A stretch of DNA of 43,009 bases from Gemmatimonadaceae bacterium (lineage in GTDB: Bacteria; Gemmatimonadota; Gemmatimonadetes; Gemmatimonadales; Gemmatimonadaceae), in contig JANWIK010000047.1 in assembly GCA_025449955.1 (NCBI GenBank), forward strand, positions 1 to 43,009, read 5' to 3'. A model generated the notes under the pieces. It did not search any database and had not been told where the DNA came from. It worked only from the letters and a program-made list of their open reading frames with translations. The translations under genes and the position numbers were made by a program. Of this stretch, positions 1 through 43,009 are shown one piece after another (position 1 is the stretch's first letter; every line of letters begins with the position of its first letter).

Positions 1-60
1 CGGTGCGGGTTCCCTTGACGGGGCTCGTGGGACTGCACAGGGTAGGGCTGGAGGTGGACC

Positions 61-321
61 ATGACGAGTTCATCGGGGCGCCGACCCGCCCGCCGTTCGT
101 CCGGCGTCGAGCGACTCTTCGAGGATGACAAGGCTCGACTCTGGAGCGCCGGCCGCACCTTCACGCCTCAAGGCGGCGAAGCTGTGCTGTTCACGTGCAT
201 CGGGAATTCGCGCGAAGCTCCGCGAGCCATCGCGTGCCCGGCCGATTTTCGGCTGGTCGACTCAACGGTCGAAGAACTCCGTGCCCTCTTGGGACGCGCG
301 CCGCGCATTGGGGTTCTCTAG
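61..321 (+). CDS. Small conserved-looking protein of unknown function (86 aa)
   Basis: I do not recognise this protein. A good Shine-Dalgarno sequence (GGAGG at 50-54) lies six bases before the ATG, which is the main reason to call it. The N-terminal 17 residues are Ser/Arg-rich. The rest reads like a compact folded domain with hydrophobic strands (GEAVLFTCIG, around residues 38-47) and a C-terminal helix around VEELRALLG. It has no signal peptide or membrane segment. The 150 bp separating it from the EF-G-like gene hold no further gene. Function unknown; it is probably a real gene but could be a chance reading frame. Confidence 0.5.
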   Translation: MTSSSGRRPARRSSGVERLFEDDKARLWSAGRTFTPQGGEAVLFTCIGNSREAPRAIACPADFRLVDSTVEELRALLGRAPRIGVL

Positions 322-471
322 GAAACCCCGACCTCCCTTGCTACCGCCCTGGACGGGGGGCTAGCATAGCGAAAGGGAGCGCGCGACCGGGACGAGCCCG
401 GAGCGCCGCGATGACGGGCCACTCCCGACATCGACGGCGCGGTGAGGGACCGAAAGCAGCGGAGGCCTACC

Positions 472-2577
472 ATGCGGGAGTACAGCAGCTCGGAGATCCG
501 CAACGTGGCAGTCGTCGGACATGGAGCGAGCGGGAAGACCACTCTGGTCGACGCGCTCGCTTTTGTTTCAGGATCCAGCAAGCGCCACGGATCGGTGCGC
601 GATGGTACGGCACTCACCGATTTCGCGCCCGAGGAGACGGAGCGGAAGTACTCGATCAACCTGGGCTGCGCGTATGCGGAGTGGATGGACGCGAAGATCA
701 ATCTGATCGACGCACCGGGCTATCTCGATTTCCACGGTGACGCCATTTCCGCGTTAGCCGCGGCCGACGGCGCGCTCGTCGTCGTGAGCGCAACGGCAGG
801 CGTCGAAGTGGGAACGGAGAAGATGTTCCGTCAGGCCGTCGAGCGGAAAGACCCGGTGCTATTCGTGGTGTCGCTGCTCGACAAGGAGAACGCGAGCTTC
901 GACCGCGTCTACGAGTCGATCAAGAGTCGCCTAACGACAAAGGTCATTCCAGTCGAGATTCCGATAGGCGAGGGCGTGGACTTCACCGGCATCATCAACT
1001 TGTTCTCTCGCAAGCTGCACAGCTACAAGAAGGGCACGAAATCCGGCGAGTACGACGAAGTGGACGTCCCCGAGGATCATCGGGCTCAATTCGATCGCTA
1101 CTATCAGGAATTGATCGAGACGATCGCTGCCACCGACGACTCGATGCTCGAGCGTTATCTCGAGGGACAAGAGATCTCGCGCGAGGAAGCGATCGCGGCG
1201 ATGAAGGAAGGCATGAAGCAAGGCGCGCTGTTCCCGCTCTTCTGCGTATCGGCGGAGCTGACCTACGGCACGCGCGCGCTCCTCACGAAGATCGTCGAGC
1301 TCATGCCATCGGCGTACGAGATGGAGGAGCTGCACGCGTTCACCGGCGCCGTTGGCGACCGCACGACCGAGATTCACGCGCGCGACGACCAGCCGTTCAC
1401 GGCGTCGGTGTTCAAGACGCTGACCGAGCCGCACGTCGGCGACGTCTCGTTCTTCCGCATTTTTTCCGGCGCGGTGGCAAACGGACAGGAAGTGTTCAAC
1501 GCGAGCCGCAACATCGCAGAGAAGCTCGGGCACCTGAGCGTGTCGCAAGGCAAGGATCGGACAGAGGTCCCGCGATTGCACGCCGGCGACATCGGGTGCG
1601 TGGCCAAGCTCAAGAACACGCACACGAACGACACGTTGTCGACGCGCGAGCAGCCGATCCGCCTGCCCGACATCCGTCTCCCCGAACCGTTAGTCACGTT
1701 CGCGGTCCACGCGAGCGCGCGCGGCGACGAAGAGAAGGTGCAACAAGGGCTGCATCGATTGCACGACGAGGATCCGACGTTCTCGACGCACTATGATCCG
1801 GAGACACACGAAACGATCGTGTCCGGCGTGGGCGAGCGTCACCTCGAAGTGTCGATGGCGAAGCTCAAGCGGAAGTTCGGCGTCACGGCCGAGCTCACGA
1901 AGCCGCGTATCGCGTATCGCGAGACGATCAGAGGAAAGGGCGAGGGACAAGGGCGGCACAAGAAGCAGACGGGTGGCCGCGGTCAGTTCGGCGATTGCTG
2001 GGTGCGGCTCATGCCGCTACCGCGCGGCGAAGGCTATGTGTTCGATGATCAGATCGTCGGCGGCGCCATTCCGTCCAAGTTCATTCCGGCGGTCGACAAG
2101 GGAATCCAGGAAGCGGCGGCTCGCGGCGTGATGGCAGGGTATCCCATGGTCGACTTCAAGGTCGAGTGCTTCGACGGCTCGTACCATTCGGTCGACTCGA
2201 ACGAAATGTCGTTCAAGATGTCGGGCATCCTGGCGTTCCGCGTGGTGGCGCCCAAGTGCAAGCCGGTGCTGCTCGAGCCGTTAGACGAAGTGGAAGTGCG
2301 GACTCCGGACGGCTATCTGGGCGACGTGATGGGCGACATTTCGGCGCGGCGTGGACAGATCCTCGGCACGCTGCCGTCACCCGATGGGTTAGGAACGACG
2401 GTGAAGGCGGTGGTCCCGCAAGCCGAAATGCATCTGTACGCGACGCACCTCAATTCGATGACGCACGGGTACGCGACGTTCACGCGTCGCTTCCGTGGCT
2501 ATGAGGAGGTTCCGGCCGAGGCGGCGCAGCGCATCATTGCCGACGCCGCCAAGCCGGAGGAACTGGTCGAGGCGTAA
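472..2577 (+). CDS. EF-G-like translational GTPase paralog (FusA2 type)
   Basis: A 701-residue protein with the EF-G architecture: an N-terminal GTPase domain followed by the beta-barrel and domains III-V (a RGQFGD-type domain IV segment, then a C-terminal RRGxI region). The P-loop is GHGASGKTT (residues 16-24) and the G3 motif is DAPGYLDF (80-87). These are the divergent forms typical of EF-G paralogs rather than canonical EF-G (AHIDAGKTT, DTPGHVDF). The guanine-specificity motif NKxD is replaced by SLLD (134-137). The start at 472 is chosen because GGAGG (461-465) precedes it at ideal spacing; an upstream in-frame GTG at 442 lacks such a site. In other bacteria such paralogs are not the main translocase. 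A role in ribosome rescue, recycling or stress is inference. Confidence 0.85.
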   Translation: MREYSSSEIRNVAVVGHGASGKTTLVDALAFVSGSSKRHGSVRDGTALTDFAPEETERKYSINLGCAYAEWMDAKINLIDAPGYLDFHGDAISALAAADGALVVVSATAGVEVGTEKMFRQAVERKDPVLFVVSLLDKENASFDRVYESIKSRLTTKVIPVEIPIGEGVDFTGIINLFSRKLHSYKKGTKSGEYDEVDVPEDHRAQFDRYYQELIETIAATDDSMLERYLEGQEISREEAIAAMKEGMKQGALFPLFCVSAELTYGTRALLTKIVELMPSAYEMEELHAFTGAVGDRTTEIHARDDQPFTASVFKTLTEPHVGDVSFFRIFSGAVANGQEVFNASRNIAEKLGHLSVSQGKDRTEVPRLHAGDIGCVAKLKNTHTNDTLSTREQPIRLPDIRLPEPLVTFAVHASARGDEEKVQQGLHRLHDEDPTFSTHYDPETHETIVSGVGERHLEVSMAKLKRKFGVTAELTKPRIAYRETIRGKGEGQGRHKKQTGGRGQFGDCWVRLMPLPRGEGYVFDDQIVGGAIPSKFIPAVDKGIQEAAARGVMAGYPMVDFKVECFDGSYHSVDSNEMSFKMSGILAFRVVAPKCKPVLLEPLDEVEVRTPDGYLGDVMGDISARRGQILGTLPSPDGLGTTVKAVVPQAEMHLYATHLNSMTHGYATFTRRFRGYEEVPAEAAQRIIADAAKPEELVEA

Positions 2578-2602
2578 GGCGCAGCCCGCTGGCTGCGCCT
2601 TA
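2575..2602. terminator. Bidirectional hairpin between convergent fusA2-like and kamA genes
   Basis: Perfect 12-bp inverted repeat (TAAGGCGCAGCC, four-base loop CGCT, then its reverse complement). It begins in the stop codon of the EF-G-like gene and ends eight bases from the stop of the convergent kamA. There is only a short T run, so it is a terminator-like hairpin without a classic U-tract. Its symmetry would let it serve both genes. Confidence 0.65.
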
Positions 2603-2609
2603 CGGCGCG

Positions 2610-3782
2610 TCATCCGTTGACGGACTTCCGACGCCGCGCCGTGTGCTTCCGGCGCGACGTTTTTCCGATCTCGATCGGCACGATATCGGGCGAGTCCGCA
2701 TCGGCCGCACACCCGTCGACCGGAACCGGAATTCGCGGCTGCTTGTAGACGAAGCGCTTGCCCTCGTAGTTCCGGAACACGACTTCGTCGTCCGTGATCT
2801 CCTCGACGTACTCGGGGAGCAACGGAACCTTTCCGCCGCCTCCGGGCGAGTCGATCACGAAATGCGGTACGGCGAGACCCGATGTCCATCCGCGCAGCGC
2901 CTTCACGATTTCCAACCCCTTCTGCACGGTGGTCCGGAAGTGTTCGCCGCCGGCCACCTGGTCGGCCATGTAGATGTAGTACGGCCGCACGCGCGCCTTG
3001 AGCAGCTGCTGCATCAGCTCCTTCATCACGTTCACATCGTCGTTCACGCCGCGCAGGAGCACGGTCTGGCAGCCTAACGGAACGCCGGCATCGGCCAGAC
3101 GGCCGAGGGCTTCCACCACTTTGGGTGTGAGCTCGCGCGGGTGGTTGAAGTGGGTATTCATGTACACGGGATGGTACTTGCGCACCATCTCGCAGAACTC
3201 CGGCGTGATGCGCTCGGGCAGGTGCGACGTGACGCGGCTTCCGATGCGGATGATCTCCACATGCGGAATGGCGCGAAGGTTCTGCAGCAGGTACTCGAGG
3301 CGCCGGTCGGACAGCATCATGGGATCGCCGCCGCTCATGATGACGTCGCGGATCTCGGAGTGCGCGCGAATGTACGCGAACGCCGACTCGTATTGATTGA
3401 GCGGAATCTTCTCGGGATCGCCGACCTTGCGCCGTCGCGTGCAGAAGCGGCAGTAGGACGCGCAGACCGGACTCACGAGGAAGAGGACGCGATCCGGGTA
3501 GCGGTGCGTGATGTTGGGCACCGGCGAGTCGGCGTCTTCATCGAGCGAGTCGATGATGCCGTCGTGGATGTCGAGCTCCTGCACCGTCGGGACGTACTGA
3601 TTCCACATTGGGTCGCCGACGGCGGTGATTTGCTCGAGCGCGGCCGGCGTGATGCGCATCTGGAAGTTGTCGAACGCCGGTTTGAGCGCCTCTACATCAA
3701 TGACGTCGCGGCCGAATCGATCGGCCAAGTGCTCCAGGGTGGCGATGCTGTCTTCCTTCAGGATGCGTTGCCACTCACTCAT
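2610..3782 (-). CDS. kamA: Lysine 2,3-aminomutase (radical SAM, PLP-dependent)
   Basis: A 390-residue member of the KamA family, which interconverts L-alpha-lysine and L-beta-lysine using S-adenosylmethionine, a 4Fe-4S cluster and PLP. The radical SAM motif CxxxCxxC is C107-C111-C114 (CASYCRFC). The PLP lysine is K318 in SPGGGGK. The two aspartates that hold the lysine side-chain amine in the clostridial enzyme (D293, D330) are present as D274 (YMADQ) and D311 (VIDSPG). This supports lysine rather than glutamate as substrate. The length and retained motifs argue against a short EF-P-modifying EpmB. It is the last gene of a minus-strand group with two ATP-grasp ligases, separated from them by an unusually long 339-bp gap. 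It lacks a convincing close ribosome-binding site (GGGGAG lies ten bases upstream). Confidence 0.9.
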   Translation of the reverse strand: MSEWQRILKEDSIATLEHLADRFGRDVIDVEALKPAFDNFQMRITPAALEQITAVGDPMWNQYVPTVQELDIHDGIIDSLDEDADSPVPNITHRYPDRVLFLVSPVCASYCRFCTRRRKVGDPEKIPLNQYESAFAYIRAHSEIRDVIMSGGDPMMLSDRRLEYLLQNLRAIPHVEIIRIGSRVTSHLPERITPEFCEMVRKYHPVYMNTHFNHPRELTPKVVEALGRLADAGVPLGCQTVLLRGVNDDVNVMKELMQQLLKARVRPYYIYMADQVAGGEHFRTTVQKGLEIVKALRGWTSGLAVPHFVIDSPGGGGKVPLLPEYVEEITDDEVVFRNYEGKRFVYKQPRIPVPVDGCAADADSPDIVPIEIGKTSRRKHTARRRKSVNG

Positions 3783-4121
3783 GATGATTGTGCTCCCCGC
3801 CGAGAAGGCGAGCGTGTAATGATCGTGATGTTGCGTCGGGGTCGATGGAATGCAGGAAGTGCGAGCGCACGATACGTGAAGCCTTCGATCGACCTCGGAG
3901 AGGAGGGACGCGTCGCGACCGGACGGCGGCTAGGGGCGTCGCATGGGCGACGGCAGCCGGTACGGCGACGGCGCAGAGGGAAGTGCTTCGACTCGGGCTC
4001 CGGGGTGAAGGCGCCGAGGAGCGAGTCGTGGGGCGAGAGGACTCGTTGCGTTGGGCGCAGCCGGCGATTGACGCCCGCGCCCAATGCATCGAGTCCCGTC
4101 TACCTCGAGGAAGGTCCATCG
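3783..4121. other. 339-bp non-coding gap upstream of kamA
   Basis: No convincing gene is visible on either strand. The open frames are Arg/Pro-rich, lack ribosome-binding sites and look like random GC-rich translation. There is no clear terminator hairpin after the upstream ATP-grasp stop. On the minus strand the last 100 bases are somewhat AT-richer and may hold a kamA promoter, but I could not pick a good -35/-10 pair. Confidence 0.5.
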
Positions 4122-5186
4122 TCAGCGCTCGCCAACGGCGACGAGCTGCAGCGCGGCAGCGTCGCTGACGTCGGGCATGACGCCCGACAACCGTTGGGCC
4201 AATGCCCAACGAACGTCGACGCCCGGCTGGTAACGCGAGACCGCATCCTCGCACACCGAGCGAATGAGCGCGCCGTAGTCGAGGCCGGCGGCGGCCGCCA
4301 TGCGCGCCAGTCCGGCATCGTGGGCGATGTCGGGATTCGCGTTGACCTCGAGAATCCACGGCTGTCCGTTCTGATCGATCCGCATGTCGACGCGGCCGTA
4401 GCCGGTACCGCCGACGAGTCGCCACGCGGCGAGCGCGATTTGCTTGATCTTCGCGCTCATCGCCTCGGGGAGATCGGCCGGACACGTGGGCACCGCGCCG
4501 ACATCTTCGTCGCTGCCGGCAACCCATTTGGACCGATACGACACGATACGCCACATCCGCTTGGGGAGTCCGTCGAAACGGATCTCGGCCACGGGCAGCA
4601 CGGAGTTGCCGACGATGCCGACGTTGACTTCCCGTCCGTCGATGTAGCGTTGGACGAGCACCTCGTCCCAACCCTCGTGCATCTCGGTGACGCGTGCGGC
4701 GAGCGCCCGGTTCGTCCTAACGACAGAGCGTTGTTCGACGCCGACCGATGCATCCTCGGCGGCGGGCTTGCAGATGGCCGGGAAGCCGACGGTTGGAATC
4801 GGCGTATCGCGATGCACGACGGCGAAGGTCGGGACCGGCAGGCCGGCGCGCTCGAGGAACGAATTCACGACGTGCTTGCGCAAGCAGAGGTTCGCGGTCC
4901 ACGACGAACATCCGGTGAACGGCACGGCCAGCACCTCGAGCGCGGAGATCACGGCGGGCTCGAGGGCGGCGACGCCGTCGAGTCCTTCGCACATGTTGAA
5001 CACGAGGTCGAATTTGCCGCGTCGCATCCGCTCGACCCACCGTCCGTCCGGTTGGGCAGGGAAGCGAGTCACCTGATGGCCGTCGGCGACGAGCACGGCC
5101 TCGATCGCTTCGAGCGTCTCGAGAATCGCGAGGTCTGCCGACTTGCCGAGCGCCGATGCTCCATCGAATAACAGGGCGATCTTCAT
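4122..5186 (-). CDS. D-Ala-D-Ala ligase-like ATP-grasp enzyme, copy 2
   Basis: A 354-residue ATP-grasp protein. The start at 5186 (MKIALLFDG) is chosen because GGAGGAG lies directly upstream; an in-frame ATG 81 bases further up has no such site. Visible landmarks are a substrate-loop-like FNMCEGLDG near residue 65, the nucleotide-binding FPAICKPAAEDASVGV, VLVQRYIDGREVNV, and the metal-binding end GYGRVDMRID...WILEVNANP. The family joins a carboxylate to an amine through an acyl-phosphate. It is a clear paralog of the next upstream gene (shared FNM.EGL, SLCL/NLCL-K and EVN signatures), and 104 bp separate the two. The true substrate is unknown. The neighbouring lysine 2,3-aminomutase suggests an amino acid such as beta-lysine (inference). 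A housekeeping Ddl role is less likely because two copies are paired. Confidence 0.8.
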   Translation of the reverse strand: MKIALLFDGASALGKSADLAILETLEAIEAVLVADGHQVTRFPAQPDGRWVERMRRGKFDLVFNMCEGLDGVAALEPAVISALEVLAVPFTGCSSWTANLCLRKHVVNSFLERAGLPVPTFAVVHRDTPIPTVGFPAICKPAAEDASVGVEQRSVVRTNRALAARVTEMHEGWDEVLVQRYIDGREVNVGIVGNSVLPVAEIRFDGLPKRMWRIVSYRSKWVAGSDEDVGAVPTCPADLPEAMSAKIKQIALAAWRLVGGTGYGRVDMRIDQNGQPWILEVNANPDIAHDAGLARMAAAAGLDYGALIRSVCEDAVSRYQPGVDVRWALAQRLSGVMPDVSDAAALQLVAVGER

Positions 5187-5290
5187 GCGCTCCTCCAACT
5201 CGTGATGAGCTTGAGTCGCCGCGATGCGGCGGATCGAGCGCGTCGGAATGACGCGCGGGTTCCGCACTCAGTGCGGGTTCGCATGCGACT

Positions 5291-6490
5291 TCAGCTCGAG
5301 GCCACTGCGCGCGCGACGCTCATTCGGCGTTCGCGTGCAGTGATGCTTGGCAGGGCCACGCCCTGCCGGTCCGCGGCATGACGCACGCAGGTCTGAATGA
5401 GCTCGTCGTAGCTCATACCGGCGGCGCGCGCAGCTTTGGGAAAGCACGAGTTGTCTGCGGGATTGGGAAGGATCCCGGGAAGCGGGTTCACCTCGACCAC
5501 GTTGGGCACGCCTGCCGCATCGAGTCGCACATCGATCCGCGACCAATCGCGACAGCCGAGCGCGTGGTAGGCGGCGAGCACGACTCGTTCGATCGTGTCT
5601 CGCAGCGCTTCATCGATCCGCGCAGGGCATTCAAAAATCTCGAGCGGCTCGTCCGGGCGATCCCACAGCCACTTCGCTTCGAATCCGTAGACCGGGAGCG
5701 ATCCGCTAGGCAATACATCAAAGTTCATTCCGACGATGGGCAGTACGTGCGACTCGGCGCCGTTGCCCAACACAGCGCAGGTGAATTCTGCGCCTGTCAG
5801 AAACTCTTCGATCAATACCGGCTGCCGATAGCGATCCAGCAAGAAGGCGACCTGTTCGCGCATCTCACTCGGCGTCCGGCAATAGTTCCGTTCGGTGATT
5901 CCTTTCGACGAGCCCTCGTGCACCGGCTTGACGAACACCGGAAACTCGAGCGCTTCCGGATGCGTGCTCGCATCGTGCATCACTCGGAAGGGCGCCGTCG
6001 GAATGCCGTGATACGCGAGGCATTCCTTGGTGCGCGCCTTGTCCAGACACAACGATAGCGTGAACGGATCCGATCCCGAATACGGAATCCCGAAAAACTC
6101 ACACATGGCCGGGACGTGCGATTCGCGGTTCACGCCGCGAAGACCTTCCGCCATGTTGAAGACGATGTCTGGCCGCTCAGCCCGTAGCCGCTCGGGAAAG
6201 TCCGCGTTCGCCTCGAGTCGTACGACTTCGCCTAATCCAGAGAGCGCGTGTTCGACGGCGCCGATCGTCTCGCAGCTGTCCCACTCGGCGAACTCGTCGT
6301 CGGTCTCGTTCCGACCAGACGTGTCCGGCGACGGCTGAATGGCGCCCGCGACACGAGACGAAGCATCGATTCGCGACCGCAGATTCCGAGACAAACTGGG
6401 AGGCTCTTCATCGGCGCGGGGCTCATCATCGCCCGTCCGCGCTTCCTCGTCGTCTGGTTTCTGATTGTAGGCGAATCCGATCTGCGTCAT
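5291..6490 (-). CDS. D-Ala-D-Ala ligase-like ATP-grasp enzyme, copy 1
   Basis: A 399-residue ATP-grasp ligase. Recognisable blocks are FNMAEGLRGVNRE, the ATP-binding FPVFVKPVHEGSSKG, VLIEEFLTGAEFT and the catalytic/metal segment SRIDVRLD...VVEVNPLPG, followed by the usual SYDELI tail. It is longer than typical because of an acidic, Ser/Pro-rich low-complexity insertion of about 50 residues right after the first strand (IGFAYNQKP). An alternative GTG start three codons upstream (6499) is possible; neither has a strong ribosome-binding site. It is probably the first gene of the ligase-ligase-kamA unit, with an AT-rich promoter-like sequence just upstream. Substrate unknown: a dipeptide or amino-acid conjugate ligase is the safe reading. 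Confidence 0.8.
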   Translation of the reverse strand: MTQIGFAYNQKPDDEEARTGDDEPRADEEPPSLSRNLRSRIDASSRVAGAIQPSPDTSGRNETDDEFAEWDSCETIGAVEHALSGLGEVVRLEANADFPERLRAERPDIVFNMAEGLRGVNRESHVPAMCEFFGIPYSGSDPFTLSLCLDKARTKECLAYHGIPTAPFRVMHDASTHPEALEFPVFVKPVHEGSSKGITERNYCRTPSEMREQVAFLLDRYRQPVLIEEFLTGAEFTCAVLGNGAESHVLPIVGMNFDVLPSGSLPVYGFEAKWLWDRPDEPLEIFECPARIDEALRDTIERVVLAAYHALGCRDWSRIDVRLDAAGVPNVVEVNPLPGILPNPADNSCFPKAARAAGMSYDELIQTCVRHAADRQGVALPSITARERRMSVARAVASS

Positions 6491-6534
6491 TCGATTCACT
6501 CATGTCGCCGGACATCGCATCACACGTGCGCGCA

Positions 6535-6562
6535 AAATAAGAACCGCGAAATCATCGCGCAA
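6535..6562 (-). promoter_or_regulatory. Possible promoter of the ATP-grasp/kamA unit
   Basis: On the minus strand TTGCGC (6562-6557) is followed after 16 bases by TTATTT (6540-6535), in the only AT-rich patch between thyX and the first ATP-grasp gene. The match to -35/-10 consensus is partial. Confidence 0.35.
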
Positions 6563-6578
6563 TGCGTTTCTTGCGACG

Positions 6579-6597
6579 GCGCGTCATCGTGACGCGC
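6579..6597 (-). terminator. Hairpin just after thyX
   Basis: Perfect 8-bp stem GCGCGTCA with a three-base loop, starting six bases downstream of the thyX stop. No U-tract follows. It probably separates thyX from the ligase/kamA genes, but could also be only a 3'-end stabilising structure. Confidence 0.45.
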
Positions 6598-6602
6598 GAG
6601 GC

Positions 6603-7358
6603 TCAGACTTTGTGGTAGGCGACGCGCGCCGCCTCACGACGGTCGGCCGCTTCGTAGATCTCGAAATCGGAAAAGAGTGCCGGCGCTTCGCCGGAGAGCA
6701 CGTGCAGCACCGCGACCGCCGCGCGACGGATCTCGAGCTCCGCGCCTTCGCTCGAGCGCAGCTCGAGCATCGTGCGCCAGGCGCGCGCGTTCGCGGTCGC
6801 GACGATCTTGGTTTCCGTCGAGTTGGGCAGGACGCCTCGCGCGCCCTCGCGCGCCATCTTCCGGCGATGAACCTTGTCCGCCACCCAGGCGTAGCGCTTC
6901 ATGAGATGCTCGACGAGCATCACGTAGCTCTGCTGCGCCGCCTCCATCTGTTCGCGCCATGCTGTCTCGAGATGCTCGTCGCCGATGATCGCCGGCGGCA
7001 CCACGAAGTTCGCCTCGGATTCGTCCACGTATCGCTGTGAGAGCTGCGAGTACGCGAAGCCCGCGCGGTGACGCACGAGCTCGTGGGTGAGCGAGCGGCT
7101 CACCCCCTCGAGCAGCAGCGAATACGTCGCGTGCTCGAGAACGCTGCCGTGGCCCTGTCGCTTGATGTTCTCGAGGTACTCGTGCGTCGAGCGGCTCGCG
7201 GGGTTGCGCTGACTCATGTAGCAGAGGCGTCCGGCAAATTCCGAGAGTCGCTCGCCATCCGTCGACTCGCCGATCCAATTCACCGGGAGGTGCGATGGCT
7301 CGATGAACGCGGGGCGCGCCAGCAGCGAAATGGTCGGCTCGTGGATGTAGACGGGCAT
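6603..7358 (-). CDS. thyX: Flavin-dependent thymidylate synthase
   Basis: A 251-residue ThyX, which makes dTMP from dUMP with methylenetetrahydrofolate and FAD/NADPH. The diagnostic motif RHRxxxxxxxSxR is present as RHRAGFAYSQLSQR (residues 96-109), preceded by the typical GHGSVLEHATYSL block. The C-terminal LRSSEGAELEIRR segment, which contributes to dUMP binding, is also intact. The length is normal. No ThyA is visible in the window, so this is likely the cell's thymidylate route, though that would need the whole genome. It lies 89 bp downstream of the FAD-linked oxidase gene and is followed by a hairpin. Confidence 0.95.
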   Translation of the reverse strand: MPVYIHEPTISLLARPAFIEPSHLPVNWIGESTDGERLSEFAGRLCYMSQRNPASRSTHEYLENIKRQGHGSVLEHATYSLLLEGVSRSLTHELVRHRAGFAYSQLSQRYVDESEANFVVPPAIIGDEHLETAWREQMEAAQQSYVMLVEHLMKRYAWVADKVHRRKMAREGARGVLPNSTETKIVATANARAWRTMLELRSSEGAELEIRRAAVAVLHVLSGEAPALFSDFEIYEAADRREAARVAYHKV

Positions 7359-7447
7359 TCGGGGCGCAACGTGAGTTTTGCGAGAGGGAGACGCGAGCGG
7401 TGGTAACTTAGTCGCGCAGGCGATTCGCGGAAACCATCGCGGTCGTT

Positions 7448-9085
7448 TCAGCGTCGCTGTGCTGCGTCGCGCGTCGCGGCCTCGGCCTCCGCGCGCGACA
7501 CGAGATCCAGACGCGACATGGCGTACGCACGGTCGCGTTCCACGACATCGAGCGCCGCGCGTGCCGCCGCGGGCAATGCCGCGAGTGACGGATCGTATTT
7601 GATGTCAGCAGTCGCGCGTTGACCGGCGAGCGGAACTTTGACGCCGGGATTGAGGATGCCCTCTGGATCGAACGCGTGCTTGATCCGGCCAAACATCTCG
7701 AGTAACTCGGCCGGCCATACGCGCGAGAGCAGCGGCGTGCGGAGTCGCCCGTCGCCGTGCTCACCGCTGAGCGTGCCGCCGAGCGCTGCGGTGAGGGTCA
7801 CGACGTCGTCGAGAAGTTGTTCGACGCGCTCACGCCAGTCGGGCCGACGTACGTCGACGAGCGGATTCACGTGCACGTGCGCATCGCCGGCGTGTCCGAA
7901 GATCACGCCGCGAATGCCGGCGGCATCGAGCGCACGCCGCACGCCGCGCACGTACTCGGGTAAACGCTCGGGCGGCACGGCGCCGTCTTCGATGAACTGC
8001 ATCGACTTGAGCGCGGGGTCGAGGCGCGAGAGGATCGGGCTTGCCGCGTGGCGAAGCGACCAGAGCGTATGCTCGGTGGCGTCGTCGAGCGCGACTTGCA
8101 CGTTCGACGCTCCCGAATCCTCGAACGCCGTTCGAAGCGCGTGCGCGTTGGTCGCGGCCGCGGACGTGGTTTCGCCTTCTACCTCGGCGAGGAGTACGGC
8201 TTCGACGTGAGACTCGAAGCGCACCGTGCCGCTCTGCGCGACGACATCGAGAAACGTGCGATCGAGCAGCTCGCATGCAGACGCGCCGGCCTCTCTCGCG
8301 CGGAGCGCGCCCGACACTGCGCTTTCGAGTGACGAGAACGTGGCCAAGAGACTCGACGTCGCGCCCGGTAGTGGTGCGAGCGCGAGCTCGATGCCGACGA
8401 AGAGTGCGAGCGTGCCCTCGCTCCCCACGAGGAGATCGATGATCTCGCCGCTCTCGGCGAACTCGCGGATCGCGTATCCGGATGAATCCTTGAGGACGCC
8501 GCGGTGCGCGTTCACGTCCCGGGCGCCTGCGATCACCGGCCGCACGTCCTCGAGGAATCGCTGGACGGCCGGGACATCATGCGGCGGTGGGCTCCCACGC
8601 CGGACCGCGGCCCGCCGGCCATCGGCGAACACGCAGTCGAGCGCGCGCACCCACCGACGCATCGATCCGTAGCGCAGCGTATGCGGGCCGGCTGCGTTAG
8701 TCGCGACCATTCCGCCGACCGTGCAAAATGCACTACTCGACGGGTCCACCGGCAGTCGCAACCCGCTCCGTTGGGCGGCGGCGTTCACGGTGTCGCGAAT
8801 GGCACCGGGCCCGACGGCAACGCTCCGGGCGGCCGCACTCACCGGCTGGATGTCGCGCTGCCGGCTCAGATCGACGACGATTTCATCGCCGACGGCGCCT
8901 CCCGCCATGCCGCTGCCGGAGCCGCGTGGGACCAACGGCGCGTGCGCGGATGCTGCCCAACGGACGAGCGCGGCCGCCTCATCCGGCGTCTGTGGCACGA
9001 CGACCGCCTGTGGCACCGCCCGCGCAATGCCCGCACCCTCGCTGTACGCCGCGCGGGACACGAGGTCCTTCAACAGGTGCGGCAC
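7448..9085 (-). CDS. FAD-linked oxidase, D-lactate/glycolate/2-hydroxyglutarate dehydrogenase family
   Basis: About 545 residues. The N-terminal PCMH-type FAD-binding domain starts at VVPQTPDEAAALV and includes PRGSGSGMAGG. The C-terminal FAD-oxidase domain carries the GEHGDGRLRTP signature and ends with FDPEGILNPG. The family oxidises 2-hydroxy acids and passes electrons to a quinone or cytochrome. Blocks such as KDSSGYAIREF resemble the flavin half of the larger FAD/Fe-S (YdiJ-like) enzymes, but no Fe-S half follows. An extra tail of about 60 residues lies beyond the usual end. The start is uncertain: the open frame runs back into the 3-hydroxyacyl-CoA dehydrogenase gene, and the GTG at 9085 is the first start codon beyond that overlap, with only a weak ribosome-binding site. 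Substrate unassigned. Confidence 0.8.
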   Translation of the reverse strand: MPHLLKDLVSRAAYSEGAGIARAVPQAVVVPQTPDEAAALVRWAASAHAPLVPRGSGSGMAGGAVGDEIVVDLSRQRDIQPVSAAARSVAVGPGAIRDTVNAAAQRSGLRLPVDPSSSAFCTVGGMVATNAAGPHTLRYGSMRRWVRALDCVFADGRRAAVRRGSPPPHDVPAVQRFLEDVRPVIAGARDVNAHRGVLKDSSGYAIREFAESGEIIDLLVGSEGTLALFVGIELALAPLPGATSSLLATFSSLESAVSGALRAREAGASACELLDRTFLDVVAQSGTVRFESHVEAVLLAEVEGETTSAAATNAHALRTAFEDSGASNVQVALDDATEHTLWSLRHAASPILSRLDPALKSMQFIEDGAVPPERLPEYVRGVRRALDAAGIRGVIFGHAGDAHVHVNPLVDVRRPDWRERVEQLLDDVVTLTAALGGTLSGEHGDGRLRTPLLSRVWPAELLEMFGRIKHAFDPEGILNPGVKVPLAGQRATADIKYDPSLAALPAAARAALDVVERDRAYAMSRLDLVSRAEAEAATRDAAQRR

Positions 9086-9119
9086 GGCGCTGTCCGTTAG
9101 GATTTGTACGCCTTTCCGA

Positions 9120-10013
9120 CTAGAGGCCGAGGTCGTTGACGCGCGGCGGGTCGACGGTGTAGTCGTAGAAGCCCTTTCCCGACTTGCGGCCGTACATGCC
9201 GGCCAGCACCATGCGCTTGAGCAGCGGCGGCGGCGCATACCGCTTCTCGCGATACTCGTCGAACATGATCTCGGCGATCTTGTACGTCGTGTCGAGGCCG
9301 ACGAAGTCGAGCAGCGTGAACGGCCCCATGGGGTATCCGGTGCCGAGCATCATGCCTTTGTCGATATCTTCGACGCTGGCTACGCCGTGCTCGAGCGCGT
9401 TGATCGCATCCACCAGGTACGGCACGAGCAGCAAGTTCACGACGAAGCCCGAATTGTCCTTGGCGGCGATGGGCTCCTTGCCTAACTGGCGGGCGAACGC
9501 GTAGGCGGCGTCGAAGGTGGCATCGCTCGTGGTCACGGTGCGCACCACCTCGACGAGTTTCATGACGGGCACCGGGTTGAAGAAGTGGAGGCCCACCATC
9601 TGCCCAGGTCGCGTGGTGGCCGCCGCCATTGCGGCAATCGTCAGGCTGGATGTGTTCGAGGCGAAGATCGAGTGCGCCGGGCACAGGCCGTCCAGCTCCT
9701 TCCACATCGCGTTCTTCACTTCGATGTCTTCGACCACGGCCTCGATGACGATGTCGCAGTCCGCGAGGTCGCGAAGATTGCTGGTGAAGGAGAGGCGGCC
9801 CATCGCCGCATCGCGGTCGGCTTCGGTGACCTTGCCTTTGCTCTTTTCGATGGCGCGGGCGAAGCTCTTCTCGATGTTGGCCTTGCCGCGCTGGCCCAAA
9901 GCGTCGGACACCTCGCGCACCTTCGTGGTGAATCCGCTCTGCGCGCACACCTGCGCAATGCCGGAACCCATGAGTCCGGCGCCGAGGACGCCGACGGTCT
10001 TGATGTTTGTCAT
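9120..10013 (-). CDS. hbd: 3-hydroxybutyryl-CoA / 3-hydroxyacyl-CoA dehydrogenase
   Basis: A 297-residue, single-function NAD(P)-dependent dehydrogenase that interconverts acetoacetyl-CoA and 3-hydroxybutyryl-CoA. The N-terminal Rossmann motif is GAGLMGSG (11-18). The catalytic His143 lies in GLHFFNPVPVMKLVEV, paired with Glu155 as in the family, and SNTSSL precedes it. The C-terminal domain has GTGYPMGPFTLLDFVGLD and the KSGKGFYDY end. The length matches clostridial-type Hbd/PaaH. A thiolase gene lies 2 kb upstream on the same strand, so acetoacetyl-CoA could flow between the two in fatty-acid oxidation, butyrate or polyhydroxybutyrate metabolism (inference). Confidence 0.93.
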   Translation of the reverse strand: MTNIKTVGVLGAGLMGSGIAQVCAQSGFTTKVREVSDALGQRGKANIEKSFARAIEKSKGKVTEADRDAAMGRLSFTSNLRDLADCDIVIEAVVEDIEVKNAMWKELDGLCPAHSIFASNTSSLTIAAMAAATTRPGQMVGLHFFNPVPVMKLVEVVRTVTTSDATFDAAYAFARQLGKEPIAAKDNSGFVVNLLLVPYLVDAINALEHGVASVEDIDKGMMLGTGYPMGPFTLLDFVGLDTTYKIAEIMFDEYREKRYAPPPLLKRMVLAGMYGRKSGKGFYDYTVDPPRVNDLGL

Positions 10014-10078
10014 GAGGACGATCGTTTGAGGTGAGAATGGGGCCCGTTAGGACGGGCGCTGTGCGCGGGCGAGCACGG

Positions 10079-10882
10079 TCAGCGCCACACGTCGAGCGCG
10101 GACAACACGTTCGCACGCGGCGGACTGTCGCCGCGCTCCAGGCGATCGAGGAGTTGCTCCAGCGCGAGTTGCGCGCGGGTGACGAGGGGCGCGTGGCTGC
10201 GCGCGACGAAGTAGCCGCCGACCGCCGCCACCGCGGCGGGAATCAGGGCGACAGGCACAAAAAAGCCGAGTGTGATGAGCGCGCCGGTACCCAACACGCC
10301 GCCGCCGGTCATGACGCCTCCCCACACCGTCCGCTCGAATCGAACGTTAGACAGGTCGGCTTCGAGACGCACCAGCACGCGGTCGTCATCCACCGGCACC
10401 ACGGTCGCGCCCACTTCTCGCGTTGGGCGCAGATAGTAGCCGCGTCCGCTCACGTTGAGCACTCGCCGCATCTCGCTGAAGAGACCCGAGCGTGGCTCCC
10501 ACAGCATTCGGTCCGGCAATCGACGCTTGACCTGCATCGAATCTTCGCGCTGCAGCCAGAGATCGAGCCGGTCGAGCGTCGCCGCTGCCGTCCCCTTGAT
10601 AGTGCGCGACGCGTGCACGTGCGCCGGGCCCAACAGACGCGCCGCGACGCCATGTTCTTCCGGGACCTGCGCGCGACTCCGCTCTTCGGCGAGCGCCTGT
10701 TTCAAATGCTCCGGCGACAGTCCGACTTCGCGCGCGACTTCGATCAGCTGATCTTCGTTGAGAACCGCGTCGGTTGGATCCGCGTCCGCCGCTTGCAACT
10801 CGGCGGCGCGCGCCAACACCCGCTCCATCGCCGTGCGATCGAGCGGCTGTTGGCGCGCCGGCAGCCCGCTCTCATCCGCCAT
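10079..10882 (-). CDS. Hypothetical protein with C-terminal two-TM hairpin
   Basis: I do not recognise the family. 267 residues. The N-terminal 65 residues form a helical segment with the phrase LNEDQLIEVAREVGLSPEHL, a small helical motif seen in front of various membrane proteins. A mixed domain of about 100 residues follows. Two hydrophobic helices (roughly residues 190-235, GALITLGFFVPVALIPAAVAAVGGYF) form a membrane hairpin near the C-terminus. It starts seven bases after the stop of the upstream lipoprotein gene without a clear ribosome-binding site, so it is probably translationally coupled. No enzymatic motif is visible. Confidence 0.7.
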   Translation of the reverse strand: MADESGLPARQQPLDRTAMERVLARAAELQAADADPTDAVLNEDQLIEVAREVGLSPEHLKQALAEERSRAQVPEEHGVAARLLGPAHVHASRTIKGTAAATLDRLDLWLQREDSMQVKRRLPDRMLWEPRSGLFSEMRRVLNVSGRGYYLRPTREVGATVVPVDDDRVLVRLEADLSNVRFERTVWGGVMTGGGVLGTGALITLGFFVPVALIPAAVAAVGGYFVARSHAPLVTRAQLALEQLLDRLERGDSPPRANVLSALDVWR

Positions 10883-10889
10883 GCATCAC

Positions 10890-12026
10890 TCAGCTGCCGC
10901 TCAGATCCGAATTGAGTTGGTTCGTGAGCTGATCGGCGATGGTCTGGCGCAGCGGGAACGCCTTTTCGATGGCTGCGACCTCGGCGCCCGGCGTGTACGA
11001 GATGTGCGCGGCATCCAGATAGAACCGCGCATAGCCGACCACCAACTCGGGCGCGACCTTCTGAAGCAGTTGGAGTCCGCCGCGAACCGCCGCGGGGCTC
11101 GTGTAGTGATCCGCGACTCCGTCTTTTTTCTCGGCCGGCGTGGTGTTGTCGTTCACCGCTCCGTTAGACACAGGCGAGACGACCTCGTGGGCGAGCACGT
11201 ACATCGCGTTTACGGCCAAGGCCACGCTGTCCGGGAACGTGACGGCGATAGTGGGCCCGCGGTCCGGCTCGCCAAGCGTGCGTCCCTCTCCTTCCAGGGG
11301 CAGCGAGAGCAGAATCTCTCCCCGCGACTGTCCCGACTTCGTAAGAAACTTCCGGAATTTCGTGAAGTAGGTTTGCGTCCACAGGGAATCCACTGCCGCG
11401 AAAATTGCAGCACGATCCGTTTGCTGCGTTCTCCAGTAGTTCGCGTAGTACTTGGTGTCTTCGTCTTTCATGGCCGCGGTGAATGTGCGCAGCCATTGCC
11501 GTTCCGCGGGAGAAGAATATGACGCCTGGATGATGCCGATCACCGCACGTGAATCGGGGTCGAACATCTGCCGCGTGTTCATGCGGCGCTGCGTGTCGTC
11601 AGACGTCACACTCTTCAGGTACTGATCGACGGCTTTCTGCGTCGTCTCCCAGCTTCGAAAATAGAGTCCGAGAAACTGGCCGCCTACCAGTTTCGAGTCG
11701 GACGCGAGCTCGTTCCGCAGCGAATCGTTGTCGGTGTCGAGCAGCGTGGTGATGTTGCCGCGCTTCTTGAACGCTTCGATCGAATCGCGATAGCCCGGCT
11801 TGAAGTACGGTACGAGCGTAGTGTCCTTCTGTAGCATCGCGTACCCGTGCAACCACAGGTCGACTTGGTAACGCGTGCTCACTCGCCACGTGAGGTCGGG
11901 ACGAGGAGCGAGTGGTTCGGCGGTGGCCGCGGCGCTGCCGCCAGGAGGCGTGCAGGCAACGGCTAACCACGTCACCAACGACAGGGCAACAAATCGGGCG
12001 GAAGACGACGCTGGGTTTCGGCTCAC
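10890..12026 (-). CDS. Predicted lipoprotein of unknown function
   Basis: 378 residues from the GTG at 12026. The N-terminus (VSRNPASSSARFVALSLV...) has a basic patch, a hydrophobic core and a lipobox ending LAVAC, so it should be exported and lipid-anchored. The open frame extends to 12083, overlapping the thiolase, but that would put 19 extra residues before the signal peptide. The mature part is mostly helical, with many Asp/Gln/Thr residues. It includes VLAHEVVSPVSNG, in which HE might hint at a metallopeptidase-like motif, but the full HExxH is absent. Function unknown. It is probably cotranscribed with the two-TM protein that follows. Confidence 0.75.
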   Translation of the reverse strand: MSRNPASSSARFVALSLVTWLAVACTPPGGSAAATAEPLAPRPDLTWRVSTRYQVDLWLHGYAMLQKDTTLVPYFKPGYRDSIEAFKKRGNITTLLDTDNDSLRNELASDSKLVGGQFLGLYFRSWETTQKAVDQYLKSVTSDDTQRRMNTRQMFDPDSRAVIGIIQASYSSPAERQWLRTFTAAMKDEDTKYYANYWRTQQTDRAAIFAAVDSLWTQTYFTKFRKFLTKSGQSRGEILLSLPLEGEGRTLGEPDRGPTIAVTFPDSVALAVNAMYVLAHEVVSPVSNGAVNDNTTPAEKKDGVADHYTSPAAVRGGLQLLQKVAPELVVGYARFYLDAAHISYTPGAEVAAIEKAFPLRQTIADQLTNQLNSDLSGS

Positions 12027-12075
12027 GGGAATGGATCCGGTGCTAGAGTGGCATGACGCGCCGTTGGAGCGCGCA

Positions 12076-13284
12076 TCACACAAATGCCTCGATGATCACA
12101 GCGATTCCCTGTCCACCGCCAATGCACGCAGAACCGAGTCCGTAGCGTTTGCCGGCGGCCCGCAACGCATGGATCAGATGCGCCGTGATCCGCGCTCCCG
12201 ATGCGGCCAATGGATGGCTGAGCGCGATGGCTCCGCCGTGGACGTTGAACTTCTCGCGCGGGATTTTGAGCTCTCTCTCGACCGCGCACACCTGGGGCGC
12301 GAACGCTTCGTTGACTTCGATCAAGTCCATGTCATCCAGCGACATGGCCGCCTTACGGAGCGCGATTTTCGTGGCGGGCACGGGGCCGATGCCCATGATC
12401 GTCGGGTCGACGCCGGCCACACCCCAAGCCACCAGCCGCGCAAGCGGCTTCTTGCCGTTCTTGGTCGCCCAATCTGCGCTGCTCACGACGAGAGCGCCCG
12501 CGCCGTCGCCGATGCCCGACGCATTGCCGGCCGTCACTACGCCGTCCGCCTTGAACACGGGCTTGAGGCGCGCCAGCCCCTCGAGGGTGGTGTCCGGACG
12601 CATGTGCTCGTCGCGGCGGAACTGTTCGACCTGGCGTGTCTTGGGATTCTTCACTGGAATCGCGATCACTTCCTCGTCGAATACACCTGACGCCCACGCA
12701 TCGCGGGCCGTTTGCTGCGAGCGCAGCGCGTATTCATCTACACATCCACGGTCGAGATGATACTGGCCCGCCAGTTTCTCGGCGGTCTCGGCCATGGCCA
12801 AGCCGGCGACCGGATCCTTGAGTCCTTCCCACAACGAGTCCTCGAGCGGCGGCATCTTGCCCAACTGTAGGCCCCACCGGAGGCCGCGTGCGATGTGCGG
12901 CGCCTGCGACATCGACTCGCCGCCGCCCACCAAGCACAATTCGGATTCGCCTAACAGAATCTCCTCGGCGCCGTTCACCACGGCTTGGAATCCGGATCCG
13001 CATAGGCGGTTTACCGTGAGCCCCGGCGTCTCGTTGGGGCATCCGGCGCGCAGCGCAACGTGTCGGGCGAAATAGATCGTATCCGACGTCGTCTGCATCA
13101 CGTTGCCGAAAATCGAATGCTGGATCGCGCTGGGCTCGACGCCGGCGCGCTGCATGGCCGCCGTCGCCGCATGCACCGTCAGATCGATCGCGCTCAAATC
13201 CTTGAATGCACCGCCGAACGTGCCGAAGGGTGTGCGGACGGCGGACAAGAAAACGACATCACGGGCTTGGCCCTGGGTTTTCAC
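12076..13284 (-). CDS. Acetyl-CoA C-acetyltransferase / 3-ketoacyl-CoA thiolase
   Basis: A 402-residue thiolase. The nucleophile is C95 in NRLCGSGFQ. The NEAFAPQ motif, the catalytic H357 (ALSHPLAASG) and C387 (SACIGGGQG) are all present. It either condenses two acetyl-CoA to acetoacetyl-CoA or cleaves 3-ketoacyl-CoA. Sequence alone does not decide which; the Ser-His-Pro-Leu form of the third motif, instead of the usual Gly-His-Pro-x-Gly, is a small deviation. It starts with GTG preceded by GGAG at good spacing. It lies on the same strand as hbd, with the lipoprotein and two-TM genes between them. Confidence 0.92.
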   Translation of the reverse strand: MKTQGQARDVVFLSAVRTPFGTFGGAFKDLSAIDLTVHAATAAMQRAGVEPSAIQHSIFGNVMQTTSDTIYFARHVALRAGCPNETPGLTVNRLCGSGFQAVVNGAEEILLGESELCLVGGGESMSQAPHIARGLRWGLQLGKMPPLEDSLWEGLKDPVAGLAMAETAEKLAGQYHLDRGCVDEYALRSQQTARDAWASGVFDEEVIAIPVKNPKTRQVEQFRRDEHMRPDTTLEGLARLKPVFKADGVVTAGNASGIGDGAGALVVSSADWATKNGKKPLARLVAWGVAGVDPTIMGIGPVPATKIALRKAAMSLDDMDLIEVNEAFAPQVCAVERELKIPREKFNVHGGAIALSHPLAASGARITAHLIHALRAAGKRYGLGSACIGGGQGIAVIIEAFV

Positions 13285-13371
13285 GGGGTCTCCAATGCGT
13301 GTGCTGTGGGTGAAAGATGACCCGTCACCGATGCGGGGGGAACTGCTAAGGATGGCGCCCGAGCACCTGCG

Positions 13372-14436
13372 CTATCGGGCGCGCGCCTCGCGCACTCGAG
13401 TCGCGACCCAGTCGCCCACTTCGCGGGTTCCCATCGTGCCTCCGACGTCGGCCGTACCGACACCCTGGCCGATGGCGGCATCAACGGCGTCCTCGACGGC
13501 TCGACCGGCGTCAGCCGCGCCAAGATCCGCAAGCATCATGGCGAGCGTGAGAATGGCCGCCATCGGATTGGCGACATTTTTTCCGGCGAGCGGCGGCGCG
13601 CTGCCGTGCACTGGCTCGTACATCGTCACCCCGCCCGGGTGGCGATTCGCGCTCGGCGCGAGTCCGAGTCCGCCGACCAGCATCGACGCGAGATCCGACA
13701 GGATGTCGCCGAACAAATTGCCGGTGACGATGACTTGGAACGACTCGGGCGTCCGCACGAGGTCCATCGCCATCGCGTCGATGTATCGCGTGTCGCGCTG
13801 AATGCCCGGGTATTCGCGACCGACCTCTTCGAACACGCGCCGCCACAGATGGTGGGCCTGAATGGCGTTGGCTTTGTCGGCCATCGTCACGCGCGTCTTT
13901 CCATGCTCCTTCGCCCACGCGAAGGCGTGCCGGATGATGCGCTCCACGCCTTTGCGCGTGTTGAGCTCTTCGGCGATCGCGATCTCGTCCGGGGTTCCCT
14001 GCTTGAACGTTCCGCCGACCGACACGTAGAGGCCTTCGGTGTTCTCGCGGAACACGACGAGGTCGAGATCGCGCGGCGTCTTGCCTTTGAGCGGCGTTAG
14101 GCGCTCGTGGATCAGGCGCGCCGGGCGCTCGTTCACGTACAGGTCGAGCTGAAAGCGCATGCCGAGGAGGATGTCGCGCGCGTGCTCGTTGCCGGGGACG
14201 CGCGGGTCGCCTAACGCGCCCAACAGAATGGCGTCGAAGTCGGCGCCGAGGCGCTGCATGTCCGCAGGCGCAATGGTGACGCCGGTCTTCAGGTAGTGGT
14301 CGGCGCCGTGCGGGAGACGCTCCACGTCGAGACCAACGTGGAACACGTCTTCGACCGCCGCGAGTGTCTTGAGCGCCTCGGCGACGACGTCGGGTCCGAT
14401 GCCGTCGCCCGCGATGACCGCCAGGCGGCGCCTCAC
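13372..14436 (-). CDS. leuB: 3-isopropylmalate dehydrogenase-like enzyme
   Basis: A 354-residue beta-decarboxylating dehydrogenase (NAD-dependent isopropylmalate/isocitrate/tartrate family). The start has GDGIGPDV, the active-site tyrosine segment RENTEGLY is present, and the metal/cofactor region reads GNLFGDILSDL followed by GGLGLAPSAN and YEPVHGSAP. The loop GALGDPRVPG...LRFQLDLYVNERPARL resembles the actinobacterial LeuB form. It is therefore most likely the leucine-pathway enzyme, although leuACD are not in this window and a tartrate or homoisocitrate activity cannot be excluded. It starts with GTG overlapping the cytochrome stop (GTGA), which implies translational coupling. Confidence 0.8.
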   Translation of the reverse strand: MRRRLAVIAGDGIGPDVVAEALKTLAAVEDVFHVGLDVERLPHGADHYLKTGVTIAPADMQRLGADFDAILLGALGDPRVPGNEHARDILLGMRFQLDLYVNERPARLIHERLTPLKGKTPRDLDLVVFRENTEGLYVSVGGTFKQGTPDEIAIAEELNTRKGVERIIRHAFAWAKEHGKTRVTMADKANAIQAHHLWRRVFEEVGREYPGIQRDTRYIDAMAMDLVRTPESFQVIVTGNLFGDILSDLASMLVGGLGLAPSANRHPGGVTMYEPVHGSAPPLAGKNVANPMAAILTLAMMLADLGAADAGRAVEDAVDAAIGQGVGTADVGGTMGTREVGDWVATRVREARAR

Positions 14437-15026
14437 GGCAGCGTCGGGTGCGACGTGTCGCCGGCGGACTTGCCTAACCGGGAGCCCGTGTCGGCGCGCC
14501 GTGCCGCCGAATCGGACGGCGTCGGGCTGTGGCTCACCGCGGACGGGTGCGACAGGGCGTAGACGTACGCGGCCAGCCGCGTCAGGTCCGAGTCATCCAA
14601 CATTCCGGCGTAAGCAGGCATGGCGACGGAGAATTGTCGTGGCGTGGCGACGCCGGTGGCGATCACCCCGCGGATGCCGGCGACCGAGCTGTCGCCGTTG
14701 AGCCACGTGGTGTCCGTGAGATCGGGGCCTAACTTTGTGGTGCCGCGGCCTAACCCGCCGTGGCACGTGAAGCAGCGGCCCTTTCCATGGTAGAGCGCGA
14801 ATCCCGCGGCCGAATCCGCGGGCTCGATCACGACCGGTGCGGCCGCGGCCACGGTCGCGCTCTCGAGCGGCACCGTCGTCGGGCGCGCCGCGGCGCTCTC
14901 GGCGGCCGTGCCGCCGAGCGGCATCGCCGCCGCGGTGTCCACCGGAACGCGACCGCCCTTCGATTCACCATGACACGCGGCCACCACGAGACACGTCCCA
15001 ATCGTGAAAACGGCAGCGCACCGCAT
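14433..15026 (-). CDS. c-type cytochrome lipoprotein, monoheme
   Basis: 197 residues. The N-terminus is a lipoprotein signal (MRCAAVFTIG, lipobox ending VVAAC18), then an Ala/Thr/Pro linker of about 50 residues. The cytochrome c domain has one heme-binding CxxCH (C85-C88-H89, CFTCH) and a plausible methionine ligand in VAMPAYAGM. It is probably an anchored periplasmic or outer-face electron carrier. The start at 15026 shares one base with the stop of the upstream zinc-ribbon gene (TAATG). Its own stop overlaps the leuB start. Pairing of a cytochrome with leuB has no obvious biochemical meaning and may be only positional. Confidence 0.88.
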   Translation of the reverse strand: MRCAAVFTIGTCLVVAACHGESKGGRVPVDTAAAMPLGGTAAESAAARPTTVPLESATVAAAAPVVIEPADSAAGFALYHGKGRCFTCHGGLGRGTTKLGPDLTDTTWLNGDSSVAGIRGVIATGVATPRQFSVAMPAYAGMLDDSDLTRLAAYVYALSHPSAVSHSPTPSDSAARRADTGSRLGKSAGDTSHPTLP

Positions 15027-15730
15027 TACGAGGTGGCGATACCGCGGCCGCACGTGATGCAGAATTTCCAGCTCATCTCGAGCTCGGTCCCGCACGCTGG
15101 ACACCGCTGGATCGTGAGGTTCTGACCGCAGTGCGGACAGAAGCTGGCGCGCCGGCCGTCAGGCAAGTTGCCGCCGCAGTATCGGCAACTCGAATCATGC
15201 CGCGCCGATGCCGACGACGACGAGGCACCGACACTCGCCGTGGGTTGAATCGTTGTCGCGACGCTCGTGCTCGGCGATCCGCGTGCCGCCCACGACGCGC
15301 GCGGTGCCGGCGATGGCGTGCCGGACGCCGCCCCACTTGGCGTCGCGTCGAGCGGGACGCTCGCTGCCTCGACTACCATCTCATCGGCGCGTCGCTGTGC
15401 GCCAGCGAGCAACGCTACGCGTGACGCCGCGAACTCGCGGAAGATCGCCGTGTTGGGATTGGGCGTCGCGAGTTCGGCGCGTAACGCCCCGGCCATCGCG
15501 TCGTCAACTGCGAGATAACCCCGCTCTCCGGACAGCAGCCGACAGAGGGCGACCTCGTAGTCCTGATTGGTCTCGATACCCATCTCGCGGCGGTTGTGCC
15601 GGTACGGAATCAGGTTCTGGTAGAGCTCCGACACCTCGAAATGATGTGAGAGGTACGCCGGATATCCGTTACGTATGTTCTCCACGAGACGTCGAAAGAG
15701 CCGGTCGAGATCATCCATATCCAATTCCAC
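15026..15730 (-). CDS. Protein with C-terminal tandem zinc ribbons
   Basis: 234 residues. An N-terminal helical domain (about residues 1-110, DLDRLFRRLVENIRNGYP...) is followed by a Ser/Ala/Pro linker. The C-terminal 55 residues carry four CxxC knuckles (CRYC, CPHC, CPAC, CITC), that is, two zinc ribbons. No enzymatic motif is seen. The domain arrangement suggests a scaffold or nucleic-acid/protein-binding role (inference). It is the first gene of the minus-strand run and is coupled to the cytochrome gene. A start five codons later (MDDLDRLF) is possible. Confidence 0.75.
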   Translation of the reverse strand: MELDMDDLDRLFRRLVENIRNGYPAYLSHHFEVSELYQNLIPYRHNRREMGIETNQDYEVALCRLLSGERGYLAVDDAMAGALRAELATPNPNTAIFREFAASRVALLAGAQRRADEMVVEAASVPLDATPSGAASGTPSPAPRASWAARGSPSTSVATTIQPTASVGASSSSASARHDSSCRYCGGNLPDGRRASFCPHCGQNLTIQRCPACGTELEMSWKFCITCGRGIATS

Positions 15731-15796
15731 GAAGAGGTGGGACGCGCCGTCCTGCCAATTATAGGCGGCACGGCCCGCGCTCGCGCAAGGGCGCCT

Positions 15797-16228
15797 TTGC
15801 CGACGCTGGAGTCAACTCCTCTGCAGCCGATTTCGTCAGCCCCGCGCCTGGTCGCGCGCGCCACGGCACTACTACTCATCCTGTTCGGTCTCGTGCCCGT
15901 GGCGAATTTGCTTGCCCCGGGCGCTGCCGTGGTGGTCCGGCGTCGTCTCGTGGTGGCTTCTGGGCGGCGGCTGCCTCCTCGTCGTCGCGTACTTGGCCGC
16001 ACGATCTCTCGGCGACCGCGCGGCAGCGATCGGAACGCGGGCGCGCGACATGGTCATGGCGCCGTCATCCCGCACGTTCCTTTTTCTTACGGCCGGCACG
16101 GCGTTCCTGTTCGCGGGCGGCGCTGCATGGTACTGGTTCAATCGACAAGCTTCGGCGACCGGACGTGGTACCGCTATCGCCCGCGCCGGTCGCCCGACGA
16201 CACCAGCAGCCCGTTCGTCCGCTACTGA
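15797..16228 (+). pseudogene. Frameshifted, internally deleted remnant of a membrane protein gene
   Basis: One membrane protein appears to be spread over two frames. One frame gives LPTLESTPL...RLVARATALLLILFGLVPVANLLAPGA. At about 15918-15926 the other frame continues smoothly with ALPWWSGVVSWWLLGGG and two more hydrophobic segments up to WYWFNRQ (about 16144). The first frame then resumes as SFGDRTWYRYRPRRSP...VRY and stops at 16226-16228. The pattern suggests a one-base indel plus a large internal deletion that joined the N-terminal ~110 residues to a C-terminal tail. The three-TM start recalls large GT39-like glycosyltransferases (from memory, unverified). The alternative is a small intact membrane protein at 15912-16235 (TTG start). 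Confidence 0.45.
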
Positions 16229-16251
16229 GCGTTAGGCGACGCGCCGCGCCG

Positions 16252-17013
16252 TCACACGTGCGGGGCGGGCAGCCGCTCCTGCGCACGCCACGAGAGATGG
16301 GCCCGGGTGATGTGGTGCAGGGCCGCGACGCCGTCCCGCCACGTGATCTTCTTCCCCTCGGCGTACGTGCGACCATGGTAGCTGATCGGCACCTCGTACA
16401 CCCGCGCGCCCATCTGCGCCAAGCGGGCCACGATCTCCGGCTCGATGCCGAATCGCCCGTTAGTCAGGCGCATGCGACGGAACGCATCCATCGTGAACGC
16501 TTTGTACCCGACTTCCATGTCCGTCAGGTTCAGATTGGTGAACATATTGGACAGGAGCGTGAGGCCTTGATTGCCCACGCGGTGCCAGAAGTACAGCACG
16601 CGATGCGCGCCGCCGCCGCTGAACCGCGTGCCGACGACGGCGTCGGCTTGGCCATCGAGCATCGGCTTGATCATCGCGGGAATGTCGGCGGGATCGTACT
16701 CGAGATCGGCGTCTTGAATGATCGCGATGTCGCCGGTCGCCCGCTCGCGCGCCGTGCGAATGGCCGCGCCTTTTCCGCGATTCTCCGGGTGCCGGGCGAC
16801 GATCAGCGCCGTGTCACCCGCTTCAGCTCGCTTCGCGAGCCGGTCGTAGGTCGCATCGTTAGACGCATCGTCCACTGCGACCACTTGCAGTCCGAGCCCC
16901 AAGGATTGGAGGCGGCTCCGTTGGGCGAACACCGCATCCAGCGTCCGCTCGATGGTCGCTTCTTCGTTGTAACAGGGAATCAAGATACTGAGCAGCGCGA
17001 AGCGTGCGGGCAT
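16252..17013 (-). CDS. Family 2 glycosyltransferase, polyprenyl-phosphate sugar synthase (DPM1-like)
   Basis: A 253-residue GT-A enzyme. The start is ILIPCYNEE, followed by DDASND (48-53), then the metal-binding DAD (101-103) in IIQDADLEYDP, VGTRFSGG, and the C-terminal KKITWRDG typical of dolichyl/undecaprenyl-phosphate mannose or glucose synthases. It lacks C-terminal membrane segments, so it should be a soluble or peripheral enzyme making a lipid-linked sugar donor for a membrane glycosyltransferase. Just downstream lies the remnant of a multi-TM gene on the other strand, possibly the lost acceptor enzyme (speculative). Confidence 0.85.
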   Translation of the reverse strand: MPARFALLSILIPCYNEEATIERTLDAVFAQRSRLQSLGLGLQVVAVDDASNDATYDRLAKRAEAGDTALIVARHPENRGKGAAIRTARERATGDIAIIQDADLEYDPADIPAMIKPMLDGQADAVVGTRFSGGGAHRVLYFWHRVGNQGLTLLSNMFTNLNLTDMEVGYKAFTMDAFRRMRLTNGRFGIEPEIVARLAQMGARVYEVPISYHGRTYAEGKKITWRDGVAALHHITRAHLSWRAQERLPAPHV

Positions 17014-17040
17014 CGGGTGCCGAAAGCGGTGTGTGGAACG

Positions 17041-17223
17041 TCAATGTCGCTCGAGACTGTCCATCGTTTGGTCCGCGTTCGCTTTGAGCGATGAGCGCGT
17101 TTTGCCGCCCGCTTGGTTCACCAGACGCGTCACCACATCGTCCTGGTTCACTTGGGCGTCAGACCACCCCCACCAATAGCCCACTGCGACGCCAACCACC
17201 AACAACAGCAAGACCTTCCGCAT
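17041..17223 (-). CDS. Small single-TM protein
   Basis: 60 residues. MRKVLLLLVVGVAVGYWWGW is one hydrophobic helix or uncleaved signal anchor, followed by a polar, helical tail (DAQVNQDDVVTRLVN...). GGGAG precedes the ATG at good spacing. Located between the RNase HI-like gene and the GT2 gene on the same strand, with 24- and 27-bp gaps. Function unknown. Confidence 0.65.
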   Translation of the reverse strand: MRKVLLLLVVGVAVGYWWGWSDAQVNQDDVVTRLVNQAGGKTRSSLKANADQTMDSLERH

Positions 17224-17247
17224 CGGAGTCTCCCACGGGACGGGACG

Positions 17248-17892
17248 TTAAAAGAGACTCTCCGTCTGAACCGCCGGTAACTCTCGTGCCGATTTGAACA
17301 TCGTGCGATCCGGCATCGGATCCGGCGCGATCGTCACGCGCCCACGTGCCCGCTCGGCCGCCAACCACGTGTCGAACTCCGAATCAATCATGCCGTTGGA
17401 CCCAACCTGCCGTGCGGCCGCTCGCGTCGCCAGCTCATTCGCGTACTCGTTCTGCGGATGCCCCGCGTGTCCGCGCACCCAGCGCCACGCGACGCGATGG
17501 CGACGCGCCGTCTCGACCAACTCGCGCCACAGCGCAACGTTCTCGATGGCGCCGGTCTTCCGCCGCCACCCGCGCCGGGCCCAGTCGTAGACCCACGACG
17601 TCATGCCATCCACCAGATACCGGGAATCACTCGTGAACACGATGTGATGGGACGCGCCGTCGAGCCCAACCAGGCGCAGCCCTTCGATCGCCGAGCGGAG
17701 CGCCATCCGATTGTTCGTCGTCGACGGCTCTGCCAGCCAATAGTCGCGACGGAGGGGCTCACAGTCGTCATCGCGCGCCATCTCGATGAGGCCGCCTGCG
17801 CCGCCGGGGTTGTCACCCTCGCGCCCATTGCCGAGGCAGGACTCGTCGGCGTAGATCGCGATGAGATGGGATGCAGCGTCGGTGCCGGGCAT
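17248..17892 (-). CDS. RNase HI-fold protein with incomplete catalytic tetrad
   Basis: A 214-residue protein clearly homologous to RNase HI (YADESCLGN, TTNNRM, SDSRYLVDGMTSWVYDWARRGW, VRGHAGHPQNEY). Catalysis in E. coli RNase HI needs D10, E48, D70 and D134. Here D16 and D89 match D10 and D70, but E48 is replaced by A64 (NRMAL for NRMEL) and D134 by N152 (ANELA for CDELA). I confirmed both codons (GCG, AAT). The protein also has an extra C-terminal region of about 55 residues. It may be inactive or altered, perhaps a hybrid-binding protein, or a subfamily that uses other residues. It sits 11 bp after the 72-residue gene. Confidence 0.8.
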   Translation of the reverse strand: MPGTDAASHLIAIYADESCLGNGREGDNPGGAGGLIEMARDDDCEPLRRDYWLAEPSTTNNRMALRSAIEGLRLVGLDGASHHIVFTSDSRYLVDGMTSWVYDWARRGWRRKTGAIENVALWRELVETARRHRVAWRWVRGHAGHPQNEYANELATRAAARQVGSNGMIDSEFDTWLAAERARGRVTIAPDPMPDRTMFKSARELPAVQTESLF

Positions 17893-17903
17893 GATCTCGT
17901 GTC

Positions 17904-18122
17904 CTAACGGACGATGTGCACGGTGTCGATGTCATCGAGCGAGAACGAGAGCGCATCGCCCGTCGTCGGATTCGTCGCCTCGATGATTTCGTGCCGGCCG
18001 TCCGTGCGAAGGCGGCGCGGCACGATGACATATTCGGTTCCGCGTCGCATCACCACGATCCGCGACGCGTGCGCGATTGCGCGCTCCAACGCATCGTACT
18101 GTGCCGGGGTCAGGTGCGCCAC
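17904..18122 (-). CDS. Small protein of unknown function (72 aa)
   Basis: The start is the GTG at 18122, preceded by GAGGA at good spacing, which overlaps the end of the M20 deacylase gene by 13 bases. An N-terminal helix (LTPAQYDALERAIAHASRI) is followed by a strand-rich part (YVIVPRRL, then a C-terminal FSLDDIDTVHIV). The strand pattern resembles a small beta-barrel sensor or WYL-like piece, but I cannot assign it. The longer upstream frame is Arg-rich and antisense-like, so it is not used. Confidence 0.7.
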   Translation of the reverse strand: MAHLTPAQYDALERAIAHASRIVVMRRGTEYVIVPRRLRTDGRHEIIEATNPTTGDALSFSLDDIDTVHIVR

Positions 18123-19282
18123 GCCGGTTCCTCGTCCCTGGTCCAGGATCGAGCGAGAACCGCGAGCACGCGCGTCGCGCGCTCGATCTCGTCCACTTCG
18201 ATCCACTCGGCAGCCGCGTGTGCGCGCGAGATGTCGCCCGGCCCGTAGCAGACTGCGGGGATGCCCCCTTCGTTGAGCAGCGCGGCGTCGGTCCACGCGC
18301 TCAGCCCTTCGATGCGCGACGACTCACCACATTCCGCGAGCGCGTTCTCCAGACGTCGCACGACGGGTGCGTCGACCGCGACATCGCTCGGATTCTGCGT
18401 CAGGTCCAGCGTCACTTCGGCGTCGAAGGTCGGGCGATGCGCGCGCACCCGCGCGCACGCATCGCGCACTTCGTCGAACGCCTGTGCCGGCGTCTCGCCG
18501 GGCAGCGTCCGCCGCTCGATGCGCAGCGTGCACCGATCCGGATACGTGGACATGCCTAACCCGCCGTCGATCGTCGACGCGTGCCACGACGCGCGTCCCA
18601 AGAGCGGATGCGTGTGCGTGGCGAGCTCGCGCGACTCGAACGCATCGAGCTCCGCCAACAGCAACCCGGCGTGCCGAATCGCATCGATGCCGACGTCGTA
18701 GCGGCTGCCGTGTGCCGCGCGCCCACGAACCGTCACCGTGGTCCACACGAAACCGCGGTGGGCCGGCGCGATGGCGAGACGCGTCGGCTCGGTCACGATC
18801 GCTGCGTCCGCCCGCACACCGCGCGCGATCACAGCGCGCGTCCCTATGCTGCTGTACTCTTCGTCGGCCACGGCTGCAATGATGAGCTCGCAGTCGAGGC
18901 CGTCGTCGGCTGCCCGCGCTGCCGCCGCGCACATCGCGGCTACGCCGCCCTTCATGTCGGACGAGCCGCGTCCCCAGAGCGACCCGTCGCGCTCGTCGGC
19001 GGCGAAGGGCGCGTGCGTCATGCCGTCGGTGCCCACCACGTCGAGGTGCCCGTTGAACATCAGCGTGCGGCCGCCGGCCGGGCCGATGCGCGCCACCACG
19101 TTCGGCCGGTTAGGCGCCGCGTCGTGGACATCCACCGCGAATCCCCACTCGCGCAACACCTCGGCTAGCCCGCGCGCGACCGCCGCTTCGCCGGGTGCGC
19201 CTGGTACCAGCGACGGATTGCGCGAGTCGATGCGCACCAGCGCGCGGGTCAGCGCGACGGCGTCGCCGCGGTCCACCGTCAT
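18110..19282 (-). CDS. M20 family metallo-deacylase (ArgE/DapE-like)
   Basis: 390 residues with the complete dinuclear zinc set: H79 (NGHLDVVG), D109 (SSDMKGG), the catalytic E141/E142 (ADEEYSS), E165 (VTEPT) and the C-terminal His in ISRAHAAAEWI. The dimerisation domain with GRAAHGSRYDVGIDA lies in between. Such enzymes remove acyl groups from amino acids (acetylornithine, succinyl-diaminopimelate) or cleave dipeptides. The substrate cannot be read from the sequence. The ATG at 19282 overlaps the upstream GHMP kinase stop by four bases (ATGA), so the two are translationally coupled. This association suggests a sugar- or cell-envelope-related substrate as an alternative to arginine or lysine synthesis. 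Confidence 0.85.
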   Translation of the reverse strand: MTVDRGDAVALTRALVRIDSRNPSLVPGAPGEAAVARGLAEVLREWGFAVDVHDAAPNRPNVVARIGPAGGRTLMFNGHLDVVGTDGMTHAPFAADERDGSLWGRGSSDMKGGVAAMCAAAARAADDGLDCELIIAAVADEEYSSIGTRAVIARGVRADAAIVTEPTRLAIAPAHRGFVWTTVTVRGRAAHGSRYDVGIDAIRHAGLLLAELDAFESRELATHTHPLLGRASWHASTIDGGLGMSTYPDRCTLRIERRTLPGETPAQAFDEVRDACARVRAHRPTFDAEVTLDLTQNPSDVAVDAPVVRRLENALAECGESSRIEGLSAWTDAALLNEGGIPAVCYGPGDISRAHAAAEWIEVDEIERATRVLAVLARSWTRDEEPAWRT

Positions 19283-20238
19283 GCTGGCACCGGCTCGTCG
19301 ACCAGACGCGCGCCGTCGGTGTCGATCGCGAACGGAAGCGGCACCGCCATCGAGGCGACCGCCGCGCGCACCGCGTCGGCGGCATCCTCCGGCGCAATGA
19401 CCAACACGCTGCCCCCGCCCGATGCGCCTAACGCCTTGCCGCCGGTCGCGCCGGCCCGACGCGCCGCCTCGAGCAGGCGCTCGATAGCTGGAGTCGAGAT
19501 GCGCTCGTGCAGCCCACGCTGAAATTGCCAGTGCTCGTCCACCAACGCCGCCAACTCGTCGATCGAGCCGCGGCCCAACGTCTCGACCATGCGAACCGCG
19601 AGCGCCTTCATGCGCCGCAACGCCGCGGTCACACGCGGTTCGCGCGCGCGATACGCATCGATCACCGCCGTGATCGTGTGGCCCGAAATCCGCGACTCGC
19701 CGGTGAAGCCGATGATGCACCGCCGCTCGAGCTCGGCGCGCCGCGCCGCCGACAGCGGGATGTGGCGCGCCTCGACCGCCGCGCCCAAGCGCAAGTCGAG
19801 GGCGCCGCCTAACGCAGCAGCGTAGTGGTCCTGGCTGCCGCCGGGCACGCGCAATCCCTCCGTTTCCACCGCGCGACTGCGCTCGGCGAGTGACGTCCCG
19901 TCGGTGCTCTCGCCGCGCCACGCCGCGAGCGCCGCCTGGATCGCCACACCGGCCGCCGACGATCCACCAAGGCCCGCGCCGCGCGGAAAGTCGTTACGGA
20001 GCTTGAGCGCCACGTGCGCGATGCCGGCGCGCTCGAGCGCTGCGCGTGGCAGCGCCTGGTCCTCGTCGTCCGCATCCACATGCAGCCCAACGCTGCGCTC
20101 GGCGAGCCGCGCCGTCGCGTAGCGCGCGATGGCCACATTGCACACGCATCCGCCCTCTTCGTGCGGATACGGCGGCACATCGGTCCACCCGCCGCCGAAA
20201 TCGATGCGCACCGGCGCGCGCGCCGTCACCTCACGCAC
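19279..20238 (-). CDS. GHMP-family sugar kinase (heptose-7-phosphate/fucokinase-like)
   Basis: 319 residues. The N-terminal RAPVRIDFGGGWTDVPPY is characteristic of the HddA/fucokinase branch. The ATP-binding loop is PRGAGLGGSSA (85-95), and the C-terminal motif KALGASGGGSVLV matches the third GHMP motif. It should phosphorylate a sugar or sugar phosphate, for example D-glycero-D-manno-heptose 7-phosphate. A GTG start is used; a second GTG three codons in (20229) is also possible. It is coupled to the M20 deacylase and diverges from otsA across a 204-bp intergenic region. Confidence 0.82.
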   Translation of the reverse strand: MREVTARAPVRIDFGGGWTDVPPYPHEEGGCVCNVAIARYATARLAERSVGLHVDADDEDQALPRAALERAGIAHVALKLRNDFPRGAGLGGSSAAGVAIQAALAAWRGESTDGTSLAERSRAVETEGLRVPGGSQDHYAAALGGALDLRLGAAVEARHIPLSAARRAELERRCIIGFTGESRISGHTITAVIDAYRAREPRVTAALRRMKALAVRMVETLGRGSIDELAALVDEHWQFQRGLHERISTPAIERLLEAARRAGATGGKALGASGGGSVLVIAPEDAADAVRAAVASMAVPLPFAIDTDGARLVDEPVPA

Positions 20239-20375
20239 GGTTCAGCTCGAATGACGACGTGGCACCTGCCATGCGATGCGGCAACGAGCGCCAAACCGTT
20301 GGAGCGAGTGCATATTCCATCGTAGGTAGCGGGTCGCGGCGGAGAGAAATGGAAAGCTAGTCCGTGCCCGCTCGA

Positions 20376-20404
20376 TTGCCAGACTGTTGTGTGCGGGCCA
20401 TGAT
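20376..20404 (+). promoter_or_regulatory. Candidate sigma-70-type promoter of otsAB
   Basis: TTGCCA (five of six matches to TTGACA) at 20376-20381, an exact 17-base spacer, then CATGAT (four of six) at 20399-20404. This would give a transcript starting about 30 bases before the otsA ATG. Confidence 0.45.
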
Positions 20405-20442
20405 AGAGCTTCCAGTCCCTTCGTCCGTGCGCCGGGTGCCAG

Positions 20443-21948
20443 ATGCCAGACCTCTCGCGATACCTCGTTGACCGGACGCTCATCATGCTGTCGAACCGGG
20501 AGCCGTATGAACACCGGTTCGTCGAAGGCACCGGCGGCGACCGCGCAATCGAGGTGAGACAACCGCCGGGCGGATTGGTCTCCGCGCTCGACCCGACAAT
20601 GCAAGCGACGCACGGCGTGTGGGTCGCGTGGGGATCGGGGAGCGCGGACGAAGGTACCGCCGATACGTACGGCCGCCTGCGCGTTCCGCCGCAGACTAAC
20701 GCATACACGCTGCGTCGCGTCTTCCTCGATGCGGGCGAAATCGACGGATTCTATCTCGGCTTCGCCAACAGCTCGCTCTGGCCGCTCTGCCATCTGCTCG
20801 TTCAACATTTCTCGTATCGCAACGAGTATTGGGAACGCTATCAAAGCGTGAACGCGAAGTTCGCGCGTGCCGTCGCCGACGAGATCCGACGCGCCGACAA
20901 GAAGCCCGTCGTGTGGATCCAGGATTATCACTTTGGGTTGGCGGCGGCGATGATACGCGACATCGTCGAACCGCAGCTGCTGCATCAATTCTGGCACATC
21001 CCGTTCCCGCCCGCCGACATCCTTCGTCTGCTGCCGGTCGACGTCGATGAAGCGTTGTTGCGCGGACTCTTGGGCAACGACCTCATCGAGTTTCATACGG
21101 AGCGCTACGCGCTCAACTTTTTGGGCTGCGTCGCCGAATTCATCCCCGAGGCCGAGATCGATTCGGAGACCTTCACGATCCAGTTCGAGGGGCGCGTGGT
21201 CGAGGTCGGCGTGTATCCGATCAGCATCGACGTCGACCGCTACGAGCGTCTCGCGGCGACGCCCGTCAACACCGCGCTCGCCGAGCGCTTGCGGTCGCGC
21301 TACGCCAAGAACGATTGCCGGTTAGGCGTGGGCGTCGATCGGGTCGACTACACGAAGGGCATTCCGGAGCGGCTGCGCGCGCTGCGCCTGCTCTGGGAGC
21401 AGCACCCCGAAATGCGCGAGCGGTTCACGTTCCTCCTCGTCGCCACCCCGTCGCGGTCGGAGATTTCCGCGTACCGTGCGCTCGAGGAGGAAATGGTGCG
21501 GGGTGTGCTCGAGATCAACGCGCGATTCCGGACGCGCACGTGGACCCCGATCGTTCTTGTCCACGAGAACGTCAGCGCCGAGTTGTTGGCGGGCGTCTAT
21601 AGGGCGGCCGACTTGTGTCTCGTGTCATCACTGCAGGACGGAATGAATCTGGTGGCCAAAGAATTCGTCGCCTGCCAGATCGAAGAACGCGGCGTGCTGG
21701 TGTTGAGTCGCTTCACCGGCGCCGCCGAGGAAATCGATGGCGCCGTGCTCATCAACCCGTTCAACATCGACGGCTTCGTCGAAGGCGTTCGTCGCGCCGT
21801 GAGCATGGGAGACGGCGAGCGACGCGTGCGGATGCACCGCATGCGCACGCAGCTGCGGAGCCGCACGATTTTCGATTGGTTGGCCGCCATACTCAGTCGC
21901 ACCGAAGCGATTATCGCGGAGCGCTCGCAGGAGACCGGCGCGGCGTGA
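20443..21948 (+). CDS. otsA: Trehalose-6-phosphate synthase (GT20)
   Basis: 501 residues. It transfers glucose from UDP-glucose (or another NDP-glucose) to glucose 6-phosphate. The GT20 hallmarks are visible: WIQDYH, the WHIPFPP segment, GVDRVDYTKGIPERL around residue 300 (phosphate/nucleotide-binding Arg and Lys) and SLQDGMNLVAKEF around 395-408. The length is normal for a single-domain OtsA. The ribosome-binding site before the ATG is weak. The stop overlaps the otsB start (GTGA). With OtsB it makes trehalose, usually an osmo- and desiccation protectant. Confidence 0.93.
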   Translation: MPDLSRYLVDRTLIMLSNREPYEHRFVEGTGGDRAIEVRQPPGGLVSALDPTMQATHGVWVAWGSGSADEGTADTYGRLRVPPQTNAYTLRRVFLDAGEIDGFYLGFANSSLWPLCHLLVQHFSYRNEYWERYQSVNAKFARAVADEIRRADKKPVVWIQDYHFGLAAAMIRDIVEPQLLHQFWHIPFPPADILRLLPVDVDEALLRGLLGNDLIEFHTERYALNFLGCVAEFIPEAEIDSETFTIQFEGRVVEVGVYPISIDVDRYERLAATPVNTALAERLRSRYAKNDCRLGVGVDRVDYTKGIPERLRALRLLWEQHPEMRERFTFLLVATPSRSEISAYRALEEEMVRGVLEINARFRTRTWTPIVLVHENVSAELLAGVYRAADLCLVSSLQDGMNLVAKEFVACQIEERGVLVLSRFTGAAEEIDGAVLINPFNIDGFVEGVRRAVSMGDGERRVRMHRMRTQLRSRTIFDWLAAILSRTEAIIAERSQETGAA

Positions 21949-22757
21949 CGCGTCCGCTGCTTCCGGTTACTGCCGATGTTGCCACTCGGCTCGCCGGGAC
22001 GCCGCTGCTGTTGATGCTCGACGTCGATGGGACGCTGGCGCCGATCGCACCGCGCCCGGAAGATGCCGCGGTGCCGCCGGAGACCAGGCGCGTGATCGAA
22101 GCGCTCGCGGCGCATCCTCGAGTCATCGTGGCGTTCGTGTCCGGCCGGGCCGCCTCCGACGTCGTGCGCCTCGCCGGCGTGTCGGGCGCCTGGGTCGTGG
22201 GCAATCACGGGTTCGAGATCGTGCGCCCGGACGGGAGCCTCCTCGATGGCGGAGCGTTAGGCAGCGCGCGCGATGCCGTTTCAGGTGTAGTGAGCGACAT
22301 CGCGCACGTCGTCGCGTCCGTGCCCGGTGCCTTGATCGAGGACAAGGGGTGGACGGCGAGCGTGCATTTCCGCCTGGCGCACGCTTCGGCGGCGCCCGCG
22401 CTCCGCGCCGCCGTCGACCGCGCCGCGGAGCGCTACGGCCTGCGCGTGATGGAAGGGAAGAAGGTGTTCGAGATTCGGCCTAACGAAGACGTGAACAAGG
22501 GCACGGTCGCGCTGCGCTTGATGCGCGAGCTCGCGAACGATGGCGCGGCCGTGGTCTATCTGGGCGACGACGCCACGGACGAGGACGCATTCGCGAGTCT
22601 ACGAGCGTCGGCGCCGGCCGCGGTCACGGCGCGCGTGACGAACGATGACGGCACGCGCACGGCGGCCGAGTTCTCGCTCGAAGACACGAACGCCGTGACG
22701 CGATTTCTTAAGTGGCTGGCCGCCCAGCGCGGTATCCGCGCGCCCAACGGCCCGTGA
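21945..22757 (+). CDS. otsB: Trehalose-6-phosphate phosphatase
   Basis: A 270-residue HAD phosphatase. The motif I nucleophile is in LDVDGTLAPI, motif II in FVSGR, a basic KGTVALRL segment follows, and the acidic motif IV is GDDATDEDAF. This order and spacing define OtsB. It starts with GTG, sharing bases with the otsA stop (GTGA), so translation is coupled. The open frame extends further upstream inside otsA, but that part is an out-of-frame shadow. The gene ends one base from the stop of the convergent phasin-like gene, leaving no room for a separate terminator. Confidence 0.93.
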   Translation: MTRPLLPVTADVATRLAGTPLLLMLDVDGTLAPIAPRPEDAAVPPETRRVIEALAAHPRVIVAFVSGRAASDVVRLAGVSGAWVVGNHGFEIVRPDGSLLDGGALGSARDAVSGVVSDIAHVVASVPGALIEDKGWTASVHFRLAHASAAPALRAAVDRAAERYGLRVMEGKKVFEIRPNEDVNKGTVALRLMRELANDGAAVVYLGDDATDEDAFASLRASAPAAVTARVTNDDGTRTAAEFSLEDTNAVTRFLKWLAAQRGIRAPNGP

Positions 22758-22758
22758 C

Positions 22759-23361
22759 TCAGCGCTTCTTCTTGGCCGGCTTCTTCGCGGCGCTCTTGGG
22801 GCGAGAGGCGGCGGTTGAATGCTTCTTCGCGGCGGGGCGACTCGCCGCATGTGCGGGACGTGCGGTCTTGGCCGCCTTGGCGGGCGGCTTGGGCGGCGCC
22901 GCGTGCGACACCGGTTTTTCTATGGCGACCGGAGGCGGCGCTGGCGCCGGCTTCTTTACCGGGGCGGGGGCCATCGGCGCCGGCGTCGGAGGAGCCGGCG
23001 TCTGCTTACCCGCGGGCTTCCGTTTGCCGTACGCTTCTTCGGCTTCGCGGATGATTCGATCAGCCTCTTCCTGGGCCATCTGCCCGCGACGCACCATGTA
23101 CTGCACGATGTCTCGCGCACTTTCTATGGTAAATCCGGCGAGCCCAGCGGCGGCGTTGATAACGTCTTTGATTGCCGTTGCGATCTTGCTGCCGGCTTCT
23201 TGACTGATTTCCTGCGCCCTCAGCGCCATCTCCGCGACAGTGTCGCGGGCATCGGTGCTTCTGTGACCGGGGCCGCGTCGCGGAGCGGGCGGCTGGCTTG
23301 GCGGCGTGGCCGGTGGCAGGTCGGAGACCTTGGCGTCTGCGGCTTGCGGCTTATCCACCAT
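22759..23361 (-). CDS. Phasin-like helical protein with Lys/Ala/Pro-rich histone H1-like tail
   Basis: 200 residues from the ATG at 23361. After a Pro-rich N-terminus there is one amphipathic helical region (about residues 38-110, DTVAEMALRAQEISQEAG...MVRRGQMAQEEADRIIREAEEAYGKRK). It resembles polyhydroxyalkanoate granule-associated or phasin-type helices. The last 85 residues are almost only Ala, Pro, Lys and Ser, ending in repeated AAKK/KPAKKKR patterns like bacterial H1 or AlgP-type tails, so DNA binding is plausible. It could tether storage granules to the nucleoid, or be an independent nucleoid protein; both are inference. Confidence 0.7.
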   Translation of the reverse strand: MVDKPQAADAKVSDLPPATPPSQPPAPRRGPGHRSTDARDTVAEMALRAQEISQEAGSKIATAIKDVINAAAGLAGFTIESARDIVQYMVRRGQMAQEEADRIIREAEEAYGKRKPAGKQTPAPPTPAPMAPAPVKKPAPAPPPVAIEKPVSHAAPPKPPAKAAKTARPAHAASRPAAKKHSTAASRPKSAAKKPAKKKR

Positions 23362-23616
23362 ATGAGGAGTGCGCTCCCTGTCGGGCAGTGAGGTGACGCA
23401 GCGTGTGTGAAGTCGCGGGCAACGAAAGGTCGGACCGTGGGCTGCGGAGGGGCGCGACGCCATCCGTCCGAGCCGTTGGGTTAGGCGCCGGTAAGTATAT
23501 GATTTCACGTCAACTACGCAAGTCGTTCGTCCGGCAAACTCTACGTCGTAGCCGCTCGCGAACCGTCCACGATCTGCCGCGTACTATCGCCTTTTTAGCA
23601 ACAAAATAGCGTCTCT

Positions 23617-24723
23617 ATGGAAACAGAAGAACGACAGTTGTTGGATGGAGTGCGAGTACTCGACCTCAGTCGAGTCCTCGCCGGCCCCCTCTGTACCATG
23701 ATGCTCGGCGACCTCGGCGCCGATGTCATCAAAGTCGAACGGCCCGGCGCCGGCGATGATACCAGAACCTGGGGCCCCCCGTTCGATAGCCGCGGCGAGA
23801 GCGCCTACTATCTGAGCATCAACCGCAACAAGAAGAGCGTTGTGGCCGATCTCGCCATCGAACAAGATCGCGCGCTCATCGAATCGCTACTCGGCCAGGC
23901 CGATGTCGTCGTCGACAACTTTCGCCGCGGCACACTCGAGCGACATGGACTCGATCCCGGCCGGTTTCTGGCGCGCCGGCCGCAGCTCGTGTGGTGCACG
24001 ATCACCGGCTTCGGCTCCGACAGCAACCGGCCGGGTTACGACTACGTGGTACAGGCCGAGCGCGGCTGGATGGCGATCACCGGCGAGCCTAACGGACAAC
24101 CGATGAAGGTGGGCGTGGCCCTGGCCGACGTGATCGCCGGCAAGGACGCCGCGATCGCGACCCTCGCCGCGTTGGTCTCGAGCGCCCGCACCGGCCGCGG
24201 ACGACACGTCGTCACGTCGCTCGCGCAGAGCGCGACCGCGGCGTTGGTCAACGTGGCGCAGAACGCCCTCGTCACCGGACGCGACGCCGCGCGATGGGGC
24301 AATGCGCACCCGAACTTGGTGCCCTACGAGCTGTTCGAGGCGAGTGACCGCTCGATCGTGATCGCCGTCGGCAGCGACGCCCAGTGGCGCGCCTGCGCCC
24401 GTGTGTTAGGCATCGACGCGCTGGCCGACGATCCCGCGCTCGCGACGAACGCCGGACGCGTGACGCATCGCGACCGCGTCGTGGGCGCGGTCGCGGGGCA
24501 GGTCCGGACGCGCACGGCGGCCCAAGTCGCTGCCGCGCTCGATGCGGTCGGCGTTCCGTGCGGCACCGTCCGCACGGTACTCGAAGCGCTGCGGGACGCC
24601 GGGGCGTCGGCGCTCACCGGCGTCGCACCGTCGGTGCCCGGCGCCGTACGCTTCCCGCCACCGCGCCTGGATGAGCATGGCGCCGACATCCGCGCCCGCG
24701 GCTGGGCGGTCTTCCGTGGCTAA
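23617..24723 (+). CDS. CaiB/BaiF family (class III) CoA-transferase
   Basis: 368 residues. The family start VLDLSRVLAGPLCTMMLGDLGADVIKVE is typical. The catalytic aspartate is D142 in PGYDYVVQAERG, and the GEPNGQPMKVGVALADVIAG block follows. It moves CoA between carboxylic acids through a covalent acyl-Asp intermediate; donor and acceptor are unknown. The last third is somewhat shorter than in formyl-CoA transferases. No Shine-Dalgarno sequence precedes the ATG. The region just before it is strikingly AT-rich (CTTTTTAGCAACAAAATAG), compatible with a promoter and a very short leader. Confidence 0.88.
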   Translation: METEERQLLDGVRVLDLSRVLAGPLCTMMLGDLGADVIKVERPGAGDDTRTWGPPFDSRGESAYYLSINRNKKSVVADLAIEQDRALIESLLGQADVVVDNFRRGTLERHGLDPGRFLARRPQLVWCTITGFGSDSNRPGYDYVVQAERGWMAITGEPNGQPMKVGVALADVIAGKDAAIATLAALVSSARTGRGRHVVTSLAQSATAALVNVAQNALVTGRDAARWGNAHPNLVPYELFEASDRSIVIAVGSDAQWRACARVLGIDALADDPALATNAGRVTHRDRVVGAVAGQVRTRTAAQVAAALDAVGVPCGTVRTVLEALRDAGASALTGVAPSVPGAVRFPPPRLDEHGADIRARGWAVFRG

Positions 24724-24743
24724 CGCAAGCACCGGCCGGGCGC

Positions 24744-25859
24744 GTGCGCTACATCGGTAACAAGACGCGGCTCCTGCCGTTCATCCTCGAGGCGGTGACA
24801 TCGTTAGGCTTGGGGCCGGGCGCGGCGCACGATGCGTGCGCGGGCACCGCCGTCGTGGGCCGCGAGCTGAAAGCGTCGGGCTGGCGTGTCGCGTCGAGCG
24901 ACATCATGTCGTACTCGTACGTGTTTCAACGTGCGTACGTGGTGGCACAGCGGGTGCCCAGCTTCGCCGAGCTGCGTGCGGGAGATCCCGAGTTGCGACG
25001 CGCCATGCGGTCGCAGCGATTTCGTGCGGCGCTCTCGCGGCGCGGCCCGGGCGCACTCTCGGCGGTATGCGAGTATCTGTCGCGCTGGCTCGAGCCCGAA
25101 CGCGGATTCATCGCGGCGCACTATGCGCCGGCCGGCGGCCGCATGTATTTCACGGACGAGAACGCGATGAGGATCGACGCCATTCGCACACGCTTGCACG
25201 GATGGCATTCCGAGGGACTGATCGGGGACGACGGCTTCTACATATTGTTGGCCGCGCTGCTCGAAGCCGCCGATCGCGTCGCGAACACCGCCGGCGTCTA
25301 CGCCGCATTCATCAAGTCGTGGCAGCCCAACGCCAAGCGCGCGGTGGATCTCGTGCCGCGTCATCCCGTTCGCGGCGCGCGCGGATCGACGGCGCATCTC
25401 GCGGACGCGGAGAAAGTCGCATCGCAGATCGGTCCGGTCGAGCTCCTGTACATCGATCCGCCCTACAACAGCCGCCAATACGCGGGGTACTACCACATCC
25501 CCGAAGTCATTGCACGCGGCTGGTTCAGCGACGTCCCGGTCGTACGCGGGAAAACGGGATTGATCCGCGACTCCGCAGGCACGACGCGCAGCGCGTGGTG
25601 TTCATCGAAGGGCGCGGAGCGTTCGCTGCGGGATCTGCTCGCCGCCACTGAGGCCCGACATGTCCTGGTGAGCTACAACTCGGAGGGAGTGCTAAACGAA
25701 ATAGCGTTGCGCCGTGTACTTGATGATGCCGCAATCGACGGCCGGAGTTGCCGGTTCGTTCGCGAATACCGCCGCTATCGCGCCGATCGAAATCACGCGA
25801 AGCGCCGCTACCGCGCGGATGCCTTACGGGAGCTTCTCTATCATGCACAACTTCGGTAG
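24744..25859 (+). CDS. D12-class DNA N6-adenine methyltransferase, no nuclease nearby
   Basis: 371 residues from a GTG start. The opening RYIGNKTRLLPFI is the hallmark of the D12 (Dam/type II alpha-class) methylases. The SAM-binding loop is ACAGTAVVG (FxGxG-like) and the catalytic motif IV is DPPYNSRQY (DPPY at 238-241). It methylates adenine in a specific DNA site that cannot be read from the sequence. No restriction endonuclease flanks it, so it is an orphan methylase or the relic of a restriction system. It lies 20 bp after the CoA-transferase. Base composition matches its neighbours, so there is no sign of recent arrival. Confidence 0.85.
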   Translation: MRYIGNKTRLLPFILEAVTSLGLGPGAAHDACAGTAVVGRELKASGWRVASSDIMSYSYVFQRAYVVAQRVPSFAELRAGDPELRRAMRSQRFRAALSRRGPGALSAVCEYLSRWLEPERGFIAAHYAPAGGRMYFTDENAMRIDAIRTRLHGWHSEGLIGDDGFYILLAALLEAADRVANTAGVYAAFIKSWQPNAKRAVDLVPRHPVRGARGSTAHLADAEKVASQIGPVELLYIDPPYNSRQYAGYYHIPEVIARGWFSDVPVVRGKTGLIRDSAGTTRSAWCSSKGAERSLRDLLAATEARHVLVSYNSEGVLNEIALRRVLDDAAIDGRSCRFVREYRRYRADRNHAKRRYRADALRELLYHAQLR

Positions 25860-25957
25860 TCCTTCGGGACGTTACGTTCGGCCATTCTGCTCGTCACACC
25901 AGCATGGCCACCTTCGTGCGACCGATCCCGAGCCTATCAGGGCTGTCCAGGGGACGC

Positions 25958-26554
25958 ATGAAGCGTTACACTAGCGGCGTGAAAACGACCTCAGTGATCG
26001 TTGCGCCTCGCGCCGCGGATTCGCAGGAAGCGGATCATGAAGTGATCGGGCGTGTGCTCCAGGGTGATCGCAATGCGTTCGGAATGCTGATCAGACGCTA
26101 CAGCGATCCGTTGTACCGGCACGCGCTTGGCATGACCGGAAGTCCGGATGTCGCCGAAGACATCCTTCAAGCGTCTTTCATAAAAGCGTACCAGCATCTG
26201 GCCGAGGTGCATGGGCGTTTCGATGCTTGGATTTTCCGGATCGTGGCGAACGGGTGCAAGGACTGGCTCAAGAACATTCGCCGCACGCATTTGAGCTATG
26301 AGGAGGACGATCAGCCCTCCGCATTTGCGACGCCGGAAGAAGACCTTGACCGGACCGAGCTGCGGTCGGATCTGGATCGCGCATTGGCCCAGCTGGCGCC
26401 GTCGCTTCGAGAGGCCTTCGTGATGAAGCACGTCGAAGGCCGGTCGTACGAGGAGATGGCAGATCTGTTAGGCACCACTGTCGGGGCACTGAAGATGCGT
26501 GTGCACAGGGCACGCGAAGCGCTCCAGGTCCTTCTAGAGGAAAAATACGCCTGA
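25958..26554 (+). CDS. ECF-type RNA polymerase sigma factor
   Basis: 198 residues from the ATG at 25958 (AGGGGA a few bases upstream). Sigma region 2 is recognisable at DPLYRHALGMTGSPDVAEDILQ and DAWIFRIVANGCKDWLKN. Region 4 is LAPSLREAFVMKHVEG followed by the helix-turn-helix SYEEMADLLGTTVGALKMRVHRARE. Region 3 is absent, as in all ECF sigmas. The next gene overlaps its stop by one base (TGATG) and looks like its anti-sigma, so this is a regulatory pair. The target regulon is unknown. Confidence 0.93.
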   Translation: MKRYTSGVKTTSVIVAPRAADSQEADHEVIGRVLQGDRNAFGMLIRRYSDPLYRHALGMTGSPDVAEDILQASFIKAYQHLAEVHGRFDAWIFRIVANGCKDWLKNIRRTHLSYEEDDQPSAFATPEEDLDRTELRSDLDRALAQLAPSLREAFVMKHVEGRSYEEMADLLGTTVGALKMRVHRAREALQVLLEEKYA

Positions 26555-26976
26555 TGCTCGATAACCTTGATCCCCGAGAGCGCCGGAGCGAAGCCGACAC
26601 GCCCAAGTCGCGTGAGTCTTCTGTGGCGCGTCCGCTGTCCGACCGCGAGGTTCCGTTAGCAGGTGACCCCGGGACGGCGACCCTGAATGCATGGCTCGAT
26701 GGCGAGGTGCCGGAGAGCGAGGCCCGCACCCGCGCGACCGCGCGCGACGTCGAGTTCTGGCTGCGCATCGAGAAGGAAGTCGAAGTGCGTCGCGAGGCGA
26801 AGACGCCGGTGCACGTGTATCGCCAGATCATGGAAGCGCTGCCTGAGGATGCGCCGCCGGCGTTGCCTTGGTTCAAGCGCCAAGTGACGGTGACGCCGAT
26901 GGTGGCGATGGCCGCGACGGCCGGCGCCGTGGCAGTCGGTATGGCGATTGGCGCTGCCCTCACCAAGGGCCGCTAA
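26554..26976 (+). CDS. Probable anti-sigma factor, single TM, no zinc motif
   Basis: 140 residues. A polar N-terminus of about 40 residues is followed by LNAWLDGEVPESEARTRATARDVEFW, which resembles the short helical anti-sigma domain. One membrane helix (MVAMAATAGAVAVGMAIGAAL) lies near the C-terminus, with almost nothing beyond it. The HxxxCxxC zinc motif of ZAS-type anti-sigmas is missing. Called by its one-base overlap with the ECF sigma gene and by layout. An extracytoplasmic sensor domain is absent, so any signal must come through another protein or the membrane. Confidence 0.7.
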   Translation: MLDNLDPRERRSEADTPKSRESSVARPLSDREVPLAGDPGTATLNAWLDGEVPESEARTRATARDVEFWLRIEKEVEVRREAKTPVHVYRQIMEALPEDAPPALPWFKRQVTVTPMVAMAATAGAVAVGMAIGAALTKGR

Positions 26977-26997
26977 CCGCGATTGCACGGAACGAAC

Positions 26998-27030
26998 AAA
27001 GGCGCACGCCAATGGCGTGCGCCTTTTTTT
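26998..27030. terminator. Strong intrinsic terminator between convergent operons
   Basis: Perfect 10-bp G+C stem GGCGCACGCC with loop AAT (27001-27023), flanked by AAA on the left and seven T on the right. It sits 22 bp after the anti-sigma gene and 18 bp before the stop of the convergent lpdA. It is strong for the plus strand; the short A run gives weaker function for the minus strand. Confidence 0.92.
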
Positions 27031-27047
27031 GTGCCCGACAACCGCAG

Positions 27048-28454
27048 TTAGATGTGAATCGCGTGGCCGGCCACGCCTAACGCGGCTTCCTTCGTCGCCT
27101 CGCTCAGGGTCGGATGCGCATGGATGGTCGTCGCTACATCCTCGGCCGACGCATCGTACGCGAATGCGAGCACGAGCTCGGCCGCCAATTCCGAGACGGT
27201 GGGTCCGATCATGTGCGCACCCAGAAGCAGGTCGGTCTTCGCGTCGGCGATGAGCTTCACGAAGCCCGTCGTCTCGCCGGCCGTCCGTGCGCGAGCGTTG
27301 GCGGAATACGGAAAGCGTCCGACACGGTAATCGCGCCCGCTGTCCTTCACCTGCTGCTCGGTAAGGCCGATCGCGGCAATCTCCGGCCACGTGTACACGA
27401 TGGACGGAACGGGGCGGTAATTCATGTGGGTGCGCCGTCCCGCCATCGTCTCCACTGCCACCACGCCTTCTTCCTCGGCCTTGTGCGCCAGCAGCATGCC
27501 GCCCACGACGTCGCCGATCGCGTAGACGTGTGGCACGTTGGTCCGCATTTGCGGGTCGACGATGATCTCGCCGCGCTTCCCCGTCGCCAGGCCGAGTGCC
27601 GCGGCATCGATGCCGGTGAGCGTCGGCTTGCGCCCAACGGCCACCAGTACGCGGTCGGCCGTGAGCGTGTCCCGTGCGCCGTTGGCCTCGAGGTCGATGC
27701 GAATGCGATTGCCGTCTCGTGCGGCACCGGTGACGCGCGTACCCGCACGAATCGAGAGCCCCTGCGTGCGGAAAACCTTGTCGGCTTCCTTCACGACCTC
27801 GGCGTCGTTGCCGGCGAGAATCGTAGGCAGGAGCTCGACCACGGTCACCTTGGCGCCTAACCGGCGCCACACCGAGCCCAACTCCAGGCCGATCACGCCG
27901 CCGCCGATGACGACGAGGTGCTCCGGCACCTCGCGCATCGCGAGCGCGCCCACGTTGGACAACACGCGATCCTCGTCGAACGGCAGGAACGGCAGCGCGA
28001 TCGGCACGGAGCCGGTGGCGATGATCACGTCACGCGCACGGTACGTGGTGGTCGAACCGTCCGCCGCGACGACCTCGACCACGTTTCCAGGCTTCAGCGT
28101 GCCGCGCCCCTTCGCCCACGTGACCTTGTTCTTGCGAAACAGGTACTCGATGCCGCGTGTGTTGGCCGCGACGACGCGGTCTTTCCGCGTGAGCATCGTC
28201 GGCAGATCGAGGGTGACCTCGCCCACGCGCACGCCGTGGTCGGCCATGTGCCTGCGCGCGAACTCGAAGTGCTCGGACGACTGCAGCAGCGCCTTGGACG
28301 GAATGCACCCGACGTTCACGCACGTGCCGCCCAACGTGGCGTCCATTTCGACGCACACGGTCGAGAGACCGAGTTGCGCGGCGCGAATCGCGGCCACGTA
28401 GCCGCCGGGGCCGCCGCCGATGATGACGACGTCGGGAGAGAGCGAATCAGCCAT
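27048..28454 (-). CDS. lpdA: Dihydrolipoyl dehydrogenase (E3)
   Basis: A 468-residue flavoprotein disulfide reductase that reoxidises dihydrolipoamide and reduces NAD. The FAD-binding IIGGGPGGYVAA is at the start, the redox-active disulfide is C45-C50 (GGTCVNVGCIP), the NAD-binding VVIGGGVIGLE lies in the middle, and the second FAD motif is YAIGDVVGG. The C-terminal interface has the catalytic HAHPTLSE. Full length and intact. It lies 63 bp downstream of the E2 gene; the gap holds a GC-rich hairpin. It probably serves 2-oxoglutarate dehydrogenase and possibly other 2-oxoacid complexes, including that of the E1-alpha at 39669. Confidence 0.96.
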   Translation of the reverse strand: MADSLSPDVVIIGGGPGGYVAAIRAAQLGLSTVCVEMDATLGGTCVNVGCIPSKALLQSSEHFEFARRHMADHGVRVGEVTLDLPTMLTRKDRVVAANTRGIEYLFRKNKVTWAKGRGTLKPGNVVEVVAADGSTTTYRARDVIIATGSVPIALPFLPFDEDRVLSNVGALAMREVPEHLVVIGGGVIGLELGSVWRRLGAKVTVVELLPTILAGNDAEVVKEADKVFRTQGLSIRAGTRVTGAARDGNRIRIDLEANGARDTLTADRVLVAVGRKPTLTGIDAAALGLATGKRGEIIVDPQMRTNVPHVYAIGDVVGGMLLAHKAEEEGVVAVETMAGRRTHMNYRPVPSIVYTWPEIAAIGLTEQQVKDSGRDYRVGRFPYSANARARTAGETTGFVKLIADAKTDLLLGAHMIGPTVSELAAELVLAFAYDASAEDVATTIHAHPTLSEATKEAALGVAGHAIHI

Positions 28455-28475
28455 TGCCTAACCAGGGAACAGGGA

Positions 28476-28506
28476 GTGCGTGGGCCGCGGCCGGGCGCCC
28501 ACGCAC
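28476..28506 (-). other. GC-rich hairpin between sucB and lpdA
   Basis: Perfect 10-bp stem GTGCGTGGGC with an 11-base loop, in the 63-bp gap between the two genes and ending about 22 bases before the lpdA start. No U-tract follows, so attenuation is not obvious. An mRNA-processing or stability element that sets different E2 and E3 levels is plausible. Confidence 0.55.
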
Positions 28507-28517
28507 GGCGCGCGCGA

Positions 28518-29777
28518 TCAATCGATGAGCATGGCGGCCGGATCTTCCATCAGCTCTTTCACGCGCACGAGAAAGAGCACGGCCTGCTGGCCATCCACGA
28601 GTCGATGATCGTACGACAGCGCGATGTACATCATGGGGCGGATCACCACGGCGCCGCCTATCGCGATCGGCCGATCCTGAATCTTGTGCAGGCCCAAAAT
28701 CCCGACCTGCGGATAGTTGAGAATGGGCGTCGAGACTAACGAGCCGAACACACCGCCGTTTGTGATCGTGAACGTCCCGGCGGTGAGATCATCCATGGTC
28801 AGCTTGCCCTCTCGGGCACGCCCGGCGACGGCCGACAATGCGCGGCTGAACTCGATCATCCCCATGCGATCGGCATCCTTGATCACTGGGACGACGAGTC
28901 CTTGATCCGACGCGACCGCGATACCGAGGTTCACGTAGTGCTTGTAGATGATGCTGTCGCCGTCGATCTGCGCGTTCACGACCGGATACGCGTTGAGCGC
29001 CATCGCGGCGGCGCGCGAGAAGAACGGCATGAACGTCAGCTTGACGCCGTGCTGTTTCTCGACGCGTTCCTTGAGCCGTTCACGCACGCCGATGACGGCG
29101 GACATGTCGACTTCGTTGAACGTCGTGAGATGCGCCGTGGCGTGCTGCGCTTGCACGAGGTTCTCGGCGATGCGCTTGCGGCGCGTCGTCATGCGCTCGC
29201 GCGTTTCGCGGCCCTGCGATTCTGCGCTCGGCGTCGTTGGGCGCGGCGCGGGAGCGGGCGACGCCACCGGCGCGCTTGGCGCCGTGCGCGTCGCTTGCGC
29301 CGCGGCGCCATCGCCGTGCGATTCGATCACATCGCTCTTGGTGACCATGCCGCCGCGGCCACGGCCGCTGACGGTAGCGAGATCGATGCCCGCATCTTCG
29401 GCGACGCGACGCGCTGCCGGCGACGCGCGTGTCGGCGCCGCTGCGACAGCAGGTGCCGATGACGCGGCGGCAGGCGCGGGTGCAGGAGCTGAAACGGCGG
29501 CCGGTGCAGGTGCGGCAGCGGGTTTCGCCGCCGGTGCCGTTGCCGTCTCGTCGATCTGGCCGAGCTCGTCATCGACTTTCACGACATCGCCTTCTTGATG
29601 CAGGCGCTTGACGAGCGTGCCGGCTTTGAGCGCCGGAACTTCGACCGTGATCTTGTCGGTCTCGAGCTCGACGATGGTGTCGCCTTGCGCAACCGTGTCG
29701 CCCTCGCGCTTCACCCAGCGCGCGATCGTCGCTTCGACGATCGACTCACCGAGCGGCGGCACTTTGATCGAAATCAT
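28518..29777 (-). CDS. sucB: 2-oxoglutarate dehydrogenase E2, dihydrolipoyl succinyltransferase
   Basis: 419 residues in the usual order. The lipoyl domain carries the modifiable K42 in [10 protein letters not shown]. An Ala/Pro linker (about 75-115) follows, then the peripheral-subunit-binding domain ([26 protein letters not shown]). The catalytic domain ends with [12 protein letters not shown], where the His and Asp of HxxxDG do the acyl transfer. The ETDK lipoyl site, the TTFNEVDM block and the ending resemble SucB/OdhB rather than AceF. No E1 (sucA) is adjacent. A divergent promoter region of 100 bp separates it from the MDR gene. Confidence 0.92.
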
Positions 29778-29857
29778 CGCGTTGACACGTGTGGTAGTAC
29801 GGTGTTAACCGGCGCGTTGCTCGACGCAGGAGCGCTCGGTAGCATTCACTTTCCAAA

Positions 29858-29863
29858 TATAAC
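29858..29863 (+). promoter_or_regulatory. Candidate -10 element giving a very short leader
   Basis: TATAAC (five of six to TATAAT) lies in an isolated AT-rich patch 14 bases before the GTG of the MDR gene. No recognisable -35 is found at normal spacing and no Shine-Dalgarno sequence precedes the GTG. The transcript would carry a leader of under ten bases. Confidence 0.4.
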
Positions 29864-29877
29864 CCGACGACAACATC

Positions 29878-30924
29878 GTGCGAGCACTCACCATCTCGGC
29901 GCATGGAGGACTCGACCGTCTCGAGGTGTGCGAGGACTTGCCCACGCCGGAGTTGCGCACGAGCACCGACGTTCGCGTTCGCGTGCGCGCGGCGGCGCTC
30001 AACCGTCTCGACCTGTTCGTGCTCGAGGGCTTGCCTGGAATAACCATCACGCCGGATTGGGTCGTCGGTTCCGATGGTGCCGGCGTCGTGGATGCGGTTG
30101 GTGCGGACGTGCGCGACGTCGCCGTTGGCGATCGGGTGCTCATCCAACCGGGGATCAGCGACCGGACGTGCGAGTATTGTCGTGCCGGCGAGCAATCGCT
30201 CTGCGTGTCGTACAAAATTCTGGGCGAGCACATGCCGGGAACCTGCGCCGAATTCGTGGTGGTTCCCGCGTTCAACGTGCGTCGGATTGCGTCGTCGGTG
30301 CGGTGGGAGGTGGCGGCCGCGTTGCCATTGGCGGCGCTCACGGCATGGCGCATGATCGTGACGCGGGCGGCGGTGCGCGAAGGCGATCTGGTCTTGATCT
30401 GGGGTATCGGGGGCGGCGTGGCGTTGGCGGCGCTGCAGATCGCGAAGCTGCACGGCGCGCGCGTGTGGGTGACGTCGGGGAGCGACGCGAAGCTCGAGCG
30501 GGCGCTCGGGTTAGGCGCGGACGCGGCGTTCAACCACCGCACGCAGGACGTGCCGCGCGAGGTGCGCGCCCGCACCAGCAAGCGCGGGGCCGACGTGGTC
30601 GTCGACACGGTAGGGCAGGCGACGTGGGCGCACTCGCTGCTTGCGTTAGGCAAGCGCGGCCGGCTCGTGACGTGCGGCGCGACGAGCGGTCCCATGGTCG
30701 AGACCGATGTGCGCCGCCTCTTCTGGAATCAGTGGTCGATCCTGGGGTCGACCATGGGGAACGATCGCGAGCTCGACGCGATGGTAGGCGCATTCGAGCG
30801 CGGCCATCTCGCTCCGGTGGTCGATTCGGTGCATTCGCTCGAGCAAGGCCGTGCGGCGTACGAGCGTCTCGCGTCGCCGGAACACTTCGGCAAGGTGGTG
30901 CTGCGCGTGGGCGGAGACGACTGA
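29878..30924 (+). CDS. MDR superfamily zinc-type alcohol dehydrogenase / quinone oxidoreductase-like
   Basis: 348 residues. The N-terminal GroES-like fold (AALNRLDLFVLEG, VGSDGAGVVDAVGADV) contains a CxxC...C cluster (TCEYCRAGEQSLC) like part of the structural zinc lobe of alcohol dehydrogenases. A Rossmann domain with WGIGGGVALAALQIAKLHGARV follows. NAD(P)H-dependent oxidoreductase of unknown substrate. It starts with GTG without a ribosome-binding site. One base after its stop begins the thioesterase gene, so it heads a short operon. Confidence 0.85.
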   Translation: MRALTISAHGGLDRLEVCEDLPTPELRTSTDVRVRVRAAALNRLDLFVLEGLPGITITPDWVVGSDGAGVVDAVGADVRDVAVGDRVLIQPGISDRTCEYCRAGEQSLCVSYKILGEHMPGTCAEFVVVPAFNVRRIASSVRWEVAAALPLAALTAWRMIVTRAAVREGDLVLIWGIGGGVALAALQIAKLHGARVWVTSGSDAKLERALGLGADAAFNHRTQDVPREVRARTSKRGADVVVDTVGQATWAHSLLALGKRGRLVTCGATSGPMVETDVRRLFWNQWSILGSTMGNDRELDAMVGAFERGHLAPVVDSVHSLEQGRAAYERLASPEHFGKVVLRVGGDD

Positions 30925-30925
30925 C

Positions 30926-31306
30926 ATGCGTATGCCGGTGGAGACGCGCTACGCCGACTACGATTCCAAAGGACACGCGAACAACGCCGTGTACCTCACG
31001 TACTTCGAGATGGCGCGGCATCGCGTGTGGGTCGATCGTATGGACGGCGACGCGGACTTCCCGTTCATCGTCGCCGAAGCAACCGTGCGCTACGTGAGCG
31101 AGGCGATGATCGGACAGGCGCTCGAGATCGAGATCGTGACGAGCGAAGTCCGCACCAAGGCATGGGTGTGGTCGTACGTGATTCGAGCTACGGAGGGAGA
31201 TCGCGTGGTGGCCGAGGGTCGCACGGTTCAGGTGATGTACGACTATGACTCGCGTTGCACGATTCCGATTCCAGATGCCGTGCGGGCGAAGCTGGGGGCG
31301 GTATGA
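30926..31306 (+). CDS. 4HBT / YbgC-type acyl-CoA thioesterase
   Basis: 126 residues from the ATG at 30926 (another ATG two codons later is possible). The hot-dog fold signature is YADYDSKGHANNAVYLTYFE, close to the family's YxDTDxxGHVNNxxY, with the catalytic Asp retained. It hydrolyses an acyl- or hydroxybenzoyl-CoA. Its start is one base after the MDR stop and its own stop overlaps the SRPBCC start (ATGA), so all three are cotranslated. The substrate is not inferable. Confidence 0.88.
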   Translation: MRMPVETRYADYDSKGHANNAVYLTYFEMARHRVWVDRMDGDADFPFIVAEATVRYVSEAMIGQALEIEIVTSEVRTKAWVWSYVIRATEGDRVVAEGRTVQVMYDYDSRCTIPIPDAVRAKLGAV

Positions 31307-31839
31307 CGCGCGTCGAGGAGCTGATCGTCGTGCCGGCGGCGCCCGCGCAGGCCATGCGTGCGCTGCTCACCGTGGCGCGCGCCCGCGAATGGATGGCGCC
31401 CGATGTTCATCTCGTGACGCGCACGACGGCTCCTGCGTTAGGCGCGGGCGATCGCTTCGCGCTGGAGCTGTTCGGCGGCATGCGCTTCGAGTACGTGGTG
31501 GAAGCGACCAGCGATCGCGAGGTGGCGCTGTCGTACGACGGCCCGTGGCGTGGGCAGGAACGATGGAGCTTCGTGGCCGACGGCGCCGAGACGTTGGTCC
31601 GGCGGTCGTACGAGGTCGAGGGCGGATCGCCGCTGGCGGCGTTGGCGTGGGGCACCGTTGGGCACGCGATCGTCGCGCTGCACATGCGCTTCGAGCTGTC
31701 GCGATTCCGCTCGGCCATCCAGAACGATCCGGGGCCCCGCGGCGAAATCGAGGCGACGTCGGGTGCGATGCGGTCCACGCCGCTCACGCAGGCGGACAAC
31801 ACGCGGGCTGGGCCGGACTTCCCGGTGGATGATGGCTGA
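31303..31839 (+). CDS. SRPBCC (START/Bet v1-like) family protein
   Basis: 178 residues. The N-terminal VEELIVVPAAPAQAMRALLTVARAREWM, central GDRFALELFGGMRFEYVV and C-terminal long helix (ALHMRFELSRFRSAI) follow the helix-grip pattern of polyketide cyclase/dehydrase-like proteins. It should bind a hydrophobic ligand; no catalytic residues are evident. It overlaps the thioesterase stop by four bases and the following mini zinc ribbon by eight. A disordered tail of about 35 residues ends the protein. Confidence 0.75.
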   Translation: MTRVEELIVVPAAPAQAMRALLTVARAREWMAPDVHLVTRTTAPALGAGDRFALELFGGMRFEYVVEATSDREVALSYDGPWRGQERWSFVADGAETLVRRSYEVEGGSPLAALAWGTVGHAIVALHMRFELSRFRSAIQNDPGPRGEIEATSGAMRSTPLTQADNTRAGPDFPVDDG

Positions 31840-32056
31840 CCGCGCGCAATACGACGCAGCGGAACAGGCCGGCATTCGCGACGCGGTAGTACGGGGAGAG
31901 ATCCCGTTGTGTCCGCGGTGCAACGTGGCGATGACCACGCGGCCCATCGGCGGCGGTTCCTTCGGACTCGGCTATGCGCGGCGCAGGGAGTGGCTCATCT
32001 GTCCGCAGTGCAGGCGCAGCGCGATCTTCGACGTGCGCCGGGGGACACGAAACTAA
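31832..32056 (+). CDS. Mini zinc-ribbon protein (74 aa)
   Basis: Starts inside the end of the SRPBCC gene (eight-base overlap). It contains two knuckles, CPRC and CPQC, about 30 residues apart with a Gly-rich hairpin between (PIGGGSFGLGYARRREW), which makes one zinc ribbon. The N-terminus is a short helix. It is probably a protein- or nucleic-acid-binding adaptor. The operon position suggests a link to the thioesterase/SRPBCC pair, but no function can be assigned. Confidence 0.7.
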   Translation: MADRAQYDAAEQAGIRDAVVRGEIPLCPRCNVAMTTRPIGGGSFGLGYARRREWLICPQCRRSAIFDVRRGTRN

Positions 32057-32103
32057 CCGGCGGCCGCCCTGGCTCAGCGAGAGCGATTTGGTAATTTGGT
32101 GTC

Positions 32104-33009
32104 ATGGACACGGGGACACCGATTGCGTTTCTCGGCTTGGGCGCTATGGGGAAGCCGATGGCGGGCCGTCTCGTGGACGCCGGCTATCTGGTGACGGCGT
32201 GGAATCGAACGGCGGGTCGCGCTGATGAGCTGATCAAGCGGGGCGCGCGCGTGGCGGACAGTCCGCGCGACGCAGCGGCGGGCGCGCGCGCCGTGGTGCT
32301 CATGGTCTCGGACCCGGCGGCGGTGTCGGCTGTGTTAGGCGGGGACCGCGGTGTGCTGGCGGTGGCGCGGCCGGGAACGATCGTCGTGAACACATCCACC
32401 GTTGGGCCGGCGGATTCGGCGCGATTCGCCGCGCAGTGCGGCGACAAGAACGTGTCGTACGTCGAATCGCCGGTCATGGGCAGCATCGGCCAGGCCTCGT
32501 CGGGTACGTTGGTCGCGATCGTGAGCGGCGACACGGCGGCGGTGGCCGAGGTGTCGGGGATGTTGCTGGTGGTGGCGAAGCAGATCATCCGGGCGGGCGA
32601 CATTGGAAAGGCGAGCACGCTCAAGCTCGTGATGAATCTGCTCGTGGGCGGGACGATCGAATTGTTGAGCGAGTCGATCGCGGCGGCGAATCGCGCGGGA
32701 CTGCCGCTCGATCTGTTCCGGGAGACGCTCTTGAGCTCCGTGCTCGCGTCGCCGTTCGTGGGCTACAAGTCGCCATTGTTGTTCGAGCGGCGCTACGACT
32801 CGCAATTCAGCACGCGGCTCATGCTCAAGGATCTGGACTTGGTGCTGGCGAGCGCGGAAGAGCACGGGCTCGCGTTGCCGGCGACGGCGGTGATCCGGGA
32901 CCAGTTCGCGCGCGCCGTGGCAGCCGGGTTAGGCGACAGCGATGCGGCATCGGTGCGTGAGGTGATGGACGGCGACGGCGCGGGGTCCCAGACGAGCCGG
33001 TCGGGGTGA
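32104..33009 (+). CDS. 3-hydroxyisobutyrate dehydrogenase-like beta-hydroxyacid dehydrogenase
   Basis: 301 residues. The Rossmann motif is FLGLGAMGKPMAGRL, followed by WNRTAGRA, which in this family suggests NADPH preference through the Arg. The substrate/catalytic segments are the ESPVMGSIGQASSG variant of DAPVSGG and KLVMNLL with the conserved Lys. The substrate could be hydroxyisobutyrate, tartronate semialdehyde or another beta-hydroxy acid, or a succinic semialdehyde-type aldehyde (GLYR-like). An AT-rich TTTGGTAATTTGG just before the ATG may hold the promoter; no Shine-Dalgarno sequence is visible. Confidence 0.85.
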   Translation: MDTGTPIAFLGLGAMGKPMAGRLVDAGYLVTAWNRTAGRADELIKRGARVADSPRDAAAGARAVVLMVSDPAAVSAVLGGDRGVLAVARPGTIVVNTSTVGPADSARFAAQCGDKNVSYVESPVMGSIGQASSGTLVAIVSGDTAAVAEVSGMLLVVAKQIIRAGDIGKASTLKLVMNLLVGGTIELLSESIAAANRAGLPLDLFRETLLSSVLASPFVGYKSPLLFERRYDSQFSTRLMLKDLDLVLASAEEHGLALPATAVIRDQFARAVAAGLGDSDAASVREVMDGDGAGSQTSRSG

Positions 33010-33075
33010 TCGATGGGCGGCTGAGCCAGCTTCGTAAGCCGCGCGCCTACAACGGCTTAGATTGTCCGTTCCCCG

Positions 33076-33104
33076 TTGTCCGGTGGGCCGTCGCGGATTA
33101 GATT
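33076..33104 (+). promoter_or_regulatory. Candidate gyrA promoter
   Basis: TTGTCC at 33076-33081, a 17-base spacer, then TAGATT at 33099-33104 (four of six to TATAAT). Transcription would begin about 40 bases before the gyrA ATG. Confidence 0.35.
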
Positions 33105-33150
33105 TCCAGCCTATGATCTTCCTGCGTTCTTTCTCCTCCGCCGTACCCGC

Positions 33151-35664
<2,514 letters not shown>

Positions 35665-35747
35665 CAGCGCGCACGCACCGGCGGAGTGCACAGGCGGATC
35701 GTTTCGTGCCTCTGGCGGGACGAGGTCTCCCTTAGCAGAGTGGCATC

Positions 35748-36743
35748 ATGACGTCGGTCGCGCCGTCCACCAGCACGCGCCTCGTTAGTCTTGCCGACAT
35801 TCGTGCCGCCGCCTCGGCGCTGCGCGGCGTGGCGGTGCGTACGCCGCTGTTGCCGGCGGACGAGCTCGCCGCGTCGATCGGTCTCGAGGCGGGTTCGCTC
35901 TTCCTGAAGCCCGAGATGCTGCAGCGCGGCGGGGCATTCAAGTTTCGCGGCGCGTACACGTTCCTGGCGCGGCTCACGCCCGAGGCGCGCTCGCGCGGCG
36001 TGGTGGCGCCGTCGTCGGGGAATCACGCGCAAGCGGTGGCGCTGGCGGCGCGTCTCTTCAACGTGCCGGCTACCGTGGTGATGCCGACCACGGTGACGGC
36101 GGCCAAGCGCGCGGGTGCTCAACGGTTAGGCGCGCGGATCGTGCTGGCGGGTACGACGACGGCGGACCGCATGGCGCGCGCGGCCGAGCTCGTGGCGGCC
36201 GAGGGGCTCACGCTGGTCCCGCCGTACGACAACCACACCATCATTGCCGGCCAGGGCACGACGGGCCTCGAGATCGCCGAGGATTTGCCTAACGTCGAGA
36301 CCGTGCTGGTGCCGGTGGGCGGCGGCGGGTTGAGCGCGGGCGTGGCCACGGCGATCAAGTCGTTGGCGCCGCATGCGCGGGTGATCGGCGTCGAACCCGA
36401 GGGCGCGCCCAAGTTGACGCGTGCGCGCGAGCACGGGGCGCCCGTTAGACTGGCGCGCACGGCGGGTCTGGCCGATGGGTTGCTGGCGGTGGAGATCGGG
36501 ACGATCCCGTTCGCGCATCACCAGGCGTACGTGGACGAGGTGGTGCTGGTCGAGGACGACGCGATGCGCGATGCCGTGCGCTATCTGCTGGACCGGCTCA
36601 AGATCGTGGCGGAGCCGAGTGGCGCGATCACGGTGGCGGCGCTCAGGTCGCGGGTGGCGACGCCGCGCGGCGTGACGGTCGCGATCTTGAGCGGCGGGAA
36701 CATGGAGTGGTCTGGGCTCCGCGAGCTGCTGCCGGATGGATAG
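35748..36743 (+). CDS. Threonine dehydratase / serine racemase-like PLP enzyme
   Basis: 331 residues, fold type II PLP enzyme. The PLP lysine is K65 in GGAFKFRGA, the substrate loop is SSGNHAQ, and the phosphate-binding Gly cluster is VGGGGLSAG. It lacks the C-terminal ACT regulatory domain of biosynthetic IlvA. It is thus the short catabolic TdcB/serine-racemase form and probably not inhibited by isoleucine. It deaminates threonine or serine, or racemises serine. It lies 83 bp after gyrA and overlaps the diguanylate cyclase gene by eight bases. Confidence 0.88.
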   Translation: MTSVAPSTSTRLVSLADIRAAASALRGVAVRTPLLPADELAASIGLEAGSLFLKPEMLQRGGAFKFRGAYTFLARLTPEARSRGVVAPSSGNHAQAVALAARLFNVPATVVMPTTVTAAKRAGAQRLGARIVLAGTTTADRMARAAELVAAEGLTLVPPYDNHTIIAGQGTTGLEIAEDLPNVETVLVPVGGGGLSAGVATAIKSLAPHARVIGVEPEGAPKLTRAREHGAPVRLARTAGLADGLLAVEIGTIPFAHHQAYVDEVVLVEDDAMRDAVRYLLDRLKIVAEPSGAITVAALRSRVATPRGVTVAILSGGNMEWSGLRELLPDG

Positions 36744-38207
36744 GGCGCGGATTCTCATCGCCGACGAGGACGACGTCCTCGCGCGCACCATCTCGTGGCT
36801 CCTCAAGGAGCAGGGCTTCGACGTCACGGTGACGTTAGGCGGGGAGCGCGTGCTGGATGCGCTCACGGAGCACGAGCCCGACCTCCTGATGTTCGACGTG
36901 ATGATGCGCGGCGTGGACGGGTACGACCTCCTGCACCGCATCAACGCCGATCCGCGCTGGCGCGACATGCCGGTGCTGGTGGTGTCGGCCATGCCGACGG
37001 ACGAAGCGACGGCCCGGCTCCTGAGCCTGGGGGCGACCGATTTCGTCAGCAAGCCGTTCCACGTGCGCGAGCTGCTGGCGCGCATCCGCATGCAGCTTCG
37101 CGTTAGGCAGGAGCTGCTGCACGCGCGGTCGGCGCTCCGGTCCACGGAAGTGGAGCTGGACCGCGTGCGCCTGGAGGCCGAGAACCGCCGGAAGATCGTC
37201 GACATCCTGCACGAGGTGACGGGCGACTTCTCGTCGGAGGAGCTGTATCACATTCTCGTGCGGCGCGTCGCGCGTGCGTTGGACATCTCGCACTGCTCGC
37301 TCGTGTTGGCGCGGCCGGGAGACCAGGTGGGCGTGGTCGCGGCGGCGTACGAGGCGCCGGGCCTCGCCCATCTCGAGATCCGCCTCGAGCGCTATCCGGA
37401 GATTCGCGCGGCGCTCGAGACCGGTGAGCCGGTGTTGATCGAGGACGTCGATGCGAGCGCGCTCTACAACGACGTGCGCCTCGATTGGGCGGCGGCGGGC
37501 ACGCTCGTGCCGTATCGGTCGGTGGTGGCGCTGCCGTTCCGGCTCGATGGCGAGCAGGCGGGCGTCATCTTCCTGCGCACCCTGTTGGATGAGGCATCGT
37601 TAGGCAGGGCGGACGTCGAATTCGGGGACCAGGTGGTGCGGGCGGCGGTGGCGGCCATTCGCCGGGCGCAGGTGATCGAGTCGACGCGCGCTGACAAGGC
37701 GCGGTTCGAGGTGCTGGCGCTCACCGATCCGCTCACGCAGACGCACAACCGGCGGGCGCTCATGGAGCGACTCACGTCGGAGCTGGAGCGTGCGCGCCGG
37801 TATGCGCTGCACCTGTCGGTGCTCATGGTGGACCTCGATCACTTCAAGGTGATCAACGACTCGTACGGGCACGTGGTGGGCGACGAGGTGCTCCGCGGCG
37901 TGTCGCGCGTGTTGCAGCGCGAGGCGCGCGCGGTGGACGTGGTGGCGCGATTCGGCGGCGAGGAATTCCTGGTCGTACTGCCGGAAACCGGCGAGGAGGG
38001 CGCGGTTGCGTTAGCCGAGCGTATTCGGGCCCGGGTCGAGGAAACGCCGCCGGTGACGGGCGGCGAATACGGGTGGCTTCGGGTGACGGTGAGCATCGGC
38101 GTGGCGACGGTACCATCCACGCGCGTCAACTCGCCCGAGGAATTGATCGCGGTGGCGGACGAAGCGCTCTATCGCGCCAAGGCGCAGGGGCGCAACCGGG
38201 TGTGCTC

Positions 38208-38211
<4 letters not shown>
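36736..38211 (+). CDS. Response regulator diguanylate cyclase (REC-GAF-GGDEF)
   Basis: 491 residues. The receiver domain (1-120) has phospho-acceptor D54 (MFDVMM) and the conserved Lys in VSKPFH. A short coiled-coil linker (about 125-150) leads to a GAF domain (about 155-320), then the GGDEF domain with an active GGEEF (407-411) and the product-inhibition I-site RAVD (398-401) five residues before it. It should make cyclic di-GMP when phosphorylated and be feedback-inhibited. No cognate histidine kinase is adjacent. The gene overlaps the dehydratase by eight bases and the protein-kinase gene by four (GTGA), so it is translationally linked to both. Confidence 0.93.
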
Positions 38212-39353
<1,142 letters not shown>

Positions 39354-39379
39354 CCGCAGCTTTTGCGCGATCCGCGCTT

Positions 39380-39590
39380 GAGTGGGCTCCTCTGTAGATG
39401 TCACTGAGGATAACGACAAGGATACAAAAGGATGGGGAGGATTGCTGCGACGCGCGTCCAAAGTCTTTGGCAAACCCACTTGGATGCTGCTATGCGCGTG
39501 TGCGATGCACCCGCCGTCGCGCCGAAACGATCATCCCATCCCTCGTATCCTTGTCGTTACCCTGAGAGACAACTAGAGAGGAGCTCACCC
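39380..39590. repeat. 211-bp imperfect inverted repeat in a 315-bp intergenic region
   Basis: The gap 39354-39668 holds no convincing gene. Its left arm 39380-39425 and right arm 39545-39590 are reverse complements at 39 of 46 positions, including a perfect 15-base core TAACGACAAGGATAC. The spacer is 119 bp, and weaker similarity continues on both sides. Within each arm is a promoter-like pair facing outward: TTGTCG-17-TAGAGA (39551-39579, plus) and TTGTCG-17-TACAGA (39419-39391, minus). It could be duplicated divergent promoter/operator sites, a long RNA hairpin, or the ends of a small non-autonomous element. No obvious target-site duplication flanks it. Confidence 0.75.
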
Positions 39591-39668
39591 GTCGCGGGCC
39601 GCGCCGCGGCGTGCTGACATCGACCCCAGCGTTGCCCGTCATAGGCAGTCGCCTCTAAGTTTGAAGGT

Positions 39669-40793
39669 ATGCAGCGCTTTGCGGCTTTCGATCCGCCGGA
39701 GTACACGGCGTGGACGCGTGTCGACGCGGACGTGGATGCATTTCGGGAGACGATCGCGCGCGACGCGGCGCGGTCCAAAGTGGTGGACGCGCTCGACCAG
39801 GCGGGCCGGCTGGCGCTCTATCGCGGCCTCGTGCGCAACCGGCTCACGGACGTGGCGCTCAAGCGCATGGTCCGCCAGGGCGTGATTTCCAAGGCGTGGT
39901 TAGGCACGGGCGAAGAGGCGGCCACGATCGGTCCGGTGCACGCGCTCCGGCGGGGCGCGTCGGCCGGTGCGGTGCGCGACGTGGCGGCACCCATGATCCG
40001 GAACGGCGGCGCGTGTCTCGAGATGGGGATGACGGTGGCGGACACGTTGCGCGCGTACATGGGGACGGCTGATGGTCCGTCCCATGGGCGTGACGGCCAT
40101 TACGGCGATCTGGCACAGGGCGTGCTCGCGCCGATCAGTCACGTGGGCGACATCGTGCCGGTGGTGACGGGGGTCGCGCTGTCGTTCCGGCTGCGCCGGC
40201 AGGACGCGGTGGCGATGACGTGGATCGGCGACGGCAGCACGAAGGCCGGCGTGGCGCACGAGGGTCTCAACTTCGCGGCCGTGCAGCGGGCGCCGGTGGT
40301 GTTCATCATCCAGAACAACCAGGTTGCGTTAGGCACGAAGCTCGAGCAGCACCACGTGGCGGCCGGGCACGGGAACTTTGCCGACTGGCCGAAAGCGTAC
40401 GGGATGTGGGGCGGTGTGTTCGACGGCAACAACGTGCTCGATGCGTACGCCGCGGCGACGCTGGCGGTGGCGCGGTGCCGTCGCGGCGAGGGACCGGCGC
40501 TGCTGGTGGCCGAGACGTTCCGGATGGGCGGCCACGCGACGCACGACGAAGCGGAAGCGCGGCACACATTCTCGCCCAGCCTGTTCGCCTCGTGGGGCCG
40601 GCGCGATCCGGTCGCGTTGTACGAGGAATATTTGTGCGACGCCGGCATCGTGCGCTCGCGGCTCGAGGAGATCGCGGCGGATGCGGCGGCCGAAGTGGAG
40701 CGCGGCGAGCAGGAGGCACTGGAGAGCCGCGCGCAGCGCATGCCCGACGGTGCGGGCGCGATCGACGGCGTGTACGCGAAGTCGGCTTACTAA
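39669..40793 (+). CDS. 2-oxoacid dehydrogenase E1 alpha subunit (TPP-dependent)
   Basis: 374 residues. The thiamine diphosphate motif starts with IGDGS (186-190) and ends with QNN (215-217) at standard spacing. LGTGEEAATIGPVHALRRG and the phosphorylation-loop-like MGGHATHDEAE are also typical of PdhA/BkdA alpha chains. It should pair with an E1 beta to decarboxylate pyruvate or a branched 2-oxoacid. No beta gene follows here, which is unusual. The ATG is preceded by GAAGG only one base away, so the exact start is uncertain. It lies downstream of the 211-bp inverted repeat. Confidence 0.88.
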   Translation: MQRFAAFDPPEYTAWTRVDADVDAFRETIARDAARSKVVDALDQAGRLALYRGLVRNRLTDVALKRMVRQGVISKAWLGTGEEAATIGPVHALRRGASAGAVRDVAAPMIRNGGACLEMGMTVADTLRAYMGTADGPSHGRDGHYGDLAQGVLAPISHVGDIVPVVTGVALSFRLRRQDAVAMTWIGDGSTKAGVAHEGLNFAAVQRAPVVFIIQNNQVALGTKLEQHHVAAGHGNFADWPKAYGMWGGVFDGNNVLDAYAAATLAVARCRRGEGPALLVAETFRMGGHATHDEAEARHTFSPSLFASWGRRDPVALYEEYLCDAGIVRSRLEEIAADAAAEVERGEQEALESRAQRMPDGAGAIDGVYAKSAY

Positions 40794-40818
40794 CGGAAAG
40801 CACATCACGGAGGGGTCC

Positions 40819-41973
40819 ATGCGGCGATCGACGTGCGTGGTGGGTCTCCTGGTGTCGGTCGCGGCCGCGGCCTGCTCGAGTCAGGACCGCAGCGCGTCGC
40901 CCACCTCGCCGATCGACAGCACGTCGGCGGCGCTGACGGGGCAGCTCACGGCAGCCGACGGGTTCACGGTGGCGTACTTCGCGCGCAACCTGCCCGGTGT
41001 GCGGTTCATGGCGTTAGGCGCCGACGGCGCGGTCTACGCCAGCGAGCCGGCGGCCGGGAAGGTGGTGCGCGTGTGGGATGTCGACGGCGATGGGGTGGCC
41101 GACAGCGTGGCCACGGCGGTGAGCGGCCTCGATCGCCCGCACGGCCTCGCGTTCCACGGCGGATATCTCTACATCGCGAACACGGGCGGCGTCGTGCGCG
41201 TTCGGTTAGGCCGCGACGGCCGCGCGACCGGGCCGGCGGAATCCCTCAACCAGTACGACGGCGGCGGCGGGCATTGGACGCGAACCATCGTGTTCGGCGC
41301 CGACAGCATGATGTACGTGTCGATCGGCTCGACGTGCAATTTGTGCATCGAGACGGTGCCCGAGCGTGCGTCGGTGATGCGGTACGATGCGAACGGGCAG
41401 AACGGCGTGCGATTCGCGTGGGGGTTGCGCAACGCGGTCGGCATGGCGGTGGATCCGGCGACGCACGCACTCTGGGTTTCGCAGAACGAGCGGGACAACC
41501 TGACGCCGGACCACCAGAACCTGCCGCCGGACGAGATCAACATTCTGCACGATGGCGGCGACTACGGCTGGCCGTACTGCTACACGGATCACGGGAAGGC
41601 CGTGCCCAATCCGGAGTACCACGACCAAGCGCGCTGCGACCCGACCATCCCGGCGGCTCTCGAGCTGCAGGCCCACTCGGCTCCGTTAGGCATGGTGTTT
41701 TTGGCGACCGCGACGGGGTTCCCGGAGTCGTATCGGGGCGATCTCCTGGTGGTGTTTCACGGCTCGTGGGACCGGGACGTCCCGACCGGCGCCAAGGTGG
41801 TGCGCGTGCACGTGGCGAACGGCGTGCCGGTGTCGTATGAAGATTTCGTGGCGGGCTGGCAGCGGGCCGATGGGAGCCGGTGGGGACGTCCGGTGGACGT
41901 CATGGTGTACCGGGACGGGTCCGTGCTGGTGAGCGACGATCAGGCCGGCGCCATCTACCGCGTGTCGCGTTGA
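40819..41973 (+). CDS. Sorbosone/glucose dehydrogenase-like beta-propeller lipoprotein
   Basis: 384 residues from the ATG at 40819, with GGAGGGG four bases upstream. The signal peptide MRRSTCVVGLLVSVAAAAC ends in a lipobox (AAAC). The mature part shows GDH/sorbosone-type propeller landmarks: PHGLAFHGGYLYIANTGGV, MYVSIGSTC, FAWGLRNAVGMAVDP, NERDNLTPDHQNLPPDEIN, YGWPYCY and GSWDR. Members use PQQ or are of unknown activity. It should be anchored in the periplasm or outer surface and could oxidise sugars. It starts 25 bp after the E1-alpha stop. Confidence 0.88.
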   Translation: MRRSTCVVGLLVSVAAAACSSQDRSASPTSPIDSTSAALTGQLTAADGFTVAYFARNLPGVRFMALGADGAVYASEPAAGKVVRVWDVDGDGVADSVATAVSGLDRPHGLAFHGGYLYIANTGGVVRVRLGRDGRATGPAESLNQYDGGGGHWTRTIVFGADSMMYVSIGSTCNLCIETVPERASVMRYDANGQNGVRFAWGLRNAVGMAVDPATHALWVSQNERDNLTPDHQNLPPDEINILHDGGDYGWPYCYTDHGKAVPNPEYHDQARCDPTIPAALELQAHSAPLGMVFLATATGFPESYRGDLLVVFHGSWDRDVPTGAKVVRVHVANGVPVSYEDFVAGWQRADGSRWGRPVDVMVYRDGSVLVSDDQAGAIYRVSR

Positions 41974-42015
41974 TCGGGGCGTTACAATCGCCGGAATCGT
42001 CGCGTCCCTAAGTAC

Positions 42016-42990
42016 GTGAGACATCCCGCCTTTCGCACGGTCTTGGTGGTCGGCGCGCTGTGGGCAGCCGCCCTCGCGGCGCCGGTGCGCGCACAGGAGG
42101 ACGCGGTCATCGCGCACGCGGACACGCTGCTCATCGCGGGGCGCGTGTTCTCCGCCGAATCGTTGTATTATCGCGCCGTGCGGATGGACTCGCACGACCC
42201 GGCGGCGCGCCTTGCGTTAGGCAAGTACCTCGCGGCGCGCGGCGCGCTGCGGGTGGGCGCGGTGCTGATGGAGGAAGCGCGCTACTTCGGCGCCGACCAG
42301 GCCCAAGTGGCGCGGGCGCTGGCGCCGGTGTACGAGGCGCTGGGCGATTACGCGGCGCTCGCCTCGCTGCCGGCGTCGCCGCTGCCGTACGCCGAACGCG
42401 CGCGGGCCGAGTGGTTAGGCGCGCATCCGCCGGCGACGGCGGGCCCCGATTCGGCGCGCGCCGACTATCGCGTGAGCGACAGCCATCTGCTCGGGCAGGT
42501 GGTGCTCCGGTTAGGCGCGGACAGCGTCGTGGCGGCCATCGACGCGCGGGTGCACGGTCTCGTGCTCGACCCGTCGTGGATGGACCGGCGCGAAATCCGG
42601 CGCTTCGCATCGCGCGGCGCTCGCGGCCCGGCCGACGTGGCGGGCGTCGCACTCGCCGTTCGGTTGGGCGCGTTCACCCTCACCAACGTGCCGGTGCGCT
42701 TCGAGGTGCAGCACGCGCGCGACGGTGCGGTGTTGGGCCTCGACGTGCTGGCGGCGCTGGCGCCGACGTTCGATCCCGTGGACGGGCACATGCTGCTCCG
42801 GCGATCCGGGGTCGTGGCGGCGAACACGCCCGGATTCCGCATTCCGACGTTGGTCACGGATCGGGGCGTGTTCGTCGTCAAGACGGAAACGACCTTCCCC
42901 ATCGGCCATCCGGATGTCCAGCAGTACCTCCGGCGGACACCGTGGACGCTCGATGCGCAAAACGGCGAGGTAATCGTCCCGGTCCGTTAG
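42016..42990 (+). CDS. Secreted TPR protein with retropepsin-like domain lacking DTG
   Basis: 324 residues from a GTG. A signal peptide with probable cleavage after VRA (residue 26) is followed by TPR-like helices (about 30-135, LYYRAVRMDSHDPAARLALGKYLAARG). The C-terminal half resembles the single-chain aspartyl protease (retropepsin-like) fold, with the flap/ending pattern AVLGLDVLAALAPTFDPVDGHMLL. The catalytic DTG/DSG is, however, DAR (176-178, AAIDARVHGLVLD), so protease activity is doubtful. The ribosome-binding site is weak. The last 19 bases of the window after the stop hold nothing. Confidence 0.65.
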   Translation: MRHPAFRTVLVVGALWAAALAAPVRAQEDAVIAHADTLLIAGRVFSAESLYYRAVRMDSHDPAARLALGKYLAARGALRVGAVLMEEARYFGADQAQVARALAPVYEALGDYAALASLPASPLPYAERARAEWLGAHPPATAGPDSARADYRVSDSHLLGQVVLRLGADSVVAAIDARVHGLVLDPSWMDRREIRRFASRGARGPADVAGVALAVRLGAFTLTNVPVRFEVQHARDGAVLGLDVLAALAPTFDPVDGHMLLRRSGVVAANTPGFRIPTLVTDRGVFVVKTETTFPIGHPDVQQYLRRTPWTLDAQNGEVIVPVR

Positions 42991-43009
42991 CGCGACGAAT
43001 CTGGCGGAC

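What the first reader, a model, noticed from the sequence alone, without database searches (positions are those of the whole stretch)
929..42516. GTTAGGC/GCCTAAC is about ten-fold over-represented
I count 49 exact copies on the two strands. At about 33% each G and C and 17% each A and T, independent bases predict about five in 43 kb. The density (one per ~880 bp) matches or exceeds that of known DNA uptake sequences (Haemophilus USS is roughly one per 1.2 kb). Candidate explanations are a DNA uptake signal, a methylase site, a repair or recombination signal, or a nucleoid-protein site. I know of no description for this lineage.
Basis: partly seen in the sequence, partly recalled or inferred. 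Interest (0 to 1): 0.8.

Follow-up and report, generated by a model that had tools for sequence, protein, structure and literature searches.

The report
Genome-wide DNA tag in Gemmatimonadaceae
A seven-letter DNA word is repeated thousands of times across the genomes of some soil bacteria of the family Gemmatimonadaceae, in a pattern that resembles the "self" tags by which Haemophilus and Neisseria recognise their own DNA for uptake; whether it works that way has not been tested.

Summary
GTTAGGC/GCCTAAC occurs 49 times here (about 6 expected) and 4,717 times in the 3.2-Mb draft genome of an uncultured Gemmatimonadaceae bacterium, against 721 for the word read backwards. The full word is about 8-10 bp, (TS)CGTTAGGC(R). 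Codon bias cannot make it: it is at least 28-fold in excess in each of the four reading frames that permit it, antisense included, and is in excess between genes. In sampled DNA of cultured Gemmatirosa kalamazoonensis, 144 of 151 TTA leucine codons lie inside it. It is on or off by genus (26 of 179 family genomes, 11 of 35 genera). At orthologous places it is kept about twice as often as control 7-mers. In the window's genus copies avoid each other below about 200 bp, and a 15-kb restriction-modification island in Gemmatirosa lacks it. These resemble the genomic marks of DNA uptake sequences (USS/DUS). I judge an uptake signal most likely (0.6). Uptake, receptor and methylation are untested; competence genes occur with and without the motif; two usual USS/DUS traits (non-coding preference, close inverted pairs) are not met in the own genome. 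The heptamer also equals an integron attC core, which I cannot explain.

The parts
929..935 (-). GTTAGGC copy
   Evidence: exact match; antisense in called gene 472-2577+
3072..3078 (-). GTTAGGC copy
   Evidence: sense TTA-GGC in 2610-3782-
9480..9486 (-). GTTAGGC copy
   Evidence: sense TTA-GGC in 9120-10013-
12949..12955 (-). GTTAGGC copy
   Evidence: sense TTA-GGC in 12076-13284-
14096..14102 (+). GTTAGGC copy
   Evidence: antisense in 13372-14436-
14209..14215 (-). GTTAGGC copy
   Evidence: sense TTA-GGC
14472..14478 (-). GTTAGGC copy
   Evidence: sense TTA-GGC
14727..14733 (-). GTTAGGC copy
   Evidence: sense TTA-GGC
14748..14754 (-). GTTAGGC copy
   Evidence: sense TTA-GGC
16231..16237 (+). 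GTTAGGC copy
   Evidence: intergenic
18554..18560 (-). GTTAGGC copy
   Evidence: sense TTA-GGC
19109..19115 (+). GTTAGGC copy
   Evidence: antisense
19426..19432 (-). GTTAGGC copy
   Evidence: sense TTA-GGC
19807..19813 (-). GTTAGGC copy
   Evidence: sense TTA-GGC
21321..21327 (+). GTTAGGC copy
   Evidence: sense TTA-GGC
22256..22262 (+). GTTAGGC copy
   Evidence: sense TTA-GGC
22478..22484 (-). GTTAGGC copy
   Evidence: antisense
23480..23486 (+). GTTAGGC copy
   Evidence: intergenic
24087..24093 (-). GTTAGGC copy
   Evidence: antisense
24405..24411 (+). GTTAGGC copy
   Evidence: sense TTA-GGC
24803..24809 (+). GTTAGGC copy
   Evidence: sense TTA-GGC
26467..26473 (+). GTTAGGC copy
   Evidence: sense TTA-GGC
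27075..27081 (-). GTTAGGC copy
   Evidence: sense TTA-GGC
27855..27861 (-). GTTAGGC copy
   Evidence: sense TTA-GGC
28456..28462 (-). GTTAGGC copy
   Evidence: intergenic
30510..30516 (+). GTTAGGC copy
   Evidence: sense TTA-GGC
30645..30651 (+). GTTAGGC copy
   Evidence: sense TTA-GGC
31437..31443 (+). GTTAGGC copy
   Evidence: sense TTA-GGC
32334..32340 (+). GTTAGGC copy
   Evidence: sense TTA-GGC
32928..32934 (+). GTTAGGC copy
   Evidence: sense TTA-GGC
33375..33381 (+). GTTAGGC copy (in gyrA)
   Evidence: sense TTA-GGC; gyrA
33594..33600 (-). GTTAGGC copy (in gyrA)
   Evidence: antisense
34261..34267 (+). GTTAGGC copy (in gyrA)
   Evidence: sense GTT-AGG-C frame
36125..36131 (+). GTTAGGC copy
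   Evidence: sense TTA-GGC
36287..36293 (-). GTTAGGC copy
   Evidence: antisense
36834..36840 (+). GTTAGGC copy
   Evidence: sense TTA-GGC
37102..37108 (+). GTTAGGC copy
   Evidence: sense GTT-AGG-C frame
37599..37605 (+). GTTAGGC copy
   Evidence: sense TTA-GGC
38327..38333 (-). GTTAGGC copy
   Evidence: antisense
38723..38729 (+). GTTAGGC copy
   Evidence: sense TTA-GGC
39032..39038 (+). GTTAGGC copy
   Evidence: sense TTA-GGC
39899..39905 (+). GTTAGGC copy
   Evidence: sense TTA-GGC
40328..40334 (+). GTTAGGC copy
   Evidence: sense TTA-GGC
41013..41019 (+). GTTAGGC copy
   Evidence: sense TTA-GGC
41205..41211 (+). GTTAGGC copy
   Evidence: sense TTA-GGC
41685..41691 (+). GTTAGGC copy
   Evidence: sense TTA-GGC
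42216..42222 (+). GTTAGGC copy
   Evidence: sense TTA-GGC
42414..42420 (+). GTTAGGC copy
   Evidence: sense TTA-GGC
42510..42516 (+). GTTAGGC copy
   Evidence: sense TTA-GGC

Best explanation
CGTTAGGC (here GTTAGGC with softer flanks: T favoured at -3, C at -1, A or G after it) is a genome-wide self-recognition tag for natural transformation, working like the USS of Haemophilus and the DUS of Neisseria. Inferred mechanism: a surface type IV pilus or pseudopilus subunit binds the word on free double-stranded DNA; tagged fragments are pulled in (PilQ-like secretin, ComEA-like protein, ComEC, DprA) and recombine. Because tagged alleles are imported more often, recombination keeps restoring the word (molecular drive), so thousands of copies build up where the protein sequence tolerates them. 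Shown here: genome-wide excess, codon independence, both strands, short-range mutual avoidance in the window's genus, maintenance at orthologous places, absence from one defence island, genus-wise distribution. Not shown: binding, uptake, receptor, transformation.
For: Density 1.44/kb in a 320-kb sample of the own genome, 1.14/kb in G004, 0.73/kb in Gemmatirosa, there on the chromosome and on two contigs of about 1 Mb. Strands balanced, 2415:2302. Observed/expected from codon usage with motif codons removed: 266/2.3, 16/0.1, 46/0.7, 81/1.8 in the four permitted frames (all codons kept: 9.4, 0.2, 1.1, 2.8); between genes 36/5.7. Adjacent gaps of 8-100 bp: 19 seen, 57 expected (own); 13 seen, 33 expected (G004); none of the 53 and 63 other words of similar frequency is as low; avoidance ends near 200 bp. 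In H. influenzae a second USS within 100 bp did not detectably raise receptor binding (PMC7811141, passages). Orthologous sites kept 40/65, 14/34, 15/20 against 31%, 23%, 38% of 7-mers with the same G+C count. A motif-free stretch of at least 15.4 kb in Gemmatirosa holds type I R-M and Mrr genes. Enriched in 26 of 179 family genomes, 11 of 35 genera (hand count). Of 13 motif-rich family genomes have both ComEC and DprA.
Against: ComEC and DprA are both found in 18 of 23 motif-free family genomes too, so they do not predict the motif; the own genome (75% complete) shows neither. GspH/FimT-type pilins: 6 of 8 motif-rich, 4 of 8 motif-free genomes. No PilQ hit reached the curated cut-off (35 of 37 genomes match, 0 over it); ComEA-like hits in 53 of 60, 8 over it. 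Copies are denser inside genes than between them in two of three genomes, and gap variation overall is close to random, unlike USS/DUS as described in PMC1626085. In Gemmatirosa the closest copies (7-30 bp) are in excess, 19 against 5.3. Some near-miss words are also in excess, and one of 13 hand-picked control words, GCTCAAG, is about as well conserved as the motif (13/22). I found no paper on transformation in this phylum. G002, placed in the window's genus, has 9 copies.
Confidence: 0.6

Rival explanations
1. Methylation-linked word, like HIP1 of cyanobacteria: an orphan methyltransferase marks CGTTAGGC and a methyl-directed repair bias or a methylation-dependent function creates and keeps the copies.
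For: HIP1 is the closest non-uptake case I looked up of a hugely over-represented word, and it tracks methyltransferases (PMC4390886, passages). The genus-wise on/off distribution would fit gain and loss of an enzyme.
Against: The word is not a palindrome, unlike HIP1. A repair bias gives no obvious reason for copies to avoid each other below about 200 bp in the window's genus. Methylation and the set of methyltransferases were not tested.
Confidence: 0.14
2. Binding site of a nucleoid, segregation or chromosome-organising protein spread over the genome.
For: Spread over three large Gemmatirosa contigs, mutual avoidance in the window's genus, maintenance across species.
Against: Mainly some genera of one family carry it; at about one copy per kb it is far denser than the segregation or terminus sites I recall. 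A 2007 paper argues against compaction for USS/DUS because they are not evenly enough spaced (PMC1939737, passages), and overall gap variation here is near random too.
Confidence: 0.12
3. Chi-like recombination hot spot read by RecBCD/AddAB during break repair.
For: Over-represented, non-palindromic and maintained.
Against: No mirrored strand bias along the Gemmatirosa chromosome: 82:56 in the first nine samples, 37:40 in the next seven; strand split given gene direction is homogeneous (chi2 21.7 for 16 samples, p 0.12). Mutual avoidance is not expected.
Confidence: 0.07
4. Integron-related: GTTAGGC is a form of the attC/attI core (GTTRRRY, recalled), so the copies are landing or recombination sites of the integron integrase.
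For: Four attC-like hairpins on a Gemmatirosa plasmid, three of them ending GCCTAACG...CGTTAGGC; IntI over the cut-off in 33 of 60 genomes.
Against: IntI over the cut-off in 8 of 13 motif-rich and 16 of 23 motif-free family genomes (my reading). Genome copies are not attC pairs: spacings of 60-150 bp are depleted to 0.19-0.62 in the own genome. attC-like sites with the same core exist in G051, whose genome lacks the excess. Other GTTRRRY words such as GTTAGGT and GTTAAGC are not in excess.
Confidence: 0.04
5. Codon-pair or translational bias (Leu-Gly, rare TTA codon).
For: 266 of 460 copies sit in the sense TTA-GGC frame; 266 of 352 TTA codons are in the motif.
Confidence: 0.01

Closest known systems
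Uptake signal sequence (USS) of Pasteurellaceae, AAGTGCGGT
   Same: About one copy per kb, both strands, no orientation bias, core of about 9 bp, shared within a family, largest gap at a genomic island (PMC1626085 and PMC7811141, passages)
   Different: Different word, distant phylum (Gemmatimonadota), no AT-rich flanking tracts seen within 8 bp, denser inside genes in two of three genomes, no experimental uptake
DNA uptake sequence (DUS) of Neisseriaceae, ATGCCGTCTGAA, receptor ComP
   Same: Thousands of copies, short core with softer flanks, clade-specific occurrence
   Different: No ComP-like receptor identified; closely spaced inverted pairs not in excess; among genera the variation is mainly on/off with nearly the same core
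HIP1 of cyanobacteria, GCGATCGC
   Same: Very large genome-wide excess, low or absent in some relatives
   Different: HIP1 is a palindrome tied to methyltransferases (PMC4390886, passages); here non-palindromic, methylation unknown
Integron attC core site GTTRRRY (recalled)
   Same: Same heptamer; attC-like ends in these bacteria read GCCTAACG...CGTTAGGC
   Different: Genome copies lack the paired spacing, and the excess does not follow IntI

Membership tests
USS/DUS (DNA uptake sequences) | Short word at roughly one copy per kb genome-wide | tested here: met
   4,717 in 3.2 Mb; 1.44, 1.14 and 0.73 per kb in samples of three genomes
USS/DUS (DNA uptake sequences) | No orientation bias | tested here: met
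   2415:2302; 2588:2560 in Gemmatirosa; local strand split agrees with gene sense
USS/DUS (DNA uptake sequences) | Many more perfect than singly mismatched copies | tested here: inconclusive
   Own sample: 460 perfect, 706 in the 21 single variants together, but expected 60 and 610, so the excess is mostly perfect copies; GTTGGGC 251/76 and GTAAGGC 20/3.3 are in excess (sums by hand). Gemmatirosa CGTTAGGC: 296 perfect, 383 in 24 variants; CGTTGGGC 63/12.7, CGTCAGGC 59/24, TGTTAGGC 18/5.0 in excess
USS/DUS (DNA uptake sequences) | More regular spacing than random | tested here: inconclusive
   Gaps of 8-100 bp cut to 0.33 and 0.40 of expectation, but overall CV near random (1.03 against 1.01; 1.00 against 1.06; Gemmatirosa 0.93 against 1.03), and in Gemmatirosa the closest pairs are in excess
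USS/DUS (DNA uptake sequences) | Preferentially in non-coding DNA, some close inverted pairs | tested here: not met
   Intergenic 1.06 against coding 1.48/kb (own), 0.92 against 1.19 (G004), but 0.98 against 0.70 (Gemmatirosa); pairs within 60 bp depleted in the first two, and in Gemmatirosa mostly same-strand. A usual property, not the definition
USS/DUS (DNA uptake sequences) | Shared within a clade, with dialects | tested here: met
   11 of 35 genera of the family; core CGTTAGGC with flank differences
USS/DUS (DNA uptake sequences) | Competence machinery in the genome | tested here: inconclusive
   ComEC and DprA in 12 of 13 motif-rich and 18 of 23 motif-free family genomes; own draft has a PilQ-like and a weak ComEA-like hit but no ComEC or DprA
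USS/DUS (DNA uptake sequences) | Sequence-specific uptake of tagged DNA | not testable with these tools
   Needs an uptake or transformation assay
USS/DUS (DNA uptake sequences) | Cognate receptor (ComP or ComN type minor pilin) | tested here: inconclusive
   GspH/FimT-type pilins in 10 of 16 genomes, not tracking the motif
HIP1-type methylation word | Palindrome | tested here: not met
   GTTAGGC is not its own reverse complement (sequence)
HIP1-type methylation word | Cognate methyltransferase and modification | not testable with these tools
   No methylation data; methyltransferase sets were not searched
Chi site | Orientation follows replication | tested here: inconclusive
   No mirrored bias in 16 samples of 20 kb of the Gemmatirosa chromosome; origin not mapped
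Integron attC | Paired core sites enclosing a hairpin | tested here: not met
   Pair spacings of 60-150 bp depleted in the own genome; hairpins were not folded there

The most novel reading that the evidence does not exclude
The uptake tag and the integron recombination core are the same word, so that a gene cassette carries self-labels for DNA uptake at both ends of its attC site: motif-rich Gemmatimonadaceae would preferentially import cassettes, and uptake specificity may have arisen by co-opting the attC core. attC-like sites with this core also occur in a relative without the genome-wide tag, so the attC use would be the older one.
Probability: 0.1. Interest if true: 0.92.

Novelty: new variant of a known kind. 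Interest (0 to 1): 0.8.

Why it matters
The papers I saw in passages describe genomic uptake sequences in two families, Pasteurellaceae and Neisseriaceae (PMC5031613, PMC7811141), and one says they were not known in other transformable bacteria as of 2006 (PMC1626085). A further, independent case in Gemmatimonadota would show that this kind of bacterial mate recognition evolves repeatedly, would give a test of the molecular-drive model with on/off contrasts between related genera, and can be tested at once in a cultured organism, Gemmatirosa kalamazoonensis, which carries about 5,100 copies. It might also help to get DNA into members of this group.

Tried and rejected
Codon-pair bias: rejected. 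Integron sites as source of the genome copies: disfavoured. Chi-like strand bias: not seen. Another dialect in motif-free genera: in 80-140 kb samples of five genomes (words present in at least 60% of the stretches only) most top words are weak; the strongest, CACAGAG in G027 (26 against 2.2), proved to be clustered repeats, 22 of 26 outside called genes, so I do not count it as a dialect. At least one stretch of up to 20 kb from each of 35 relatives was also screened; three of these were all N and dropped, and three more were under 6 kb. Active avoidance of the word in motif-free genomes: not supported, the Markov expectation there is already 0.2-1.0 per sample. Competence genes or GspH/FimT pilins as predictors: no association. 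A receptor was not sought by structure, and methyltransferases were not compared. A paper search for GTTAGGC as a string gave 1,522 papers; the 20 listed are largely primer or unrelated texts and were not opened. One search failed on a file name and was repeated. Gene calls are from my own simple codon-model caller, not a standard program.

Tallies by motif status are hand counts, with motif-rich meaning at least 1.5 times the reversed word. G041 in a third family passes but was not checked for cassette arrays. In the control-word test the printed 54 and 64 words include the motif itself, so the controls are 53 and 63. In one search the two strands report the same hairpins twice: the printed 6 and 4 are 4 distinct sites in L186 and 2 in L145; the other eight loci scanned gave none, the one around the Gemmatirosa integrase included.
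Full report
What was claimed and what is there. The window holds 49 exact copies of GTTAGGC/GCCTAAC, 30 on the + strand and 19 on the - strand, between 929 and 42516. Independent bases predict 4.9; simulated third-order Markov sequences gave 5.8 on average and at most 14 in 100 runs. Among 7-mers with at least 15 copies it has the highest third-order z-score; against a fifth-order model it does not stand out, since its own sub-words set that expectation. Copies are uneven: 4 in the first 13 kb and 45 in the rest; I have no explanation for the thin stretch.

Genome-wide. The window is one contig of a draft genome of 3.20 Mb in 225 contigs, estimated 75% complete. The assembly has 2,415 + 2,302 copies against 345 + 376 of the same word read backwards. 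In 320 kb of it there are 460 copies against 59.7 expected. The GyrA in the window is 92-96% identical to that of two Gemmatimonadaceae/Gemmatimonadetes metagenome assemblies, so I take the organism to belong to that family. The ten window proteins I identified are mostly housekeeping ones such as GyrA, EF-G and dihydrolipoyl dehydrogenase.

The real motif is longer. The strongest 10-mers in the own genome are TGCGTTAGGC (66 against 1.3 expected) and TCCGTTAGGC (49 against 1.0). In Gemmatirosa 296 of 323 copies have C before the heptamer, and A or G is favoured after it. GTTGGGC is a weaker second form (251 against 76), above expectation in all six frames. Of the other single-base variants GTAAGGC is also in excess (20 against 3.3); the rest are near or below expectation.

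It is not codon bias. The remaining two frames would contain a stop codon. Between genes there are 36 against 5.7. 266 of 352 TTA leucine codons are in the motif; in 440 kb of Gemmatirosa it is 144 of 151, out of 13,223 leucine codons.

Who has it. One genome with a strong excess, G021, is Gemmatirosa kalamazoonensis: a 20-kb stretch of its third contig is 100.0% identical to plasmid record NZ_CP007129. It has 2,588 + 2,560 copies against 314 reversed, on the 5.3-Mb contig and on both contigs of about 1 Mb. In the family, 26 of 179 genomes have at least 1.5 times as many CGTTAGGC as reversed words, in 11 of 35 genera; in ten of those genera every genome searched is enriched (four of them are represented by a single genome), and in the window's genus five of six (hand count). 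The exception, G002, has 9 GTTAGGC and a GyrA 86% identical to the window's. Outside the family, 7 genomes pass among about 255 in a phylum-wide draw of 395: five of six members of one genus and one of another genus in a second family, and one in a third (hand count). Samples of five motif-free genera show no other genome-wide word of this kind: the strongest, CACAGAG in G027, is a clustered repeat largely outside genes. A GyrA tree of 43 rows puts the motif-bearing rows into three well-supported clades that also hold rows with few or no copies, so repeated loss from an ancestral state, or repeated gain of the same word, must be assumed; I cannot tell which. That tree scores each row by the one contig carrying gyrA, so low-density rows may be misjudged; two were left as ambiguous.

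It is maintained. In orthologous DNA the word is kept at 40 of 65 places in G004 (81.5% nucleotide identity), 14 of 34 in G001 and 15 of 20 in G003, against 31%, 23% and 38% of 7-mers with the same G+C count (one-sided binomial p 3e-7, 0.015 and 8e-4; the three comparisons share sites). Among 13 single control words, GCTCAAG was about as well kept (13 of 22, 5 of 11, 6 of 12) and several others were low, with small numbers. Sites that changed are single-step variants less often than controls: 5 of 23 in G004 against 52% (p 0.003), 4 of 17 in G001 against 44% (p 0.07), 1 of 4 in G003, not tested.

Copies avoid each other in the window's genus. Adjacent gaps of 8-100 bp number 19 against 57 expected in the own genome and 13 against 33 in G004; none of 53 and 63 other words of similar frequency is as low. 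The avoidance fades by about 200 bp. The overall coefficient of variation of gaps is close to random. Gemmatirosa differs: the closest class (7-30 bp) is in excess, 19 against 5.3, while 100-150 bp is at 0.08 of expectation; part of the excess is a 12-bp tandem repeat in L187.

A defence island lacks it. The longest motif-free stretch in 440 kb of Gemmatirosa is 15.4 kb, running to the end of the sampled piece, where 11 copies were expected. Eight of its twelve called proteins were searched (genes listed): type I restriction, specificity and methylation subunits, an Mrr-type nuclease, a kinase, a PIN/TPR protein, and two without a hit. One protein each from two shorter deserts gave a PglZ-domain response regulator and an HlyD-type membrane-fusion protein. 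The samples of the two 1-Mb contigs, by contrast, carry the word. In H. influenzae the largest USS gap likewise lay at a strain-specific genomic island (PMC7811141, passages).

How it most likely works. The features listed for USS and DUS in PMC1626085 (passages) are about one copy per kb, no orientation bias, somewhat regular spacing, unusually strict consensus, family-wide sharing, some close inverted pairs, and a preference for non-coding DNA. Here density, orientation and sharing are met; strictness is only partly met (460 perfect copies against 706 of all single variants, but 60 and 610 expected, sums by hand); spacing is met only at short range in one genus; the last two are not met in the own genome. 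Avoidance below 200 bp fits an uptake tag, since a second tag on the same short fragment adds little (PMC7811141, passages). I therefore infer a surface receptor, uptake bias and molecular drive. Machinery: ComEC in 55 and DprA in 54 of 60 genomes (own included), PilQ-like secretins in 35 of 37, none over the curated cut-off, ComEA-like proteins in 53 of 60, 8 over the cut-off. Both ComEC and DprA are found in 12 of 13 motif-rich and 18 of 23 motif-free family genomes (hand count). The one motif-rich genome without them is the own draft, perhaps through incompleteness, since the four motif-rich genus-mates have both (one DprA hit is a fragment). The motif-free G002 has ComEC but no DprA hit.

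Integron coincidence. GTTAGGC is a form of the attC core GTTRRRY (recalled). In a 20-kb stretch of the Gemmatirosa plasmid I found four distinct attC-like hairpins of 97-98 bp, three with ends GCCTAACG...CGTTAGGC and one with CGTTAGAC, and two with the same heptamer in G051, which lacks the genome-wide excess; eight other loci gave none. Integron integrases above the cut-off are in 33 of 60 genomes: 8 of 13 motif-rich and 16 of 23 motif-free ones of the family, the rest outside it (hand count). The genome copies do not show attC spacing, but the identity of the two words is unexplained.

What is known in print. A search for uptake signal sequence with Gemmatimonad gave no paper; Gemmatimonad with natural transformation and competence gave five, none on the subject by title (listing only); a general search on uptake sequences gave ten, of which I opened two for this point, in passages; a last search showed no paper naming Gemmatirosa among the eight listed of 1,612. 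Campylobacter, where a methylated word is said to mark DNA for uptake (recalled), came up only as a listing. These searches cover only open-licence papers. Within that limit I found no description of this motif.

Verdict.

Noticed in passing
L186 (G021:C3:800001-820000), 14175-14272, 15476-15572, 17684-17780, 18486-18583: Four attC-like hairpins on a Gemmatirosa plasmid, three of whose ends match the genome-wide word: an integron cassette cluster about 40 kb from an integrase gene.
   Followed up: partly
L176 4646-20000: Motif-free stretch with HsdR, HsdS, HsdM, Mrr nuclease, kinase and a TPR/PIN protein: a defence island.
   Followed up: partly
window 3079-9479: 6.4 kb without any copy, and only 4 copies in the first 13 kb; cause unknown.
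   Followed up: no
window and own-genome sample: The palindrome CTCGAG is also over-represented (128 against 73 in the window, 800 against 506 in 320 kb), mostly in one codon frame.
   Followed up: no
L236-L240 and L045 (G025): A second word, AGGGGCTAG (13 against 0.1 expected), in genus g21; 11 of 13 copies lie outside called genes, often clustered.
   Followed up: partly
L257, L259, L047 (G027): Clustered intergenic repeats built on CACAGAG(G), often as inverted groups.
   Followed up: partly
L028 (G008:C1:1-20000): About 31 copies of a repeat containing CCATTGAAG, perhaps a CRISPR array.
   Followed up: no
G002 (GyrA 86% identical to the window's): Placed in the window's genus but has only 9 copies and no DprA hit in an 88%-complete draft, a natural contrast to relatives with thousands.
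   Followed up: partly
L187 8118-8172: 12-bp tandem repeats holding the word or a one-base variant in Gemmatirosa.
   Followed up: no
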